DNA from: Cnuella takakiae
GTDB taxonomy: Bacteria > Bacteroidota > Bacteroidia > Chitinophagales > Chitinophagaceae
NCBI RefSeq assembly: GCF_001953305.1
Contig: NZ_MTFE01000010.1
Span: forward strand, 1,862,715 to 1,926,714
DNA length: 64,000 nt
Direction: 5' to 3'
The position numbers and the translations under genes are program-made. Of this stretch, positions 1 to 64,000 are shown piece by piece (positions within the stretch are counted from its first letter, which is position 1; every line of letters begins with the position of its first letter). The notes under the pieces are model-generated. The model made no database searches, was not told the DNA's origin, and saw nothing but the letters and a program-made list of their open reading frames with translations.

Positions 1-473
1 AAAAAAGCATTTAAGATAAGAAGGAAAACTGCTGCCTGTTTGGGTCTGTCATGCCGTCACCCGGCTTATCACATAACTGCTTAATGCATGAGCAATAAAG
101 CAGCGGACAGACGCACCGTCATTGCGAAGCGCTGGTAGTGGCTTCAATTACGCAACTCCTTGCAGCGCTGAAGCAATCTCCACCACCTACAGGTTCTAAA
201 GCGTGCACCTATTGGTGTCTTACAGCAGCTGGAGATTGCTTCAGCGCCGCTAAACCCTATATATCACTAATCACTGCTGGCCCTTCGCAATGACGGCGCA
301 CCAGGTGCATGGTACAAGTGGAATTATATAAGCATCTGCAAGGGCAAGTCTAAAGGACAAATGTTCTCAAATGCTATTGTTTCATTAGTTGCCACGTAGT
401 ATTATTTTAAAAGGTACAAACCTTGTTTATTCACGATTCACGTTTGACTTTTCCCCATTCACAATTGCCCCCT
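1..473. other. Gene-free window edge, 473 bp
   Basis: I see no credible coding region. The stretch holds a composite inverted repeat (117-295, listed separately) and a low-complexity string just beyond the 3' end of the XdhC gene (429-482). The remainder is moderately AT-rich with no recognisable promoter. Confidence 0.6.
117..295. repeat. Composite inverted repeat, CGTCATTGCGAAG family
   Basis: The outer arms CGTCATTGCGAAG (117-129) and CTTCGCAATGACG (283-295) are exact reverse complements. The inner arms at 165-181 and 231-247 form a perfect 17-bp inverted repeat that contains GAAGCAATCTCC and its complement. The element could fold into a long two-part hairpin. Similar sequences are dispersed in many Bacteroidota genomes (general knowledge). 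No transposase is present, so it looks like a non-autonomous or passive intergenic repeat. Confidence 0.8.
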
Positions 474-482
474 TCACCTCCC
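429..482. repeat. Low-complexity word string, ATTCACG/ATTCACA type
   Basis: Near-tandem words such as ATTCACG, ATTCACG, ATTCACA and CTTCACC sit at the 3' end of the XdhC gene and reach its stop codon. They resemble the word elements at 8081-8203 and 47817-47916. No strong hairpin is evident here. Confidence 0.4.
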
Positions 483-1577
483 ATGAATCGTTCCCTGCCT
501 TTCCCGTAACGACGTTCCTTTTCTCCCCGCAAAATGCATCCTGATTTCCGCAGCAATCGACAAAGCAATTTCTTCAGGCGTGACGGCACCAATGTCGAGG
601 CCGGCAGGGGTGAACACCCGTTGCCAGTCTTGCTCCGATACGCTCCTCCCTGCTTCGGCTAGGGCATCCAGCATTTTTTGCGTGCGTTTCCGCGGACCCA
701 GCAAGCCAATGTAAGCGGCCTCGGTTTGCAGCGCTGCTTCGAAGTTGCGGAAGTCGGTGGCGTAGTCGTGCGCCATCAGTATGACCGCGGTGTGGGCATC
801 AATGGCGGGTTGTTCGTCGCCTCTATTGTGGAGCACTTTGTTGGCGATTGTAAATAAGGATTTGTCGGCCTTGGCGGCATTCATCACCACGGTGGTATGC
901 CAGCCCAATTCGGCAGCAATGCGCACCATGGGATAGATATCGTAATTGCCACCGAAGATCACCAGTTGGGTAGCGGGCCGGATCACCTCGATAAAAACCT
1001 GGATGGTTTCGGCCCCGACTGTGTAAGTACAGGTTTGCGACTGGCCTTCCTGCAGTGCCAATTTGATATCATTCAGTAGTGCCGTGTTTACTGTTGGTAA
1101 AGGGATGGTCTGTGCAAGGCCGGCTTCACCCGGGAACAAGAACATCTTTCCCAGCAAACCATCATTGCCACCTGTAACGGTAATGGCTAACCGTAATTCT
1201 CGGGTGTTTACAATTTCTTCCAGTTGCCGTACCGGGTTTTGCGGGTCGGCCGGGTTGAGCGGGGTGAACAACACATCGATGATGCCGTTGCAGCCCAGGC
1301 CCACGCCAATCTGGTGGTTGTCCTCTTGTGTGGTGTCGTAGGTGATCACCGATGGTTTGCCCAGAGCAATGGCTTTTTGTGCCCGGCGGAGGGCATCGCC
1401 TTCAAGGCAGCCGCCGCTGATGCCGCCCACGTAATTGCCGTTATCCAGTACCAGCATGCGGGCACCCGCACGGCGATAGGAAGAGCCTTCCACGCGGGAA
1501 ACGGTTGCCAGGGCAGCCTTGGTTGTGGTAAAATCCAATTGATTGTAGGTGTCGATAATGGCTTTGATCTCTTTCAT
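474..1577 (-). CDS. XdhC/CoxI family protein
   Basis: This 367-aa protein has the two-part architecture of XdhC-type factors, which help insert or sulfurate the molybdenum cofactor of xanthine dehydrogenase-type hydroxylases in the cytoplasm (family knowledge). The N-terminal XdhC_CoxI domain (about residues 10-80) contains the characteristic GGISGGCLEGD segment. The C-terminal Rossmann-like domain (about 205-350) ends with GLLGPRKRTQKML and PAGLDIGAVTPEEIALSI, typical of the family. The start is the ATG at 1577. It is divergent from the AraC gene, and no molybdenum hydroxylase subunit is encoded in the window, so its client enzyme is unknown. Family assignment is firm; the client is not. Confidence 0.9.
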   Translation of the reverse strand: MKEIKAIIDTYNQLDFTTTKAALATVSRVEGSSYRRAGARMLVLDNGNYVGGISGGCLEGDALRRAQKAIALGKPSVITYDTTQEDNHQIGVGLGCNGIIDVLFTPLNPADPQNPVRQLEEIVNTRELRLAITVTGGNDGLLGKMFLFPGEAGLAQTIPLPTVNTALLNDIKLALQEGQSQTCTYTVGAETIQVFIEVIRPATQLVIFGGNYDIYPMVRIAAELGWHTTVVMNAAKADKSLFTIANKVLHNRGDEQPAIDAHTAVILMAHDYATDFRNFEAALQTEAAYIGLLGPRKRTQKMLDALAEAGRSVSEQDWQRVFTPAGLDIGAVTPEEIALSIAAEIRMHFAGRKGTSLRERQGTIHGR

Positions 1578-1637
1578 CTGGCGGCGATGGTGGTAAAAGG
1601 TCGGAAATAGGAACCTGGTTTAACTATACATGCCCAA

Positions 1638-1668
1638 AGCTAACAGCTAATGGCTAACAGCAAGCGCT
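1638..1668. repeat. Short word repeat, AGCTAACAGC/GGCTAACAGC
   Basis: The words AGCTAACAGCTAA, GGCTAACAGC and AAGC lie in the gap between the divergent XdhC and AraC genes. The string resembles other degenerate word elements in the window, but it is short and could be chance. Confidence 0.35.
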
Positions 1669-1699
1669 ATATCTCTGTTTGATTTTTGTAAATTTGGGT

Positions 1700-2596
1700 A
1701 TGGCTAAGGTAGAAACACTGGAAGATTATTACAAGAATAAATACGGCTGGCTGCCCGATAACCTCCGCAACGAGATCGGCCACTTCAACGTGTTTCGGTT
1801 GGAGCCCTACCTCGGCCAGCATGCTCGCCCTGTTCCGTACCGTAAGCGGGACTATTATAAAGTGATGCTGGTATTGGGCCATGGCAAAGTGCATTATGCC
1901 GATAAAGCCATCGAAGTGCAAAAGCAGGCCCTGTCTTTTTCCAACCCACAAATACCTTACAGCTGGGAGCGCGACGAAATTCATAGTGGTGTTTTCTGCA
2001 TTTTCGACCGCAACTTTTTCCGCCAGTTCGGCAACCTGGAGCAGTACGCGGTGTTTCAGCCGGGCGGCACGCCGGTGCTGGAACTGACGGACGAACAGGT
2101 GGAGCGGGTACAAGGAATTTTCACCCGGATGTTCGAGGAGATCGGCTCCGATTATGTGCACAAATACGACGTGTTGCGCACCCTGGTGTACGAACTCTTG
2201 CACCTCGCCACCCGGCTGCAGCCATGTGCCCGTTTGCGTGCGCAGCCCGTCAATGCTGCACAGCGCATTTCTGTGCTTTTTCTCGAATTGCTGGAACGGC
2301 AGTTTCCCATCGACGATCCGGCACAGTGCATCGGCATGCGGGCAGCCTCCGACTTTGCCGACAAGCTGAACGTGCATGTCAACCACCTCAACCGGGCCAT
2401 CAAGGAAACTACGCAAAAGACCACCTCGCAAATTATTGGCGAACGCATTTTGCAGGAAGCCAAGGTACTGCTCAAGCATAGCTCCTGGAGCGTTTCCGAA
2501 ATCGCCTATGCATTGGGTTTTAAAGAAGCGACCCATTTCAACAACTTCTTCAAGAAAAATACGGAACTCAGCCCGCTACGGTTTCGCAGTGTTTGA
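1700..2596 (+). CDS. AraC family transcriptional regulator
   Basis: This 298-aa protein has a C-terminal AraC-type double helix-turn-helix (about residues 195-298). The second HTH is clear in WSVSEIAYALGFKEATHFNNFFKK, with the usual LSPLRFR end. The N-terminal ~180 residues form a cupin-like effector domain. An upstream TTG at 1679 keeps the frame open, but the ATG at 1700 is the more likely start. It lies 81 bp upstream of an aldo/keto reductase on the same strand and is divergent from XdhC. By the usual logic of this arrangement it probably controls the reductase (inference). The effector is unknown. Confidence 0.9.
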   Translation: MAKVETLEDYYKNKYGWLPDNLRNEIGHFNVFRLEPYLGQHARPVPYRKRDYYKVMLVLGHGKVHYADKAIEVQKQALSFSNPQIPYSWERDEIHSGVFCIFDRNFFRQFGNLEQYAVFQPGGTPVLELTDEQVERVQGIFTRMFEEIGSDYVHKYDVLRTLVYELLHLATRLQPCARLRAQPVNAAQRISVLFLELLERQFPIDDPAQCIGMRAASDFADKLNVHVNHLNRAIKETTQKTTSQIIGERILQEAKVLLKHSSWSVSEIAYALGFKEATHFNNFFKKNTELSPLRFRSV

Positions 2597-2668
2597 AAAT
2601 CGTAAACCTTGGTTTAGTTTGTGTAAGAAAGTAGCAGGTGTTCGACAGACCTTTAATCAACTTTTTAA

Positions 2669-3661
<993 letters not shown>

Positions 3662-3842
3662 GGGTGTAATAAGGGTGATACCTATTGGTTGGGTGCACCT
3701 AAGTGCTGGTTTGCGCACCTGCTATTAAAGGCTGAAAACTAATGAGCCGTTGCAGTGGTTGGTACTACTTGCGGCCAAGTACAACCGATATTGCCGGTTG
3801 TGCATGGTATGGGTTTTGTTGCCCTGCCGGAAAGTAAAAATC

Positions 3843-4112
3843 ATGAAACCACTCCGACACCTTGCTGCCCTTTTGCTGGCAGCCACCTTGTTCACCGCCT
3901 GCGGCGATGGCAATAATCTGGAAGCCTCGGAAGTACCAGCAGCCGTAATGACCTCCTTCAATGGCAAGTACAACAATGTAACAGATGCAGAATGGGCAAA
4001 AAGAGAAAAGGACGGTGCTACCTTGTATGCCGTTGAGTTTAAAGCCAATGGCCAGGAGATAGAAGCCCTGTTTGACGCTAATGGTACGGTGCTGGAAAGC
4101 AAGGAGGATTAA
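3843..4112 (+). CDS. Small PepSY-like lipoprotein
   Basis: This 89-aa protein starts with a lipoprotein signal (hydrophobic stretch, lipobox LFTAC, Cys20). The rest has the pattern of PepSY-like/DUF2874 modules common in Bacteroidota: VPAAVMTSFNGKYNNVTDAEW, a charged strand, YAVEFKANGQEIEALFDANGTVLES. Such modules are thought to bind ligands or inhibit proteases in the periplasm (family knowledge; weak for this protein). The ATG at 3843 was chosen over an open frame from 3750 because the signal peptide begins there. A second small envelope gene follows 87 bp downstream. Confidence 0.75.
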   Translation: MKPLRHLAALLLAATLFTACGDGNNLEASEVPAAVMTSFNGKYNNVTDAEWAKREKDGATLYAVEFKANGQEIEALFDANGTVLESKED

Positions 4113-4199
4113 GCAAGTTTTTAATTGCCTGCACCAGCTTTGTTTGGCCGCCTGTTTTTTTACGGCACAGCTATTGTATAACACTGCTAAAACCACATT

Positions 4200-4418
4200 A
4201 TGACACAAGACAACAAAGACCTGCTGAAAACCATCGGTACGGTAGTAATAGTAGGTGCCGCCATCGCGGGTGTAGTATACCTGCTGAAAGACAATGAACA
4301 AGTACAGGACGCCCTTGCAAAAGCAAAAGCCAAGGCTACAGATGGCCTTGACCGGGTAAAAGAAGGCTGGGATGGCCTGGCTGAAACTGCCCGCAGCAAG
4401 TTCTCACATAATGCATAA
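4200..4418 (+). CDS. Small YtxH-like membrane protein
   Basis: This 72-aa protein has one N-terminal transmembrane helix (about residues 12-31, IGTVVIVGAAIAGVVYLL). It is followed by a charged Ala/Lys-rich amphipathic helix (QVQDALAKAKAKATDGLDRVKEGW). This is the layout of YtxH/gas-vesicle-like small stress proteins, but the match is by pattern only. A strong terminator follows at 4447-4479, so with the preceding lipoprotein gene it may form a short transcription unit. Confidence 0.7.
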   Translation: MTQDNKDLLKTIGTVVIVGAAIAGVVYLLKDNEQVQDALAKAKAKATDGLDRVKEGWDGLAETARSKFSHNA

Positions 4419-4446
4419 TCCGGTTCCCCCCGGATCCCAATTGTAG

Positions 4447-4479
4447 ATGCAGCAGGCTTTGGCTTGCTGCATTTTTTTT
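4447..4479 (+). terminator. Rho-independent terminator
   Basis: The stem ATGCAGCA (4447-4454) pairs perfectly with TGCTGCAT (4465-4472), followed by a run of eight T. It lies just downstream of the YtxH-like gene. Confidence 0.9.
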
Positions 4480-4582
4480 GCCCAATGCTTACCCTTGTTC
4501 TGCTAGTTGGAAAGCTGGTGTCCTTTTATTAATCCTGATGCCAGCAGGGTCGAAAAAAACTTGAAAAGAAATATCAATTTTT

Positions 4583-4612
4583 TTGGAAGCAATCATATTC
4601 ACCTTATATTTG
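4583..4612 (+). promoter_or_regulatory. Bacteroidota-type promoter for the susC-like operon
   Basis: A -33 TTG (4583-4585) is followed after exactly 19 nt by the -7 box TATATTTG (4605-4612). This matches the Bacteroidota sigma-ABfr consensus TTG-N19-TAnnTTTG. It faces the susC-like gene at 5019. Confidence 0.7.
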
Positions 4613-4630
4613 TCTACAGATTTAGTAGAC
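4612..4630. promoter_or_regulatory. Inverted repeat at the predicted start point of the susC operon
   Basis: GTCTAC and GTAGAC flank a 7-nt spacer and form a perfect 6+6 inverted repeat that begins at the last base of the -7 box. The position would suit a repressor operator. The binding protein is unknown, and a chance match is possible. Confidence 0.4.
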
Positions 4631-4956
4631 TAATGCATCGCTTCTGTTAATCGCCAGCAGCAGCGGTACAAACAACCCTTAAAGTTTAGCATATGAACTT
4701 TGGTAGAACCATATCAATGTCTTCGGTGGCGATGTGCAATTGTGCAACTCCTCCCGCACGAATGTGCTGTTGTTAACAGCTATATCGCAATTAAAATTGA
4801 TCCTTCCTGTATGCATGCATCACCGCATGTAGACAGTCTTTAATGCCTGTTTTCCGAACAGTGGCCTGGCGTGCTCATGCAATGAGTCGGCGATTGGCTC
4901 CTTGTGTGCCGCTGGCTACTGTTCCGAAACAGTTATAAATATCAGTAGGCGGATCA

Positions 4957-4990
4957 GACCATGGCCCATAGTCCATGGACCACGGTCCAA
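4957..4990. repeat. CCATGG/GGTCC word element
   Basis: A string of related words (GACCATGG, CCATAGTCCATGG, ACCACGGTCC) ends 28 bp before the susC-like ATG. The same vocabulary recurs at 13558-13583 and 44221-44240. The frame through this element is open, so an automated caller could wrongly extend the gene upstream to 4902. Confidence 0.6.
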
Positions 4991-5018
4991 CCCGCTTTCC
5001 CAACCAACGCAAATCACC

Positions 5019-8000
5019 ATGAAACCAACAGCTTTGCATGTCTTTGCCCGAGGGCGAAGCGGCTATCTTTTGCTCTTCCTTTTTACCCTTCTTTCCAGCC
5101 TGCTGCAAGCGCAGGAAAACATAACCCTTTCCGGCCGCATCATCGACGAAACTACCCGCCAGCCCCTGGGCGGTGCCACCGTGCACATCAAGGGCACCAC
5201 GCACGAAGTGGTGAGCAGCGACAATGGCAGCTTTGGCTTCCTAACGGGGCAGCGCCTGCCAGTAACCTTCGTAGTTAGTTATGTTGGTTATCAAACCAAC
5301 GAAGTGACTTTGCGGGAAGGCAGCAGCGTTGAAATTGCACTCAAACCTACAGCCAGCCAATTGAATGATGTTGTGGTGGTCGGTTATGGTAAACAGCGCC
5401 GCAGCGATGTTACCGGTTCGGTAGCTACCATTTCCAACAAAGTATTACAGCAACCCGCCAGCTCCGCCGACCAGCTGCTCAAAGGTGCCGCACCCGGTAT
5501 GCAGGTAACCCAAACTTCGGGACAGCCAGGAGGTGGGGTGAGCATCCGCATCCGCGGGGGCAGCAGCATCCAGGGTGGCAACGAGCCCCTGTATGTGATC
5601 GATGGTTTCCCGGTGTACAACAGTGCTGCAACATCCGGTGCCATCAGCGGTGCAGCCGTCAACCCATTAGCATCTATCAATCCTGCCGATATTGAAAGCA
5701 TCAACATATTGAAAGACGCATCGGCAACAGCCATCTATGGTTCGCGTGGCGCCAATGGCGTGGTGATCATTACTACCAAAAGAGGCCGTGCCGACCGCAG
5801 CCAGGTTTCCTACGATGTAAGCTATGGCGTGCAAAGCCTGCGCAAAAAGATCGACCTGCTGGATGCAAAAGGTTTTGCTGCCCTGCGCAACGATGTGTTG
5901 TATGATGTGGATCCATCCAAAGGCCGTAACCAGTACCTGTCGCAGGAACAAATTGATGCCTTGGGCAAGGGCACCGACTGGCAGGATGCCGCTTACCGCA
6001 GCGCACCTGTGCAGAACCACCAGCTATCCATCAGTGGTGGTAGCGCTAAAACACGCTATGCTGTTTCGGGTAACTATTTCAACCAGGAGGGCATCATTGA
6101 AAACACGGGCTTTAAAAGATTGAGCACCCGTGCCAACCTGGACGTGGCCGCAACCAACCGTTTAAAGATCAGCACCAGCCTTACCGTCAGCAAAACTGAT
6201 GGCGATGTGGCTCCTTCCGGCATTGTGAGCGGCCTGCTGACGATGCCGCCTACGGCTACCATCTACGAGCCAGATGGTTCCTACACTTTGCGCAATCCTT
6301 TTGAAAATATTTTTGCCAACCCCATTGCCGCACTGCGTTCGCAAACCAACAAAACCAGTACGCTTCGTTTGTTTGGTACGGCTTCAGGCGAGTATACCAT
6401 TTTAAAAGGCCTGGAGCTGAAAGTGCTGTTGGGAACCGATGTAGCCAGTACCCGCGAGAACAGTTATATCCCCTCAACTATTTATGAAGGACAGGGCTCA
6501 AGCGGCATTGCTGCTGTGGGCAATAGCACGGCACTTTCCTGGCTCAATGAAAACACCCTTACCTATAACACAAAGCTGGGCCGGCACAGCGTGGACGCGC
6601 TGGCCGGTTTCACCCAGCAGGAGTACCAGCGCGACGTGGTGCGCACCGGTGCGCAGCAGTTTGTAACCGACGACCTGTTGTACAACAGCCTGCAAAGCGG
6701 CTCGGTGCCTGCGCGGCCTTTTTCGGACAATACCAGCTGGGTGCTGCACTCATACCTGGGCAGGGTGAACTATAATTTTGACCAGAAGTATTTTGTTACT
6801 GCCAGCCTGCGTGCCGATGGTTCCTCGCGTTTCGGCAGCGGCAACAAGTGGGGGTATTTTCCTTCGGCTGCACTTTCCTGGAAGATCAGCGGCGAGCCTT
6901 TCTTTGAACAGCTTTCTTATCTGGTAAACGACCTGAAAGTGCGTGCCTCTTTTGGTACCACGGGCAACCTGGAGATTGGCGAATACCAGTCGCTGGCAGC
7001 CCTTACCAGCTTGAATTACCTTTTTGGCAACAATGTCGTTACCGGCTTTACTCCCAGCCGCCTGCCCAACAGCAACCTGGGTTGGGAAACAACCTATCAG
7101 TATGATGCGGGTGTAGACATTGGCCTGCTGAAGAACCGCGTGACCCTGAACCTGGATGCCTATTATAAAAAGACCGAAGACCTCTTGCTGAACGTTGAAA
7201 TTCCCTGGACCTCGGGACAGGCTTCCTCGCTGCAAAACTTTGGTTCGGTTGCCAACCGGGGCTTTGAGCTGGGCCTGAACACCCGCAATTTCACCGGCGA
7301 TTTCCAATGGAACACGGGCCTGAACATATCGTGGAACCGCAACAAGGTGCTGGCCATCGGCAATGGTGCACAGCAGTATATCAGCGGTAATTATATCATT
7401 AAAGTAGGACAGCCTTTGGGCCTGTTTTATGGCAATGTGACGGATGGCATTTTGCAAACGCATGAAGTGGCGGACAAGGGCAGGTTTACCGGCAGTGCCA
7501 CACCCAAACCCGGCGACCGCCTGTACAAGGATATTGATGGGGACGGCACCTTTACGGTAGCCAATGACCGCGCCATTGTGGGCAGTGCACAACCCAAATA
7601 CATCTATGGCCTGAGCAATGATTTTTCGTGGAAAGGTTTTGATGTGTCCCTTTTCCTGCAAGGTGCACAAGGCAACCAAATCCTGAACAGCAACCGCCAG
7701 GCGCTGGAGTTGTTCACAGGGCAGCAGAACGCTTCTGCAGTAGCCTTACACAGATGGACACCCGAAAATACCAATACCGATATCCCGCGTGCCAAGCTCG
7801 ATCCTGCACCGGTGTTTTCGGACCGCTTTATTGAAGACGGCTCTTTTGTACGGCTCAAAACACTCTCCGTAGGATATACCGTTCCCCGTGCCTTACTGCA
7901 AAGGCTGCATTTGTCCAACCTCCGTTTTTACCTCATCGGGCAAAACCTCGCTACCTGGACCAGGTACAGCGGCTATGACCCGGAGGTAACATCCGGTAGC

Positions 8001-8078
8001 AATGTATCGCCTGGTACGGATGCCGGTATCTATCCCATTGCCAAAAGCATCAGCGGAGGATTGACGATAACTTTTTAA
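5019..8078 (+). CDS. SusC-like TonB-dependent outer-membrane transporter 1
   Basis: This 1019-aa protein is the beta-barrel partner of a SusCD oligosaccharide import complex. It has a signal peptide (to about residue 32, LLQAQ), then a CarboxypepD_reg-like domain (about 37-120). Next come the TonB/plug region beginning with LNDVVVVGYGKQRR, and a 22-strand-type barrel ending in an aromatic residue (GLTITF). The usual SusC signatures are present: ASATAIYGSRGANGVVIITT, and DGDGTFTVANDRAIVGSAQPKYIYG near the C-terminus. The ATG at 5019 is preferred because the longer frame from 4902 reads through a repeat and lacks a signal peptide. Expression probably comes from the promoter at 4583-4612. The downstream SusD, sulfatase and FGE suggest a sulfated glycan substrate (inference). 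Confidence 0.95.
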   Translation: MKPTALHVFARGRSGYLLLFLFTLLSSLLQAQENITLSGRIIDETTRQPLGGATVHIKGTTHEVVSSDNGSFGFLTGQRLPVTFVVSYVGYQTNEVTLREGSSVEIALKPTASQLNDVVVVGYGKQRRSDVTGSVATISNKVLQQPASSADQLLKGAAPGMQVTQTSGQPGGGVSIRIRGGSSIQGGNEPLYVIDGFPVYNSAATSGAISGAAVNPLASINPADIESINILKDASATAIYGSRGANGVVIITTKRGRADRSQVSYDVSYGVQSLRKKIDLLDAKGFAALRNDVLYDVDPSKGRNQYLSQEQIDALGKGTDWQDAAYRSAPVQNHQLSISGGSAKTRYAVSGNYFNQEGIIENTGFKRLSTRANLDVAATNRLKISTSLTVSKTDGDVAPSGIVSGLLTMPPTATIYEPDGSYTLRNPFENIFANPIAALRSQTNKTSTLRLFGTASGEYTILKGLELKVLLGTDVASTRENSYIPSTIYEGQGSSGIAAVGNSTALSWLNENTLTYNTKLGRHSVDALAGFTQQEYQRDVVRTGAQQFVTDDLLYNSLQSGSVPARPFSDNTSWVLHSYLGRVNYNFDQKYFVTASLRADGSSRFGSGNKWGYFPSAALSWKISGEPFFEQLSYLVNDLKVRASFGTTGNLEIGEYQSLAALTSLNYLFGNNVVTGFTPSRLPNSNLGWETTYQYDAGVDIGLLKNRVTLNLDAYYKKTEDLLLNVEIPWTSGQASSLQNFGSVANRGFELGLNTRNFTGDFQWNTGLNISWNRNKVLAIGNGAQQYISGNYIIKVGQPLGLFYGNVTDGILQTHEVADKGRFTGSATPKPGDRLYKDIDGDGTFTVANDRAIVGSAQPKYIYGLSNDFSWKGFDVSLFLQGAQGNQILNSNRQALELFTGQQNASAVALHRWTPENTNTDIPRAKLDPAPVFSDRFIEDGSFVRLKTLSVGYTVPRALLQRLHLSNLRFYLIGQNLATWTRYSGYDPEVTSGSNVSPGTDAGIYPIAKSISGGLTITF

Positions 8079-8080
8079 TC

Positions 8081-8203
8081 GTGAATGGGCAATGGTGAAT
8101 TGTGAATTGGTAAGTGTTAAACATCTAACATCAACATTTAATCACCAATCACTTTCACTATTCACCATCAACCACTCACTATTCACCATTCACCACTCAC
8201 CAA
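8081..8203. repeat. ATTCACC/GTGAAT word element between susC and susD
   Basis: The whole 126-bp gap between the susC-like and susD-like genes is made of words such as GTGAATGGG, AATGGTGAAT, ATTCACC and ACTCACC. AATGGTGAAT (8091-8100) is the exact reverse complement of ATTCACCATT (8181-8190), so a hairpin is possible within the polycistronic mRNA. Confidence 0.7.
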
Positions 8204-8204
8204 C

Positions 8205-9662
8205 ATGAAACCGATCATATTTTCCCTTGCAGCCCTGCTCCTTATTACCGGCTGCTCCAAGCTGGAAGAAGACCCTGCGTCCTTCCTCACAACAGGACAA
8301 TTTTATAACGATGAAAAACAGGCAACCGCTGCCGTGAACGGCGCGTACCGCAAGCTCTACGAAAGCGGGCAGTCGCTTTACAACAGCCTGTTCCAGATAG
8401 GCGTGGAGATGGCCACCGATGATTATGTTGCCGGTCCGCGTGCCCGCAACCCGCATGTGCGGGCCATCAGCGGCCTTACGCATGATGCGTCGAACGACCG
8501 CATGGAGCAGCTGTGGAAACAAAGCTATGATGCCATCAATGCATCCAACATCGTAGTGGACCGGGTGGCGCAAATTGCCGATGATAAGATCAGTGGTGCA
8601 GGCCGTGCCCGCATCATCAACGAAGCCCGTTTTCTCCGTGCCCTGCATTATTTCAACCTGGTGCGCTGGTTCGGTCCTGTGCCGGTAGTGCTGCACGAAG
8701 CCACTTCGCCAAAGGGTGAAGACCTGTACGTGGAAAAAGCAACGGAAGATGCCGTTTACCAGCAGATCATCCAGGATCTTACCGCTGCCGAAGCCCTGCC
8801 CGCAACCTATGGCGGTGCCGATGTGGGCCGCGCAACAAGTGGAGCGGCAAAAAGCCTGCTGGCAAAGGTGTACCTCACCCGCAGGCAGTGGCCCGAAGCA
8901 GCCGCCAAAAGCAAGGAAGTGATCGATGCCGGTACCTATGGGCTCTTCACCGACTTTGCCGATGTGTTCAATACCGCCACCAAGAACGGCAGGGAACATA
9001 TTTTCTCTGCACAGTTCCGGGGCAATTTCAACTACCAGGGCAATAGCCTCGCCAGCCGCTCGGCGCCGGCCAATATTCCCGGTATCAATGGCGACTATGC
9101 CGATGCCATTCATCGCCCGGGAGGCTTGTACGAAAGCTTTACCGACAATGACCGCAGAAAGAGCGTAACTTTTGTTACCCAAATGGTGAGTCCTGCCGAT
9201 GGTAAGACCTACAACGTGGAACCCCACTTCTTCAAATATTATGATCCTGCTGTCGTTGGCAACCAGGGACAATCTTCCAAGAACCTGCCCATCATCCGCT
9301 ATGCCGAAGTGCTCCTGATCTATGCCGAAGCGCTGAACGAAGCATCCGGTGCGCCTACCGCGCAGGCCTATTGGGCCATTGATGAAGTGCGGCGCAGGGC
9401 AGGCATCGCACCCCTGCAGGACATTGCACCTGCTTTGAGCCAGGCGCAGTTCCGCGACAGCGTATTCCAGGAGCGCCGCAAAGAACTGGTGTACGAATAC
9501 CAGCGCTGGTTCGACCTCGTGCGCCGCGGTGCCGACTACTATGTAACCACCCTGAAAGCTGCCGGTAAAACCACTGCTGCACCCAAGCACCTGCATTTTC
9601 CAACCCCCCAACGCGAACTCAACCTCAATCCCAAACTCACCCAGCATCCCGACTGGAAATAA
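8205..9662 (+). CDS. SusD/RagB-like glycan-binding lipoprotein 1
   Basis: This 485-aa surface lipoprotein is expected to cap the adjacent SusC barrel and bind oligosaccharide. The lipobox LITGC puts the lipidated cysteine at residue 17. RagB/SusD hallmarks include the N-terminal FLTTGQFYNDEKQATAAVNGAYRKLY helix, ARFLRALHYFNLVRWFG, and the C-terminal segments IRYAEVLLIYAEALNEA and FQERRKELVYEYQRWFDLVRRG. It is cotranscribed with susC across the repeat at 8081-8203 and is followed 13 bp later by a sulfatase. Confidence 0.95.
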   Translation: MKPIIFSLAALLLITGCSKLEEDPASFLTTGQFYNDEKQATAAVNGAYRKLYESGQSLYNSLFQIGVEMATDDYVAGPRARNPHVRAISGLTHDASNDRMEQLWKQSYDAINASNIVVDRVAQIADDKISGAGRARIINEARFLRALHYFNLVRWFGPVPVVLHEATSPKGEDLYVEKATEDAVYQQIIQDLTAAEALPATYGGADVGRATSGAAKSLLAKVYLTRRQWPEAAAKSKEVIDAGTYGLFTDFADVFNTATKNGREHIFSAQFRGNFNYQGNSLASRSAPANIPGINGDYADAIHRPGGLYESFTDNDRRKSVTFVTQMVSPADGKTYNVEPHFFKYYDPAVVGNQGQSSKNLPIIRYAEVLLIYAEALNEASGAPTAQAYWAIDEVRRRAGIAPLQDIAPALSQAQFRDSVFQERRKELVYEYQRWFDLVRRGADYYVTTLKAAGKTTAAPKHLHFPTPQRELNLNPKLTQHPDWK

Positions 9663-9675
9663 AACCACAACCATC

Positions 9676-11313
9676 ATGAAACGCATACTTGCAATCGCTT
9701 CACTCCTCGTTGCCGCCTGGCAGCCTGCTGTGGCCCAAAAGGCTGCTACCCGACCCAACATCATCCTCATCATGGCCGATGACCTGGGCTATTCCGATAT
9801 CGGTGCTTATGGTTCGGAGATCGAAACACCCAACCTGGACCGGCTGGCCAAAGAAGGCCTGCGCCTGCGCGAGTTTTACAACAACTCCATTTGCGCACCC
9901 ACCCGTGCTTCCCTGCTCACAGGCCAGTACCAGCACAAGGCAGGCGTAGGCTTTTTCAATGTCAACCTGGGTTTGCCTGCCTACCAGGGTTATCTCAACA
10001 ACCAGTCGCTTACCGTGGCCGAGGTGCTGAAGGGCGCAGGGTACAGCACCCTGATGTCGGGCAAATGGCATGTGGGCGACGATAGCCTGTACTGGCCCAA
10101 CCAGCGCGGCTTCGACCGGTTCTATGGCTTCATCGGCGGTGCCAGCAATTATTACGATATCGGCAAATACCCCGAGAAGGCGGCGCCTGTTGTTTTGGTA
10201 AAAGACAACAAGAAGCTGAACCTGGAAGCGGGTAAATACCTCACCGATGAAATCACTTCCAATGCCATCGGTTTCCTCGACGACCAGGCCAAGACCAATA
10301 AGCCTTTCTTCCTGTACCTGGCTTACAATGCGCCCCACTGGCCCTTGCAGGCGCCCGAGGAAACGATCAAAAAATATGAAGGCAGGTACGATATCGGCTG
10401 GGACTCGTTGCGTGCCCGTCGCTATGCCCGCCAGCAGGCACTGGGTTTGATCCCTGCCGGGCAAACCATCAGTCCCCGCGACAGCCTGGTGCCCGAGTGG
10501 GATAATCTTTCCTACGAGGACAAGCAGGTGTGGAAACGCAAGATGGAAGTATATGCCGCTATGGTGGATCAAATGGACCAGGGCATCGGTAAAGTGCTGG
10601 AAAAGTTGAAGGCGCTGAAGAAAGACGAGAACACCCTGGTGCTCTTTATCTCCGACAATGGTGCGCAGGGTGGTTATACTGCCAGTGGCCGTAGGAAGCC
10701 CCAGCGCAATTCTGGCCCGCTGGGAACTGCTGGTTCCTATGGCTACCAGGAGCAGAGCTGGGCCTACCTGTCCAACACGCCTTTGAACAACTATAAAAAC
10801 AATATGCACGAAGGCGGCATCTCGGCGCCTTTCATTGCCTGGTATCCGAAGGCCATCCAGGGTGGCGGCATTGCCAAAGGCACGGCCCACCTGATTGACC
10901 TGGCGCCTACTTTCTACGAGCTAGCCGGTGCGACTTATCCAAAGCAATACAACGGTGTAACGCCGCATACTCTTGCAGGCAAAAGCCTGGTGCCTGTACT
11001 GTTGGGTAAGGAGCCCGAAGTAGCCCGTGGCGAGCCCCTCTTCTGGGAGCGTGCCGGCAACCGTGCCGTGCGTAAGGGTAAATGGAAGATCGTATCTACT
11101 TATCCTGCCTACAAATGGGAGCTCTACGACCTGGATACCGACCGGGGCGAAACCCGCGACCTGGCTGCCCGCTACCCTGATGTGGTAAATGAATTGTCGG
11201 CCGATTATTTCCGCTGGGCCGAAAAGACCGGGGTGGTAGATTATGAAAAGATCAAACCCAAGGGTGGATTTGCTATTCCTGGAGCGGACCGGGTGGTGGC
11301 GGCTAACCAGTAG
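9676..11313 (+). CDS. S1-family arylsulfatase (formylglycine type)
   Basis: This 545-aa sulfatase carries a Sec signal peptide (about residues 1-20, ending AVAQ). The metal-binding Asp35-Asp36 (MADDLGYSD) and the signature SICAPTRASLLTG are present. Cys73 in CAPTR (73-77) is the residue expected to be oxidised to formylglycine. SDNGAQGG carries the C-terminal metal ligands, and a sulfatase C-terminal subdomain follows. It would hydrolyse sulfate esters, probably on a glycan imported by the upstream SusCD pair (inference). An FGE gene lies downstream in the same direction, which fits activation of this enzyme. The exact S1 subfamily cannot be set by eye. Confidence 0.95.
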   Translation: MKRILAIASLLVAAWQPAVAQKAATRPNIILIMADDLGYSDIGAYGSEIETPNLDRLAKEGLRLREFYNNSICAPTRASLLTGQYQHKAGVGFFNVNLGLPAYQGYLNNQSLTVAEVLKGAGYSTLMSGKWHVGDDSLYWPNQRGFDRFYGFIGGASNYYDIGKYPEKAAPVVLVKDNKKLNLEAGKYLTDEITSNAIGFLDDQAKTNKPFFLYLAYNAPHWPLQAPEETIKKYEGRYDIGWDSLRARRYARQQALGLIPAGQTISPRDSLVPEWDNLSYEDKQVWKRKMEVYAAMVDQMDQGIGKVLEKLKALKKDENTLVLFISDNGAQGGYTASGRRKPQRNSGPLGTAGSYGYQEQSWAYLSNTPLNNYKNNMHEGGISAPFIAWYPKAIQGGGIAKGTAHLIDLAPTFYELAGATYPKQYNGVTPHTLAGKSLVPVLLGKEPEVARGEPLFWERAGNRAVRKGKWKIVSTYPAYKWELYDLDTDRGETRDLAARYPDVVNELSADYFRWAEKTGVVDYEKIKPKGGFAIPGADRVVAANQ

Positions 11314-11325
11314 AAGGACGATAGA

Positions 11326-11458
11326 ATATGGACAATGGACGATGGATCATGGACGACAGACAACGGACGACGGGAGAGACGACTGACTACTGACGACGGA
11401 CAACTTGCGAAGGCTGTTTTTCTTAGTCGTCTGTCGTTCGTAGTCCGTGGTCATCACT
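11326..11458. repeat. GGACGAC/GACAGAC word element
   Basis: The gap after the sulfatase consists of words such as GGACAATGG, GGACGACAGAC, GGACGACGG and GACTGACTAC, followed by complementary words (GTCGTCTGTCGT, TAGTCCGTGG). ACGACAGAC (11353-11361) pairs exactly with GTCTGTCGT (11429-11437). The same vocabulary is used at 44153-44240 and 49855-49918. Confidence 0.7.
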
Positions 11459-11480
11459 TAAAACCGCATAACATCTTTAC

Positions 11481-12128
11481 ATGAAAAAACTCTTTGTCCT
11501 AATCACCTGTTGCCTGCCGCTAGCTTGGGCGGCGGCACAGGTAACGGATTTAAAACAGGTATATGATAAAGGTGCTACCCAGGTTGTAAACCGGACCGCA
11601 GGCAGTTTTAGCGAAAACACTAAAGCGGGTATCCGCATCGGTGAAGCTGCGGGGGAGGGACTGGTGTTGCTGAAGGACAAAACATTTTCCAACGGCACCA
11701 TTGAAGTGGACCTGAAGGGACAGGATGTATTCCAGAAAAGTTTCCTGGGTATTGCCTTTCATGTTGCCAACGACAGCACCTACGATGCGGTGTACTTCAG
11801 GCCGTTCAACTTCCGGGCTGCAGATTCGGTAAGGCGTATCCATGCGGTGCAGTATATCAGCCACCCGCAGTTTCCGTGGCAGCGCCTGCGCGAAGAGCGC
11901 AATGCGCAGTATGAAAAAGCCGTACGCCCGGTACCCGATTCCAACGAATGGTTTCATGCCCGTATTGAAGTAGGAGAAAAGGACATCAGGGTTTTTGTGA
12001 ATGATGCGCAAGCCCCGAGCCTGCAGGTGCAAAAATTGAATAGCCGCACCGGTGGCGGAGTAGCACTTTGGACAGGCGATGGTTCGGGTGGCAGTTTTGC
12101 CAACTTAGTTGTAAAAGAAGTTAAGTAA
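11481..12128 (+). CDS. Secreted concanavalin-like (DUF1080-type) protein
   Basis: This 215-aa protein has a clear signal peptide (MKKLFVLITCCLPLAWAAAQ). The mature part has the strand pattern of LamG/DUF1080-like jelly rolls: FSNGTIEVDLKGQD, SFLGIAFHVANDSTYDAVYFRPFNF, WFHARIEVGEKDIRVFVND, and a C-terminal GGGVALWTGDGSGGSFANLVV. Such domains bind or cleave carbohydrates in Bacteroidota, but no catalytic residues can be assigned. It sits between the sulfatase and the FGE, 5 bp upstream of the latter, so a role on the same glycan is likely (inference). Confidence 0.75.
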   Translation: MKKLFVLITCCLPLAWAAAQVTDLKQVYDKGATQVVNRTAGSFSENTKAGIRIGEAAGEGLVLLKDKTFSNGTIEVDLKGQDVFQKSFLGIAFHVANDSTYDAVYFRPFNFRAADSVRRIHAVQYISHPQFPWQRLREERNAQYEKAVRPVPDSNEWFHARIEVGEKDIRVFVNDAQAPSLQVQKLNSRTGGGVALWTGDGSGGSFANLVVKEVK

Positions 12129-12133
12129 CAGGT

Positions 12134-13228
12134 ATGGCTAACCGAAAATTTATTTTGGTGGTATTGTTTGCTGGTATACAGCTTTTGGTAGCGGCGCAAA
12201 GAAAGGATACCCTTCCTGCCTGTTGTATCAAGTCGGTGCCCGCACGCTTCCCCGTTACGGCTGCTTTAAGTACTGCAGCGGGCGTGCCGCAAGGGCGTGA
12301 GGGCATGGTGTGGGTTCCGGGTGGCACCTTCAGCATGGGTGGCGACGCCAATCAGGGACTGGATGATGAATACCCCAAGCACACCGTTACCGTCAAAGGT
12401 TTTTACATGGATGCCACCGAGGTGACCAATGAGCAGTTTGCGGCCTTTGTGCGGGCAACAGGTTATGTAACCACGGCCGAGCGCAAACCCGACTGGGCCA
12501 GCATCAGCAAGGAATTGCCGCCGGGCACACCCCGTCCGCCAGATAGTATGCTGGTGGCAGCTTCGCTGGTGTTCCGTTCGCCGCAAGCAGCCTCACTCGA
12601 CGATTACAGCCAGTGGTGGCAATGGCAGGCAGGCGCCAGTTGGCGGCACCCACAGGGGCCACAGTCTTCCATCCTAGGAAAAGAGCATCTGCCGGTAGTA
12701 CACATTTCTTTTGAAGATGCGCAGGCCTATTGCCGTTGGGCGGGCAAGCGCCTGCCTACTGAAGCAGAATGGGAGTGGGCGGCCCGCGGAGGGTTGCCCG
12801 GTGCGCTCTATCCCTGGGGCAACGAAGGGGTGGAGGATGGCAAGCCAAAAACCAATAGCTGGCAGGGGAAGTTCCCTGTGCAGAATACCGGCAAGGATGG
12901 CTTTGACCGCCTTGCCCCGGTAAAATCCTTTGCACCCAATGGCTATGGCCTGTTCGACATCGCGGGTAATGTATGGGAATGGTGTGCCGATTATTACCGC
13001 TACGATTACTACGAGCTGTTGCGCCGTTCCGCGCCCGTTGCCGATCCGAAAGGGCCGGAGCAAAGTTTTGATCCCGAAGAGCCCTATGCCGTAAAGCGTG
13101 TGATCAGGGGTGGATCGTTTTTGTGCAACGACAGCTATTGCTCCGGCTACCGGGTATCACGCAGGATGAAAAGTACGGAGGATAGTAGCATGGAGCATTT
13201 GGGGTTCCGGTGTGTGCAGGATGAATAG
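12134..13228 (+). CDS. Exported formylglycine-generating enzyme (FGE) for sulfatases
   Basis: This 364-aa protein is an FGE-sulfatase (SUMF1-type) enzyme that oxidises the sulfatase active-site cysteine to formylglycine using O2. Diagnostic segments are MVWVPGGTFSMGG, YPKHTVTVKGFYMDATEVTNEQF, WAGKRLPTEAEWEWAARGG and GNVWEWCADYY. Both catalytic cysteines are present in RGGSFLCNDSYCSGYR as Cys331 and Cys336, with the same CxxxxC spacing as human FGE (Cys336/Cys341). This separates it from catalytically dead relatives such as gliding-motility GldJ/GldK. An N-terminal signal peptide (about 1-22, LLVAAQ) predicts periplasmic action. It is the last gene of the SusCD-sulfatase cluster. Confidence 0.93.
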   Translation: MANRKFILVVLFAGIQLLVAAQRKDTLPACCIKSVPARFPVTAALSTAAGVPQGREGMVWVPGGTFSMGGDANQGLDDEYPKHTVTVKGFYMDATEVTNEQFAAFVRATGYVTTAERKPDWASISKELPPGTPRPPDSMLVAASLVFRSPQAASLDDYSQWWQWQAGASWRHPQGPQSSILGKEHLPVVHISFEDAQAYCRWAGKRLPTEAEWEWAARGGLPGALYPWGNEGVEDGKPKTNSWQGKFPVQNTGKDGFDRLAPVKSFAPNGYGLFDIAGNVWEWCADYYRYDYYELLRRSAPVADPKGPEQSFDPEEPYAVKRVIRGGSFLCNDSYCSGYRVSRRMKSTEDSSMEHLGFRCVQDE

Positions 13229-13230
13229 GG

Positions 13231-13265
13231 TTTGGAGTTAGGGGTTTGGGGTTTTGTTCCAAACT
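13231..13265. repeat. GGTTTGG/GGGTTTT word string
   Basis: Directly after the FGE stop lies a run of words (GGTTTGGAGTTAGG, GGTTTGGGGTTTT) ending in TTCCAAAC, which can pair with GTTTGGA. The vocabulary is the complement of the AACCCCAAAC string at 14481-14562, on the other side of the tRNA pair. Confidence 0.5.
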
Positions 13266-13288
13266 TTTAAGAAGCTGTATATTTTTTT

Positions 13289-13451
13289 GAACCACAAAGT
13301 CACGAAGACAGGAAGATGCACAAAGAGGGAGGTTGTGTAGGTTTTTAAAATCAATAGGAGCAACAATCGATTCACTTGGATCATCGTGGAGTATAGCTGT
13401 TCCTGAATAATTTCTTTGTGCACCCTTTGTGCCATTGTGTCTTCGTGGTTC
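13289..13451. repeat. Inverted repeat, GAACCACAAAG/CTTCGTGGTTC family
   Basis: The left end GAACCAC (13289-13295) with CACGAAGACA and GCACAAAG is mirrored by CTTTGTGCACC, TTGTGTCTTCG and GTGGTTC (ends 13451). The repeat resembles the dispersed AACCACGAAGRCACAAAG elements of Bacteroidota (general knowledge). It lies just upstream of the first tRNA-like gene. Confidence 0.65.
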
Positions 13452-13478
13452 ATAAAATAAAAGCAGGAAAAAACATAC

Positions 13479-13550
13479 AGCCATGTGGCCGAGGGGCGAG
13501 GCAAGGGTCTGCAAAACCTTTTTACGGCGGTTCGAATCCGTCCATGGCGT
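13479..13550 (+). tRNA. tRNA-Cys (GCA), copy 1
   Basis: A 72-nt cloverleaf can be drawn. D stem GCC/GGC; anticodon stem AGGGT/ACCTT with loop CTGCAAA (U33, anticodon GCA); T stem GGCGG/CCGTC with loop TTCGAAT; acceptor pairs 2-7 GCCATG/CATGGC. The discriminator is U73, the main cysteine identity base. CCA is not encoded. Position 1 is A opposite G72, so the terminal acceptor pair is not Watson-Crick. Confidence 0.85.
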
Positions 13551-13557
13551 CGAGGGA

Positions 13558-13583
13558 AGACCATGGTCCATAGTCCATGGTCT
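13558..13583. repeat. Palindromic CCATGG word element
   Basis: AGACCATGG (13558-13566) and CCATGGTCT (13575-13583) form a perfect 9-bp inverted repeat with an 8-nt loop, 8 bp after the first tRNA-Cys. It may act as a processing or stop hairpin, but there is no T-run. It shares vocabulary with 4957-4990 and 44221-44240. Confidence 0.65.
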
Positions 13584-13620
13584 TAAGGTCTAACATTATT
13601 AAATCCTCCAAAATGTCACC

Positions 13621-13935
13621 ATGTTCAACAGCATTGTTTTACCGCTTACCATCTGCTACACTACTATGATTTTGGCATACCAGGATATTAGCCGCTACCT
13701 GCCCGTGGAAGTGCAGGGTACGGTATTGGACGCACAAAGCCGCAAGCCGGTGGAGGGGTTGCATGTGTTTACGGCAAAAGGCGAGGAGGAAGGCTTTACG
13801 GATGCAAAGGGCCAGTTTCATTTTACCAGCTGGCAGCAGTTGCCTTTGCAGGTAACCGTGCAACAGCCCGATGGTAAAACAAAACAGGTAAAGGTGGCTG
13901 CCACACCCATCCGCCTTACCATCTTATTTCCTTAA
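13621..13935 (+). CDS. Small secreted CarboxypepD_reg-like protein
   Basis: This 104-aa protein starts with a hydrophobic signal-like segment (about 1-21). The rest is a single carboxypeptidase-regulatory-like beta-sandwich: VEVQGTVLDAQSRKPVEGLHVFTAKG, then GFTDAKGQFHFTSW. In Bacteroidota this domain usually caps TonB receptors; here it stands alone. It sits between two tRNA-Cys-like genes with repeats on both sides. The role is unknown. Expression as a protein is plausible, but no ribosome binding site is convincing. Confidence 0.6.
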   Translation: MFNSIVLPLTICYTTMILAYQDISRYLPVEVQGTVLDAQSRKPVEGLHVFTAKGEEEGFTDAKGQFHFTSWQQLPLQVTVQQPDGKTKQVKVAATPIRLTILFP

Positions 13936-13947
13936 GGATAAAATCTA

Positions 13948-14018
13948 TGTCACGTGGCCGAGTGGCGAGGCAAAGGCCGGCAAAGCCTTATACGGAGGTT
14001 CGATCCCTCCCGTGGCGT
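13948..14018 (+). tRNA. tRNA-Cys-like gene (GCA), copy 2, with G33
   Basis: A 71-nt cloverleaf with intact stems: acceptor TGTCACG/CGTGGCG (G-U at pairs 1-72 and 3-70), D stem GCC/GGC, anticodon stem AAGGC/GCCTT, and T stem GGAGG/CCTCC with loop TTCGATC. The D loop keeps GG, and the discriminator is U73. The anticodon loop is CGGCAAA, so the triplet GCA is preceded by G33 instead of the near-universal U33. It differs from copy 1 at many stem positions, yet pairing is kept. It may be a divergent tRNA-Cys, a specialised tRNA, or an early pseudogene. Confidence 0.7.
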
Positions 14019-14044
14019 CTTTTTATGGCAAACAAACAACAAGG

Positions 14045-14073
14045 GCGCCCTGTGTCTACAGGGTGCTATTTTT
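14045..14073 (+). terminator. Terminator downstream of tRNA-Cys copy 2
   Basis: GCGCCCTGT (14045-14053) pairs with ACAGGGTGC (14058-14066; one G-T pair) around a GTCT loop, followed by TATTTTT. It would end the tRNA transcript. Confidence 0.75.
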
Positions 14074-14124
14074 ATTGAACCAATTAAGGCTGTATTAATT
14101 TCATAAACGCATTGTCGCAAACCA

Positions 14125-14366
14125 CGTTAACAATTAAGGTTCCTGCCGAAGCCCGTAGGGCTTCAATTTTAATAGCCGCCGGTGTAACCGGCGGATAATA
14201 AAGTTATAGTAGTATAAATGGGCAACCCCGTAGGGGTTGAATCCTGTACCTCTTTACTGTTCAACCCCTACGGGGTTGGGCTAATAAGGATTCTGTTGAT
14301 CGCTTTTCCGCCGGTTGCACCGGCGGCTATTCATATTGGAGCCCTACGGGCTCACCTTGTTAACGG
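14125..14366. repeat. Four-palindrome A-B-B'-A' element with terminal GTTAAC
   Basis: GTTAAC occurs near both ends (14126-14131 and 14359-14364). Between them lie the palindromes GCCCGTAGGGC (14151-14161), CCGCCGGTGTAACCGGCGG (14176-14194) and CAACCCCGTAGGGGTTG (14223-14239), then CAACCCCTACGGGGTTG (14262-14278), CCGCCGGTTGCACCGGCGG (14308-14326) and GAGCCCTACGGGCTC (14339-14353). The right half is roughly the reverse complement of the left, so the element has two-fold symmetry and could form one long hairpin or a set of small ones. It resembles REP/BIME-like repeats; no RAYT transposase is in the window. Confidence 0.8.
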
Positions 14367-14480
14367 CTATAGAAAATGAACAATGCAGAACCATTCAATG
14401 CAAAATCAAATTACCCAAACAAGCGGGAAGCAGTTCTCACTTAATCTGACAATTACTGTATTATACAGGATTCCGCTGTT

Positions 14481-14562
14481 AACCACCAAAAACTAAAAAC
14501 CAAAAACTAAAAACCCGAAACCAACCCCCAACCCCAAACTCCCAACTCTAAACCCCAAACCC
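14481..14562. repeat. AACTAAAAACC/AACCCCAAAC word string
   Basis: A purine/C-rich run with near-tandem words (CCAAAAACTAAAAA twice, AACCCCAAAC, AACTCTAAACCCCAAACCC) sits just upstream of the first tetR gene. It is the complementary vocabulary to 13231-13265. Confidence 0.55.
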
Positions 14563-14602
14563 ACTCCTCCGCTTTCCCATCTTTTCCTTTTCTTTGAACC
14601 TC

Positions 14603-15199
14603 ATGAGCCAGGATCAGAAAAGAGACGCGATTATTGAAGCTGCCCTCAAACGATTTGCCCACTTCGGGGTGGCCAAAACCACCATGTCCGAAATTGGTGC
14701 CGACCTGGCTATTTCCAAAGCATCGCTTTATTACTATTTCCCCGATAAGATCAACCTGTACGCGGCGGTACTGCTGCACATCATTCATGAAGCGGAGCAA
14801 GCCTATGGGCCGCTTGTAGACCAGGAACCGGATCCATTCAAAGCCATGGATGCGCTGCTGAAACACCGTACGGAGTTTATCATCAAGTACTACAACGTTA
14901 TTTCTTTTATCCGTTCCAAGCACGATATCCCAGAGGAACTAAAACCCGTATTTGGCTCCGTTCACGCCTCCGAATTAAGCAGGATGCGCAAGATGGTGGA
15001 AAAGGGTGTCGCCTCCGGCAGGTTCCGGGTGGCCGATGTAGCTGATATGGGCAGCCTTTTGTTTGAGTGCCTCGAAGGCCTCCGGATGATGTACCTGGAG
15101 CAGGCAAGTTCCTTTTTCCCTACGCCCGAACAGTTCCACAACCTGCTGAAACGCGAGCAACAGCTTTCACAAATATTTTTCAATGGATTGACCGTATAG
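14603..15199 (+). CDS. TetR/AcrR family regulator 1
   Basis: This 198-aa regulator has an N-terminal TetR helix-turn-helix (about residues 6-52: AALKRFAHFGVAKTTMSEIGADLAISKASLYYYFPDK) and an all-helical ligand domain. The ATG at 14603 is preferred over an in-frame TTG at 14594. Its DNA-binding domain closely resembles that of the next gene (shared RFAHFGVxKTT and YYYxPDK), which suggests tandem duplication. A terminator overlaps its stop codon, so it is probably transcribed apart from the efflux operon. Targets are unknown; the downstream efflux genes are the obvious candidates. Confidence 0.9.
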   Translation: MSQDQKRDAIIEAALKRFAHFGVAKTTMSEIGADLAISKASLYYYFPDKINLYAAVLLHIIHEAEQAYGPLVDQEPDPFKAMDALLKHRTEFIIKYYNVISFIRSKHDIPEELKPVFGSVHASELSRMRKMVEKGVASGRFRVADVADMGSLLFECLEGLRMMYLEQASSFFPTPEQFHNLLKREQQLSQIFFNGLTV

Positions 15200-15219
15200 C
15201 GCTTGCGCTATATTTTTTT
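15195..15219 (+). terminator. Terminator overlapping the stop of TetR 1
   Basis: TATAGCGC (15195-15202) and GCGCTATA (15205-15212) form a perfect 8-bp stem with a TT loop, followed by a T-run to 15219. The TAG stop codon (15197-15199) lies inside the left arm. Confidence 0.85.
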
Positions 15220-15231
15220 GTCTTACTTTTG
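15203..15231 (+). promoter_or_regulatory. Putative promoter for the tetR2-tetR3-efflux operon
   Basis: TTG (15203-15205) and TACTTTTG (15224-15231) are separated by 18 nt, close to the Bacteroidota TTG-N19-TAnnTTTG consensus. The promoter would start transcription about 40 nt upstream of the second tetR gene. Confidence 0.5.
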
Positions 15232-15254
15232 ACTTCTGAAGTAAAAAAGTCAAA
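15228..15254. promoter_or_regulatory. Candidate TetR operator
   Basis: TTTGACTT (15228-15235) and AAGTCAAA (15247-15254) form a perfect 8+8 inverted repeat with an 11-nt spacer. It overlaps the -7 box and predicted start point, which is the usual place for an autoregulatory TetR operator. The words AGTCAAATAGTCAG also resemble the word repeats elsewhere (for example 47282-47353), so it could be a member of that family instead. Confidence 0.45.
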
Positions 15255-15278
15255 TAGTCAGTAGGTCAAAAAGAAAAA

Positions 15279-15887
15279 ATGGAAGCAAACGACAAAAGAG
15301 CGCAGATCCTGGAAGCCGCCATTCGGCGCTTTGCGCATTTTGGTGTGCAGAAGACCACCCTGACGGAGATTGCCGACGACCTGGGCATGACCAAGCAAGC
15401 CCTGGCCTATTACTATCCCGACAAAAACAGTTTGTCGGAAGCTGTAGAGGCACTGATCCTAACCGAGTTTTTTACCAATGTGGAAGCACACCTGGCACAG
15501 GCGCCCAGCGCAGCTGAAGCCATAATGGATCTGGTAGAAGTAAAGAAGACATTTTTTGAAAAATATGCCATGCTGATGCGTGCTGCCGGCCCCGAGCTGA
15601 TGCAGCAACACAGCAAGGCTGCCGATGCCCGGGAGGGGGCAAGGCAGCGCCTTACCCATCTGATGGCCCAAAGGCTGGAGCAGGGGGTGGGCAGTGGCGA
15701 ACTGAAACCCCTGAATGCCCCGGAAGTGGCATCGCTGGTTTTTGATACCATGACTGCCTTTGAGCAATGTGTGGTAGGCAGGCAGATGATTCCTGATGCC
15801 CGCACGTTTAGCGAGCTGTGCAGCCGCCAGAAAGCCGTGCTGCAGTTGATGATGAACGGATTAAGGGAGGAAGCATGGAAGAACTGA
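15279..15887 (+). CDS. TetR/AcrR family regulator 2
   Basis: This 202-aa regulator has a TetR HTH at residues ~8-55 (AAIRRFAHFGVQKTTLTEIADDLGMTKQALAYYYPDK) and a helical effector domain. It is a paralogue of the preceding regulator. It begins a tight gene run: its last 13 bp overlap the start of a third TetR gene, which overlaps TolC by 4 bp. This points to a single mRNA with the efflux genes and to autoregulation from the promoter and operator at 15203-15254 (inference). Confidence 0.9.
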   Translation: MEANDKRAQILEAAIRRFAHFGVQKTTLTEIADDLGMTKQALAYYYPDKNSLSEAVEALILTEFFTNVEAHLAQAPSAAEAIMDLVEVKKTFFEKYAMLMRAAGPELMQQHSKAADAREGARQRLTHLMAQRLEQGVGSGELKPLNAPEVASLVFDTMTAFEQCVVGRQMIPDARTFSELCSRQKAVLQLMMNGLREEAWKN

Positions 15888-16483
15888 TTTTAGGCAAGGC
15901 CCGCGAGCTGTTTTTCAGCTATGGGCTGAAGCGCATTTCGATGGACGACCTGGCCCGCCGTGCAGGTGTGAGCAAGAAGACCATTTACCAGGTGGTTGCC
16001 GACAAACAGGAACTGGTATCCAAAGTGGTGCGCCAGCTGGTACAGGGCCACGATGAGTGCCTGGCCCACTGCCGACGCAGCGCCAAGAACGCAGTGCACG
16101 AAGCGGTACTGCAGGCCCGCCAGCCCTTTGCCTCCCTGGCCGCCATCAACTGCTCTTTTTTTTACGACCTGGGAAAGTTCTTCCCCGAAGCATGGCAGCT
16201 GGTGCAGCAGCACCGCAACGATCAGCTGGAGCCGCACATCATTGCCAACCTGAGCCGGGGCATAGCCGAAGGCTTGTACCGTGACAGCCTGGATGTGGCA
16301 CTTACGGCTGCCATCAGGCTGCAGCAACTGCAATCGGTAGTGCTGCCCGGGCCTTTTGCCAACCAGCCTTTTTTGCTGGAACGGCTAACCGGTTTTTACC
16401 TCCATGGCATCACCAACAACAGGGGCAGCGAACTGATCGAAACTTATTTAAAAGAAGAAAACCTGATCAAAGCAAAACGATGA
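15875..16483 (+). CDS. TetR/AcrR family regulator 3
   Basis: This 202-aa regulator has an N-terminal HTH (FFSYGLKRISMDDLARRAGVSKKTIYQVVADKQELV) more divergent from the other two. The frame is open from 15818, but the ATG at 15875 is preceded by GGGAGG (about 15865-15870) and gives a protein that starts at the HTH like its relatives. It overlaps the end of TetR 2 by 13 bp and its stop overlaps the TolC start (ATGA, 16480-16483), implying translational coupling. In Bacteroidota a TetR gene directly before TolC-adaptor-RND is common, so this is the likeliest dedicated efflux regulator. Confidence 0.9.
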   Translation: MEELILGKARELFFSYGLKRISMDDLARRAGVSKKTIYQVVADKQELVSKVVRQLVQGHDECLAHCRRSAKNAVHEAVLQARQPFASLAAINCSFFYDLGKFFPEAWQLVQQHRNDQLEPHIIANLSRGIAEGLYRDSLDVALTAAIRLQQLQSVVLPGPFANQPFLLERLTGFYLHGITNNRGSELIETYLKEENLIKAKR

Positions 16484-17874
16484 GCAATTACAAACAAATG
16501 AACAAAACCAAAAGCGGCTTCCGGCAGGTACTGATGCTGGCAGGCATGCTGCTCACCTTTGGGTGGGCGCAGGCGCAGGCGCCCCGCGAGCTGACGCTTA
16601 AGGAAGCGCTCAACTTCGCACTGCAGGCCAACCGCGATGCACGCACCGCACGCCTGGATGTAGAAAATGCGCAATACCAGATCGACGAGGTACGCAGCCG
16701 CGCCCTGCCGCAGATCAACGGCTCTGCGTCGCTGACCCACAACCCGCTGTTGCAGCAAAGCGCCCTGCCCAACATCTTTGGGGCCAACCCCAACCCCAAC
16801 GAAACCATCCTGATCGCATTTGGCCAGAAGTGGAATGCCAATGCAGGGGTATCGCTGTCGCAGGCCCTGTTCGACAAATCAGTGTTTACCGGTTTGAAAG
16901 CTGCCAAGACCACGCAGGAGTTTTACCGCGTCAATGCGCAGCTCACCGAAGAAAACGTGATTGAAAGCGTGGCCACGGCCTACTACCAGTTGCTGGTACA
17001 ACGCCAGCAGGTGGGCGTGCTGGACAGCACCATCAAAAACACCCGCCGGGTACAGGATGTACTGACCGGTCTTTTTGAAAGCGGCCTGGCCAAGAAGATC
17101 GACGTGGACCGCATCAAGGTAAACCTGTCGAACCTCACCAGCCAGCGCCAGCAGCTGCTCAATGGCGTAACCCTGATGGAAAACCAGCTTAAATTTTTGA
17201 TCGGCATGCCCATTCAAACGCCCATTACCATCCCGGATGTAGCCCGCGATGCCATCCAGCCCCAGGCTGTGGCCGTCAATGATGCGGTAAACCTCGACAC
17301 CCGTACCGAGCTGCAGCTGCTCCGCCGCCAGGAAGAGCTGCTGGGTTACCAGAAGGAAGCTTATAAGTCGGAGTACTATCCCAGCCTTTCGCTTGGTGGC
17401 AACTACTCCTACCAGGGTATCAGCAACAAAATGCCCGTGTTTAAAGGCAAGGAGAAGGGGGCCAACTGGTTTGATGTGGCTGCGGTAAGCCTCAACCTGC
17501 GTATCCCCATCTTCAATGGTGGAGCCACCAAGGCTCGCCTGAAGCAGGCCGATGTAAGCATCAGGAAACTGCAGGAAGACATCAACAATACCGGGCTGGC
17601 CCTGAACCTGGCGCATGAAAACGCCAAGACCCAGATCAACAACAGCCTTATTACCCTCAACACCCAGCGCGAGAACGTGGACCTGGCCGAGGAGGTGTAT
17701 GCCAATACGCAGAACAACTACAACAACGGGCTGGCATCGCTCACCGACCTGCTGAATGCAGAAACTTCGCTGACCGAAGCCAACAACAACTATTCGCAGG
17801 CCCTGCTCAACTACCGCGTTGCGGAGATCCAGTTGATCAAGAGCCGCGGTCAACTCAAATCGCTTTTAAACTAA
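16480..17874 (+). CDS. TolC-family outer-membrane efflux channel
   Basis: This protein of up to 464 aa is the outer-membrane duct of the tripartite pump. A signal peptide ends near the GWAQAQA segment. Two OEP repeats follow, with typical helical hairpins: LKEALNFALQANRDARTARLDVENAQYQIDEVRS, VESVATAYYQLLVQRQQV, and NNYNNGLASLTDLLNAETSLTEANNNYSQALLNYRVAEIQLIKSRGQL. Start is ATG 16480, overlapping the TetR stop; ATG 16498 is an alternative that gives a more compact signal peptide. The adaptor gene begins 16 bp downstream. Confidence 0.95.
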   Translation: MSNYKQMNKTKSGFRQVLMLAGMLLTFGWAQAQAPRELTLKEALNFALQANRDARTARLDVENAQYQIDEVRSRALPQINGSASLTHNPLLQQSALPNIFGANPNPNETILIAFGQKWNANAGVSLSQALFDKSVFTGLKAAKTTQEFYRVNAQLTEENVIESVATAYYQLLVQRQQVGVLDSTIKNTRRVQDVLTGLFESGLAKKIDVDRIKVNLSNLTSQRQQLLNGVTLMENQLKFLIGMPIQTPITIPDVARDAIQPQAVAVNDAVNLDTRTELQLLRRQEELLGYQKEAYKSEYYPSLSLGGNYSYQGISNKMPVFKGKEKGANWFDVAAVSLNLRIPIFNGGATKARLKQADVSIRKLQEDINNTGLALNLAHENAKTQINNSLITLNTQRENVDLAEEVYANTQNNYNNGLASLTDLLNAETSLTEANNNYSQALLNYRVAEIQLIKSRGQLKSLLN

Positions 17875-17890
17875 ACCAATAGCAATCGCA

Positions 17891-18967
17891 ATGAGCAAGA
17901 ATAAGATTATGAGGACGCTCCTTACCGTATTGATCGTGGCCGGTTCCATTGGCCTGATCGGTTGGGTACTCACCAACAACAAGAAGAAAAACGCGGAGAA
18001 AACGGCCGTTGTTGCCGAAACTGCTTCAGGCGATGTTGCCGTTCGGGTAAGCCCCGTACAGCAGGATACCCTGGCGGTTGATTTCAGCACCAACGGTAAT
18101 TTCATCCCTGCGCAGCAGCTCAATTTTGCCGCCGAAAATTCGGGTCGTGTTACCCGTGTGCTGGTGGACGAAGGCAGCCGCGTTCGCAAGGGCCAGACCC
18201 TCGCCATCATCGAGGCCGATGTGCTGAACATCGACCTGGAAAGCGCACAGGCCGCTTACCAGAATGCCACCCGCGACCTGCAGCGTTACGAGAACGCCTA
18301 CAAAACCGGCGGCGTAACCCAGCAGCAGCTGGACCAGGCACGCCTGCAGGTGCAAACTGCGCAGGCCCGAGTTTCCTCGGCCCGTGTGCGGGTGGGTGAT
18401 GCCAACGTGCGCTCCTCCATTAATGGTATTGTCAACAAACGCATGATCGAACCCGGCGCCTTTGTTAACCCCGGTACTGCCCTGTTTGAGCTGGTGGATG
18501 TTTCCAAGCTGAAACTTTCCGTAACTGTTAACGAAGGCCAGGTAGCCAACCTGAAAGTAGGCGACAAGGTAAATGTGCGTGCCAGCGTATTCCCCGACCT
18601 CAACTTTGGGGGTACGGTAACCTTTATTGCACCCAAGGCCGATGCTTCGCTCAACTTCCCTGTGGAAATTGAAGTGGCTTCCAATCCCGGGGGTAAACTC
18701 CGCGCCGGTATGTATGGTACTGCGCTTTTTGCATCCGAAAATGCAACCGCTGTAACTACCGTTCCACGGTCCGCTTTTGTGGGTAGCGTAAGCTCCAACC
18801 AGGTATTTGTTGCCGATGGCAATACGGCTAAAATCCGCACCGTGGTTTCCGGCCGTGTGATCGGCGACAAGGTGGAAATCCTGCAAGGCCTCCAGCCCGG
18901 CGACCAGGTGATCGTGAGCGGCCAGATCAATTTGGCTGATGGTTCGAAGATCAATGTGATCAAATAA
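17891..18967 (+). CDS. RND efflux periplasmic adaptor (membrane fusion protein)
   Basis: This 358-aa adaptor bridges the inner-membrane pump and TolC. An N-terminal membrane anchor (about residues 8-28) is followed by a lipoyl/barrel-sandwich half (FAAENSGRVTRVLVDEGSRVRKGQTLAIIEAD). Next come an alpha-hairpin (about 115-170), the second lipoyl half (INGIVNKRMIEPGAFVNPGTALFELVDVSKL), and a beta-barrel plus membrane-proximal domain ending LQPGDQVIVSGQINLADGSKINVIK. It lies between TolC and the permease. The 180-bp gap before the permease holds a large inverted repeat. Confidence 0.95.
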   Translation: MSKNKIMRTLLTVLIVAGSIGLIGWVLTNNKKKNAEKTAVVAETASGDVAVRVSPVQQDTLAVDFSTNGNFIPAQQLNFAAENSGRVTRVLVDEGSRVRKGQTLAIIEADVLNIDLESAQAAYQNATRDLQRYENAYKTGGVTQQQLDQARLQVQTAQARVSSARVRVGDANVRSSINGIVNKRMIEPGAFVNPGTALFELVDVSKLKLSVTVNEGQVANLKVGDKVNVRASVFPDLNFGGTVTFIAPKADASLNFPVEIEVASNPGGKLRAGMYGTALFASENATAVTTVPRSAFVGSVSSNQVFVADGNTAKIRTVVSGRVIGDKVEILQGLQPGDQVIVSGQINLADGSKINVIK

Positions 18968-19112
18968 TGAGTGAGGAGTGATGAGTATTGAGTAGTGAGT
19001 AATGAGTGAAGAACGATAGTTGAATTAAGTTCAAAGATGATCAGCACACGAAAGCAGCAACAATAACCTGCAGACGACCCACTCATTACTCATCACTCCT
19101 CACTCATTTTTT
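18966..19112. repeat. ATGAGTGAGGAG word element with a perfect 22-bp inverted repeat
   Basis: The left arm 18966-18987 overlaps the adaptor stop codon and is the exact reverse complement of 19087-19108. A T-run follows (to 19112). The arms consist of ~7-9 nt words such as ATGAGTG, AGGAGTG and ATGAGTA, and further copies (TTGAGTAGTGAG, TAATGAGTG) lie in the loop. The hairpin sits between adaptor and permease genes of one operon, so it could attenuate or stabilise part of the mRNA. Confidence 0.85.
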
Positions 19113-19147
19113 CATCGCTGCCTTTTACAATTGAAACAACCAATTAC

Positions 19148-22100
19148 ATGAAACTCGCAGAAGTATCTATAAAACGCCCCACGCTGGTGATCGTACTGTT
19201 TACAGTATTGATCCTGGGTGGGCTGTTAAGCTATTCTACGCTGAACTACGAGCTGCTGCCCAAGTTCAGCCCCTCGGTGGTATCAGTTACCACCATTTAC
19301 CCCGGTGCTTCGCCTTCGGAGGTGGAGAACACGGTATCTAAAAAAATCGAGGACGCCGTGTCGTCGATGGAAAACATCAAGAAGCTCGACACCCGTTCCT
19401 TCGAGAGTGTGTCGTCGGTGGTGATCACCCTCAACAGCGGTACCGATGTGGACTATGCACTGAACGACGCACAGCGCCGGATCAATGCCATCCTGAAGGA
19501 CCTGCCCGAAGACGTAGACCCGCCTTCGCTCAACAAGTTCTCGCTGGATGACCTCCCCATTATGACCCTCTCAGCTTCGGGCAAGATGGACGAAGCAGGC
19601 TTTTACGACCTGATGGACAAACGCATTGCACCGGTGCTGAGCCGCGTGGAAGGCGTAGCCCAGGTAAACCTGGTTGGCGGACAGGAACGTGAGATCCAGG
19701 TAAGCATCGACGCCAATAAGCTGGAAGGTTATGGACTTTCGCTGTTGCAGGTGCAAAACGCCATTCTCTCTTCCAACCTCGACTTCCCCACCGGTAGCGT
19801 GCAAACCCGCGAGCAGGACGTACTGATCCGCCTGTCTGGTAAGTACCGCAACGTGGAGGAACTCCGCAACCTCGTAATCGCATCGCCTACCGGCGCACAG
19901 ATCCGCCTGTCGGAAGTAGCGGATGTGCAGGATGCCCAGAAAGATGTGGATAAGATCGCAAGGGTAAACCAGCAAAGCGCCATTGCCGTACAGGTGATTA
20001 AGCAGAGCGATGCCAACGCCGTGGGTGTGAGCGAGCAGATCCGGGCTTCCATTGAGAAGCTGGAAAAGGACTATGCTGCACAGGGCCTCACCATTGCCGT
20101 TGCCAACGACTCTTCGGTGTACACCCTGCAATCAGCCGACGCGGTAATCCATGACCTGATTCTTGCCATTGTGCTGGTAGCATTTGTGATGTTGTTCTTC
20201 CTCCACAGCATCCGCAATGCCCTCATTGTAATGGTGGCCATTCCCGCATCGCTCATCGCCACCTTTATTGGTATGGCCCTGCTGGGTTATACCCTCAACC
20301 TGATGTCGTTGCTGGCCCTTTCGCTAGTAGTAGGTATCCTGGTGGATGACGCCATTGTGGTACTGGAGAATATTTACCGCCACATGGAGATGGGTAAGAA
20401 CCGCGTACGTGCATCCTACGATGCCACCAAGGAGATCGGTTTTACCGTAACCTCTATTACGTTGGTAATTGTAGTGGTATTTGTACCTATTGCTCTGAGT
20501 ACCGGTTTGGCTGCCGATATCATCAAGCAGTTTGCCGTAACGGTATCCATTGCCACCCTGCTGTCTTTGCTGTCCTCTTTTACCATCGTTCCCTGGCTGT
20601 CGTCAAGGTTTGGTAAACTGGAGCGGGTGTCGGATAAGAACATCTTTGGCCGCATCATCATTGGTTTTGAGCGTGGCCTCAACCGCTTTACCGAGTGGGT
20701 GGGTAGCATCCTGAAATGGTCGCTGGCGCACAAAAAGACTACCCTGGCAGTTGTGTTTGCACTGCTATTCGGGTCCTTCTACCTTCTGGGTGCCGGCTTT
20801 ATTGGTGCCGAGTTCTTTGCCAAGAGCGACAGGGGCGAGTTCCTGGTGCAGATCGAAATGCCCAAAGATGCCTCCATCGAGCAAACCAATGCCATGACGC
20901 AGCGCGCCGAGAACTACCTGCGTGGCAAACGGGAAGTGACCAAAGTGATCACCACCGTTGGCCAGTCTTCGGAAGGCATGGGTGCTTCGCAGTCCACGCC
21001 CTACAAGTCGGAGATCAACGTACAGCTGGTAGACAAAAAGGAGCGTGCAGATGCTTCCAATATCTATGCGGCCAAAATCAAAAAAGAGCTGGAGCCCGTA
21101 CTGGTGGGCGCCAAGGTAAAGACCGTACCGGTGAGCATCCTCGGTTCTGCCGAGCAGGCGCCCCTGGCACTGGTGGTGACCGGTCCCGAGCTCGATAGCG
21201 TAATGACCTTTGCCAATGCGGCCATGGCCGAACTGAAGAAGGTACAGGGTGCTACCGAGATGCGCCTTTCCGTTGAATCGGGCAACCCCGAGATCAACGT
21301 ACAGGTAGACCGCGACAAGATGGCCGCACTGGGTCTTTCGCTGAGCACCGTAGGTGCCACCATGCAAACCGCATTTAGTGGCAATACCAATGGTAAGTTC
21401 CGCCAGGGCGAATACGAATATGATATCAATATCCGCTATGGGTCGTTCAACCGCCAAAGCATCCAGGACGTGAGCAATCTTTTGTTCATCAACAATAAGG
21501 GTGAGCAGATCCGACTGGCGCAATTTGCAGCCGTTAAGGAAAGCTCGGGCCCCAGCCAGCTGGAGCGCCGCGACAAGAGCACTTCGGTAACCGTGCAGGC
21601 CCAGACCGTTGGCCGTCCTACCGGTACTGTTGCCGCCGAATGGCAGGCCGCTTTCGATAAGCTGCGCCGCCCCACTGGTGTAAGCTATGTGTGGAGCGGT
21701 GATATGGAAAACCAGAGCGAAGGTTTTGGTTCGCTGGGTATTGCCCTGCTGGCTGCCATCGTACTGGTATACCTCATCATGGTGGCCCTGTACAACAGCT
21801 TTGTGTATCCCTTCGTGGTACTGTTCTCGATACCGTTGTCCATCATCGGTGCCCTGCTGGCACTGGCGCTCACCAACAACTCGCTGAACCTGTTTACCAT
21901 CCTGGGTCTGATCATGCTGATTGGCCTGGTGGCCAAGAACGCCATCATGCTGGTGGACTTTACCAACCAGCGGAAGGCTGAAGGTGCCAGCACCTATCAG
22001 GCCCTGCTGGATGCCAACCATGCCCGTCTGCGGCCCATCCTGATGACCACCATTGCAATGGTAATCGGTATGCTGCCCATCGCCATCGCATCGGGTGCCG

Positions 22101-22321
22101 GTGCCGAATGGAAGAACGGCCTTGCTTGGGTAATCATCGGTGGTTTGGTATCCTCGTTGTTCCTCACCCTGGTGGTGGTGCCGGTGATGTATTCAATCTT
22201 TGACAAGCTGATTGCAAAAGCAAGACGTGGTAAAAAGGAATTAGCTGTTGAGGAACTGATGACGGAAGATTATGAAGAAGTAGAAGTGGAAGAACACCAG
22301 TTCAACCCCGCACATATTTAG
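19148..22321 (+). CDS. RND multidrug efflux permease (HAE-1/AcrB type)
   Basis: This 1057-aa inner-membrane proton/drug antiporter opens with the typical MKLAEVSIKRPTLVIVLFTVLIL. It has two periplasmic porter halves and 12 expected membrane helices. The proton-relay pair is Asp400-Asp401 in LVVGILVDDAIVVLENIYRHME, and the second-half motif GLIMLIGLVAKNAIMLVDFTNQ is present. The length fits the family. It completes the TolC-adaptor-RND set. Substrates cannot be deduced. A strong terminator follows. Confidence 0.96.
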   Translation: MKLAEVSIKRPTLVIVLFTVLILGGLLSYSTLNYELLPKFSPSVVSVTTIYPGASPSEVENTVSKKIEDAVSSMENIKKLDTRSFESVSSVVITLNSGTDVDYALNDAQRRINAILKDLPEDVDPPSLNKFSLDDLPIMTLSASGKMDEAGFYDLMDKRIAPVLSRVEGVAQVNLVGGQEREIQVSIDANKLEGYGLSLLQVQNAILSSNLDFPTGSVQTREQDVLIRLSGKYRNVEELRNLVIASPTGAQIRLSEVADVQDAQKDVDKIARVNQQSAIAVQVIKQSDANAVGVSEQIRASIEKLEKDYAAQGLTIAVANDSSVYTLQSADAVIHDLILAIVLVAFVMLFFLHSIRNALIVMVAIPASLIATFIGMALLGYTLNLMSLLALSLVVGILVDDAIVVLENIYRHMEMGKNRVRASYDATKEIGFTVTSITLVIVVVFVPIALSTGLAADIIKQFAVTVSIATLLSLLSSFTIVPWLSSRFGKLERVSDKNIFGRIIIGFERGLNRFTEWVGSILKWSLAHKKTTLAVVFALLFGSFYLLGAGFIGAEFFAKSDRGEFLVQIEMPKDASIEQTNAMTQRAENYLRGKREVTKVITTVGQSSEGMGASQSTPYKSEINVQLVDKKERADASNIYAAKIKKELEPVLVGAKVKTVPVSILGSAEQAPLALVVTGPELDSVMTFANAAMAELKKVQGATEMRLSVESGNPEINVQVDRDKMAALGLSLSTVGATMQTAFSGNTNGKFRQGEYEYDINIRYGSFNRQSIQDVSNLLFINNKGEQIRLAQFAAVKESSGPSQLERRDKSTSVTVQAQTVGRPTGTVAAEWQAAFDKLRRPTGVSYVWSGDMENQSEGFGSLGIALLAAIVLVYLIMVALYNSFVYPFVVLFSIPLSIIGALLALALTNNSLNLFTILGLIMLIGLVAKNAIMLVDFTNQRKAEGASTYQALLDANHARLRPILMTTIAMVIGMLPIAIASGAGAEWKNGLAWVIIGGLVSSLFLTLVVVPVMYSIFDKLIAKARRGKKELAVEELMTEDYEEVEVEEHQFNPAHI

Positions 22322-22697
22322 TTGGTTTGATGGTTAGTTTGGTTAACAAGCAGGGGCTTTGTCCCCTGCTTTTTTTGTGCTTATAAGGGAGAAAATGGGA
22401 AGTATGGTGGGGGGGTTGTAGAAAAAATGTCTTCGAGAGGGTAAGATTTAAACTTAATGGGATGGAACAAATGTTCAAGTCAGATTGATTTTATTTAAAA
22501 TATATAAAATACTTGCTAAATTAAGTGGTTCCTTCTTCTATAGTGAATAACTGATTCTGCTATTTGAAACCAAAACAGAAGGCCACCTGTATAAAAGCCA
22601 TTTTGCTTGCCACAACAGCGGGTACCTTTTAAACCTACCTCCCCGCACCACAGATTGCTTCTATTAATTTCCTGAAATACAATTCAAATCACCATTT
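22322..22697. other. Intergenic region between the efflux operon and SusC 2
   Basis: The 376-bp gap contains the efflux terminator (22349-22376) and then an AT-rich tract (about 22480-22530) that probably includes the promoter for the next susC-like gene. I found no exact TAnnTTTG box with a TTG at the right spacing. No small ORF is supported. Confidence 0.5.
22349..22376 (+). terminator. Terminator of the efflux operon
   Basis: AGCAGGGG (22349-22356) pairs perfectly with CCCCTGCT (22363-22370) around a 6-nt loop, followed by seven T. Confidence 0.95.
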
Positions 22698-25600
22698 ATG
22701 AGATCTAGCTTACCATTATGGAAAGGGTGTTTTGTGTGGGTGACCCAACGTTACCATCCACCAACGCTGCTTTTATTGCTGCTGCTATTTTCTTTTCAAA
22801 CCCTTTTGGCGCAGTCGCCTGTACGGGGTAAAATAATGTCGGGCGATCTGGCCCTGGCCAATGTAACGGTGCAGATCAAGGGCACCAATACGGCTACCCA
22901 AACCGACAACGATGGCAACTTCTCCATCGTGGCGCCACCAAACGCAACACTTGTGATCAGCGCCATCGGCTATGCTACGCAAGAGGTGGCTGTCAACAAC
23001 CGCACTTCCGTAAACATTGCCCTTACCAACAACACCACCCAGCTCGACCAGGTGGTAGTGGTGGGTTATGGTACCCAGCGCCGCGCCACCGTTACAGGGG
23101 CCATTGCCAATGTAAGTGGCAAAACCGTAGCCGAGCTGCCGGTGCCCAATATTTCGCAGGCCCTGCAGGGCCGCGTGGCAGGGGTGCAGGTAACCAATAA
23201 CGGTAGCCCCGGTACCCAGCCCATTGTGCGCATCCGCGGTATCAGTTCTATTTCCTTTGCTTCCGACCCCCTGTACGTGGTGGATGGTTTCCCCACCGGC
23301 GACCTTTCTACCATCGACACCCGGGATATTGAGTCGGTAGACGTGTTGAAAGATGCTTCTGCCGCTGCCATCTATGGCTCGCGTGCCACCAACGGTGTGA
23401 TCATGATCACCACCAAAAAAGGCCGCCGCGATGGCAAGGTGCATGTAAGCCTCGACTCTTATTATGGCATCCAGGAAGTAACCAGCCGCCTCGACCTGCT
23501 CGATACCGAAGGATTCAAAAAATACGCACAGGCCTACCGTGGCAGCCTTCCCGGCCGCCTGTTACCGCCAGAGGTGGATAAACCCATCTACGCCGGTGCC
23601 AACCAAACTTATGGCCAAACCAATACCGACTGGCAGGATGCTTACTTCCGGACCGGCACCATGACCCAACACAACATTGGCCTGAGCGGCGGCAATGATG
23701 TGTCGCGCTTTTATACCTCTGCGGGTTATATGGACCAGCAGGGTACGGCACCCAGTGTGGCCTACCGCCGGTACAATTTCCGGATCAACTCCGACCATAA
23801 TTTCGGGCGTTTCACCTTTGGCCAAAACCTGTACGGTGCTTATGGCGACCAGGGTTACGACAACAACGAAACAGGCTCCCGCACCAACCTGGTAAACGTG
23901 ATCAGGATGATGCCCCATATGCCTGTGTTCGACCCCACTTCCAATGGTGGCTACCGCGGTGTAAACAGCGTGCTGGATGGCGGCGATCCCACCAACCCTG
24001 TTGAGGATGCCGCCCTTAAAAATCCCGGCAGCAGGCGTACGGCAAAAATCCTGGGTACGGCATTCCTGGAAGTAAACTTTACCCGCTGGCTGAAGTTCCG
24101 CTCCACTTTTGGGATTGATTATGCCAATGGACTCGATTACCGCTTCTCTCCCATATTTAATAACAATGGTACTGTTGCCGGCTCCAGCGCCACCGTGGCT
24201 ACGGTTACCAACAACCGTTCTGCCTCCACGGTATTGCTGTTTACCGAGCAGCTTTCTTTTGACAAAACCTTTGGCGACCACCATGTAAACGCCATTGCCG
24301 TATACGAACAGCAGGGCCAGAAAATACGCAATGAAAACGCCAGCGGCCAGCAGCCATCCAACGAACTGCGCACCCTCAACAATGCCAGCAATGTGGCTGT
24401 GCAAACCCTTTACGGCGAAAACACCCTGATGTCGGTGCTGGGCCGGGTGAACTATGACTACCGGAGTAAGTACCTGGTAAGTGCCGCCATCCGCCGGGAT
24501 GGTTTGTCGGTATGGGCGCCCGGTAAAAAATGGGCCACCTTCCCCTCTGCATCCATAGGCTGGCGCATCGACCAGGAAGAGTTCATGAAGGGTGCTTCCA
24601 AAATTTCTGAATTGAAACTGCGTGCCGGTTATGGCGTTACGGGCCTCAACGGCGTGGTGCTGGGCAACACACCCTGGCTTGTAACGGTAAACGCCAACAG
24701 TGCGGCCTATCCTTTTGGCAACAGCCTGACCGCTGGGCCCGCATCTTCCATCCAGCGCCTGGGCAACCGCGACCTGGAGTGGGAAAAAACCAAGCAACTC
24801 AACATCGGTGTGGACCTGGGCCTGCTGCGCAACAGGATCACCCTGTCGGCTGAGTATTTTAACCGTAAAACCGACAACCTAATCCTGAGCGTGCCCCTGC
24901 CACCTTCGATGGGCTTTATTACCAGCACCGTATCGCAAAACATCGGGGCCATGGAAAACAACGGTGTGGAACTGCAGCTGGGCTACAACGACCGCGAAGG
25001 CGATTTTAAATGGAATGCCAATGCCAACTTCAGCGCCATCAAGAACAGGGTTACCCGGATGGCTCCCGGCGTAAGCAATATTGAAGCGGGTTCCGACGCC
25101 GACTTTGGTGCCGACAATATTACCCGCACCCAGGTAGGCGAGGCCATCCAATCGTTTTACGGCTGGGTGGTGGAAGGCATCTTCCAGGATTCTGCCGATG
25201 TGCGTGGTCATGCCAAGCAAAGGGACGGTACCGGCCCCGGCGACCTCAAGTTTGCTGACCTCGACAAAAATGGTGTGATCGACCGCGAAGACCGCCGTTT
25301 CCTGGGCAGCTTCCTGCCCAAGTATACCTATGCCTTCAATCTGGGCGCCAACTACCGCAACTTTGATGTGTCTGTTTTCTTCCAGGGTGTGCAGGGCAAC
25401 AAAATTTACAATGCCACCCGCGTGATCACCGAAGGCATGGTGCGTTTCTTTAATGCCGGCACACAGGTGCTGAATGCATGGACGCCTGCCAACAGGAACA
25501 CCAATATTCCCCGTGCCGCCTCGAGCGATCCCAACCAGAATGCAAGGCCTTCAACCCGCTTCCTGGAAGACGGATCTTACCTGCGGTTGAAGAACCTCAT

Positions 25601-25829
25601 CCTGGCTTACAACGTTCCCGGCAACACCTTGCAGTCGCTTACAAAAGGTACGGTTAGCAATTTCCGCATTTATGTTTCGGCGCAAAACCTGTTGACCCTA
25701 ACTGATTACTCGGGTTACGATCCGGAAGTGGGCAACCGCACTCCGGGTTCTTCGCTCACCAACGGCATCGACTTCGCTGTGTACCCACAGCCCAAGTCGT
25801 ACCAAATAGGTGTGCAGGTAAATTTTTAA
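22698..25829 (+). CDS. SusC-like TonB-dependent outer-membrane transporter 2
   Basis: This 1043-aa SusC homologue has a long N-terminus ending in a signal peptide (poly-Leu core, cleavage near residue 39, TLLAQ). A CarboxypepD_reg-like domain (about 42-120) follows. The plug begins with LDQVVVVGYGTQRRATVTGA and contains DASAAAIYGSRATNGVIMITT; the large barrel ends IGVQVNF. The start is ATG 22698; no later in-frame Met would keep the signal peptide. It forms a unit with a SusD-like lipoprotein (74 bp downstream) and an ASPIC/UnbV protein. No anti-sigma STN domain is visible, so it is a transporter rather than a FecA-type transducer. The substrate is unknown. Confidence 0.95.
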   Translation: MRSSLPLWKGCFVWVTQRYHPPTLLLLLLLFSFQTLLAQSPVRGKIMSGDLALANVTVQIKGTNTATQTDNDGNFSIVAPPNATLVISAIGYATQEVAVNNRTSVNIALTNNTTQLDQVVVVGYGTQRRATVTGAIANVSGKTVAELPVPNISQALQGRVAGVQVTNNGSPGTQPIVRIRGISSISFASDPLYVVDGFPTGDLSTIDTRDIESVDVLKDASAAAIYGSRATNGVIMITTKKGRRDGKVHVSLDSYYGIQEVTSRLDLLDTEGFKKYAQAYRGSLPGRLLPPEVDKPIYAGANQTYGQTNTDWQDAYFRTGTMTQHNIGLSGGNDVSRFYTSAGYMDQQGTAPSVAYRRYNFRINSDHNFGRFTFGQNLYGAYGDQGYDNNETGSRTNLVNVIRMMPHMPVFDPTSNGGYRGVNSVLDGGDPTNPVEDAALKNPGSRRTAKILGTAFLEVNFTRWLKFRSTFGIDYANGLDYRFSPIFNNNGTVAGSSATVATVTNNRSASTVLLFTEQLSFDKTFGDHHVNAIAVYEQQGQKIRNENASGQQPSNELRTLNNASNVAVQTLYGENTLMSVLGRVNYDYRSKYLVSAAIRRDGLSVWAPGKKWATFPSASIGWRIDQEEFMKGASKISELKLRAGYGVTGLNGVVLGNTPWLVTVNANSAAYPFGNSLTAGPASSIQRLGNRDLEWEKTKQLNIGVDLGLLRNRITLSAEYFNRKTDNLILSVPLPPSMGFITSTVSQNIGAMENNGVELQLGYNDREGDFKWNANANFSAIKNRVTRMAPGVSNIEAGSDADFGADNITRTQVGEAIQSFYGWVVEGIFQDSADVRGHAKQRDGTGPGDLKFADLDKNGVIDREDRRFLGSFLPKYTYAFNLGANYRNFDVSVFFQGVQGNKIYNATRVITEGMVRFFNAGTQVLNAWTPANRNTNIPRAASSDPNQNARPSTRFLEDGSYLRLKNLILAYNVPGNTLQSLTKGTVSNFRIYVSAQNLLTLTDYSGYDPEVGNRTPGSSLTNGIDFAVYPQPKSYQIGVQVNF

Positions 25830-25902
25830 GGAACTGTCGCTAAACGATTCCAATTACCCGCCGCCTGGCGGAATAAAATATGGAACATCAAACTAAAGGA
25901 TC

Positions 25903-27429
25903 ATGAAACAAAACATAACCAAGGTATTTGTTGCGGGCTTTATTGCGCTGGCAGCGATCAATGCCTGTTCGGAAAAGCTGGATGTGCTGGACACCAACAA
26001 CCCCACCACGGAAAGCTATTTTAAAACTGCAGGGGAGCTGCAAAATGGCGTCAATGCCATCTACTCCACCCTTCGTTCGGCCAACCTGGTGGGCCGCGAA
26101 TGGTTTTTTCTACGCGATATGCGCAGCGGTGAAACGGCACCCGGCGGTCCCCAACTGGAGGCGCCCCGGGCTGAGCTGTTGTTGCAGACCAATGGCGCTC
26201 CTTCCAACTCGGTGCTTTCCAGCGTTTGGACCGGCGCCTACCAAATGATCAACCGGGCCAATATGGTATTTCTGAAGGCCCCCGATATCACCGACAATAT
26301 CGCACTGCGCGATCAGTTAGTAGGTGAAGCTAGGTTTTTGCGGGCATGGGCTTATTTCGAACTGGTGTCGCAATGGGGCGATGTGCCGCTATATACCGAG
26401 CCGGTAAATGCGCCTACCGACTACAAGGGCAAATCGCCTGCAGCTGAAGTATATGCCCTCATCATTCAGGACCTGACCCAGGCAGCACCGGCACTGCCCG
26501 AAGTGCCTTCGCAGCCCGGCCGTGTTACCCGGGGTGCTGCCAATGCCCTGCTGGGCAGGGTGCAGATGCAGAAAGGCGATTATGCCGCTGCCAAGGAAGC
26601 GCTGCTTAAAGTGGTGAACTCAGGTAAGTATATCCTGGAGCCGAACTTCCTCCACAATTTTGATGGGGATGTAATGTCCAATGGCCAGAAGGTAGCCGAC
26701 GGCCATGAGTTCAACCGCGAGTCGGTATTTGAAGTGGCCTTTGTAGACAAGGGCGATAACAACTTCAACTGGGGCTATAACGGCGAAGGAATTGCGCAGC
26801 CCGTAAGTACGGTACACAACCAGGAGTATGGTATTGTATGGGGCAATGTCATTCCTTCCGACCGTTTGCTCAACGAGTTTGAACCCAACGATCCCAGGTA
26901 TAAGTTTTCCTTTTACGAACCCGGCGACCAGATACTAACCTTCGCCGGAACCAAGCCTGGCAAAACCCTCACCGCCGCCGATATGAACGTGGCTGCCAGC
27001 ACCCGCAATGGGGTAACAGCAAAAAGGGTTTTCCGTAAATATTCCATTTACGATTGGGACGACAACGGCTTTCACCCCGGAGGCGTTAACCACCGTTTGA
27101 TCCGGTATGCCGAGGTGCTGCTGATGCTGGCCGAATGCGAGGTTGAACTGGGCAACCTGGGTGCTGCTGCCGGTTATATCAACCAGGTGCGGGCACGCCC
27201 CAGTGTAAACATGCCGCCCATCACCATTGCTTCTAAGGAGCAGGGTATCCGCGCAGTAATGCACGAAAGAGCCGTAGAGCTGGGTATTGAGAGCCTGAAC
27301 AACACCGATATCCTGCGCTGGCGCAAGAAGGGGTACTATCCCTCCATTATGCCCGATCCCCGGCCTAACCAGCAGGAGTTTCTGCCCATACCGGCTTCGG
27401 AAACTGCTGCCAACCCATTGATCAAGTAA
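25903..27429 (+). CDS. SusD/RagB-like lipoprotein 2
   Basis: This 508-aa lipoprotein has the lipobox AINAC (Cys22). SusD-type landmarks are TTESYFKTAGELQNGVNAIYSTLR, VGEARFLRAWAYFELVSQWGDVPLY, RYAEVLLMLAECEVELG, and the C-terminal MHERAVELGIESLNNTDILRWRKKGYY. It is the surface partner of the preceding SusC. A strong terminator follows at 27450-27480, so the ASPIC/UnbV gene downstream may have its own promoter or depend on read-through. Confidence 0.95.
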   Translation: MKQNITKVFVAGFIALAAINACSEKLDVLDTNNPTTESYFKTAGELQNGVNAIYSTLRSANLVGREWFFLRDMRSGETAPGGPQLEAPRAELLLQTNGAPSNSVLSSVWTGAYQMINRANMVFLKAPDITDNIALRDQLVGEARFLRAWAYFELVSQWGDVPLYTEPVNAPTDYKGKSPAAEVYALIIQDLTQAAPALPEVPSQPGRVTRGAANALLGRVQMQKGDYAAAKEALLKVVNSGKYILEPNFLHNFDGDVMSNGQKVADGHEFNRESVFEVAFVDKGDNNFNWGYNGEGIAQPVSTVHNQEYGIVWGNVIPSDRLLNEFEPNDPRYKFSFYEPGDQILTFAGTKPGKTLTAADMNVAASTRNGVTAKRVFRKYSIYDWDDNGFHPGGVNHRLIRYAEVLLMLAECEVELGNLGAAAGYINQVRARPSVNMPPITIASKEQGIRAVMHERAVELGIESLNNTDILRWRKKGYYPSIMPDPRPNQQEFLPIPASETAANPLIK

Positions 27430-27449
27430 ATAAAAACCGCATGGTACAG

Positions 27450-27480
27450 GGGCTGCTCCGCTTAGGGCAGCCCTTTTTTT
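27450..27480 (+). terminator. Terminator after SusD 2
   Basis: GGGCTGC (27450-27456) pairs with GCAGCCC (27467-27473), followed by seven T. Confidence 0.9.
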
Positions 27481-27750
27481 GCGCTGCAGCCTTTCCAATT
27501 TACAGCAGGTTGCAACTTCGTGTATACGCGGAATCTTCAAGGATAGCTTCGTGCGGGGCAGGCGGTGAAACCGCATGCAGCAGCAAGTTGCTGTTACGCA
27601 AATGGGGGCGGGTAATATTTAGACAAAATGAAAACAAGCCCGGCAAGAAAGCTGCATTGGAAGTGGGTTTCTGTTTAAATTGAAGTCCTGATGCGCCTTG
27701 CAACAGCTACTGCTTTTGATTGGTTAACGCTTTTGCTTATACGCTACCAT

Positions 27751-30700
27751 ATGCCACACCATACCTTGGAGAAACATTTTCTGTTGCTGCTTTGTTTGCC
27801 GGCCCTGTTGTTGGCTCTGGGTTGTGGCCGAACAGAAGAAGGCCCTGCCTTGTTTACCCCGCTTTCCGCAAAACAAACCGGCATCCAGTTTATCAACAGG
27901 GTAGAAGAGGTGGATTCCACCAAGTCCTTTGTCAACGAGTTTGGCTATATGGGTGGTGGCGTGGGCATCGGCGATTTCAACAAGGATGGTTTACCCGATA
28001 TCTTTTTTACCGGCAACCAGGTAAGCTGCAGGATGTACCTCAATAAAGGCGGCAATCAATTTACCGATATTACTACTGCCGCAGGTTTGCAAACGCCGGT
28101 ATGGGCAACAGGGGTGAGCGTGGTGGATATCAACAGCGATGGCTACGACGATCTGTACGTGTGCACCTATGGCAAAGACCTGAACAACCGGACGAAGAAC
28201 CTACTCTTTATCAACCAGCGCAACCTCACCTTCCGGGAAGAGGCCGCGCAGTACGGCCTTGCCGATACCGGCTATTCGTCACAGGCAGCCTTCCTGGATT
28301 ATGATAAAGACGGCGACCTCGATATGTACCTCGCCAACTACATGCTCAATGGGCCCAATGCCAATACCCTTTTTAGAAAAGACAGTTCGGGGCGGGCACC
28401 TGCCAGCGACCGCCTTTACCGAAATACAGGGTACAACAAAACGCTGGGTCACCCGGTGTATGAAGACGTGACGGTGGCTGCGCATATGGGCGAAGACGGC
28501 TTTGGCCTGGGCGTGGTAGTGAGTGATGTTAACAACGACAACTGGCCCGATATCTATGTGGCCAACGACTTTGTGTCAAACGATATCCTTTGGCTGAATA
28601 ACAAAAAAGGCGGTTTTACCAACTGCTCCGAAAAGTCCCTCCAGCATACCAGCTACTCCAGTATGGGTGTGGATGCTGCCGATATCAACAACGATGGCCT
28701 TTCCGACCTGGCAACACTTGATATGCTGCCCGAGTTCAACGAACGGAAGAAGACCTCTTTTTCCATGATGAACTACAACCGATATGAAAGTGAGCGGCAG
28801 ATGGGCTACCAGCCCGAGTTTGTACGCAATATGCTCCAGCTAAACAGGGGTACTTACCAGGAGGGTGAAACGGATATGCCCTTTTTCAGCGAAATAGGAC
28901 AGATGGCCGGCATTGCCGCCACCGACTGGAGCTGGAGCGTGCTCCTGGCCGATTTTGACAATGACGGCTGGAAAGACATGCACATCACCAATGGCATCGG
29001 AAGGGATTTCATCAATGGCGATTTCCTGGAATTTAGCGAGCAGCAGTTGAGTGATCCATTTGAACCGGCTGAAAGGAAGAAACAAAAGATCCGCGAAAAG
29101 CTGGCTTCCCTGAAACATATAGCCCTCTCTAACTACCTGTTTCAAAACAAGGATGGCCACCACTTTACCGACATTTCGGAGCAGGCCCATATCGGCGATA
29201 CCTCCATGTCGAACGGTGCTGCCTATGCCGACCTGGACAACGACGGCGACCTGGACCTGGTTGTGAATAATATCAACAGCGAAGCTTTTATCCTGCAAAA
29301 CAATACGGCGCAAGGGGCAAAGAACTCGAGCCATTACCTGCAATTCAACCTGGTAGGCGAGGGGACCAACCTCCAGGCCATGGGCGCCAAAGTGTGGGTA
29401 TATGCCGGCGGCCAGGTACAGGTGCAGGAGCAAAACCCGGTGAAAGGTTATTACTCCAGCGTGGATCGAAGGCTGCATTTTGGTTTGGGAAAACAGGACC
29501 GGGTAGACTCGGTAGTGGTGCTGTGGCCCAACGATAAAGTACTGGTGTTGGCCCAACCCAGAACTGATACAATTTATACGCTAAGCGTTGCCGATGCCGG
29601 GCGGTTCTTTAACCCTGAAAAACCTGTGGGCAACACCTTGATGGAGCCGCTGCCTTCAATGGCCTATCTCCACCGCGAAAACCCGTACAACGATTTTGAC
29701 CAGCAGCGACTGTTGCCCCAAAAGTTTTCAGGGTTGGGGCCCTTCATGGCTACCGGCGATATCAATGGTGATAGCCTGGCTGACCTTTTTGTAGGCGGCG
29801 CTTTCAACAGCCCCGGTAAGTTGTTGGTGCAACAACCGGATGGGAATTTTATACCTAAAGATTTAACCACCGGCATTAAGATGAATGACGATGGTCCCGC
29901 CGCCTTTTTCGATGCTGATAAAGATGGCGATCTCGACCTGCTGCTAACTTATGGTGAAACCAGTTACGCCGATGGGGTACCACAGCTTAAACCTTCTTTG
30001 TTTTTAAACGACGGCAAAGGAAACTTTACCCTACAACAATCAGCCATTCCCGATGGCGTAAGCACCATTGGGGGCTGCGTGGCCCCTGCCGATTATGACG
30101 GCGATGGCGATCTCGACTTCTTTATCGGCGGCCGGGTATCGGCAAGGAGCTACCCGCAGGCACCGCGGAGTTTTTTGCTGCAAAACAATGGGGGCCGCTT
30201 TACCGATGTGACTTCCCGGGTGGCGCCGGCTTTGGAAAGGGCAGGCATGGTAACAGCAGCATCCTGGAGCGACTACAGCGGCGATGGTAAACCCGACCTG
30301 GTTGTAACCGGCGAATGGATGCCCGTGCGTTTTTTTACCAATAGCGGCGGCGCCCTTCACGAAGCAACAGGAGCCACCGGTTTAAAAGATATGGAAGGCA
30401 TGTGGCGCTCGCTGGCCCTGGCCGACACGGACGGCGATGGCGACCAGGATATTGTAGCCGGAAACTTAGGCGCTAATTGTATCTACAAGGCCAGCCCGGC
30501 ACAACCCATGCAACTGATGGCAGCAGATATGGACAAGAACGGCAGCATCGACCCTGTGATGTTTTACCATATCCGGGAGCAGGACGGGCGCAGTACCCTG
30601 CGGCCAGCCATCAGCCGGTCCCAGTTTGCCGAACAGGTGCCCGCCATTAAGAAGCAATACCTGCGGTACGCCGACTATGCAAAGGCCGATGCGAACGATA

Positions 30701-31119
30701 TTTTCAAAAAAGTGGAAAAGGACAAGCTACTGCAGTGGCGCTGCACCGAAACACGTAGCTGTATCCTTGAAAATAAAGGCGGCGGGAGGTTTGAAAAAAA
30801 GCTGTTGCCGGCAGAGGCGCAATTTGCTCCCATCAATGCTATCCTGTGTACCGATCTTGATGGCGATGGGTTTACCGACCTGGTGCTGGCAGGCAATGAG
30901 TACCAAACCGATGTGATCACGGGTCGCTACGATGCTTCTTACGGTTGTGTGCTGCGGGGAGGAAAAGGTGGCCTTTTCAGGGCGGTATCACCTGCTGCTT
31001 CCGGGATGTTGCTAAAGGGGGATGTAAAAAGCCTGGCCTTACTACAACAACCGTGGGGAAGAATATTGGTTGGAGGGGTTAACAACGATTCTTTGCGTGT
31101 GTTCCGGATCAGGAAATAG
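27751..31119 (+). CDS. FG-GAP/VCBS repeat lipoprotein with ASPIC/UnbV domain 1
   Basis: This 1122-aa protein is predicted to be lipid-anchored (lipobox LALGC, Cys25). It consists of many FG-GAP/VCBS blades with calcium-binding motifs such as DFNKDGLPDIFF, DINSDGYDDLYV, DYDKDGDLDMYL, DLDNDGDLDLVV and DYDGDGDLDFFI. An ASPIC/UnbV domain lies near residues 537-600 (AKVWVYAGGQ, NPVKGYYSSVDRRLHFGLG). Such proteins form beta-propellers on the cell surface; their biochemical role in Bacteroidota is not known. ATG 27751 was chosen because the frame from 27691 adds residues before the lipoprotein signal. It follows a SusCD pair, and a paralogue occupies the same place in the next module. Confidence 0.9.
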   Translation: MPHHTLEKHFLLLLCLPALLLALGCGRTEEGPALFTPLSAKQTGIQFINRVEEVDSTKSFVNEFGYMGGGVGIGDFNKDGLPDIFFTGNQVSCRMYLNKGGNQFTDITTAAGLQTPVWATGVSVVDINSDGYDDLYVCTYGKDLNNRTKNLLFINQRNLTFREEAAQYGLADTGYSSQAAFLDYDKDGDLDMYLANYMLNGPNANTLFRKDSSGRAPASDRLYRNTGYNKTLGHPVYEDVTVAAHMGEDGFGLGVVVSDVNNDNWPDIYVANDFVSNDILWLNNKKGGFTNCSEKSLQHTSYSSMGVDAADINNDGLSDLATLDMLPEFNERKKTSFSMMNYNRYESERQMGYQPEFVRNMLQLNRGTYQEGETDMPFFSEIGQMAGIAATDWSWSVLLADFDNDGWKDMHITNGIGRDFINGDFLEFSEQQLSDPFEPAERKKQKIREKLASLKHIALSNYLFQNKDGHHFTDISEQAHIGDTSMSNGAAYADLDNDGDLDLVVNNINSEAFILQNNTAQGAKNSSHYLQFNLVGEGTNLQAMGAKVWVYAGGQVQVQEQNPVKGYYSSVDRRLHFGLGKQDRVDSVVVLWPNDKVLVLAQPRTDTIYTLSVADAGRFFNPEKPVGNTLMEPLPSMAYLHRENPYNDFDQQRLLPQKFSGLGPFMATGDINGDSLADLFVGGAFNSPGKLLVQQPDGNFIPKDLTTGIKMNDDGPAAFFDADKDGDLDLLLTYGETSYADGVPQLKPSLFLNDGKGNFTLQQSAIPDGVSTIGGCVAPADYDGDGDLDFFIGGRVSARSYPQAPRSFLLQNNGGRFTDVTSRVAPALERAGMVTAASWSDYSGDGKPDLVVTGEWMPVRFFTNSGGALHEATGATGLKDMEGMWRSLALADTDGDGDQDIVAGNLGANCIYKASPAQPMQLMAADMDKNGSIDPVMFYHIREQDGRSTLRPAISRSQFAEQVPAIKKQYLRYADYAKADANDIFKKVEKDKLLQWRCTETRSCILENKGGGRFEKKLLPAEAQFAPINAILCTDLDGDGFTDLVLAGNEYQTDVITGRYDASYGCVLRGGKGGLFRAVSPAASGMLLKGDVKSLALLQQPWGRILVGGVNNDSLRVFRIRK

Positions 31120-31621
31120 GGAGGGCTATGGGGCAGAATAGGCCACTAACTGTTGGCAACGCAAATTTTTCCACCTTGTGCTTAAAAGAGGAACCGATGT
31201 AGCGGTTGCTAATAAAACAAGTTCCCTTTGACTCGTGCTCAGGGTATAAAAATCTAAAGCAAATAACCATTTTTCCAACTGCCAGGAGCCCTTTTTACAA
31301 CCAAGGGGTTTAAGTTGTGGACAAAATACTTTTAAAATTTTTTATTAAAGTTTTCTAAAATTTAATTTAGAAATTATATTTGTTTGGCTAAGCACTTACA
31401 TCTGCTATTGAACCTGTGAACCACTGCTACAGTGCCCTCTTGTATTACTTAGCTCCTTTTTCACAAGCATCCTACCCTGATTACATTTCAAAAAAGTTAT
31501 GCATTTGCCTGCTGCAATTTGCTGCACGTAAACCTATACCTGTATATCAACCTTTTTGCCCTTAACCATTCTCGGAAGTCTTTTCAGGTCAGCTGATAGT
31601 TTTAAACCCAAAATCAATTAC
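31120..31621. other. Intergenic region upstream of SusC 3
   Basis: This 502-bp gap is AT-rich around 31320-31385 and contains a Bacteroidota -7-like box (31375-31382). The leader between that box and the susC ATG would be about 240 nt. The frame is open from a TTG at 31556, but that is upstream of the signal peptide. Nothing else is recognisable. Confidence 0.5.
31375..31382 (+). promoter_or_regulatory. Possible -7 promoter element of the SusC 3 operon
   Basis: TATATTTG matches the Bacteroidota TAnnTTTG -7 box and is identical to the box upstream of SusC 1. I see no TTG 19-20 nt upstream, so the -33 element is weak or absent. Confidence 0.4.
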
Positions 31622-34600
31622 ATGATCAAGCATTTGCGACTGCTAATCGTCCTGCTGCTATTTAGCACGGCAGTACTAGCACAAAGACAGCTGAGTGGCA
31701 TTGTGCGCAATGCCCAAACCGGATCGGGACTGGCTGCGGCCACCGTGAAGGTGCAGGGCCAGAACGTGCAAACGGTTACCGGCTCGGAAGGCAACTTCAA
31801 TCTTTCGGTGCCCTCCGGAAGTGTGGTGCTGGAAGTATCTTATGTAGGCTTTGGCACCAAGGTGGTGCCGGTTGCCGCCAACGAAACCGATGTTATTATT
31901 GCTTTGGATGCCAATTCGGCCGAGCTCACCCAGGTGGTGGTGACCGCCCTGGGCATCAGCAAGGAATCGCGCAAACTGGGTTACTCGGTAACCACGGTGA
32001 GTGGCGAACAAATGACCAAGGCAAGGGAAACCAACCTGGCCCTTTCGCTGGCCGGCCGCGTGGCTGGTCTGAATGTAAAAGGCACCAGTGGTGGCCCCGG
32101 TGGTACGGCCAAGATCCTGCTGCGCGGTATGCCCAGCATGAACTCGGGTGGCTCCCCGCTTTTTGTGATCAACGGTGTGCCCATCGACAATACCCAGCGC
32201 GGCAGCTCGGGTGAGTGGGGCGGTGCCGACAACGGCGATGGCATTGGTAACCTCAACCCCGATGATATTGAATCGATGACGGTGCTGAAAGGCCAGTCGG
32301 CGTCGGCACTGTATGGCGCCCGTGCCTCCAACGGTGTGATCCTGATCACTACCAAAACGGCCAAGAAGGGTACTTTCTCGGTGGATTACAATATGAACTA
32401 TGCCATGGAAAAAGCCATGGACCTCACCGACTTCCAATACGTATATGGCCAGGGTGTTGGCGGTAAAAAACCGGCTACTGTAGCCGAGGCTTTACAAACC
32501 TCCCGTATGAGCTGGGGTAGCCGCCTCGATGGTTCTCAGGTAATCCAGTTTGACGGTAAAACTTACCCTTATACTGCCTATAAGGATAACCTGGAAGACT
32601 TTTACCGCACCGGTTCGGCTTTCACCAACACGGTAGCATTGACCCGTGGTGGTGAGAACGGCTCGTTCCGCCTGTCGCTTTCCAACCTGGATAATAATTC
32701 CATTGTACGCAACAGCGGTTTGGATCGTAAAACCATCAACCTGAATATAGAGCAAAAGCTTACCGACAAACTGAGCGTAAACCTGCTGGCAAACTTTATC
32801 AACGAAGACTCCAAGAATCGTCCCCAGTTAAGTGATGGTCCCATGAACCCCAACAACGGGTTATTCCTGGCCACCAATATCAACCAGTCGGTTCTGGGTA
32901 TCGGTTACGACCCCGCCACGGGTTACGAAACCCGCTGGGGTGATGACGAGTATGTAACCAACCCCTGGTTTGTGGTAAACCGGTATATCAACAACCTGGG
33001 CCGGAAGCGCTTGATTTCGGCCATTACCGCCCGCTACCAGTTTACCAGCTGGCTGTATGCCCAGGGCCGTGTTGGTTACGACCAGCAGAATGACCGCCTC
33101 TTTAAAGTAGAACCCTGGGGAACCGCTTATACAACCGAGCGCAGGGGTAACCTGCAGGACCAGGCCAACAGCGAGTCGTACGAGCTGAACGTGGATGGTT
33201 TGATTGGGGCAACGCACAAAATCACCAGCGATCTTTCGGTAGACGCTACAGTAGGTGCCAATATGCGGAAGAATCAATATGAGCGCATCCGCATCGGCGG
33301 CGGCCCTTTCATCCTGCCTTACCTGTATAGCTTCAACAACGTTCGCAACTTCAACCGCGATTACAGTTTCTGGAAAACACAGGTGAACTCGGCTTATTAC
33401 AACGTAGACTTCAGCTTCCGCAATTTCCTGACCCTGAGCACCTCGGGCCGCTACGATGCTTATTCTACGCTGCCTTCCAACAACAGGGAAATCTTTACGC
33501 CCTCCGTTTCGGCAAGCCTCATTTATTCGGAGCTGCTGAATATGCCGGCAATCAACTTTGGTAAGCTCCGTGTTTCCTGGGCCAATACCAGCGGTGAAAT
33601 TGGCGAGGCTTACAGAACGGCCCTGTACTACTCTTTGGGCAACTCGCTCAACGGCGTTCCTTTGGGTAGCTTCAGCTCCGACCTGCCCAACCTCACCCTG
33701 AAGCCTTTCACCCTCAGCGAAATTGAAGTAGGTACCGAGCTCCGGATGCTGCGCAACAGGCTGGGTTTTGACATTGCTTATTATACCCGCAAAACAAAGA
33801 ACGAGATCATGCCTGCCACCTTTAGTGCCGCCACCGGCTTTACCAGTGGCCTGGTAGGTACGGGCTCTACCAAGAACGCGGGTCTGGAAGTACAGGTTAC
33901 CGGCGTGCCCATCCAGCAGCGCGATTTCCGCTGGAACGTAACCGCCAACCTCACTACCGTTGAAAACCGCATCCTGGAAACCGATGCCGAAGGCAAAAAC
34001 CAGGGCCTGGGTTCCAACAGGGCAACCCTGGGTAATGCCATCACGGCTTTTGTAAAAGGGTTTGCCGGCCCGCAGATTCTGGCCTACGACTACAAGCGTG
34101 CTGCCAGTGGGGATATTGTGGTAGATGCAAACGGTTACCCTGTTCGGGGCGACCTGATTAAGATGGGCAGCGTGCTGCCTACAGTGTATGGTGGCTTGAA
34201 CAACGAGTTTAGCTACAAAGGCTTCAACATGTCTTTCCTGGTAGATTATAACTACGGCAACAAGGTACTTTCTGCTACCAGCTATTACTCCATCTTCCGC
34301 GGGTTGAACCAAATGACCCTGGAAGGTCGCGAAGGTGGTATCACGGTTGGCGTACTGGAAAATGGAACCAAGAACACCGTTGCTGCCGATGCGCAGGGTT
34401 ACTACCGCTCGCTGGCACAGAATGTAACTTCCATTCACGTGCAGGACGGTGATTTTATCAAGCTGCGCCAGGTGGTGCTGGGTTATACCATCCCAGAGAA
34501 CCTGCTCCAGCGTGTGCCCCTGTTCCAGTCCATCCAGGTTTCACTGGTGGGCCGCAACCTGGCCATCCTGATGAAAAAGACCGACAACATTGATCCGGAA

Positions 34601-34705
34601 GCCAGCTTTGGCTCCAATATCCGGTATGCAGGCATCGAAGGCACCAGTTTGCCCACAACCCGCACTTATGGTATCAATGTCAATTTCAAATTCAAAAACA
34701 AGTAA
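31622..34705 (+). CDS. SusC-like TonB-dependent outer-membrane transporter 3
   Basis: This 1027-aa SusC homologue has a compact signal peptide (MIKHLRLLIVLLLFSTAVLA) and a CarboxypepD_reg-like domain. The plug begins LTQVVVTALGISKESRKLGYSV, a variant in which the usual VVVVGYG is VVVTALGI. It contains SASALYGARASNGVILITT, and the barrel ends GINVNFKFKNK. ATG 31622 is preferred over a TTG at 31556. The susD-like gene starts 1 bp after its stop. This SusC group (VTALGI) usually pairs with SusD-like_2 proteins, as here. Confidence 0.95.
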   Translation: MIKHLRLLIVLLLFSTAVLAQRQLSGIVRNAQTGSGLAAATVKVQGQNVQTVTGSEGNFNLSVPSGSVVLEVSYVGFGTKVVPVAANETDVIIALDANSAELTQVVVTALGISKESRKLGYSVTTVSGEQMTKARETNLALSLAGRVAGLNVKGTSGGPGGTAKILLRGMPSMNSGGSPLFVINGVPIDNTQRGSSGEWGGADNGDGIGNLNPDDIESMTVLKGQSASALYGARASNGVILITTKTAKKGTFSVDYNMNYAMEKAMDLTDFQYVYGQGVGGKKPATVAEALQTSRMSWGSRLDGSQVIQFDGKTYPYTAYKDNLEDFYRTGSAFTNTVALTRGGENGSFRLSLSNLDNNSIVRNSGLDRKTINLNIEQKLTDKLSVNLLANFINEDSKNRPQLSDGPMNPNNGLFLATNINQSVLGIGYDPATGYETRWGDDEYVTNPWFVVNRYINNLGRKRLISAITARYQFTSWLYAQGRVGYDQQNDRLFKVEPWGTAYTTERRGNLQDQANSESYELNVDGLIGATHKITSDLSVDATVGANMRKNQYERIRIGGGPFILPYLYSFNNVRNFNRDYSFWKTQVNSAYYNVDFSFRNFLTLSTSGRYDAYSTLPSNNREIFTPSVSASLIYSELLNMPAINFGKLRVSWANTSGEIGEAYRTALYYSLGNSLNGVPLGSFSSDLPNLTLKPFTLSEIEVGTELRMLRNRLGFDIAYYTRKTKNEIMPATFSAATGFTSGLVGTGSTKNAGLEVQVTGVPIQQRDFRWNVTANLTTVENRILETDAEGKNQGLGSNRATLGNAITAFVKGFAGPQILAYDYKRAASGDIVVDANGYPVRGDLIKMGSVLPTVYGGLNNEFSYKGFNMSFLVDYNYGNKVLSATSYYSIFRGLNQMTLEGREGGITVGVLENGTKNTVAADAQGYYRSLAQNVTSIHVQDGDFIKLRQVVLGYTIPENLLQRVPLFQSIQVSLVGRNLAILMKKTDNIDPEASFGSNIRYAGIEGTSLPTTRTYGINVNFKFKNK

Positions 34706-34706
34706 C

Positions 34707-36320
34707 ATGCGGAAAAGCTTTCTATATATCTCCCTTGTGGCTGCTGTAACGGGTACGGGTTGTACCAAGGATTTTGATGAAATCAATACCGATCCCACCC
34801 GGTCGAGCCCTGCCAATTTTGACCCCAACTATTTCCTTTCTTCCAGCCAGTGGGAGCACGCCAATGCCATCTCGGGGTACAACGGTCCTATCCTGTTCCA
34901 AAGCGGCTGGGTACAGATCTTTGCCTCCACGTCTTCGGGTGCGGCCAACTACTACTCCAATGCCGATAAGTATGTGCCTTCCAGCAATACCAATACCTAC
35001 CTGGGTAGTTCCTGGAACGTAGCCTACCGTTCGGCCAGCCTGGCCAACGAGGCTATTGAAACCACCACCAACCGCCCCGAACTGTCCAACCTGGCCAATA
35101 TCGCCACCATCATGAAGGTGCTCAATGCGCAGTACCTCACCGATACTTATGGCGATATCCCCTACACCCAGGCCCTGCAGGCCAAGACCAATGTCACCCT
35201 GCCTGTTTACGACAAACAGCAGGATGTATACAAGGCCATGCTTGCCGACCTGGATGCGGCCGTTGGCAAACTGGATCCTGCCAAAACCGGCCCCACCGCG
35301 GACCTGTTTCCTTATAAGGGCAATGTTGCACAATGGAAACGTTTTGGCAACTCGCTGCTGCTTCGCATGGCCATGCGCCTGGTAAAGGCCGATGCTGCCC
35401 TGGCAAAACAGTATGCTGAAAAAGCAGCTGCAGGTGGCACCCTTGCCAGTGTTGCCGACGACGCCTTCATTAAGGGCGATGAAGCCAATGGCTACCGCAA
35501 TGCCAATACCGCTGCATTGAATGTTGCCGGTGACTTTTATGAAGTGCGCTGGAGCAAAACCCTGATCGATTACCTCAAAGGCACCAACGATCCCCGTGTA
35601 GGTGTGATTGCCGAAGTGCCGGCTGCCGGCCTGGCAGGCAACCAAAGCTTTGGACTGGCGGGCAACAACGATCCGGCCATACAAAAAGGGCTGCCCAATG
35701 GCTTTGACCTGAACGCAGGCGCTACCGATATCAGCAAGTCGCCCGGTTATGCAGGTGGTACCGGCACCGGTGCCGACTTTACCCCCATCGGCCAGTACTC
35801 CCGTCCCCGCAGTGCCGTTTATGGCAACTACAGCGGTCCTGTATTCGTGCTTTCCTATGCCGAGTCGGAGCTGCTGCTGGCTGAAGCGGCTGTCAGGGGC
35901 TGGAATGTAGGCGGAACTGCCGCCCAGCATTATGCCAATGCACTGGGTGGCGCCATCCAGTCGCTGGGTGCTTTTGGTGGCGCAGCAACGGTGCCTGCTG
36001 CAACGGTTACGGCCTATGTTGCCGCGCATCCGCTGGATGTGTCTTCCCAAACGGCTTCGCTTAAAATGATCAACGAGCAATACTGGGCAACCACCGGTGT
36101 GCAGCTGAATTTTTCAGAGGCCTGGAATAACTGGAAACGCTCGGGTTATCCTGTGCTGACACCGGTTAACTACCCCGGTAATTTTTCGGGCGGCGCCATT
36201 CCCCGCAGGCAGCCTTACCCGCTTTCGGAAGCTACCCTCAACGGTGCCAACTACAGCACCGCGGTAGGTGGCCTCACCGGTGGCGATGTATGGACCTCGC
36301 GGTTGTGGTGGGACAAATAA
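34707..36320 (+). CDS. SusD-like lipoprotein 3 (SusD-like_2 type)
   Basis: This 537-aa lipoprotein has the lipobox TGTGC (Cys19) followed by KDFDEINTDPTRSSP, the usual start of the SusD-like_2/SusD homologue group. Family features include SLANEAIETT, MKVLNAQYLTDTYGDIPYTQAL, RFGNSLLLRMAMRLVKAD, VLSYAESELLLAEAAVRGW and EAWNNWKRSGYPVLTPVNYPGN, and a C-terminal end in WTSRLWWDK. The frame is open from 34590 inside susC, but ATG 34707, one base after the susC stop, gives the signal peptide. This spacing implies translational coupling with its SusC. Confidence 0.95.
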   Translation: MRKSFLYISLVAAVTGTGCTKDFDEINTDPTRSSPANFDPNYFLSSSQWEHANAISGYNGPILFQSGWVQIFASTSSGAANYYSNADKYVPSSNTNTYLGSSWNVAYRSASLANEAIETTTNRPELSNLANIATIMKVLNAQYLTDTYGDIPYTQALQAKTNVTLPVYDKQQDVYKAMLADLDAAVGKLDPAKTGPTADLFPYKGNVAQWKRFGNSLLLRMAMRLVKADAALAKQYAEKAAAGGTLASVADDAFIKGDEANGYRNANTAALNVAGDFYEVRWSKTLIDYLKGTNDPRVGVIAEVPAAGLAGNQSFGLAGNNDPAIQKGLPNGFDLNAGATDISKSPGYAGGTGTGADFTPIGQYSRPRSAVYGNYSGPVFVLSYAESELLLAEAAVRGWNVGGTAAQHYANALGGAIQSLGAFGGAATVPAATVTAYVAAHPLDVSSQTASLKMINEQYWATTGVQLNFSEAWNNWKRSGYPVLTPVNYPGNFSGGAIPRRQPYPLSEATLNGANYSTAVGGLTGGDVWTSRLWWDK

Positions 36321-36334
36321 TATTTCCTATGGCA

Positions 36335-36367
36335 AAAGACAGGGTGCCGTAGTGCCCCTGTCTTTTT
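36335..36367 (+). terminator. Terminator after SusD 3
   Basis: AAAGACAGGG (36335-36344) pairs with CCCTGTCTTT (36356-36365), followed by TT. It separates the SusCD pair from the ASPIC/UnbV gene, as in module 2. Confidence 0.8.
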
Positions 36368-36531
36368 GCTATCCCTAACTTTCGAATCAGTGGATCGGTA
36401 GCTTTCTATGAACCTGTTGTTTATCCAGTAGCATGCGATTGTTGTTTGTGGTAATGGGGTATAACAATGGAATTATAAATAGGCAACTGAACCTTAATCC
36501 CTAAATTGGAAAGGGTCAATAAATCCTTGCC

Positions 36532-39500
36532 ATGAGTTTTGTATCCGTAACAACTGCATGTGGCGCGGTGGGCAGCAAGTTCCGCCATGCGTCATTTGTG
36601 CAGTTAACCCTTCTTTTTTTGTGCCTTCAGGGTACAGCCCGTAGCCAGGGGCCGCTATTCCAGCTACTGCCTGCCGCTCAAACAGGCATCCAGTTTCGCA
36701 ACGATATCCGCGAAGACGAAAACCTCAATATTCTTGCTTACGAATACTTCTACAACGGTGGCGCGGTAGCCGTGGGCGATATCAACAACGACGGTCTGGA
36801 AGACCTCTTTTTTACCGCCAACATGAAGCCCAATAAGTTGTACCTCAACCAGGGCAACCTCCAATTCAAAGACATTACCCGGCAAGCAAGCGCAGCCCTC
36901 GAAGGCCGCAGCGGCGGCTGGAAAACCGGCGCCACCATGGCCGATGTAAACGGCGATGGCCTGCTGGATATTTACCTATGTTATTCCGGCAAGGTTAAAG
37001 ACGACCTCCGCCGCAACCAGCTATTCATCAACAAAGGCAACAGCAGTTTCGAAGAACAGGCAAAAGCATTCGGGCTCGACGATCCGGGCTACAGCACGCA
37101 GGCCGCGTTTTTCGATTTTGACAATGATAAAGACCTCGACCTCTTCTTGCTCAACCACAACGTGAAGAAGTACGACAACATGCAGCTGGCAAAGTTTCGT
37201 ACCGAAACCGACCCGCTGGCGGGCAATAAACTATTCCGCAACGATGGCGGCCGTTTTAAAGATGTGTCGCAGCAGGCAGGCATTTACCAGTACCCGCTCA
37301 CCTTTGGGCTGGGCATTGCCATTGCCGATATCAACAAAGACGGCTGGCAGGATGTGTACGTCACCAACGACTACAACGAACCCGATTACCTCTACATCAA
37401 CAAGGGCGATGGCAGTTTCACCGAGCAGTCGGGCAACAGTTTCCGGCACCTTTCCCAGTTTTCAATGGGCGTCGACATTGCCGATTTCAACAACGATGCC
37501 CTGCCCGATATCATCACCCTCGACATGCTGCCCGAAGACAACCGCCGGCAGAAACTCCTGCAGCTGCAGGAAAACTACGAAGCCTTCGAGCTGATGCAAA
37601 GCCAGAACCTGCACCGCCAGTATATGCGCAACATGCTGCAGCTGAATAATGGTGATGGCACTTTTAGTGAGATCGGGCAGTTGGCAGGTGTAGCGGCTAC
37701 CGACTGGAGCTGGTGCCCGCTCTTTGCCGATTTCGACAATGATGGTTTTAAAGATCTTTTTGTTACCACCGGTTATCTCCGCGATTATACCAATAAGGAT
37801 TTCCTGCGCTACTGGGGCGATTATAAAATCAAGAAGGCCATCGACAAGGAGCCCATGCTGCTGATGGACCTGGTAAAAGCCATGCCGGTAACGCCGTTTC
37901 GCAACTATGTGTACCGCAACAACGGAGACCTTTCTTTTGCCAACAAGCAACAGGAGTGGGGCTTTGTGCAGGATAAGTTTTCGAGTGGTGCAGCCTATGC
38001 CGACCTGGACCGCGACGGCGACCTGGATCTGGTGATCAACAACCTGAACGAGGAAGCATTTGTGTACCGCAATGGGAGCCGCGAAACTATGGGCGCCAGC
38101 TACCTGTCGCTGGAATTAAAAGGTAAAGGAACAGAGCCGGTGCTGGGTACCAAGGTCTATCTCTATAACGGTGGCGCAACACAATACAGCGAGGTAAACC
38201 CGGTGCGTGGCTACTTGTCTACGGTAAGCCTGAACCCGTTTTTTGGTCTGGGAAAAACGGCGCAGGTTGACTCCCTGCGGATTGTTTGGCCCGACAGAAG
38301 CGTACAGGTACTGACCGGCGTTGCTGCCAACCAGCATCTGGTTGTTAATTATGCACCTGCTGCAAAAGAACAGTCTCAAACTTCTATAAAGCCCCTGATG
38401 GTGCGTACCGAACCCATCATCAAGTATAAGCACGAAGACTTTACCGAAAATGATTTCAAGCGGCAGTTGCTGATGTTGTGGATGTATTCCAAAACAGGCC
38501 CGGTAATGGCACGTGCCGATGTAAATGGCGATGGCATGGAAGACCTGTTTATCAGCGGCGACCAGAAAGGCCCGGGCAAAATTTATCTGCAGGGTAAAAA
38601 CGGTTTTGCGCCCCTCGACTCGCTTGGCTTTGGCGATGAGTCGGCATCTGCAATAGCAGCAGCTACCTTCTTTGATGCCAATGGTGATGGCTACCCTGAC
38701 CTCTACCTGGCCAAGGGTGGCTACTCGCTTTTTGAACCCAACACACTTTCGCTGCAGGACGAACTATACCTCAATGACGGTAAAGGCTCCTTTACCCGCA
38801 GTGCCGGCGCCCTGCCCAATATGAGTGCCAGCAGCAAGTCGGTTGTGCGTGCCTGTGACTATGACGGCGATGGTGATATGGATCTTTTTGTAGGCGGGCG
38901 GGTTGTGCCCGGTGCATACCCTACAGCGCCTAAAAGTTTCCTGCTGAAGAACAATGGCAGAGGCATGTTCCTGGAAGTGAAAACACCTTTTGCTGAAGCC
39001 GGGATGATAACCGATGCGCAGTGGGCCGACCTGGATGGCGATGGCCGGAAAGACCTGGTGCTGTGTGGCGAAATGATGCCGGTAAAGGTGTATGGTAATA
39101 CCGCTGCCGGTTTTGTGGATCAAACAGGAAAGTATTTCGACCAGCCTGAAAGCGGCTTTTGGTCCAGCCTTGCTGTGGAAGATATGGATGGGGATGGAAA
39201 GCCGGAAATCATCGCGGGAAATTTAGGCGCCAACACCAGGATCAGGGCTTCGGCAAAGGAACCTGCCGAACTGTACTATGCCGACTTTGACGGCAATGGA
39301 TCGATTGATCCTTTCTTCAACTTTTACGTTCAGGGCAAAAGCTATCCTTTTGTGAGCCGCGACGAACTCAACGAGCAGATCTATCCTATGCGCCGCAAGT
39401 TCACTTCTTACAAAGATTACGCTGATGCCACCATGCAAACCATTTTTACAAAACCAGAATTAGATACTGCCAAAAAGCTGACAGCTACTGAAATACATTC

Positions 39501-39855
39501 TGTCATTTTCCATAACAAAGGCGGGCTTTTTGAAAAAACGGTGTTGCCTTTACCTGCGCAGTTTGCAACCGTTGCGCGTATCCTAACGGGTGATTTTAAT
39601 AAAGATGACAAGAAGGATTTGCTGTTGTTGGGCAACCAGTCGTTCAACCGCCTGAAAATCGGCAGCATTGATGCCAACTACGGCTGTATGCTGCAGGGTG
39701 ATGGCAAGGGCGGCTTTAGTTACCTGCCGCAAACTGCTTCCGGATTATGTATCATCGGCGATGTGAAGTCGGCGGAAGTAATGGCCGTAGGCAACCGCAA
39801 GATGCTGGTGATAGGTATTTGCAACGATGCGCTTCAAACTTATATCATGCACTAA
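36532..39855 (+). CDS. FG-GAP/VCBS repeat protein with ASPIC/UnbV domain 2
   Basis: This 1107-aa exported protein is a paralogue of the gene at 27751. It has repeated FG-GAP/VCBS blades (DINNDGLEDLFF, DVNGDGLLDIYL, DFDNDKDLDLFL, DLDRDGDLDLVI, DYDGDGDMDLFV) and an ASPIC/UnbV domain near residues 533-600 (TKVYLYNGG, NPVRGYLSTVSLNPFFGLG). The shared block RNMLQLN...FSEIGQxAGxAATDWSW occurs at the same relative position in both. It has a signal peptide (about 1-38) without an obvious lipobox, unlike its paralogue. It is followed 9 bp later by a haloperoxidase-like gene. Function is unknown. Confidence 0.9.
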   Translation: MSFVSVTTACGAVGSKFRHASFVQLTLLFLCLQGTARSQGPLFQLLPAAQTGIQFRNDIREDENLNILAYEYFYNGGAVAVGDINNDGLEDLFFTANMKPNKLYLNQGNLQFKDITRQASAALEGRSGGWKTGATMADVNGDGLLDIYLCYSGKVKDDLRRNQLFINKGNSSFEEQAKAFGLDDPGYSTQAAFFDFDNDKDLDLFLLNHNVKKYDNMQLAKFRTETDPLAGNKLFRNDGGRFKDVSQQAGIYQYPLTFGLGIAIADINKDGWQDVYVTNDYNEPDYLYINKGDGSFTEQSGNSFRHLSQFSMGVDIADFNNDALPDIITLDMLPEDNRRQKLLQLQENYEAFELMQSQNLHRQYMRNMLQLNNGDGTFSEIGQLAGVAATDWSWCPLFADFDNDGFKDLFVTTGYLRDYTNKDFLRYWGDYKIKKAIDKEPMLLMDLVKAMPVTPFRNYVYRNNGDLSFANKQQEWGFVQDKFSSGAAYADLDRDGDLDLVINNLNEEAFVYRNGSRETMGASYLSLELKGKGTEPVLGTKVYLYNGGATQYSEVNPVRGYLSTVSLNPFFGLGKTAQVDSLRIVWPDRSVQVLTGVAANQHLVVNYAPAAKEQSQTSIKPLMVRTEPIIKYKHEDFTENDFKRQLLMLWMYSKTGPVMARADVNGDGMEDLFISGDQKGPGKIYLQGKNGFAPLDSLGFGDESASAIAAATFFDANGDGYPDLYLAKGGYSLFEPNTLSLQDELYLNDGKGSFTRSAGALPNMSASSKSVVRACDYDGDGDMDLFVGGRVVPGAYPTAPKSFLLKNNGRGMFLEVKTPFAEAGMITDAQWADLDGDGRKDLVLCGEMMPVKVYGNTAAGFVDQTGKYFDQPESGFWSSLAVEDMDGDGKPEIIAGNLGANTRIRASAKEPAELYYADFDGNGSIDPFFNFYVQGKSYPFVSRDELNEQIYPMRRKFTSYKDYADATMQTIFTKPELDTAKKLTATEIHSVIFHNKGGLFEKTVLPLPAQFATVARILTGDFNKDDKKDLLLLGNQSFNRLKIGSIDANYGCMLQGDGKGGFSYLPQTASGLCIIGDVKSAEVMAVGNRKMLVIGICNDALQTYIMH

Positions 39856-39864
39856 GGTTTACAT

Positions 39865-41205
39865 ATGAAAGGCATTCTGATCTTATTGCAGTTTTTGGTG
39901 TTTGGCTTGCTGGCCCAGGCAAGGCCCGCCGATGATTATACCAGGCTGGTGCAACCCGCCGTATTTTCCCTTTCCCGGGTGATGATGCATGACGTGGTGA
40001 ACCCGCCGGCTGCCAGCCGTTATTATGCCTATTGCCTATTGGGTGCTTACCAGTTGGTTGCGCAAAATAATTCCACGGTTCCTGCGCCCCAGTTACTGAT
40101 TCGCCATTACCCCGCGCCACAGCAAGGGGGCAAAACGGTTGCCTATCGGCTGGCTGCTTTATTCTCAATTTTGGAGACAGGCAAACTATTACTGCCCTCG
40201 GGTTATATGCTGGAGCAGGACATTGCCGACCTGGTGGTGAAACTGCAAAAAAGAAAAGTGCCGCAGCGGGACATTGATACGGCTATTGCGGTAGCACAAA
40301 GAACCGCGGCACACATTGTTGCCTTTTCCAAAAAAGATGATTACGGTAAGCTGAGCGCCAAATTGCGCTATACCCCACTAAAGGAAGAAGGTCGCTGGTT
40401 CCCTACACCGCCCACCTATATGGAGGCGGTAGAGCCCCACTGGAAAACGGTGCGCCCCCTGGTGATCGACTCCTGCAACCAGTTTGCTCCACAGCCACCC
40501 ACGGCGTACAGTAAAGAGCCGGGCAGCGATTTTTACAGGCTGGCAAAAGAGGTGTATGATCTATCCAAAAAGGCCACCCCGGAGCAGCTGGAGATCGCCG
40601 CCTTTTGGGATTGCAACCCTTTTGCCGTTGCTACTTCAGGGCATCTGTCGCTCGGTTTTAAAAAGATAAGCCCGGGTGGTCACTGGATGAATATTGCTGG
40701 CATCGCAGCCCAAAAGGCAGGGTTGGATTTTGATGCAACCGTACTGTTGCAAACATCCGTGGCCATTGCGTTGATGGATGCTTTCATCAGCTGCTGGGAC
40801 GAGAAGTTCCGCTCCAGCCGCATCCGCCCCGAAACCTTTATCAACAAGTATATAGATGTGCAATGGCAGCCCTTGTTGCAAACACCACCATTTCCCGAGT
40901 ACCCCAGCGGACACAGCGTGGTGTCGGCAGCATCTGCCGAAGTGCTGACTTACCTGTTGGGTGATGGTTTTGCGTATACCGATGATTCAGAGATCATGTT
41001 TGAGCTGGCACCCCGAAAGTTTCGGTCCTTCCGGCAGGCAGCCGAAGAAGCAGCCATTTCGCGGTTGTATGGCGGTATTCATTTCCGTGATGCCATCACG
41101 CAGGGAATGGTGGAAGGGAAAGCGGTAGGGGAGACGGTGGTTGCCCGTTTAAAGCAGGCGGGTATCAAGCCATTCCAGGAAGGGGCCAGGATTGTGGTGA
41201 AATAG
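39865..41205 (+). CDS. Vanadium-dependent haloperoxidase/PAP2-family enzyme
   Basis: This 446-aa exported enzyme (signal peptide about 1-19, FGLLAQA) has the complete vanadate/phosphate-binding signature of vanadium haloperoxidases and PAP2 phosphatases. Lys314 and Arg321-Pro322 lie in KFRSSRIRP, Pro347-Ser-Gly-His350 in YPSGHS, and Ser399-Arg400, His406 and Asp409 in SRLYGGIHFRD. It could oxidise halides with H2O2 or hydrolyse phosphate esters; sequence alone does not decide. It is 9 bp after the ASPIC/UnbV gene, so the two are probably made together, and it is absent from module 2. Confidence 0.9.
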   Translation: MKGILILLQFLVFGLLAQARPADDYTRLVQPAVFSLSRVMMHDVVNPPAASRYYAYCLLGAYQLVAQNNSTVPAPQLLIRHYPAPQQGGKTVAYRLAALFSILETGKLLLPSGYMLEQDIADLVVKLQKRKVPQRDIDTAIAVAQRTAAHIVAFSKKDDYGKLSAKLRYTPLKEEGRWFPTPPTYMEAVEPHWKTVRPLVIDSCNQFAPQPPTAYSKEPGSDFYRLAKEVYDLSKKATPEQLEIAAFWDCNPFAVATSGHLSLGFKKISPGGHWMNIAGIAAQKAGLDFDATVLLQTSVAIALMDAFISCWDEKFRSSRIRPETFINKYIDVQWQPLLQTPPFPEYPSGHSVVSAASAEVLTYLLGDGFAYTDDSEIMFELAPRKFRSFRQAAEEAAISRLYGGIHFRDAITQGMVEGKAVGETVVARLKQAGIKPFQEGARIVVK

Positions 41206-41388
41206 CATTTTTAAAAGTATATGGAAGCGTACATGTTCAGTTATAAACAGGTGGTCAGGGGACGTAAAATATCCTGCGTTTAGACCTCAATCTTTTTTAT
41301 CAAAGCTTTATTCAATCAAACGGCAAGCTGGCCACTACGCCAGGGCGCCGAAGCTAAATAACCCGCATATTCATCAAGGTTCAAATAC

Positions 41389-42594
41389 ATGGAAAAGCAA
41401 AGTGTTTACAGGGGTAAGGTCATCAGGGAACTGTATTTTTCCAATACCATTTCTTGCGCCGAGTTGAGCGAGAAGATCCACAGGAGCCTGCCCCTCACCA
41501 CACGTATTCTTGATGAACTGATACAGGAAGGCTGGGTAGAAGAGAAAGGTTATGCACCTTCTACCGGTGGCCGTAGGCCGCTTACCTATTCGCTACGTAA
41601 GGATGTTGTGTACCTCGTTGCCGTGTCCATGGATCAATTTGTTACCCGTGTGGCCGTTATGGACATGCACAACAACACTGTTTCCGGTCCGTTCCGGTTC
41701 GATTTGCCCCTGGCAAAAAATGCACAGGCCTTATCCATCCTGATAGAAAAGATCAACGAAGTGGTTGCCGGCTCCGGTATTGCCAAAAGCAAGATTGCAG
41801 GTGTGGGCATTGGCATGCCGGGTTTTGTGGATGTGCGCAAAGGCATCAACCATTCTTATTTTGAAAACAAGGGACATAGCCTCACCCGGCTCATGACGGA
41901 TAAAACAGGCCTGCCTGTTTTCATCGAAAACGACTCCAGCCTGGTAGCACTTGCCGAGCTGCGTTTTGGTGCTGCCCGCAAAGCCAAGGATGCCATGATC
42001 CTGAACATCGGGTGGGGTACAGGCCTGGGCATGGTACTTAATGGCGAGCTGTACCGCGGGCATAATGGGCTGGCGGGCGAGTTCAGCCACATCCCTGTGT
42101 TCAACAACGGCAAATTGTGCAGCTGCGGCAAACGTGGCTGCCTGGAAACGGAGTCCTCGTTGCGGGTGGTGGTGGAAAAGGCCCGCAAAGCCGTAACCTC
42201 CGGTACGGTATCGCACATGAAAGAAGAAGACCTGATGGCAGGGCTGGAGCAGGCCTCGGCCGTACTGATAGCGGCGGCACAGGAAGGCGACCAACTCGCC
42301 ATCCGCTTGCTGTCAGAAGCCGGGTACAATATCGGGCGGGGTGTAGCCATCCTCATACATTTGCTCAACCCACAGGAAATAATACTCAGTGGCAGGGGCG
42401 CCCTTGCGGGCAAGATGTTGCTGGCGCCTATTCAGCAGGCCATCAACGAACACTGTATTCCCAAGCTGGCGACCCACACGGTGCTTGAAACCTCTTCCAT
42501 GGGTTTTCATGCGGAGCTGATTGGCGCCGCTGCATTGGTGATGGTCCACTACCACCACCGAAAAGAAACCGTGGTGGTTGATGCTACTGAGTGA
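41389..42594 (+). CDS. ROK family transcriptional regulator/sugar kinase
   Basis: This 401-aa protein has an N-terminal winged HTH (about residues 5-65: VIRELYFSNTISCAELSEKIHRSLPLTTRILDEL) fused to a ROK sugar-kinase-like domain. The nucleotide loop MILNIGWGTGLGMVLNGELYRG and the zinc site His234, Cys244, Cys246, Cys251 (CSCGKRGCLE) are intact. NagC/XylR-type ROK proteins repress sugar operons until they bind the sugar (family knowledge). The alpha-L-fucosidase gene starts 80 bp downstream, so a role in controlling fucoside metabolism is a reasonable guess. Confidence 0.92.
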   Translation: MEKQSVYRGKVIRELYFSNTISCAELSEKIHRSLPLTTRILDELIQEGWVEEKGYAPSTGGRRPLTYSLRKDVVYLVAVSMDQFVTRVAVMDMHNNTVSGPFRFDLPLAKNAQALSILIEKINEVVAGSGIAKSKIAGVGIGMPGFVDVRKGINHSYFENKGHSLTRLMTDKTGLPVFIENDSSLVALAELRFGAARKAKDAMILNIGWGTGLGMVLNGELYRGHNGLAGEFSHIPVFNNGKLCSCGKRGCLETESSLRVVVEKARKAVTSGTVSHMKEEDLMAGLEQASAVLIAAAQEGDQLAIRLLSEAGYNIGRGVAILIHLLNPQEIILSGRGALAGKMLLAPIQQAINEHCIPKLATHTVLETSSMGFHAELIGAAALVMVHYHHRKETVVVDATE

Positions 42595-42673
42595 CGGGTG
42601 GGTTTACCAATCGGTTGCGGCCATACTGAAAGGGTTCAAAAACAATTACTATTCGCCTGAAAAAAGAAAGGAT

Positions 42674-44125
42674 ATGCGTGGATGTAAAGCTTTTTCTTAT
42701 TTGCTATTTGCTTTTTGTATGGGCCTTGTAAAACCTGGAGCGGCCCAGCAAAACGTACACCCACAATCGGGTATTTACGAGTGGCCAAAGGAGGCTGCCG
42801 TAAAGGAGAAACTGGACAAGTGGCAGGACCAGAAGTTTGGCATCATCATTCACTGGGGGCTTTATTCTGTACCGGGCATTATGGAGTCGTGGAACCTCTG
42901 CTCGGAAGACTGGATCGACCGCGACAGCAATACCGTTTACGAAGATTACAAGAAGTGGTACTGGGGGCAAAATGCACAATTCAACCCGGTAAAATTCAAT
43001 CCCGAGGAATGGGCCAGGGTAGCCAAAGAGGCTGGTATGCGCTACCTGGTATTTACCACCAAGCACCACGACGGCTTCAATATGTTTGACACCAGGCAAA
43101 CGGATTTCAAGATTTCAGCCGGGCCTTTCAAAAACAACCCGAAGGCTGATGTTGCCAAGCATGTATTTGATGCATTTCGCAAACAGCAGTTTATGATCGG
43201 AGCCTATTACTCCAAGCCCGACTGGCATTCGGAATATTACTGGTGGCCCAAGTACGCCACCGCCGACCGCAACAACAACTACGACATCCGGAAATTTCCC
43301 TGGCGCTGGAACCAGTACAAGACTTTTACTTATAACCAGATCAGCGAGCTGATGAACGGGTATGGCAGCATCGATATCCTGTGGCTTGACGGGGGCTGGG
43401 TACGGCCGCTGGAAACCGTAAATGATGAAGTGCGTTCCTGGGGCGCCCGCATCCCCGAGTGGAGCCAGGATATTGATATGCCCCGCATTGCCGCCATGGC
43501 CCGCCAGGCCCAGCCCGGATTGTTGATGGTAGACCGTACCGTGCATGGCCCATACGAGAACTACCAGACGCCGGAGCAGCGCATCCCTGCCACCCAACTC
43601 CCGCATCCCTGGGAAAGCTGTATGACCCTGGCCAACAACTGGGGGTATGTGCCCGGCGACAAGTATAAATCTCCGGCCAAAGTGGTGCATACCCTGATTG
43701 AAGTAACTGCCAAGGGTGGCAGCCTCCTGTTGGGTGTTGGCCCTAAAAGCGATGGTATGCTGACCGATGAAGCGGTCAGTTGTTTGCAACAAATTGGCAA
43801 ATGGACAGGCAAAAACGGAGCTGCCATTTATGGTACCCGTATTACGCCCAACTACCAGGATGGCAACACCTGGTTTACCCAAAATCCAAAATCGGGCACC
43901 CGCTACGCACTGGTGTGCCTGCCCGAAAATGCAGCGATACCTAAAGAACTATCCTGGCAAAACAACCTGCCTGCAAAAGGCACCAAAATGACTTTGTTGC
44001 AAACGGGCGAAACGGTGAAGTGGAAACAGGAAGGTGGTACTGTAATAGTGACTTTGCCGGCATCAGTCCGTGATAGCAAGGAAAGCCTGCCTGCGGTGGC
44101 TTTTGCCTACAAACCAGCAGAATAG
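42674..44125 (+). CDS. GH29 alpha-L-fucosidase
   Basis: This 483-aa exported enzyme (signal peptide about 1-25, ending KPGAAQ) hydrolyses terminal alpha-L-fucose from glycans. The GH29 signatures are present: FGIIIHWGLYSVPG, FTTKHHDGFNMFDT (His131-His132-Asp133) and the nucleophile Asp239 in DILWLDGGW. The C-terminal part is a beta-sandwich. The longer frame from 42578 overlaps the ROK gene and lacks a signal peptide, so ATG 42674 was chosen. It probably belongs with the ROK regulator, and perhaps with the SusCD/haloperoxidase module upstream (inference). Confidence 0.93.
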   Translation: MRGCKAFSYLLFAFCMGLVKPGAAQQNVHPQSGIYEWPKEAAVKEKLDKWQDQKFGIIIHWGLYSVPGIMESWNLCSEDWIDRDSNTVYEDYKKWYWGQNAQFNPVKFNPEEWARVAKEAGMRYLVFTTKHHDGFNMFDTRQTDFKISAGPFKNNPKADVAKHVFDAFRKQQFMIGAYYSKPDWHSEYYWWPKYATADRNNNYDIRKFPWRWNQYKTFTYNQISELMNGYGSIDILWLDGGWVRPLETVNDEVRSWGARIPEWSQDIDMPRIAAMARQAQPGLLMVDRTVHGPYENYQTPEQRIPATQLPHPWESCMTLANNWGYVPGDKYKSPAKVVHTLIEVTAKGGSLLLGVGPKSDGMLTDEAVSCLQQIGKWTGKNGAAIYGTRITPNYQDGNTWFTQNPKSGTRYALVCLPENAAIPKELSWQNNLPAKGTKMTLLQTGETVKWKQEGGTVIVTLPASVRDSKESLPAVAFAYKPAE

Positions 44126-44152
44126 TTTTTGTTGGCTAGTTGAATGATTGTA

Positions 44153-44240
44153 GACCACAGACCACGGACGACAAAAGCACTCCATATGTGGTCCGTCGTC
44201 TGTTGTCTGTGGTCCAAAATCCATGGTCCATCGTCCATGG
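44153..44240. repeat. GACCAC/GGACGAC and CCATGG word element
   Basis: GACCACAGAC (44153-44162) pairs exactly with GTCTGTGGTC (44205-44214), with further words GGACGAC, GTCCGTCGTC and TGTTGTC between. CCATGGTCCATCGTCCATGG (44221-44240) is a near-palindrome. The element fills the space between the convergent fucosidase and LLM oxidoreductase genes and may act as a two-way stop. Confidence 0.75.
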
Positions 44241-44246
44241 TCTCAC

Positions 44247-45278
44247 TTACTTGCCCAGCGCCTCCCGCACCTTGGGTGCAATCTTCGTCCCGTAGATCTC
44301 AATGGATTTCATCAGGTCCAGGTGCGCAGGGCCACCCACATCCATATGTGCGGCAAAGCGGGTAAGGCCCAGGGTTTCCTGCAGGTACAGGATTTTTTCG
44401 ATGGCTTCATTGGCTTCGCCAATAAGGAGGGCACCTTGCGGGCCGCGGCCTTGTTCAAACTGCTGGCGCTGGTATGGTGCCCAGCCGCGCTGGCGGCCGA
44501 TGCGATTCATTTGCGCGGCATACTGGGGGTAATAGGCATCGGCGGTTTGCTGGCTGTCGGTACCAAAAAAGCAGTGCATGTGTACGCCTGCCTGGAGCTT
44601 TTCGGCGGGGTGCTCAAAATGCTGCCAGCCGCGGCGGTAATAATCAAACAGGGGTTGGAATTGCGCGGGGTTGCCGCCAATGATGGCGAATATAACCGGC
44701 AGGCCTAACCGCGCTGCCCGCACCACCGACTCCGGTGTGCCACCAACGGCAATCCAAATATCCAGTGCATCTTTTACCGCACGGGGAAAGATTTCCTGGT
44801 TGACCAAGGCCGCCCGGTGCTTGCCCTTCCAGTTGATGCGGGCTTCTTTATTGATCTGGAGCAGGAGCTCCAGCTTTTCTTCAAACAGGGTGTCGTAGTC
44901 GGCAAGGTTGTAGCCAAACAGGGGGAAAGACTCGGTAAAGCTGCCGCGGCCTACCATCAGTTCGGCACGGCCGCCGCTGAGCCCGTCGAGGGTGGCAAAA
45001 TTCTGGTACAGCCGTACAGGGTCCGAGGAGCTGAGCACGGATACCGCACTGCCCAGCCGGATGTTTTTTGTAACAGAAGCTGCTGCTGCCAGCACCATTT
45101 CGGGTACAGATACGGCGTACTCGGGCCGGTGGTGTTCGCCCAAGCCAAAAAAGTCGAGTCCCAGTTCATCCATCAGTTTGATCTGCTCCACCAGTTCCTG
45201 CAGACGCTGATGCGCCGGTTGCAGTTTGCCATCGCCTTCCACGTGCAGATCGCCAAACATACCTACGCCTAATTCCAT
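44247..45278 (-). CDS. LLM-class flavin-dependent oxidoreductase
   Basis: This 343-aa protein is a luciferase-like (bacterial luciferase/F420-FMN monooxygenase superfamily) TIM-barrel enzyme. Typical segments are LGLDFFGLGEHHRPEYAVSVPE, IRLGSAVSVLSSSDPVRLYQNFATLDGLSGGRAELMVGRG and WIAVGGTPESVVRAARLGLPVI. It probably uses FMN and NAD(P)H, with an unknown small-molecule substrate. It is transcribed alone, convergent with the fucosidase and divergent from the bestrophin gene. Confidence 0.9.
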   Translation of the reverse strand: MELGVGMFGDLHVEGDGKLQPAHQRLQELVEQIKLMDELGLDFFGLGEHHRPEYAVSVPEMVLAAAASVTKNIRLGSAVSVLSSSDPVRLYQNFATLDGLSGGRAELMVGRGSFTESFPLFGYNLADYDTLFEEKLELLLQINKEARINWKGKHRAALVNQEIFPRAVKDALDIWIAVGGTPESVVRAARLGLPVIFAIIGGNPAQFQPLFDYYRRGWQHFEHPAEKLQAGVHMHCFFGTDSQQTADAYYPQYAAQMNRIGRQRGWAPYQRQQFEQGRGPQGALLIGEANEAIEKILYLQETLGLTRFAAHMDVGGPAHLDLMKSIEIYGTKIAPKVREALGK

Positions 45279-45405
45279 GCCTTTGAGTTTTTACGAAGGT
45301 AAAGCCCTTGGGTGATATGGGCCGGCACCCTGGGCCTTGCCTTGCCTGTGCTGTAAAGGGCATAATTTTTTAAGCTGCCGGGCTGCACCGCATCAATCGT
45401 TCTTT

Positions 45406-46410
45406 ATGTATACCGCCCGAAACCTTTCCCCTGCCGTCATCCTCCGATTTGCCTGGAAACCCCAGCTGGCTTTCCTGGCGCATGCCACCCTGGTCACTTT
45501 TTTGTTCGAGGTGGCCGGTTTTACCTTTCTGGCGCTGCCTTTTGTACCCATCAGCCTGCTGGGTACGGCGGTGGCCTTTTACGTGGGTTTTAAAAACAAC
45601 TCCTCCTACGAAAGGCTGTGGGAAGCCCGCAAACTGTGGGGCGCCATCGTTAACTACAGCCGGGCGTTTACCGTGCTGGTACTGGATTATCTGCAAGCCA
45701 GCGCCAGCATCGACAACGATACCATCCAGGAGCACCGCCGGGTGCTGGTATACCGCCATATTGCCTGGATCAATGCCCTGCGCATCCAGCTCCGCCAGCG
45801 CAGGGTGTGGGAGCATAAAGAAGATCCTTTTGTAAACATCGTTGCGGAGCAGACACCTTTTGTGAACCAGAACCTGCTGGATGAGATCAGGCAGTTTTTG
45901 CACGGGCATGAAGCCGAGCGGCTGTACAACAAAGCCAATACCGCTACCCATATCCTGCGCCAGCAAAGCGAGCACCTCCAGCGCCTGGCTGCACAGGGTT
46001 GTACCGACAGCTTCAAGCAGGTGGAACTGGGGCGGCTGCTTACCGAGCTGTACAACCAGCAGGGCGCCTGCGAGCGGATCAAAACCTATCCTTTTCCCAG
46101 GCAGTATGCCATCTTCAGCGAACTGTTTGTGTGGATACTGGCCCTGGTGCTGCCCTTCGGGCTGGTGGGCGAAATGGCCAGGATCGATCACAATTTTGTA
46201 TGGCTCACCATACCCATGAGCGTGCTCATTTCCTGGATCTTTTACGTGATGGAAGTGGTGGGCGACCGGAGTGAAAATCCTTTTGAAAACAGCATCAATG
46301 ATATCCCCATGACGGCTATTTGCCGCACCATTGAAATAGATTTGCGCGAAATGCTGGGCGAAAAAGATGTGCCCGGCAAGATTTATCCTGTAGAAAATAT
46401 CCTGATGTAA
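45406..46410 (+). CDS. Bestrophin-like chloride channel (UPF0187)
   Basis: This 334-aa integral membrane protein matches the bacterial bestrophin family: LSPAVILRFAWKPQLAFLAHATLVTFLFE, LGTAVAFYVGFKNNSSYERLWEARKLWGAIVNYSR, and the late FVWILALVLPFGLVGEM and GDRSENPFENSINDIPMTAICRTIEIDLREMLG. Such proteins form pentameric anion or cation channels (family knowledge). ATG 45406 is preferred over an open frame from 45337. The next gene starts about 20-56 bp downstream, suggesting an operon. Confidence 0.9.
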   Translation: MYTARNLSPAVILRFAWKPQLAFLAHATLVTFLFEVAGFTFLALPFVPISLLGTAVAFYVGFKNNSSYERLWEARKLWGAIVNYSRAFTVLVLDYLQASASIDNDTIQEHRRVLVYRHIAWINALRIQLRQRRVWEHKEDPFVNIVAEQTPFVNQNLLDEIRQFLHGHEAERLYNKANTATHILRQQSEHLQRLAAQGCTDSFKQVELGRLLTELYNQQGACERIKTYPFPRQYAIFSELFVWILALVLPFGLVGEMARIDHNFVWLTIPMSVLISWIFYVMEVVGDRSENPFENSINDIPMTAICRTIEIDLREMLGEKDVPGKIYPVENILM

Positions 46411-46429
46411 ATGCAGCAATCGGGTTCCT

Positions 46430-47239
46430 GTGTTGCTGCTCCTTGCTAACCACAAACAAACTGATTTGCGCCGATTTTTACCCCTGATCCATAAGACCCT
46501 TGCAGCCTTGATATTGTGTGTGGCAGCAAGTAATGCCAGGGCCCAGATCATCAACATCGAAAACTCGCGCATCCATTCGGATACTACCGGGTGGACGGGT
46601 TCGCTGGGTACCACTTTTACTTTTACAAAAAACGTTCAGGAAATCATCAACCTGGATGCAACCATGCACCTGCAGTACAAAACGGCAAAGGACCTGTACT
46701 TGCTGTTGGGCAATTACAATTTGCTGCGGGGCAATGCCCAGACCCTTTCCAACAACATGTTTTACCACCTGCGCTACAACCGCAAGCTGAACGAAGTACT
46801 GCGGTGGGAAGCCTTTACCCAGTGGCAGCAAAACACCGTCACCAATATCGACCTGCGGGCCCTCTTTGGCACCGGGCCCCGGTTCAAGCTGCACGAAAGC
46901 CCAAAGCTGCGGCTGTACGCGGCCTCGCTGGTGATGTTTGAACACGAGCGGGAGCGGAGTCCCGAGGTGATTCACGACGACTGGCGCGGCGATTTCTACG
47001 CAAGCTTTACCTGGCAGCCCAGCGAGCCGCTCACCATTACCAGCACCACTTTTTACCAGCCTCTGGTCAACCGGTTGAACGATTTCAGGGTGCTCAACCA
47101 GCTTACGCTGAACGTAAAGGCTACCCGTCATTTTACCATTACCACCAACTGGAGCTACCTGTACGATGCACAGCCGGCTGCAGGTACGCCAAGGATCAAC
47201 TATAGTGTGAGCAATGGTTTTGTGTATAAGTTCAAGTAA
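46430..47239 (+). CDS. DUF481-like outer-membrane beta-barrel protein
   Basis: This protein of up to 269 aa has a signal peptide (LAALILCVAASNARAQ). The mature part has regular amphipathic beta strands with YdiY/DUF481 features: TTGWTGSLGTTFTFTKNVQEIINLDATMHLQYKT, LLRGNAQTLSNNMFYHLRYNRKL, WEAFTQWQQNTVTNIDLRALFGTGPRFKL. It ends in YSVSNGFVYKFK. The start is uncertain: GTG 46430 and TTG 46466 (giving a compact signal peptide) are both possible, and no ATG fits. Its role is unknown; it probably shares a transcript with the bestrophin gene. Confidence 0.75.
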   Translation: MLLLLANHKQTDLRRFLPLIHKTLAALILCVAASNARAQIINIENSRIHSDTTGWTGSLGTTFTFTKNVQEIINLDATMHLQYKTAKDLYLLLGNYNLLRGNAQTLSNNMFYHLRYNRKLNEVLRWEAFTQWQQNTVTNIDLRALFGTGPRFKLHESPKLRLYAASLVMFEHERERSPEVIHDDWRGDFYASFTWQPSEPLTITSTTFYQPLVNRLNDFRVLNQLTLNVKATRHFTITTNWSYLYDAQPAAGTPRINYSVSNGFVYKFK

Positions 47240-47281
47240 TGGCAAAAGGGAAAGGGATTGGTTAGCAGGAATGTTTTATAT

Positions 47282-47353
47282 AAGTCAAAAGACTAAAGAA
47301 TAAGTGCCAGAAGCGCTATCCCCCTTTTGAATTCTACTTTTGCCTTTTGACTT
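47282..47353. repeat. AAGTCAAAAG inverted repeat element
   Basis: AAGTCAAAAG (47282-47291) and CTTTTGACTT (47344-47353) are exact reverse complements, separated by 52 nt, in the gap upstream of the YjbQ-like gene. The words resemble those at 15228-15275. Confidence 0.65.
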
Positions 47354-47388
47354 CCGCAGTAACCTTCATCAACAGAATAACAGCCATC

Positions 47389-47811
47389 ATGCAGATCTTC
47401 CAGCAACAAATACAGATACCCGAACAGCGGAGGGGCTTTCACCTGATCACGCCTGTGGTGTTGCGTGCCTTGCCGCAGATTGCACAAATCAACACGGGTA
47501 TGTGCCAGGTATTTATCCAGCACACTTCGGCATCGCTCACCATCAACGAGAATGCAGACCCTACGGTGCGGCAGGACTTTGAAATGTTTTTCAACAAGAC
47601 GGTGCGGGAAAACGATCCCGATTACAAACACGATTATGAAGGATCGGATGATATGCCGGCACACCTGAAGGCCTCCCTGCTGGGCAGCTCAGTGATGATT
47701 CCCATTCACCGGGGTAAGCTGGCTTTAGGCACCTGGCAAGGTCTGTACCTCTGCGAGCACCGCGATAGGGGCGGGGCCCGCAGCCTGGTGATTACTGCAT
47801 GGGGTGTTTAG
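47389..47811 (+). CDS. YjbQ family protein
   Basis: This 140-aa protein belongs to the YjbQ/UPF0047 family, some members of which show thiamine-phosphate synthase activity when assayed (family knowledge; physiological role unclear). Conserved motifs are CQVFIQHTSASLTINENADPTVRQDFE, DDMPAHLKASLLGSSVMIPI and GTWQGLYLCEHRDRGGARSLVIT. The ATG at 47389 gives the canonical start; the frame is open from 47347. Confidence 0.92.
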   Translation: MQIFQQQIQIPEQRRGFHLITPVVLRALPQIAQINTGMCQVFIQHTSASLTINENADPTVRQDFEMFFNKTVRENDPDYKHDYEGSDDMPAHLKASLLGSSVMIPIHRGKLALGTWQGLYLCEHRDRGGARSLVITAWGV

Positions 47812-47816
47812 GTGGA

Positions 47817-47916
47817 GGTATTGGGAATTAGGTATTGGGTATTTGCCAATCACCAATCACCAATCACCATTCACCATTCACCATTCACCAATACCTAATA
47901 CCCAATTCCCAATACC
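47817..47916. repeat. AATCACC/ATTCACC tandem words inside a 13-bp inverted repeat
   Basis: GGTATTGGGAATT (47817-47829) is the exact reverse complement of AATTCCCAATACC (47904-47916). The loop is a tandem of 7-nt words: AATCACC three times, then ATTCACC three times. The element extends slightly beyond the arms with TACCCAATTCCC. It separates YjbQ from the glycosylase gene; the glycosylase frame is open through it, which could mislead gene callers. Confidence 0.85.
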
Positions 47917-47956
47917 CAATTCCCACCGGCATGGAAATTTTTACAAGCCCTACACC

Positions 47957-48703
47957 ATGCCCGAAGGCCCCGAAATAATATGGCTCAAAGAGCAGGCAAG
48001 CGTCTTTATCGGCGAGCAGGTGCAGCATGCCCGAGGCAGTACCGGTGGCTACCTGTTGGAAATGGTAGCTGGTGAAATACTACAGGAAATTAATACCCAC
48101 GGCAAGCTGATCTTCTTTCGTTTTCCTGCCTTTTTCCTGCGGATACACCTGGGGCTTTTTGGTACTTACCTGGTGGATACATCCTCCAGCCGCAAGCTGG
48201 AGCTGGAACTCGAATTTGAGTCAGGTACGCTCCGTTTTTATGCCACCGGTTGCCGGCTGCTTTTTTCCCTGCCGCCCGAATGTGCACACCATCATTTTGA
48301 TGTGTTGCATCCCGGTTTCAGCAGCGATAAAATCTTGCGAAAATTGTTGCTGAAACCGGATGTCCTGATCTGCGATGCGCTTTTGGACCAGCAGCTTTTT
48401 GCAGGCATGGGCAATGGACTAAAAAATGAAGTGTTGTACCGCCGGCAGGTGCATCCGCTGAGTGTGGTGGGCGAAATGCCACAACCTGTTTTGCGCAGCC
48501 TTGTTGCAGCTGCTGTGGCCCAAAGCGAATTGTACCTGGAGCATTTACGCGAAGGGCACTTACCGGAATACTGGCTGGCCTACCGCAAAGAGAGCTGTGC
48601 CCGCGATGGGCTGCCCTTGCGCCGCGAGAAGCTGGGCAGAACCGCCCGATCCTGTTATTACTGCGAAGCCTGCCAGCAACTGTATGCTGCCACCAGCTGG
48701 TGA
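47957..48703 (+). CDS. Fpg/Nei-like DNA glycosylase
   Basis: This 248-aa protein resembles bifunctional formamidopyrimidine-DNA glycosylases, which excise oxidised bases. It starts MPEGPEI, so the catalytic Pro2 and Glu3 are present after Met removal. INTHGKLIFFRF contains the conserved DNA-binding lysine, and LLDQQLFAGMGNGLKNEVLYRRQVHPLS matches the H2TH region. The C-terminal zinc finger is unusual: Cys214 is followed by Asp217 (CARD) instead of a second Cys, then Cys236 and Cys239 (CEAC), with an extra Cys233. The start at 47957 is fixed by the Pro-Glu requirement; the open frame from 47804 runs through a repeat. Confidence 0.88.
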   Translation: MPEGPEIIWLKEQASVFIGEQVQHARGSTGGYLLEMVAGEILQEINTHGKLIFFRFPAFFLRIHLGLFGTYLVDTSSSRKLELELEFESGTLRFYATGCRLLFSLPPECAHHHFDVLHPGFSSDKILRKLLLKPDVLICDALLDQQLFAGMGNGLKNEVLYRRQVHPLSVVGEMPQPVLRSLVAAAVAQSELYLEHLREGHLPEYWLAYRKESCARDGLPLRREKLGRTARSCYYCEACQQLYAATSW

Positions 48704-48815
48704 ATACCGGGTGCTATTCCCGCTCAGCCTTAACCAAAGCCTCAACTTCTTACCGCGCCATGGCACGGTATCTGAATGATTTGCTGCATTCATTTTCCAT
48801 AAAAAGCAGAAAACA

Positions 48816-49703
48816 ATGGCAGCAAATAACAACATGCAGAACCCGGTTGAAAAACATCCACAACCGCCTTACCCGGTTACCGACCAGTCGGTGCCCGGTA
48901 CCGAAAAGGAGATGACCCCACAGGCCGACCACGGCGAAAAAACCTATAAAGGCTCCGGCAGGCTCAGTGGCCGCAGGGCGGTGATTACCGGCGGCGACTC
49001 GGGTATTGGCCGCGCCGTAGCCATCGCCTATGCCCGCGAGGGCGCCGATGTGCTGATCTCTTACCTCAACGAGCATGAAGATGCCGAAGAAACTGCCCGT
49101 TGGGTACGGGAGGCCGGCCGCAAAGCCGTGCTGGTGCCCGGCGATATACAGGAAGAAGCACACTGCCAGGCTATCATCGATAAAGCGGTGCAGGAACTGG
49201 GCGGTATCGATATACTGGTGAACAATGCGGCCTTCCAGATGACCCACGACACCATACAGGAGTTCAGCACCGAAGAGTGGGACCGTACTTTCCGTACCAA
49301 TGTGTACGCCATGTTTTACCTGTGCAAGTTTGCCGAGCCCCACCTCAAGCCGGGTAGTTCGGTGATCAATACTACATCCGTGCAGGCCTACAAGCCTTCG
49401 CCCAACCTGCTGGCCTATGCACCTACCAAGGGCGCCATTCAAAACTTTACTTCCGCCCTGGGGCAGATGTGGGGCGAAAAAGGCATCCGGGTAAACTGCG
49501 TGGCACCCGGCCCCATCTGGACACCGCTGATCCCCAGCACCATGCCCGAAGAGAAAGTGAAAAACTTTGGTGGCGACACGGCCCTGCAGCGTGCCGGACA
49601 GCCCGCCGAACTGGCGGGTGCTTATGTGCTGCTGGCCTCGGATGAAGGCAGCTATATGAGTTGCTCTACCATCCAGGTAACGGGCGGCACACCAACCATT
49701 TAA
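48816..49703 (+). CDS. SDR family oxidoreductase (general-stress type)
   Basis: This 295-aa NAD(P)-dependent short-chain dehydrogenase has a ~50-residue N-terminal extension rich in Pro/Gln/His, like the YghA/GsiB-linked stress SDRs. The dinucleotide motif TGGDSGIGRAVA, NNAA, and the catalytic Tyr201-x-x-x-Lys205 (YAPTK) are intact. The C-terminal GSYMSCSTIQVTGG is family-typical. Substrate unknown. It is in a stretch of independently oriented stress-type enzymes. Confidence 0.93.
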   Translation: MAANNNMQNPVEKHPQPPYPVTDQSVPGTEKEMTPQADHGEKTYKGSGRLSGRRAVITGGDSGIGRAVAIAYAREGADVLISYLNEHEDAEETARWVREAGRKAVLVPGDIQEEAHCQAIIDKAVQELGGIDILVNNAAFQMTHDTIQEFSTEEWDRTFRTNVYAMFYLCKFAEPHLKPGSSVINTTSVQAYKPSPNLLAYAPTKGAIQNFTSALGQMWGEKGIRVNCVAPGPIWTPLIPSTMPEEKVKNFGGDTALQRAGQPAELAGAYVLLASDEGSYMSCSTIQVTGGTPTI

Positions 49704-49854
49704 GCAATACCGAAATTTCAGTTGATAAACACGAAGGCGCATAAAGGGATAGAGCGATCTGTTTCCCGGGTGTGTACTTCGTGTTTTTTATGCATAGAGG
49801 TGCTTGCTTTAAAACCCCTTTTATAAACAGTCCTATCTTGCCTGGAAAGCAATT

Positions 49855-49918
49855 GGACCACGGACGACAGACCACCAATAGATTTCACCAGTGGTCTGTC
49901 GTCTGTCGTCCGTGGTCC
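49855..49918. repeat. GGACCACGGACGAC inverted repeat with a one-unit length difference
   Basis: The left arm (49855-49875) and right arm (49891-49918) are reverse complements except that the right arm carries one extra 7-nt unit (GTCGTCT). This suggests slippage of word units. It lies just upstream of the quinone oxidoreductase start; the upstream open frame passes through it. Confidence 0.8.
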
Positions 49919-49942
49919 TCTCTCAAATTTATTTGCTCCCTT

Positions 49943-50974
49943 ATGATCCAACGGCAAGTGTACCGTATGCCCCACGCAGGCGCCATTCACAGCCTGAAGC
50001 TGCAACAGGAGCCTTTAGATGTACCCGGTGTGGGCGAGGTTTGCGTGGCGGTACATGCCATCGGGCTCAACTTCGCCGACATCTTTGCCATGCAGGGATT
50101 GTACAAGGCCACGCCAAAAGGCAGCTTTATTCCGGGGCTTGAGTTTGCCGGCGAAATCATTGGTGTTGGCCCAGGAGCGGGTGCCTGGCAGGTAGGCGAC
50201 CGCGTGATGGGGGCTACCAAATTTGGCGGCTATGTGTCGCACCTAAATATCGATCACCGATATTTAGTGCCTTTGCCCGCAAGGTGGAGTTTTGCGCAAG
50301 GGGCAGGTTTTATTGTGCAGGGACTTACTGCCTATTATGCCCTTACCCACCTGGGCAACCTGCAACAGGGCGCTGCCGTTTTGATCCATAGTGCGGCAGG
50401 CGGCGTGGGCATTATGGCCAACCGCATTTGCAAAAAATATGGCGCTTATACCATCGGTACCGTGGGTAGCCCATCCAAGCAAGATTTTCTGAAGGCAGAG
50501 GAAGGTTATGACGCAGTAATTGTACGGGGTAAGGATTTTCCCCAGCAACTGGCGCAGGCACTTGCCGGCAGGCCGCTGTCCCTCGTTATGGAATGCATTG
50601 GAGGCGACATCCTGAAGCAAAGCTGGGAGGCTATGGCGCCCCTGGGCAGGATGGTAGCCTATGGCAGTGCCAGCTTTACCAGCCATGGCAGCAGGCCCAA
50701 CTACCTGCAACTATATTGGCGCTACCTGCGCCGCCCTAAAATCGACCCGCTGAACCTGCCTTCGCAAAACAAAAGCCTGATGGGGTTCAACCTGATTTTT
50801 CTGTACGAGCAAACCGAAATGATGCACGCCATCCTTGCGGAGCTGCAGGCCTTGCAACTAGCGCCGCAGCACATCGGGCATGTGTTTGCGTTTGCACAAA
50901 TGCACGATGCCATCCGGCTGTTTCAGCAGGGGAAAACGGTAGGTAAGGTGGTGGTGCAGGTGGCCCACAAATGA
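49943..50974 (+). CDS. Zinc-independent quinone oxidoreductase (MDR superfamily)
   Basis: This 343-aa NADPH-dependent oxidoreductase is of the QOR/synaptic-vesicle-protein VAT-1 type: GEVCVAVHAIGLNFADIFAMQGLY, FIPGLEFAGEIIGVGPG, VGDRVMG, and the nucleotide-binding VLIHSAAGGVGIMANRICKKYGA. The catalytic zinc ligands of classical alcohol dehydrogenases are absent, as expected. It would reduce quinones or alkenals by one or two electrons (family knowledge). ATG 49943 was chosen; the frame from 49772 runs through the repeat at 49855-49918. Confidence 0.9.
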   Translation: MIQRQVYRMPHAGAIHSLKLQQEPLDVPGVGEVCVAVHAIGLNFADIFAMQGLYKATPKGSFIPGLEFAGEIIGVGPGAGAWQVGDRVMGATKFGGYVSHLNIDHRYLVPLPARWSFAQGAGFIVQGLTAYYALTHLGNLQQGAAVLIHSAAGGVGIMANRICKKYGAYTIGTVGSPSKQDFLKAEEGYDAVIVRGKDFPQQLAQALAGRPLSLVMECIGGDILKQSWEAMAPLGRMVAYGSASFTSHGSRPNYLQLYWRYLRRPKIDPLNLPSQNKSLMGFNLIFLYEQTEMMHAILAELQALQLAPQHIGHVFAFAQMHDAIRLFQQGKTVGKVVVQVAHK

Positions 50975-51024
50975 ACAACTGCAAATACATGTGAATTTGT
51001 TTATATTTCGTCAGCGCCAAACTG

Positions 51025-54000
51025 ATGTCTGTACACAAATGCACCCTTGTTATATTCTTCTTGCTGTATTGCATGCTTGCCCTGGGGCAGCTTCCGGAAC
51101 GCTATGCTTTTACCCATTACGGCCTGCGCGACGGCCTTGCCTCCAATATTGTAAACAACCTGGTGCAGGACCGGAATGGATATATCTGGCTGTCCACCAG
51201 TAATGGGTTGCAACGTTTTGATGGCAACAAATTCATCACCTTCCACCACGATCCTGCGCAGCCCGCATCCCTGCCTTACGATGAAGTGGCACATGTATAC
51301 CTCGATCCGGAAGGAACCCTTTGGGTGATCACCGTTGATAACAAAGTAGGCCAATTCGATACCCGTACTTTCCGCTACCGCGAAACGCCGATCCGCAACT
51401 GGCACAGCGAAAACGTGTATGTCGACAAGACCTTTCTATCTACCGGCGACGGCAGGCTTTTGCTGTTTATAAAAAAGACCAATAAGCTTTTTGAATGGCG
51501 CCCGGCAAAGCAGGATTTTGTTCCTTCTAAAGCCGTACCCATCCCTGCAGGGTGGAAGGTGAACCACCTGATGCAGGACCGGAAGAGCCATCGTTTTTAC
51601 CTGGCCACCGATTCTGGTTTTGTGGCTTTTGATAGGGCCCAAAAGCAGGTAGCCTTTCACCGCAATAATCCGCTACATGACCCGCTGATTGCCGCATATG
51701 GCCATGAGCGTTTTGTCAATTACCTTTTTATCGATTCCAGAAGCCGGATATTTTTTGAGCAGTGGCCAAAAAGCGAAAAACATCCCTTGTTGCAAGTGTA
51801 CGATCCGGCAACCGGGCAGCGCAGCAAACACCAGTTGCACGAATCTTTCGGCTTGGGTTACCACCAGATCACCGCCTTGCTGCAACAGCAAAGTGGCCGG
51901 TTGTGGGTGTATGGTCGTCCTTTTTTGGCCACTTATGCCCAAAGCAAACAGCCCATACAGTTTCTGAAAAAGGATTATAGCAAGGAGCACGATCTGAAGT
52001 TCAACCAGGTGTTCTCCATGTTTGAAGACCGGCAGCAAAATATCTGGCTGTGCACCGACAATGGCGTGTACCAGTTCAACCCGGATGCGCAGTTGTTTCA
52101 CAACTATTCCCTCACCCTACCTGAGCGCAACGCGGTGGAAGGCAGGGCGCAAACGGCACTGCAATGGCCCAATGGCGACCTTTGGGTGGGCTTCCGCGAT
52201 ATGGGGCTCCACTGTTTCGATAGCCATATGCAGCCGGTACCCCTTCCCGCATCACTTGCCGCACTGGTAAAAGGAAAATCGGTTTGGGACATGCATCTGC
52301 GTAATGGCAAGCTTTGGATAGCCCTGCAGGGCGGCCAGCTGGTGGTGATGGATACCCGAAGCCATAAGGCACAACTGCTGCAGCCCGCTCCTTTTGAGAA
52401 AAGGGCCATCACGCAGATTGTTGCCGACCAGCAGGGCAACCTTTGGTTTGGCAACCAGGCCGGCAATATGGTCAAGTGGGATCAGCAGCTGGCAGGTGGT
52501 GATCCTGCAAAAGGTTTTGTTTTGTTTGCCAGGTTGGGCACGATTGAAAAAATGTTTATCGATGCAAAGGGGAGTATCTGGGTGGCGGCAGTAGGAGAGG
52601 GCCTGCTGAAAATAAACCCGCAACAAAACAGGATTGAAGCCCGCATCACCACCCGCAACCCGCCCGGCTTTCGGCTGTGGAACAACAATCCAAAAGACAT
52701 CATCCAGTACAACGACAGCATACTGGTGGTGGTGTCGGGGGCACTGAATATTATCAACTTGAATACCCTCCGTGTGGCGCATATCAGTACGGCACAGGGC
52801 CTGCCCACCAATACCATTCAAAGTGTAGCCAAAGATGCCGAAGGTCACCTGTGGTTGGGTACATTGAACGGTTTGTGTCGTGCCGATCTCTCAAAGCTTT
52901 CCTTTACTGCCTACAACCAAAGTGACGGTTTGCTCAACGAGTTGTTCAATGTGGCTGGAGCACAGGTTTTAAGCGATGGCAGGCTCCTGTTTACCTCGGC
53001 CGAAAGCTTTGTGGTATTTGATCCTGCAAGGGCGGCACTGCGCGACCCTATTGACAAGGCCCTGCTCACCGATTTCAAACTTATGAACCGTTCCCTGCCG
53101 GTAGATTCCTTGCAGGCGCTGCAGGCTGTCAAACTCCAATACAACCAGGCCAACGTGGCCATGGAATTCAGTGCCCTAAATTTCAACCAGCTTACCAAGT
53201 TGGATTATTATTACCAGTTAGAAAACTTTGATTCGGGCTGGATAAAAAGTGATGGCCGCCACCAGGCCATTTATACTTTCCTGCCCCCGGGCCAATACAA
53301 GTTTAAAGTAAAGACCCGCCATCTGTCGGGTGGTTATGGTGCTGAAAAAGTCTTTCTGACCATCCATGTTGCGCCTCCGTTCTGGAAAACCTGGTGGTTC
53401 TTTTTGCTGCTGCTGGCACTGGTAGTACTGGTGCTCTTCCTCATCGACCGGGAGCGGGTAAAACGCCTGGCGGCCCTGTACCATGTTCGCTCCGATATTG
53501 CCATGCACCTGCACCAGGATGTAAGCACAACGCTCAATAATATCAACGTGCTCAGCCAGATTGCTAAGATGAAAGCCGATAAGGACCTGGTGCGCTCCAA
53601 GGAACTGATCGATGAGATCAGCGGCAAGAGTTACAATATGATGCTGACCATGGATGAAATTCTTTGGAGCATTGACCCGGGTAACGACAGCATGCAAAAG
53701 ACGGTATTGCGCATCTACGAGTTTGCCGAAAACCTCAGGGCCAATACCGGTGTGGAGATCGACATTATTGTACATGACAAGGTAAAAGACCTGCAACTGG
53801 ACATGAAGGTGCGCCATGACTTTTTTGTGCTGTGCAAAGAAGCTTTGCATACCCTGGCACAGCACGCCAGGGGCGCCCACATCATGGTAGATATTGATTA
53901 TGTACGGTCAAAGATTTGTTTGAAAATTCTTTGCGCCGGAATTGATTGTAATGCTGAAGCAAACGGCATTCATGCTTTGCGCAGGAGTATGGAAGCACAG

Positions 54001-54081
54001 GCTTCCGAACTACATGCCCACCTCAATTTCGAAACCGGCAAACGGGATACTTCCATCATGCTTACTGTGCCGGTACGTTGA
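51025..54081 (+). CDS. Two-component propeller sensor with degenerate histidine kinase
   Basis: This 1018-aa protein has a signal peptide (about 1-22), periplasmic Reg_prop beta-propeller repeats (GLASNIVNNLVQDRNGYIWLSTSNGLQRFDG and similar), a Y_Y_Y domain (about 690-780) and one transmembrane helix (about 786-808). The cytoplasmic HisKA_3-like helix reads LHQDVSTTLNNINVLSQIAK with phospho-acceptor candidate His830. The ATPase part is poorly conserved: the N-box reads KEALHTLAQHA (His942/Thr943 where Asn is expected) and no DxGxG or GLxNM G-box is seen. It may bind ATP poorly or not at all. No response regulator gene adjoins it. Confidence 0.85.
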   Translation: MSVHKCTLVIFFLLYCMLALGQLPERYAFTHYGLRDGLASNIVNNLVQDRNGYIWLSTSNGLQRFDGNKFITFHHDPAQPASLPYDEVAHVYLDPEGTLWVITVDNKVGQFDTRTFRYRETPIRNWHSENVYVDKTFLSTGDGRLLLFIKKTNKLFEWRPAKQDFVPSKAVPIPAGWKVNHLMQDRKSHRFYLATDSGFVAFDRAQKQVAFHRNNPLHDPLIAAYGHERFVNYLFIDSRSRIFFEQWPKSEKHPLLQVYDPATGQRSKHQLHESFGLGYHQITALLQQQSGRLWVYGRPFLATYAQSKQPIQFLKKDYSKEHDLKFNQVFSMFEDRQQNIWLCTDNGVYQFNPDAQLFHNYSLTLPERNAVEGRAQTALQWPNGDLWVGFRDMGLHCFDSHMQPVPLPASLAALVKGKSVWDMHLRNGKLWIALQGGQLVVMDTRSHKAQLLQPAPFEKRAITQIVADQQGNLWFGNQAGNMVKWDQQLAGGDPAKGFVLFARLGTIEKMFIDAKGSIWVAAVGEGLLKINPQQNRIEARITTRNPPGFRLWNNNPKDIIQYNDSILVVVSGALNIINLNTLRVAHISTAQGLPTNTIQSVAKDAEGHLWLGTLNGLCRADLSKLSFTAYNQSDGLLNELFNVAGAQVLSDGRLLFTSAESFVVFDPARAALRDPIDKALLTDFKLMNRSLPVDSLQALQAVKLQYNQANVAMEFSALNFNQLTKLDYYYQLENFDSGWIKSDGRHQAIYTFLPPGQYKFKVKTRHLSGGYGAEKVFLTIHVAPPFWKTWWFFLLLLALVVLVLFLIDRERVKRLAALYHVRSDIAMHLHQDVSTTLNNINVLSQIAKMKADKDLVRSKELIDEISGKSYNMMLTMDEILWSIDPGNDSMQKTVLRIYEFAENLRANTGVEIDIIVHDKVKDLQLDMKVRHDFFVLCKEALHTLAQHARGAHIMVDIDYVRSKICLKILCAGIDCNAEANGIHALRRSMEAQASELHAHLNFETGKRDTSIMLTVPVR

Positions 54082-54093
54082 TGTATGAGCCAT

Positions 54094-54125
54094 AAAAAAG
54101 CGCAACAGTTTCGTTGCGCTTTTTT
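54094..54125. terminator. Bidirectional terminator
   Basis: AAAAAAGCGCAAC (54094-54106) and GTTGCGCTTTTTT (54113-54125) form a perfect 13-bp hairpin with A and T tracts on both sides. It serves the converging sensor and beta-barrel genes. Confidence 0.95.
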
Positions 54126-54138
54126 ATGAGTTGTTGAT

Positions 54139-55383
54139 TTATTTCCTGGGTAAACAATCCTCCGGGCAGGGACATTTACCTACCCCATCCTTATTTACCG
54201 GCTGGCATTGTGTGGGTGTCATGGGTTCTTTATCAATGGCATCGGGTACACCGTCGCCATCGCTATCGCGGCTTACGCCACGCTGGTCCACCGGAACGCC
54301 GGCAGGCGTTTGCTCCAGGTCAAACTGGTCGGTGATGCCATCACCATCAGCATCGGGCAATACCACCCTGGGCAGCCGCATCTGCTGGGGGTTGCGCAAC
54401 TCGGAGTATGGGTATTGCAAAGGGTTGATCCACCATAAAGGTTCGGTAGCTTTTCTGCCTAAATTGACGTTCAATCCAAGAGAAAGAAAATTCAATGCAT
54501 CGCGGGAACGGGTCTTGAAAGGAGGACCCACCTCTGAGTCTTCCCATTGGTTGCCATCCAGCAGGTCGCTGCTGGTAAGGGTGAACCGTTCTTCAAGGGC
54601 AAGGTTTAAGCGGTTGTTCAATTTAAAAGCCAATCCCACACCAAAATGCGCCAGGGGCATGGCGGTGACACCAAACACTTTGGGTTTGGTATTGCCATCG
54701 TTTTCAGCAGCCGTTTCATAGCTGTCATCAAGGATGGCACGCACTTCCTCCCTGATTTGGTGTTTGCTTTTTTTGCCAATAGTATTCAGTACGGGTCTGA
54801 AGTTGTACAACCTGCCAGCGGCGTCCAGTTTATTTACGCGGGTTTGATAGGTGGTCAGGCCCACGCCTGCAAGCACATACAGCCGCAGGTTGCGGTTGCT
54901 CCTGTGAAATTTCACATTGTCCAAAACGGCAATGCCCTCAAGTGCAAGGTCGTTGGTGGTGGTTTGGTAATTGTAAAACACATGTTTCCCGTTGTATCCG
55001 TCCCAGGCCGGATTTAGTTGATAGGAATTTTTCATGTCGGCACCAATTCCCTCTGTTTGGCCGTAAGTATAGCTTAGCCGAACCGAATAGGTATAGTTCA
55101 GGGCTTTGCGGAGGTGCATGCCAAAGCTTGGTTTTACAAGCTCTCCACCCACATCGCCCATTACCATCATCGATCCGGTTTTTACACCCAGTTCCCACTG
55201 GCTGCGCAAGGGCGCCGGGTAATGACTGGTACCTGCAAGAAAGGACCTGTATTGTGGTTGATTGCGGCTGCGAACATAGGTGGAGTCGTAGTAGACGGAG
55301 CCGTTTCGCTGGGCATTGGTGTGGGTAATGCAGAGTAGGGATGCCAGCAATAGCAATAGCTGGGTGCAGTTTTTTGGTCTCAT
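54139..55383 (-). CDS. Outer-membrane beta-barrel protein with thrombospondin-type-3 repeats
   Basis: This 414-aa exported protein (signal peptide about 1-25, CITHTNAQ) has an N-terminal beta-barrel region (about 30-330: WELGVKTGSMMVMGDVGGELVKPSFG, LNYTYSVRLSYTYGQTEG, LALEERFTLTSSDLLDG). Calcium-binding TSP3-type repeats follow (PDADGDGITDQFDLE, DSDGDGVPDAIDKEP). It ends in a Cys-rich tail KCPCPEDCLPRK. No OmpA domain follows, but this end is typical of a Bacteroidota subgroup, so I do not read it as truncated. ATG 55383 is preferred over GTG 55413. Function unknown, probably structural or adhesive. Confidence 0.8.
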   Translation of the reverse strand: MRPKNCTQLLLLLASLLCITHTNAQRNGSVYYDSTYVRSRNQPQYRSFLAGTSHYPAPLRSQWELGVKTGSMMVMGDVGGELVKPSFGMHLRKALNYTYSVRLSYTYGQTEGIGADMKNSYQLNPAWDGYNGKHVFYNYQTTTNDLALEGIAVLDNVKFHRSNRNLRLYVLAGVGLTTYQTRVNKLDAAGRLYNFRPVLNTIGKKSKHQIREEVRAILDDSYETAAENDGNTKPKVFGVTAMPLAHFGVGLAFKLNNRLNLALEERFTLTSSDLLDGNQWEDSEVGPPFKTRSRDALNFLSLGLNVNLGRKATEPLWWINPLQYPYSELRNPQQMRLPRVVLPDADGDGITDQFDLEQTPAGVPVDQRGVSRDSDGDGVPDAIDKEPMTPTQCQPVNKDGVGKCPCPEDCLPRK

Positions 55384-55663
55384 GATAACAGTGGTGTTGG
55401 CTTGATGCTGCACCCATTTTCGATATCGCCCAACTGTAACCTCAAGACTGGCTTTTGATTAGCTTCGGGCAGTACGAAATCAAAGGGTACAACAGCAAAA
55501 CTAGCGAAGATCACTTAGTTAAATAGCGATCTTTACCCCTTTGTACCTACAGAATCGCATAGGATAAAGTATGATATTTAATATAAATGTGTATGCGGTT
55601 GAACTGCTGCAAGGTGGTGCTGATTGCTGTACGGGCCGGGATAAAAAAATAATTTAGGCGGAA

Positions 55664-56245
55664 ATGTTTGAGCTATTGCAAAAGAAGATTGGAGCGCAGG
55701 TTAGGCTTTCTGAAGCAGAAGTGGACCTGTGCAACAGCATGTTTGGCCAGCGCAGCATCCGCAAAAGGCAGTACCTGTTGCAGGAAGGCGAGGTTTGCCG
55801 GTACCAGTATTTTGTTTCCAGGGGCATTTTGCGTTCCTACACCACCGATGACAAAGGAGCGGAGCATATCCTGCAGTTTGCATCCGAGGGGTGGTGGATG
55901 GCCGACCTCTATAGCTTTTTTACCGGCGAGGCTTCGCTGTATAACATGGAAGCCATTGAGGATGCCGAAGTGCTGATGATCTCCCGCGACAACTGGGACC
56001 GGCTGCTGCAAGAACTGCCCAAGCTGGAACATTATTTCAGGGTGCTGCTCCAAAACCATCTTGTAGCCACGCAGCGCAGGCTGCTGGTATCGCTGAGCGA
56101 ACCTGCCGAGCAACGCTACCTGCGTTTTATGGATGCTTACCCCGATTGTTTGCAACGCGTGCCCCAACACATGATTGCCGCTTACCTGGGCATCACCAAA
56201 GAAAGCCTCAGCCGCCTGAGAAGCAGGATGAGCAGGAAGGATTAG
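55664..56245 (+). CDS. Crp/Fnr family transcriptional regulator
   Basis: This 193-aa regulator has a cyclic-nucleotide-binding-type beta roll (about residues 25-115: RKRQYLLQEGEVCRYQYFVSRGILRSYTTDDKGAEHILQFASEGWWMADLYSFFTGE). A short C-terminal HTH follows (RVPQHMIAAYLGITKESLSRLRSRM). No Fnr-type iron-sulfur cysteines are seen. Effector unknown. It lies upstream of, and in the same direction as, the dioxygenase-esterase-pirin genes and may control them (inference). Confidence 0.9.
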   Translation: MFELLQKKIGAQVRLSEAEVDLCNSMFGQRSIRKRQYLLQEGEVCRYQYFVSRGILRSYTTDDKGAEHILQFASEGWWMADLYSFFTGEASLYNMEAIEDAEVLMISRDNWDRLLQELPKLEHYFRVLLQNHLVATQRRLLVSLSEPAEQRYLRFMDAYPDCLQRVPQHMIAAYLGITKESLSRLRSRMSRKD

Positions 56246-56264
56246 TCATTAGTTGATAGTTTAT

Positions 56265-56340
56265 AGTTCAAAGTCGGAAAGAGTAGTGCACCGGTCAATC
56301 GCTTCAAACACTTGTATACACAGGGGCTTTACTTTGAACT
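56265..56340. repeat. AGTTCAAAGT inverted repeat element
   Basis: AGTTCAAAGT (56265-56274) and ACTTTGAACT (56331-56340) are exact reverse complements; related words (GATAGTTTATAG, TTAGACTTTG, ATTTTGAACT) flank them. The element lies between the Crp/Fnr gene and the dioxygenase gene. Confidence 0.6.
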
Positions 56341-56469
56341 TTAGACTTTGCATTTTGAACTCCCGGCAGCCATTAATTATCCCAGGTTAACAAGACGGGC
56401 CTGTACGATGGTATAGATTTGTGTCCTGCCGGTGAGCATGCAACCAGCAGCAACACAAACCTTATCATC

Positions 56470-57405
56470 ATGGAAGATAAAATATCAGGCATTCATCATA
56501 TCACAGCCATTGCAGGCCAAGCACAGCGTAATTATGATTTCTATACCCGCACACTGGGTCTTCGGCTGGTGAAGAAAACGGTCAACTTTGACGATCCAGG
56601 CACGTATCATTTTTACTATGGCAACGAGGTGGGCAGTCCCGGTACCATCCTTACCTTCTTTCCCTGGGAGGGCATTCGCCCGGGCAGGGTGGGAACCGGC
56701 ATGGCTACCGAAATTGGATACAGCGTACCAAAGGATAGTTTTGCTTTCTGGAAAGAGCGCTTTGCACAACAGGGCGTGCTGCAACTGAACGAGGTTTCGC
56801 ATTTTGGTGAAGCCAGTTTCCAGTTCCGCGATCCCGATGGGTTGCTGCTGACCATGGTGGTGCCCCAAAGCGGTGATAACCGCACTCCCTGGACAACGGA
56901 AACCATCAGTACAGACGTGGCTACCCGTGGCTTTCACAACGTGGTGCTCACGCTCCGCAAAATGGAACCTACTGCATATATACTGACGGATGTTTTGGGT
57001 TACCAATTTCAAAAGCAGGAAGGCAACCGGTACCGCTTTGCAACCGATGCAGTAGATTCTGCCAACTTTATCGACATTGTGGAGGCGCCCAACGAACAGG
57101 CGGGTATCAATGCCGGCGGTACCAACCACCACATCGCCTTCCGTACAGCCAACGAGGAGGCCCTGATGGCATTCCGGGAAAAGGTAGCTGCCAGTGGCCT
57201 GAATATTACAGGTAAAATTGACCGCAACTATTTCTACTCGCTGTACTTCCGCGAGCCGGGCGGTGTATTGTTTGAAATTGCTACCGACAACCCTGGCTTT
57301 GCCGTTGATGAACCAGTAGCCGAGTTGGGCACCAACCTCAAGCTGCCTGCGCAATATGAAGCGCACAGGGTCGAAATAGAGCAGTCACTTCCTGTTTTGA
57401 AATAA
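56470..57405 (+). CDS. Ring-cleaving dioxygenase (VOC superfamily, MhqO/LinE-like)
   Basis: This 311-aa protein has two vicinal-oxygen-chelate halves. The metal site is suggested by His10 in GIHHITAIAG, a second His in NHHIAFRT (about 220-221) and Glu269 in GGVLFEIATDNPGF. Relatives include MhqO/MhqE/LinE, Fe(II) enzymes that open hydroquinone or catechol rings (family knowledge). ATG 56470 was chosen over an open frame from 56419. It is followed by an esterase and a pirin, a grouping consistent with detoxification of aromatic electrophiles. Confidence 0.88.
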   Translation: MEDKISGIHHITAIAGQAQRNYDFYTRTLGLRLVKKTVNFDDPGTYHFYYGNEVGSPGTILTFFPWEGIRPGRVGTGMATEIGYSVPKDSFAFWKERFAQQGVLQLNEVSHFGEASFQFRDPDGLLLTMVVPQSGDNRTPWTTETISTDVATRGFHNVVLTLRKMEPTAYILTDVLGYQFQKQEGNRYRFATDAVDSANFIDIVEAPNEQAGINAGGTNHHIAFRTANEEALMAFREKVAASGLNITGKIDRNYFYSLYFREPGGVLFEIATDNPGFAVDEPVAELGTNLKLPAQYEAHRVEIEQSLPVLK

Positions 57406-57482
57406 GCAAGCAGGGTAGCAGCATAACTGTCCTATACTATTTTGGTTATGCGCATCGTACGGTAACCCTTGATTCCTGTTCC

Positions 57483-57513
57483 AGTAGCTTGCAGCTTGTA
57501 GCTCGTAGCTTCT
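57483..57513. repeat. GTAGCTT/GCAGCTT word string
   Basis: Four near-identical words (GTAGCTT, GCAGCTT, GTAGCTC, GTAGCTT) in tandem lie between the dioxygenase and esterase genes. Confidence 0.6.
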
Positions 57514-57532
57514 ATCAACCTAATTCAATACC

Positions 57533-58156
57533 ATGCATCCATTTGACATAAAGACCGCAGGCCATGAGCCTGCGGCAGGCCGCAAAGTACTGATCCTGCT
57601 CCATGGCAGGGGCGGCAGTGCGGAAGACATTATTTCCTTGGCAGGTTACTTCGATGTACCGGATTTTGCCATCCTTGCGCCACAGGCGGCCAACAATACC
57701 TGGTACCCCTATTCTTTCCTGGCGCCGCCGGCACAAAACGAACCCTGGCTTTCATCGGCGCTGCAGGTGGTCAACCAGGTGGTGCTGCAACTGCATGCCA
57801 AGGACATACCCGCGGAAGACATCTATTTTGCCGGCTTCTCGCAGGGTGCCTGCCTGACCCTGGAGTTTGTTGCCCGCAATGCGGCACGTTATGGCGGGGT
57901 GGTGGCCTTCACCGGAGGATTGGTAGGCGACCAGCTATACCCCGAAAACTATGCAGGCGATTTTGGCGGCACGCCCATCTTTATCGGTACCAGCAACCCC
58001 GATCCGCATGTGCCGCTTGAGCGGGTGCAGGCTTCTGCACAACTGCTGGAAAGCATGAAGGCGGCTGTAATGGTAAAAGTGTATCCCGGCATGGGACATA
58101 CTATCAGCCAGGATGAAGTGGACGAAGCCAACAGGCTTGTATTTGTTGACGCATAG
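57533..58156 (+). CDS. Alpha/beta hydrolase, phospholipase/carboxylesterase family (MhqD-like)
   Basis: This 207-aa cytoplasmic serine hydrolase has the oxyanion region ILLHGRGGSAEDI, the nucleophile elbow GFSQGACL (Ser103), the acid Asp157 in SNPDPHVPL and His189 in YPGMGHTIS, a complete triad. MhqD-type enzymes accompany ring-cleaving dioxygenases in Bacillus quinone-stress operons (family knowledge). Its position directly after the dioxygenase supports a shared pathway, but the substrate is unknown. Confidence 0.9.
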   Translation: MHPFDIKTAGHEPAAGRKVLILLHGRGGSAEDIISLAGYFDVPDFAILAPQAANNTWYPYSFLAPPAQNEPWLSSALQVVNQVVLQLHAKDIPAEDIYFAGFSQGACLTLEFVARNAARYGGVVAFTGGLVGDQLYPENYAGDFGGTPIFIGTSNPDPHVPLERVQASAQLLESMKAAVMVKVYPGMGHTISQDEVDEANRLVFVDA

Positions 58157-58307
58157 CAGCCGCAATAATCGAAGACAAAATTAAAAAGGGGGCTATCCTC
58201 CTGCAGCTATTTCATTTTGCCTTCGGCCTTCCAAAAATCCCGCTGCTTTATTAAGGTTAAAACCAATGTGCAACACGCATCCTTGTTGCCATCAAAAAAC
58301 GAAAATC

Positions 58308-59021
58308 ATGAAATCTCAAATCTTCCGCAAAGAAGAACGCGGTATAAAAGATATCGGCTGGCTGCAAAGTAATTTCAACTTCAGCTTCTCTGATTATTAC
58401 AACCCGGTGCGCACTTCATTTGGCTCCCTGGTAGCTTTCAATGACGACTTTGTTGCGGCAGGCAATGGCTTTGGAATTCACCCGCACAGCAATATGGAAA
58501 TCATATCGGTGCTGCTGCAGGGAAAGATGAACCATATTGATACCTTGGGATATAAAACCACCATTGAAGAAGGCGGTGTTCAGATCATGAGTGCCGGAAG
58601 CGGCCTGCGCCACGAAGAGTATAATGTTGGCGACGAACAGGTAAACTTCCTGCAAATATGGATAGAGCCCAAATTGCAGAACATCACGCCGCGTTACCAG
58701 CAACGCAGTTTTCCCAAAGCCAAACGCCTCAATAAACTACAGGTGATTGTGTCCAACGAAGAAGGGCAGGGCCACTGCTGGATCAACCAGAATGCAAAGC
58801 TTTCGCTTGGTTATTATGATTCGGACCAGGAGTTGAACTACACCTTCAATCCTGTAAACAAGTGCCTGTACATCTTCCTTATTGAAGGCAAGATCCGCGT
58901 GGACGGTACCGACCTCAACCCACGTGATGGCATTGGCGTTTGGGAAACCGGCGAAGTACCCATTCATGTAACTGCAGGTGCGCATTTCCTGGTGATTGAA
59001 ACGGTGATCAACCAGGCGTAA
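58308..59021 (+). CDS. Pirin family protein
   Basis: This 237-aa bicupin protein has the pirin metal site His58, His60, His102 and Glu104 (IHPHSNMEI and GLRHEEYN). Bacterial pirins can act as quercetinases or redox sensors (family knowledge). The start is ATG 58308; the frame is open from 58266. It is the last member of the dioxygenase-esterase-pirin group. Confidence 0.92.
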   Translation: MKSQIFRKEERGIKDIGWLQSNFNFSFSDYYNPVRTSFGSLVAFNDDFVAAGNGFGIHPHSNMEIISVLLQGKMNHIDTLGYKTTIEEGGVQIMSAGSGLRHEEYNVGDEQVNFLQIWIEPKLQNITPRYQQRSFPKAKRLNKLQVIVSNEEGQGHCWINQNAKLSLGYYDSDQELNYTFNPVNKCLYIFLIEGKIRVDGTDLNPRDGIGVWETGEVPIHVTAGAHFLVIETVINQA

Positions 59022-59023
59022 GA

Positions 59024-59108
59024 GGATTTCGGATTTCGGAAGTTTAAAACAGGAGTAAGCTAATTACTGTCATCAACTGCCGAAATCCGAATTCCTACAT
59101 CCGAAATT
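59024..59108. repeat. GGATTTCGG word element
   Basis: GGATTTCGG occurs at 59024-59032 and overlaps a second ATTTCGGA; CCGAAATCC (59080-59088) is its exact complement, followed by further words (GAATTCC, CATCCGAAAT). It lies between the pirin and pseudouridine synthase genes. Confidence 0.65.
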
Positions 59109-59132
59109 TTACCCTGTCTTATCTTGCCCTTT

Positions 59133-59771
59133 ATGGAAGACCCCGTGCAGCATCAGTATTTTGTGCTCAACAAGCCATGTGGCATGGTGTCGCAGTTTAT
59201 TAGTCCCGACGGGGATAAGGTGGGGCTGCTGGGCGAACTGGATTTTTCTTTTCCCAAAGGCATCCATGCCATTGGCCGCCTCGATAAGGATTCCGAAGGG
59301 TTGCTTTTGCTCACCACCGACAAACGCATCACCCGCCTCCTTTTTGAAAGTAAAACCCCGCACAAACGCACCTACCTGGTACAGGTGCGCCGACAAGTGA
59401 CAGAAGCTGCGCTGCACCAGTTACAAACAGGAATTGAAATAATAATAGAAGGTGGCCGAGTGTACACCACGCCGCCCTGCAATGTGCAGGTGGTAAGCAA
59501 ACCCGAAGCGTTATTTGCCGATCCCTTTGCTTACGCGGCCCAGATTGAAAGCAGCTGGCTGCGCATTACCCTCACCGAAGGCAAGTTCCGGCAGGTGCGT
59601 AAGATGGTAGCCGCCGCAGGTCACCGTTGTATGCGCCTCATACGGGTGTCCATCGAAGACCTGCACCTGGATGGGCTGCAACCTGGCGCCATCCGGGAGT
59701 ATACACAGGAGCAATACTTTAGTCTGCTGCACCTGGTCGACCCCGAAACAAAATGCCAGGCAGGGTTATAA
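59133..59771 (+). CDS. Pseudouridine synthase, RsuA/RluE-like
   Basis: This 212-aa enzyme isomerises a uridine in rRNA, most likely 23S (RluE/RluF-type; position not provable here). The catalytic motif GRLDKDSEGLLLLTTD contains Asp51, followed by KRITRLLFESKTPHKRTYLVQV and KFRQVRKMVAAAGHRCMRLIRVSIEDLHLDGLQPGAIREYT. There is no N-terminal S4 domain, consistent with RluE. ATG 59133 is preferred over TTG 59124. Confidence 0.92.
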   Translation: MEDPVQHQYFVLNKPCGMVSQFISPDGDKVGLLGELDFSFPKGIHAIGRLDKDSEGLLLLTTDKRITRLLFESKTPHKRTYLVQVRRQVTEAALHQLQTGIEIIIEGGRVYTTPPCNVQVVSKPEALFADPFAYAAQIESSWLRITLTEGKFRQVRKMVAAAGHRCMRLIRVSIEDLHLDGLQPGAIREYTQEQYFSLLHLVDPETKCQAGL

Positions 59772-59894
59772 ACGTCTAAGCTACATTTCTGGAAAGCCGT
59801 ATTGTGTTTTGGTGTAATTTGAAACCCTGTAGCGGTGCATTGGAACGATTGGGAAAGCGCTGCAGGATTTCCTCATTGCATTGCCACTGCTGTC

Positions 59895-62318
59895 ATGAAA
59901 ACTTACTGCACTAAAACTGCTCTTCAGGCTCTTCTTGTCTTCACATCTTCCTGCTTTTTATCGCAAAACCTGAATGCCCAGTCCGGGCTGGTGAAAGGAG
60001 CGGTGCGTGATGCTGGCTCCGGCAAACCAATGGCCGCAGCAACGGTCCAGGTATTCCACGCCGAACAAAGAAAACTGGCAAAAGGCGGTGTGGCCGAAGA
60101 GTCGGGTTCCTTTGCCCTGCAGGTACCTGCCGGTAAATATTTCGCCGTGGTGCAGTATGCAGGCTATAAACCCGATACCTCTGCCGTATTTGTGCTTTCG
60201 GCCGCACAGGCATTGAAGGACCTGGGCTGGGTTGGCCTGCAGGCAAGCGCCACCACCTTGCAGGGGGTAACGGTACAGGCCGAAAAAAGCTATATGCAGC
60301 TCTCTTTGGACAAACGCATCTTTTCGGTGGGGCAGGACCTGGCCAATGCCGGCGGCTCAGCAACCGATGTGCTCACCAATATCCCCTCGGTAACCGTTGA
60401 TCCCGAAGGTGCCGTTAAACTGCGGGGGAGCGATAATGTGCGCATCCTTATCGATGGCAAGCCCTCGGGTATTGTGGGTATCAAGGGTAGCGGCGGCCTG
60501 CAGGGATTGCCTGCCAACCTGATTGACCGGGTTGAGATTATTACCAATCCTTCGGCACGCTACGAAGCGGAAGGCAATGCGGGCATCATCAATATCATTT
60601 TGAAAAAAGACAAGCGACAGGGCTTTAATGGTTCGGTGGACCTGATCACCGGCAGCCCTGCTAATTTTGGCGCAGCCGCCAACCTCAACTACCGCCATAA
60701 AAAACTCAATTTTTTCATCAACTACGGGATTGCCTATCGCCATCAGCCGGGTGAAAACAAGATTTACCAGGAAGTGTATACCGGTGATACTACCTTGATC
60801 AGCCGGCAAACGGGCGATTTTCTCCTGAAAGGTTTAAACAATAATATCAGGGGCGGCCTTGATTATTATTTTTCCGATAAAAGCATTTTGACGGCATCGT
60901 ACCTGTTCCGCCGCAGCGACGCCAAACGTACGGCCGATATCCAATACAACGATTTTGTGTTCAACAACTTAAAGGATATTACCTTCCGTACACAGGATGA
61001 AAAGGAAAAAGAACCCAACTCGGAGTACACGCTCAATTACAAGAAGACCTTTGCCACCGACGAACACAATTTCACTGCAACGGTGAAATACATCGACAAC
61101 TGGGAAAGCTCTAACCAATTGTTTACCCAGCAAACGGTTTCCTCATCCTCCTCACAGCCAACCGCCCAGGTGCTGCAACAGTCGCTGAATGATGAGTATG
61201 AAAAACAGTGGCTGCTGCAGGCCGATTATGTGCAGCCCCTGGGCAAGGAAGGGAAGTTTGAAACGGGCGTGCGCAGCAGCTTTCGCCGGATGATCAATGA
61301 TTTTGTGGTGGCTCAAAAAGATGCTGCCGGCACTTATATCCCGTTGCCGGGCCTGCAGGATATTTTCCACTACGATGAAAACATACATGCCGCTTATGGC
61401 ATCCTGGCCAATAAGACCAATAAGCTCTCCTACCAGGCTGGCCTGCGTGCCGAATGGACGGATGTAAAAACGGTACTGGAAAAAACGGCGCAGGTAAATC
61501 CGCGCAATTACGCCAACCTTTTTCCCAGCGCCCATGTAAGCCTCGAGATGCCCCGGGACAATGCCATCCAGCTGAGTTATAGCCGCAGGGTGCGCCGCCC
61601 TTTTTATAATGACCTGAGCCCTTTCATGACCTATTCGGATGCCCGCAACTTCTTTAGCGGCAACCCCGACCTCAACCCCGAGTTCAGCGATGTAGGCGAG
61701 ATCGGTCATATCAAGGAGTTTGAAAAAGGCTCGCTGAGTTCGAGTGTGTATTACCGCAATACCACCGGGAAGATCGAACGCATCCGGCAGGTGGACAGCC
61801 TGGGCAACAGCATTACGCTGCCGCAAAACCTGCGTAGCGAACATGCATGGGGGATGGAGTTTGCCGGGTCATACAAGCTGAATGGCTGGTGGAAACTGGA
61901 TGCCAGTGCCAACTTTTTCCGGGCCGAAATTGACGGCAGCAACCTGATTAAATCATACCGTACCAGCACCTATAGCTGGTTTACCCGCCAAACCTCCCGC
62001 TTCAGCCTGCCAAAAAGCGTGGAGCTGCAACTGCGGGCCAACTATGAAGCTGCCCAGCGTACTGCCCAGGGCCGTCGCAAGGGCGTTTTCTTTACCGACT
62101 TCTCTGCCACAAAGGACCTGTTCAAGGGCAAGGGTACCATCAATTTCAGCGTGCTGGATGTATTCAACAGCCGCTGGATGCGCACCATCACCACCGGGCC
62201 TAATTTCTACACCTACGGTGAGTCGCAGATGCGTCGCCGCCAGGTCAACCTGACCCTGAATTACCGCATCCGGCAGGCTAAGGCAGCACCTAAAAAGATG
62301 GAAGGAGAGGAGGGTTAA
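59895..62318 (+). CDS. TonB-dependent receptor (beta-barrel family, no SusD partner)
   Basis: This 807-aa outer-membrane protein has a signal peptide (about 1-29), a CarboxypepD_reg-like domain (SGLVKGAVRDAGSGKPMAAATVQVF), and a plug with LQGVTVQAEKSY and IPSVTVDPEGAVKLRGSDNVRILIDGKPSG. The barrel is of the OMP_b-brl_3 type, marked by EAEGNAGIINIILKK and late segments such as RRRQVNLTLNYRIRQ. Such receptors transport siderophores, cofactors or other small ligands. The frame from 59835 lacks a signal, so ATG 59895 is used. No SusD gene is adjacent. Confidence 0.92.
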   Translation: MKTYCTKTALQALLVFTSSCFLSQNLNAQSGLVKGAVRDAGSGKPMAAATVQVFHAEQRKLAKGGVAEESGSFALQVPAGKYFAVVQYAGYKPDTSAVFVLSAAQALKDLGWVGLQASATTLQGVTVQAEKSYMQLSLDKRIFSVGQDLANAGGSATDVLTNIPSVTVDPEGAVKLRGSDNVRILIDGKPSGIVGIKGSGGLQGLPANLIDRVEIITNPSARYEAEGNAGIINIILKKDKRQGFNGSVDLITGSPANFGAAANLNYRHKKLNFFINYGIAYRHQPGENKIYQEVYTGDTTLISRQTGDFLLKGLNNNIRGGLDYYFSDKSILTASYLFRRSDAKRTADIQYNDFVFNNLKDITFRTQDEKEKEPNSEYTLNYKKTFATDEHNFTATVKYIDNWESSNQLFTQQTVSSSSSQPTAQVLQQSLNDEYEKQWLLQADYVQPLGKEGKFETGVRSSFRRMINDFVVAQKDAAGTYIPLPGLQDIFHYDENIHAAYGILANKTNKLSYQAGLRAEWTDVKTVLEKTAQVNPRNYANLFPSAHVSLEMPRDNAIQLSYSRRVRRPFYNDLSPFMTYSDARNFFSGNPDLNPEFSDVGEIGHIKEFEKGSLSSSVYYRNTTGKIERIRQVDSLGNSITLPQNLRSEHAWGMEFAGSYKLNGWWKLDASANFFRAEIDGSNLIKSYRTSTYSWFTRQTSRFSLPKSVELQLRANYEAAQRTAQGRRKGVFFTDFSATKDLFKGKGTINFSVLDVFNSRWMRTITTGPNFYTYGESQMRRRQVNLTLNYRIRQAKAAPKKMEGEEG

Positions 62319-62320
62319 GC

Positions 62321-62337
62321 AAAACCTATAAGGTTTT
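62321..62337. repeat. AAAACCT hairpin
   Basis: AAAACCT (62321-62327) and AGGTTTT (62331-62337) form a perfect 7-bp hairpin with an ATA loop just after the receptor stop codon. It may assist termination together with the stronger hairpin at 62378-62412. Confidence 0.55.
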
Positions 62338-62377
62338 GAAAACATGATAGGTTTCAGCTCATTTCCGCATTACGGTC

Positions 62378-62412
62378 AACCCTGAAGGCTTCACAAGCCT
62401 CCAGGGTTTTTT
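62378..62412 (+). terminator. Terminator after the TonB receptor
   Basis: AACCCTGAAGGCTT (62378-62391) pairs with AAGCCTCCAGGGTT (62395-62408) with one mismatch, followed by a T-run to 62412. Confidence 0.85.
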
Positions 62413-62524
62413 GCCGCACCTAACCAGCCCCAGGCACCTGCATGGTGTGGGTAAATAATTGGCTTTAAAAGCTAAATATTTTAGCAAAAAACTTACCTTT
62501 CAATCACTTAAAACCAAGCCTTCC

Positions 62525-63328
62525 ATGCCAAATCCAAAAGACATCAAAGACCTGCTGGCGAGAAAGATTACGATGTATGTACTGGTATGTACCGGTGTGC
62601 TGGGCACTTTGGGAATTGCACTGGTATTGGTGGTTTTATTTCGCAAGGGCGACACTGCAGCAGAAACCGACCAGATGGTAGACAATGGCCTGAAAGTGTT
62701 GCAGTTTGTTTTTGCATCAATCCTGCCTTTGCTGGGCACCTGGCTGGGTACCATCCTGGCCTTTTATTTTTCCAAGGAAAATTTTACGGCCGCCAACGAA
62801 AGTGTGCGCAGCCTGGTAGATAAGATTACCTCCGACAAAAAGCTGGCTAGCATTGCGGTGAAAGATGCTATGATACCGTTGACCCGCATCGAAGCCTACA
62901 CGGTGCGGTATGATAGCCCGGATCTGGCAGCCACTATCCTGGTAAAGGATATGTTGCAGTTTTTGCAGCACATAAACCGCAACCGCCTGGTATTGCTTAC
63001 CTCGAAAGACCAGGCACGAATGGTGATCCACAAAAGCATCATCACCGAGTTTGCCGCGATGAACGCCGCAAATTTCGAAACCTGTACCCTGAAGGACATG
63101 CAGGAGCAGGGCAGCGAACGCATCCGGAAGATACTGGCCAACAGTATTGCATTTGTGTCCCTGAGTGCCACCCTCCAGGAAGCCAAGAAAAGAATGGATG
63201 AACGGAATGCAGGCGGCAAGGAAGAAATATGCCAGGATGTGTTTGTAACGGCCAGTGGCGGTAGCGATGAGCCGGTACTGGGTTGGATTACGGAGGTGGA
63301 GATCGCTAAAAACAGCGTGGTGGAGTAA
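62525..63328 (+). CDS. Two-TM protein with C-terminal CBS-like domain
   Basis: This 267-aa protein has two predicted transmembrane helices (about residues 15-40 and 58-84). The second ends in a distinct segment LLGTWLGTILAFYFSKENFTAANES. The cytoplasmic C-terminus has a two-lobed layout resembling a CBS pair: AMIPLTRIEAYTVRYDSPDL...NRLVLLTS, then FVSLSATLQEAKKRM...PVLGWITEVEI. CBS pairs usually sense adenine nucleotides, so it may be a membrane sensor (inference). No effector is attached. The frame is open from 62459 (TTG); ATG 62525 is preferred. I do not recognise a named family. Confidence 0.7.
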   Translation: MPNPKDIKDLLARKITMYVLVCTGVLGTLGIALVLVVLFRKGDTAAETDQMVDNGLKVLQFVFASILPLLGTWLGTILAFYFSKENFTAANESVRSLVDKITSDKKLASIAVKDAMIPLTRIEAYTVRYDSPDLAATILVKDMLQFLQHINRNRLVLLTSKDQARMVIHKSIITEFAAMNAANFETCTLKDMQEQGSERIRKILANSIAFVSLSATLQEAKKRMDERNAGGKEEICQDVFVTASGGSDEPVLGWITEVEIAKNSVVE

Positions 63329-63350
63329 TATGCCTAACAAGTGTTTTTAA

Positions 63351-63383
63351 ACACCTAACAGGTCTCTAAGACCTGTTAGGTGT
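63351..63383. terminator. Hairpin between convergent genes, ACCTAACAGGT type
   Basis: ACACCTAACAGGTCT (63351-63365) and AGACCTGTTAGGTGT (63369-63383) form a perfect 15-bp stem with a CTA loop. A/T-rich tracts lie on both sides. It separates the converging CBS-like and RibD-like genes and probably stops transcription in both directions; the AGACCTGTTAGGT sequence also resembles a dispersed Bacteroidota repeat. Confidence 0.8.
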
Positions 63384-63422
63384 GGCTCTTTTAAAAAAAA
63401 CCTTATTGGTTTATCATTTAAC

Positions 63423-64000
63423 CTATTTCCTTCCCCGCACCACCGTATACCGGATCCACAAAAAATCATCAAAAATCTTTTTCACCGACTTCAGTGCAAA
63501 GCGCGTAGCTTTTCTTTTACCATAACCTTCTTCCGCTTCAAACACGGTAGGCGCACCCATGGTGCCGTCGGCAATGGGTGCCAGCACCAGGCTGAATTCA
63601 TCGATCAGGCCGGCTTTGAGAAAAGAGCCGTTCACATGGCCGCCACCATCAATGCGGAGGCGTTTGATGCCAAACAGCTTGTATAGTTTTTTCAGTACCA
63701 GTTTCAGGTCCAGTTCTTCGGCGCCGCCAAAAATGTAGGAAACGTTCCTGCTCCGCAGGTGGTCGAGGTAAGCGGGACTAACCTGCTCGGTGAGCACTTC
63801 AATTACATGTTCGGTGGAAACCATATTGGTATCCCAGAAGCATTTCCCCGAAGGATCGATCACAACGGCAAAGGTTTTGGCGTTGTATTCGGCAACAAAA
63901 TCGCCGGCGGGTATATTGAGTTTGCCGCGCTTCAGTGCAGGTCTTTGCTTGCTCGAAAACTCCTGCATGGTTACCCTGCCCACCAGCCAGGCATCGGCTT
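63423..64000 (-). CDS. RibD C-terminal/dihydrofolate-reductase-like protein (5' end beyond window)
   Basis: The visible 192 codons encode a RibD_C-type reductase fold: AWLVGRVTMQEF, YIFGGAEELDLKLVLKKL, KRLRIDGGGHVNGSFLKAGLIDEFSLVLAP and GAPTVFE. The frame stays open to the window edge, and the true start lies upstream (beyond 64000); the codons before the GTG at 63983 read ADAWL, as expected for the family. These NADPH enzymes relate to riboflavin or folate metabolism, but many members have unknown substrates. Partial gene. Confidence 0.88.
   Translation of the reverse strand, partial: ADAWLVGRVTMQEFSSKQRPALKRGKLNIPAGDFVAEYNAKTFAVVIDPSGKCFWDTNMVSTEHVIEVLTEQVSPAYLDHLRSRNVSYIFGGAEELDLKLVLKKLYKLFGIKRLRIDGGGHVNGSFLKAGLIDEFSLVLAPIADGTMGAPTVFEAEEGYGKRKATRFALKSVKKIFDDFLWIRYTVVRGRK

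Follow-up and report, generated by a model that had tools for sequence, protein, structure and literature searches.

Two SusCD modules encoding FG-GAP/ASPIC double-propeller proteins in Cnuella takakiae, one of them ending in a vanadium haloperoxidase relative

Organization of the two modules

The window analyzed here is a stretch of 64,000 nt of Cnuella takakiae (GCF_001953305.1, contig NZ_MTFE01000010.1, positions 1,862,715–1,926,714, forward strand). It contains two modules, both on the + strand, in which a SusC and a SusD gene are followed by a hairpin and a gene encoding a large FG-GAP/ASPIC protein (hereafter ASPIC): module 1 at 22698–31119 and module 2 at 31556–39855. The initial annotation had described this gene order for both modules, with a terminator at the place of the hairpin, and all six genes were confirmed. 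The SusC proteins of module 1 (22698–25829) and module 2 (31556–34705) score 880 and 583 bits, respectively, against TIGR04056, the SusC/RagA model with a curated cut-off of 368 bits, and contain the differing motifs VVVVGYG and VVVTALGI that had been pointed out for them. Directly 3' of each SusC gene lies a gene for a SusD-family protein with a lipoprotein-like N terminus (Pfam assignment, lipobox judged by eye). As previously proposed, the two are of different types, with SusD_RagB and SusD-like_3 detected in module 1 (25903–27429) and SusD-like_2 in module 2 (34708–36320); the open reading frame of the latter opens at 34590, within SusC, and the lipoprotein-like start was read from the sequence at ~34708. 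The ASPIC proteins of module 1 (27691–31119; 1,142 aa) and module 2 (36532–39855; 1,107 aa) both contain FG-GAP domains and a UnbV_ASPIC domain (PF07593) above curated cut-offs, the latter at residues 563–630 and 538–603, respectively, close to the shared position of about 535–600 first assigned to it.

The two modules had also been regarded as parallel, but they are not equal copies: only module 2 ends in a relative of the vanadium-dependent haloperoxidases (VHPO), a PAP2 superfamily protein encoded at 39865–41205 on the + strand and starting 9 bases after the ASPIC gene. The interval originally annotated ended at 41205, the end of this overlooked seventh gene. Pfam identified the next two genes, also on the + strand, as a ROK-family regulator/kinase (41389–42594), which may extend the module 2 cassette, and an overlapping alpha-L-fucosidase of family GH29 (42578–44125). 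The GH29 gene thus lies two genes 3' of VHPO, and no CAZyme gene is located within module 1 or between the two modules. NCBIfam assigned no family to either ASPIC protein, the module 2 SusD, the PAP2 protein or the GH29 protein.

The hairpin and T run in the SusD-ASPIC gap of module 1 (27448–27475) lie in a stretch that folds at −23.8 kcal/mol (z = −2.7, 3 of 200 shuffles equally good), and those of module 2 (about 36330–36370) in one that folds at −23.4 kcal/mol (z = −5.8, none of 200 shuffles equally good). A hairpin scan of the window by itself is noisy, with 43 sites found against 25.5 expected. Of 52 related SusD-ASPIC gaps, 38 contain a similar hairpin/T-run element, as opposed to 0–2 after dinucleotide shuffling, repeated ten times. 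Four of the loci in which none was found (L175, L176, L177 and L179) belong to the nearest relatives of module 2.

Divergence of the modules and co-divergence of their genes

Identity between the two modules amounts to 23% for SusC, 21% for SusD and 41% for ASPIC. These low values and the separate places of the modules in both the SusC and ASPIC trees rule out a recent duplication of one module, upholding the earlier view that no single, simple duplication gave rise to both. In the trees, the SusC and ASPIC proteins of module 2 group with those of other VHPO cassettes and those of module 1 do not. The closest tree neighbor of the module 1 SusC (70% identity) comes from a genome of the same family (locus L135 of G091) and is likewise linked to ASPIC without a VHPO gene. 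The module 2 SusC falls in a clade of 28 rows, 27 of which are VHPO cassettes and 25 of which were fetched through their VHPO. The VHPO share of a clade is partly a product of this choice, since 73 of 172 rows in the ASPIC tree and 48 of 109 in the SusC tree were obtained in this way. Rows fetched by other routes number 7 in the 77-row ASPIC clade, of which 6 are VHPO-linked, and 3 in the clade of the module 2 SusC, of which 2 are; 21 of the 27 VHPO-linked ASPIC rows of this kind fall outside the 77-row clade. VHPO linkage requires 16 changes on the ASPIC tree and therefore does not represent one lineage.

SusC and its cognate ASPIC diverge together, even when measured against partner swaps within genomes. 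The correlation of SusC and ASPIC distances over 88 cassettes is r = 0.745, a value reached in none of 2,000 shuffles in which partners were exchanged only within genomes (mean 0.652, maximum 0.744). Restricting the comparison to the 28 cassettes from 10 genomes with several cassettes each gives r = 0.453, with none of 5,000 shuffles as high (mean 0.112, maximum 0.438). When only the 36 within-genome pairs are considered, SusC and ASPIC show a modest raw correlation (r = 0.34), and the value for SusD and ASPIC is 0.81.

Association of ASPIC genes with SusCD pairs

The association of ASPIC genes with SusCD pairs is far above chance. In the Cnuella takakiae genome, which encodes 42 SusC proteins over the cut-off, 8 of the 10 ASPIC genes belong to a SusCD run, against ~0.2 expected by arithmetic from that number; 20 of the 35 other SusC loci of this genome were taken in. 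A count of ASPIC genes after SusCD pairs across Bacteroidota had been suggested with the initial annotation, and was made in a phylum set of 118 genomes using the best 150 of 201 PF07593 matches (from 53 of the genomes) and one match from the Cnuella takakiae genome. Among these 151 matches, SusC and SusD genes were located close upstream of 58 of 102 long ASPIC genes, representing 17 of 24 genera, as opposed to 2 of 39 short (<800 aa) and 1 of 10 middle-sized ones, and the short proteins were accordingly rejected as members of the same system. This count was made by distance (SusD within 5 kb and SusC within 7.5 kb upstream on the same strand) and includes one gene with opposite-strand genes in between; it placed all 151 matches, 6 of which had no gene in the first ORF scheme, where the greedy choice of ORFs may mask a gene that has a longer ORF antisense to it. 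The remaining 44 of the 102 long genes have no SusC and SusD within the stretch searched, so some of these proteins probably work without SusCD. A TIGR04056 density control in 28 genomes scored only the ~20 top candidates of each, and its counts were therefore dropped.

The functional link between SusCD import and the propeller proteins that had been postulated from the sequence is strengthened by these counts and by the co-divergence of the partners. The explanation we favor, and to which we give an even chance, is that the two modules are SusCD import operons, each having an ASPIC protein as its dedicated partner, and that the ASPIC protein of module 2 is paired with VHPO.

Coupling of ASPIC and VHPO genes

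Module 2 is an example of a recurrent cassette, SusC-SusD-hairpin-ASPIC-VHPO, and module 1 lacks the VHPO gene. The VHPO loci compared are the best 80 of at least 586 relatives, so the counts from them describe close relatives only. In 75 of these 80, ASPIC is the next gene upstream, with a second VHPO gene in between in three cases (L224, L246 and L254), and SusC and SusD accompany 49 of the 75. The intergenic distance from ASPIC to VHPO is between −4 and +5 bases in 44 of the 75 and between −86 and +191 in 72. The most common genera among the 75 are Dyadobacter (11), Mucilaginibacter (11) and Niastella (4). Five of the 80 loci (L203, L209, L235, L245 and L250) do not have ASPIC next upstream, and no ASPIC gene was found beside the VHPO gene of an Adhaeribacter plasmid (L275). 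The linkage was also observed in genomes not chosen for VHPO: a same-strand ASPIC gene lies within 8 kb upstream of 19 of 32 strong VHPO matches in 38 relatives including Cnuella takakiae itself (0.15 expected), and of 19 of 29 in the 118-genome set. Of the five VHPO-like matches in the Cnuella takakiae genome, two have no ASPIC gene nearby, and in the case of a third two ORFs intervene. One copy of the cassette is carried by a Gemmatimonadota plasmid, and NCBI annotates the order TonB receptor, SusD, VCBS protein, two hypothetical proteins, haloperoxidase and GH3 on a Hymenobacter plasmid.

This tight coupling raises the possibility that ASPIC is primarily a partner of VHPO, acting in its docking, maturation or stabilization, with SusCD as a frequent but secondary guest. 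ASPIC-VHPO pairs without adjoining SusCD do exist: 26 of the 75 are not immediately preceded by SusC and SusD, and 13 of these 26 have SusC or SusD at another place in the locus, so that among these best 80 relatives VHPO is found with ASPIC more regularly than with SusC and SusD. Against this, the 102 long ASPIC genes listed for the 118-genome set include only 22 linked to VHPO by distance (13 to SusD and VHPO), compared to the 58 linked to SusC and SusD, and by gene order the respective numbers are 27, 21 and 57. Because more long ASPIC genes are linked to SusCD than to VHPO, the protein also functions where VHPO is missing, as in module 1, and we consider a primary VHPO partnership unlikely.

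Predicted structure and anchoring of the ASPIC proteins

The predicted model of the module 2 ASPIC protein (pLDDT 91.0, pTM 0.89) consists of a core resembling cartilage acidic protein 1 (CRTAC1) at residues 40–611 and a second propeller at 617–1107, with which the chain ends. Residues 40–611 align to CRTAC1 (PDB 9etn) by VIA-align over 461 residues with a Z of 37.7 and an rmsd of 2.4. Matches of the C-terminal half to LGI1 and aldos-2-ulose dehydratase were discarded as indicators of function because propellers match each other widely. The module 1 ASPIC protein has a lipobox, LALGC, followed by acidic residues, and 12 Ca-loop-like motifs. The ASPIC and VHPO proteins of module 2 both have signal-peptide-like N termini without a lipobox.

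This difference extends to the relatives. In clade A, to which module 2 belongs, no lipobox was called among 26 ASPIC proteins and one among 26 VHPO proteins, and in clade B the numbers are 23 and 22 of 31, respectively; the rows scored are 26 of 28 in clade A and 31 of 34 in clade B. The common anchor state of ASPIC and VHPO (Fisher p = 2e-5) is a clade-level fact only and was not counted as separate evidence for a complex: few evolutionary switches underlie the coupled states, and a test on independent pairs was not significant. Because neither protein has a lipobox and the motif is near-absent from the clade, the ASPIC-VHPO pair of module 2 is probably periplasmic.

The initial annotation had suggested that the propeller proteins are surface receptors or scaffolds, and both could be surface glycan-binding proteins of the classical kind, or scaffolds in a SusCD utilisome. 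Accessory lipoproteins are usually encoded right after SusD, which is the position of ASPIC, and among the listed matches of the 118-genome set a lipobox was called in 34 of 59 long ASPIC proteins linked to SusD, as against 7 of 43 long ones without this link and none of 34 short ones, using a crude rule that called only 48 of 62 SusD proteins. Precedent is found in Bacteroides thetaiotaomicron, where accessory lipoproteins on SusCD have been established (PMC7618045). This role suits the module 1 protein, with its lipobox and acidic residues, but fits module 2 less well, where the ASPIC protein and its clade lack the lipid anchor and the chain ends with the propeller, Pfam reporting no secretion tail. 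As an account of both proteins it therefore seems improbable.

Conservation of the VHPO relative

The VHPO relative matches the Zobellia VHPO (PDB 4cit) with an E-value of 6e-116 when searched as a single sequence and of 3e-197 when searched as a profile. Among the best 80 of at least 586 relatives, W311, K314, R321, S348 and H350 are kept in all 80, G349 in 79 (one A), and R400 and H406 in 79 (one gap). The family thus has the vanadate-pocket set K, R, SGH, SR, H, with which, taken by itself, a phosphatase is also compatible. VHPOs and acid phosphatases have a common active site, and Pfam assigns PAP2 only, so the protein could be a phosphatase in a cassette importing phosphorylated compounds. 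However, the family aligns with the Zobellia VHPO over nearly its whole length, the sole acid-phosphatase chain in the profile search is a weak match (E = 0.93), and W311 and K314 are invariant, all of which make this quite unlikely.

The closest solved relative, the Zobellia VHPO, is an iodoperoxidase, as the title of a 2014 paper also indicates, which would allow a role in halide or iodine acquisition, with VHPO making reactive iodine and ASPIC and SusCD helping uptake of the product. Iodine uptake by Arenibacter C-21 requires oxygen, glucose and calcium, and its genome has at least 5 homologues (PMC5064120). The order ASPIC-ASPIC-VHPO is found at an Arenibacter palladensis locus. The neighboring genes, however, point to carbohydrate: among the best 80 of at least 586 VHPO relatives, a ROK relative is present somewhere in 15 loci and a GH29 relative in 14, and SusCD-ASPIC runs include GH30, glycoamylase family, GH16, GH3, GH65, GH43 and GH92 proteins (Pfam scans covering 86 of 118 neighbors in one set, the window's own VHPO among them, and 82 of 109 in the other). 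In addition, we know of no iodine uptake in Dyadobacter, Mucilaginibacter or Niastella, the most common cassette genera, and we rate this role as more doubtful still. Chance or general clustering of outer-membrane genes, abundant as SusC genes are in this genome, is refuted by expected counts far below those observed, by the near-absence of linkage in short ASPIC genes and by the co-divergence of the partners, and its probability is negligible.

A proposed role for the propeller and haloperoxidase proteins

If each ASPIC protein is the dedicated partner of its SusCD pair, as we favor, it would be a two-propeller protein, probably calcium-stabilized, serving the cognate importer by binding or docking substrate or protein. 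The module 1 protein would be lipid-anchored, probably outward-facing, and used like a surface-binding protein. In module 2, coupling of the ASPIC and VHPO genes is tight, and in this clade the two proteins resemble soluble proteins exported by Sec; they would most likely form a periplasmic pair that handles or oxidizes SusCD-imported material. The substrate may be a fucose-containing glycan, since the ROK and GH29 genes follow. More tentatively, and with a probability well below even, the SusC-SusD-ASPIC-VHPO cassette may be a mobile importer with its own oxidant, in which the propeller holds VHPO at the importer, substrates are oxidized during uptake, and the pair has moved as a unit between lipid-anchored and soluble forms.

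Such systems resemble SusCD utilisomes and polysaccharide utilization loci (PULs) in having a SusC-SusD core with accessory exported proteins, and in the CAZymes and regulators near many related loci; they differ in that the accessory protein is a CRTAC1-like double propeller of 1,100 residues and, in module 2, in the haloperoxidase relative and the ASPIC protein without a lipid anchor. The ASPIC proteins share the FG-GAP propeller and ASPIC domain of CRTAC1, but are bacterial, have a second propeller and are encoded in import operons; within PF07593, they represent a long, SusCD-linked form as distinct from the short one. The VHPO relative has near full-length homology and the pocket residues in common with the Zobellia galactanivorans enzyme (PDB 4cit, 4usz), judging by sequence comparison, but has no lipobox and is encoded in a SusCD-ASPIC cassette.

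A link between SusCD, ASPIC and VHPO was not found described in the titles, abstracts and passages of the open-licence literature searched. To our knowledge, neither ASPIC/UnbV proteins nor bacterial vanadium haloperoxidases have a clear physiological role in heterotrophs. The recurrent cassette ties both to the SusCD importer and to each other, turning two questions into one, and suggests that halide-based oxidation, a chemistry not usually considered in this context, may take part in glycan uptake.

Organization of the two modules

Two consecutive modules occupy the plus strand of the window, each comprising SusC, SusD and an FG-GAP/ASPIC (UnbV, PF07593) propeller protein (hereafter ASPIC), and ORF lists and profile scans bear out the arrangement and coordinates proposed in the initial annotation. 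Module 1 consists of SusC (22698-25829), SusD (25903-27429) and ASPIC (27691-31119, with the ASPIC domain at residues 563-630). Module 2 consists of SusC (31556-34705), SusD (likely start about 34708, end 36320) and ASPIC (36532-39855, domain at residues 538-603). The terminator previously placed after SusD in both modules is likewise present, as a hairpin with a T run 3' of each SusD. The interval assigned to the modules, 22698-41205, accounts for these six genes and also takes in a seventh that went unmentioned, located at 39865-41205 and starting 9 bases past the second ASPIC gene.

This seventh gene encodes a PAP2 protein by Pfam, here termed VHPO as a relative of the vanadium-dependent haloperoxidases. 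Its product matches 4cit, a Zobellia vanadium-dependent haloperoxidase chain, over nearly its full length in a single-sequence search (E 6e-116), and a profile built from 13 relatives matches the same chain at E 3e-197. In an alignment of 80 related genes, W311, K314, R321, S348 and H350 are invariant (80/80), G349 is found in 79/80, and R400 and H406 are each found in 79/80 with one gap; in this family these positions make up the vanadate pocket. Acid phosphatases use the same pocket as vanadium haloperoxidases, so haloperoxidase activity of this product is only putative.

Linkage of ASPIC to SusCD

The C. takakiae genome contains ten ASPIC matches and 42 SusC genes over the cut-off, and eight of the ten ASPIC genes sit within a SusCD run; by chance about 0.2 of ten would fall within 5 kb of a SusC (42 SusC, two strands, 5.7 Mb). 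Across 118 genomes of the phylum, ASPIC was found in 53, with 201 matches, and the sample analyzed here is composed of the best 150 of these 201 plus one further match from C. takakiae. Among these 151, 58 of the 102 long ASPIC genes (1000 aa or more), spanning 17 of 24 genera, have a SusC and a SusD nearby upstream and in the same orientation, as do 2 of 39 short ones and 1 of 10 of middle size. A VHPO lies within 5 kb downstream of 22 of the 102 long genes, from 10 genera, and a gene-order count over the same 102 gives 57 as SusCD-linked and 27 as VHPO-linked. From the C. takakiae and long-ASPIC counts, the frequency with which ASPIC genes accompany SusCD pairs across the Bacteroidota, which the initial annotation had named as a check on a functional link, is therefore far above random.

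Of 35 SusC loci in this genome outside the ASPIC modules, 20 were fetched and one contained an ASPIC match, the gene at 5081069. Opposite-strand genes intervene between this gene (G000:C1:5081069; L053, L272) and its likely SusCD pair, and the sister loci in genome G033 and in the same-family genome G091 have the SusCD-ASPIC order intact. At G000:C1:3758179 (L051, L173), an ASPIC ORF of unusual length (>2600 aa) has a same-strand SusD upstream.

Linkage of ASPIC to the haloperoxidase

Named genomes contain at least 586 VHPO relatives; of the closest 80 among those listed, 75 have an ASPIC as the next upstream gene, small ORFs being ignored and a second VHPO intervening in 3 of the 75. The gap between the two genes is −4 to +5 bases in 44 of these pairs and −86 to +191 in 72. 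SusC and SusD are also upstream in 49, and in 13 further pairs SusC or SusD occurs at another position of the locus. The 75 pairs span at least 13 families, chiefly of the Cytophagales, Chitinophagales and Sphingobacteriales.

The linkage is looser yet still strong in genomes selected without regard to VHPO. In 38 relatives including C. takakiae, with VHPO called at 468 bits or more, a same-strand ASPIC lies upstream of 10/32 VHPO genes within 3 kb (0.06 expected) and of 19/32 within 8 kb (0.15 expected). For VHPO matches over 450 bits in the 118-genome set, ASPIC accompanies 14/29 within 3 kb and 19/29 within 8 kb. C. takakiae itself has five VHPO-like matches, two directly behind an ASPIC, one two ORFs behind and two not near ASPIC.

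Lineages and co-divergence

FastTree trees were built for 172 ASPIC (73 of these rows obtained via their VHPO) and 109 SusC proteins, with some long branches flagged in both. The module 2 ASPIC belongs to a starred clade of 28, all VHPO-linked, nested in a clade with 76/77 VHPO-linked; among the rows of this larger clade not obtained via VHPO, 6/7 are VHPO-linked. VHPO linkage is also found outside, with 27 of all 99 ASPIC rows not obtained via VHPO linked and 16 changes on the tree. The module 1 ASPIC lies apart in a starred set of three, SusD-linked and with no VHPO, enclosed by an 11-row set with two VHPO-linked rows. The module 2 SusC belongs to a 28-member clade (local support 100), in which 27 are from VHPO cassettes (25 obtained as such), and the module 1 SusC is outside this clade.

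SusC and ASPIC distances are correlated over 88 cassettes (r 0.745), a value as high as which was reached in 0/2000 permutations. When partners were permuted inside genomes only, which preserves species history, 0/2000 again reached it (mean 0.652, maximum 0.744). Restricted to genomes with more than one cassette (28 cassettes), r is 0.453, with 0/5000 permutations as high (mean 0.112, maximum 0.438).

Plasmid 2 of Gemmatirosa, from a different phylum (Gemmatimonadota; L277, 857288-878517), carries SusC–SusD–ASPIC–VHPO–ASPIC–SusC–SusD on one strand, with an opposite-strand SusC fragment between VHPO and the second ASPIC. The NCBI annotation of a Hymenobacter volaticus plasmid lists a TonB receptor, SusD, VCBS, two hypotheticals, a haloperoxidase and GH3. 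On this plasmid the VHPO gene (L276:9893-11274) is divided between two ORFs that overlap, which may reflect a damaged gene or an error in sequencing. The VHPO copy on an Adhaeribacter plasmid has no ASPIC in the locus inspected.

Protein structure and anchoring

For the module 2 ASPIC, an AlphaFold2 model (mean pLDDT 91.0, pTM 0.89) matches CRTAC1 (9etn) over residues 40-611 (Z 37.7, rmsd 2.4, 461 aligned), and residues 617-1107 form a second propeller. The module 1 and module 2 proteins contain 12 and 11 DxDxDG-like loops, respectively, which are usually taken as calcium sites.

The module 1 ASPIC has a lipobox followed by acidic residues, and inspection of the module 2 ASPIC and VHPO sequences revealed no lipobox in either. 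By a crude rule, a lipobox was called in 0/26 ASPIC and 1/26 VHPO among those scored in the module 2 clade. The corresponding figures are 23/31 and 22/31 for a related clade and 3/16 and 1/16 for the rest. Over 73 pairs, 17 have it in both proteins, 40 in neither, and 9 and 7 are mixed, an agreement that is based on few evolutionary switches on the tree.

Neighboring genes and proposed function

A terminator-like hairpin was found in 38/52 SusD–ASPIC gaps, as compared to 0–2/52 in each of ten dinucleotide shuffles, 25/52 on the reverse strand, 5/75 ASPIC–VHPO junctions and 8/74 stretches past VHPO; it was not found in the gaps of four among module 2's nearest relatives. This distribution suggests that more SusCD is made than ASPIC–VHPO, with read-through at the hairpin.

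In the window, VHPO is followed by a ROK gene and an alpha-L-fucosidase, relatives of which occur anywhere in the locus in 15/80 and 14/80 of the closest VHPO loci, respectively. The SusCD–ASPIC runs of other genomes contain GH30, glycoamylase-family, GH16, GH3, GH65, GH43, GH92 and other CAZymes, and this variety argues that ASPIC is a general component and not the reader of a single glycan. In G033 (L088:10681-12009), a multiheme cytochrome c-like gene lies between SusD and ASPIC, with GH30 directly after ASPIC. About 7 kb downstream of the window's fucosidase, 51025-54081 encodes a sensor-like Reg_prop/Y_Y_Y protein of 1018 aa.

The region 4902-13228 looks like a sulfated-glycan locus, in which SusC (4902-8078) precedes a sulfatase gene (9676-11313), an ORF resembling 3-keto-disaccharide hydrolases and the gene of a protein with an FGE-sulfatase domain (12134-13228). 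No SusD was identified among its scanned ORFs; the plus-strand ORF 8205-9662, outside that scan, is overlapped by a longer antisense ORF. Two tRNA-Cys genes (13479-13551 and 13948-14019), about 400 bases apart, share their anticodon.

We propose that each ASPIC would act as a dedicated partner of its own SusCD pair. The module 1 ASPIC is probably at the cell surface, by analogy with the utilisomes of B. thetaiotaomicron, whose surface-binding proteins are described as located on the surface (PMC7618045). Given the coupling of their genes and the absence of an anchor from both products, the module 2 ASPIC and VHPO are most likely a periplasmic pair, as judged from sequence. The VHPO may serve as an oxidant, acting on halides or on phenolic parts of the substrate. 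Iodine uptake in Arenibacter is reported to be calcium- and peroxide-dependent (PMC5064120), and Zobellia vIPO3 is reported to be up-regulated on a brown alga (PMC9296495); both fit such oxidation chemistry and are no proof of it for this cassette. The literature listings, abstracts and passages searched contained no link of SusCD with ASPIC/UnbV/FG-GAP or with haloperoxidase, and one draft-genome note names both haloperoxidase and SusD, unlinked. The mechanism of the SusCD–ASPIC partnership is a proposal only and the association is established: the partnership is real, strongly recurrent, and a new form of SusCD operon.
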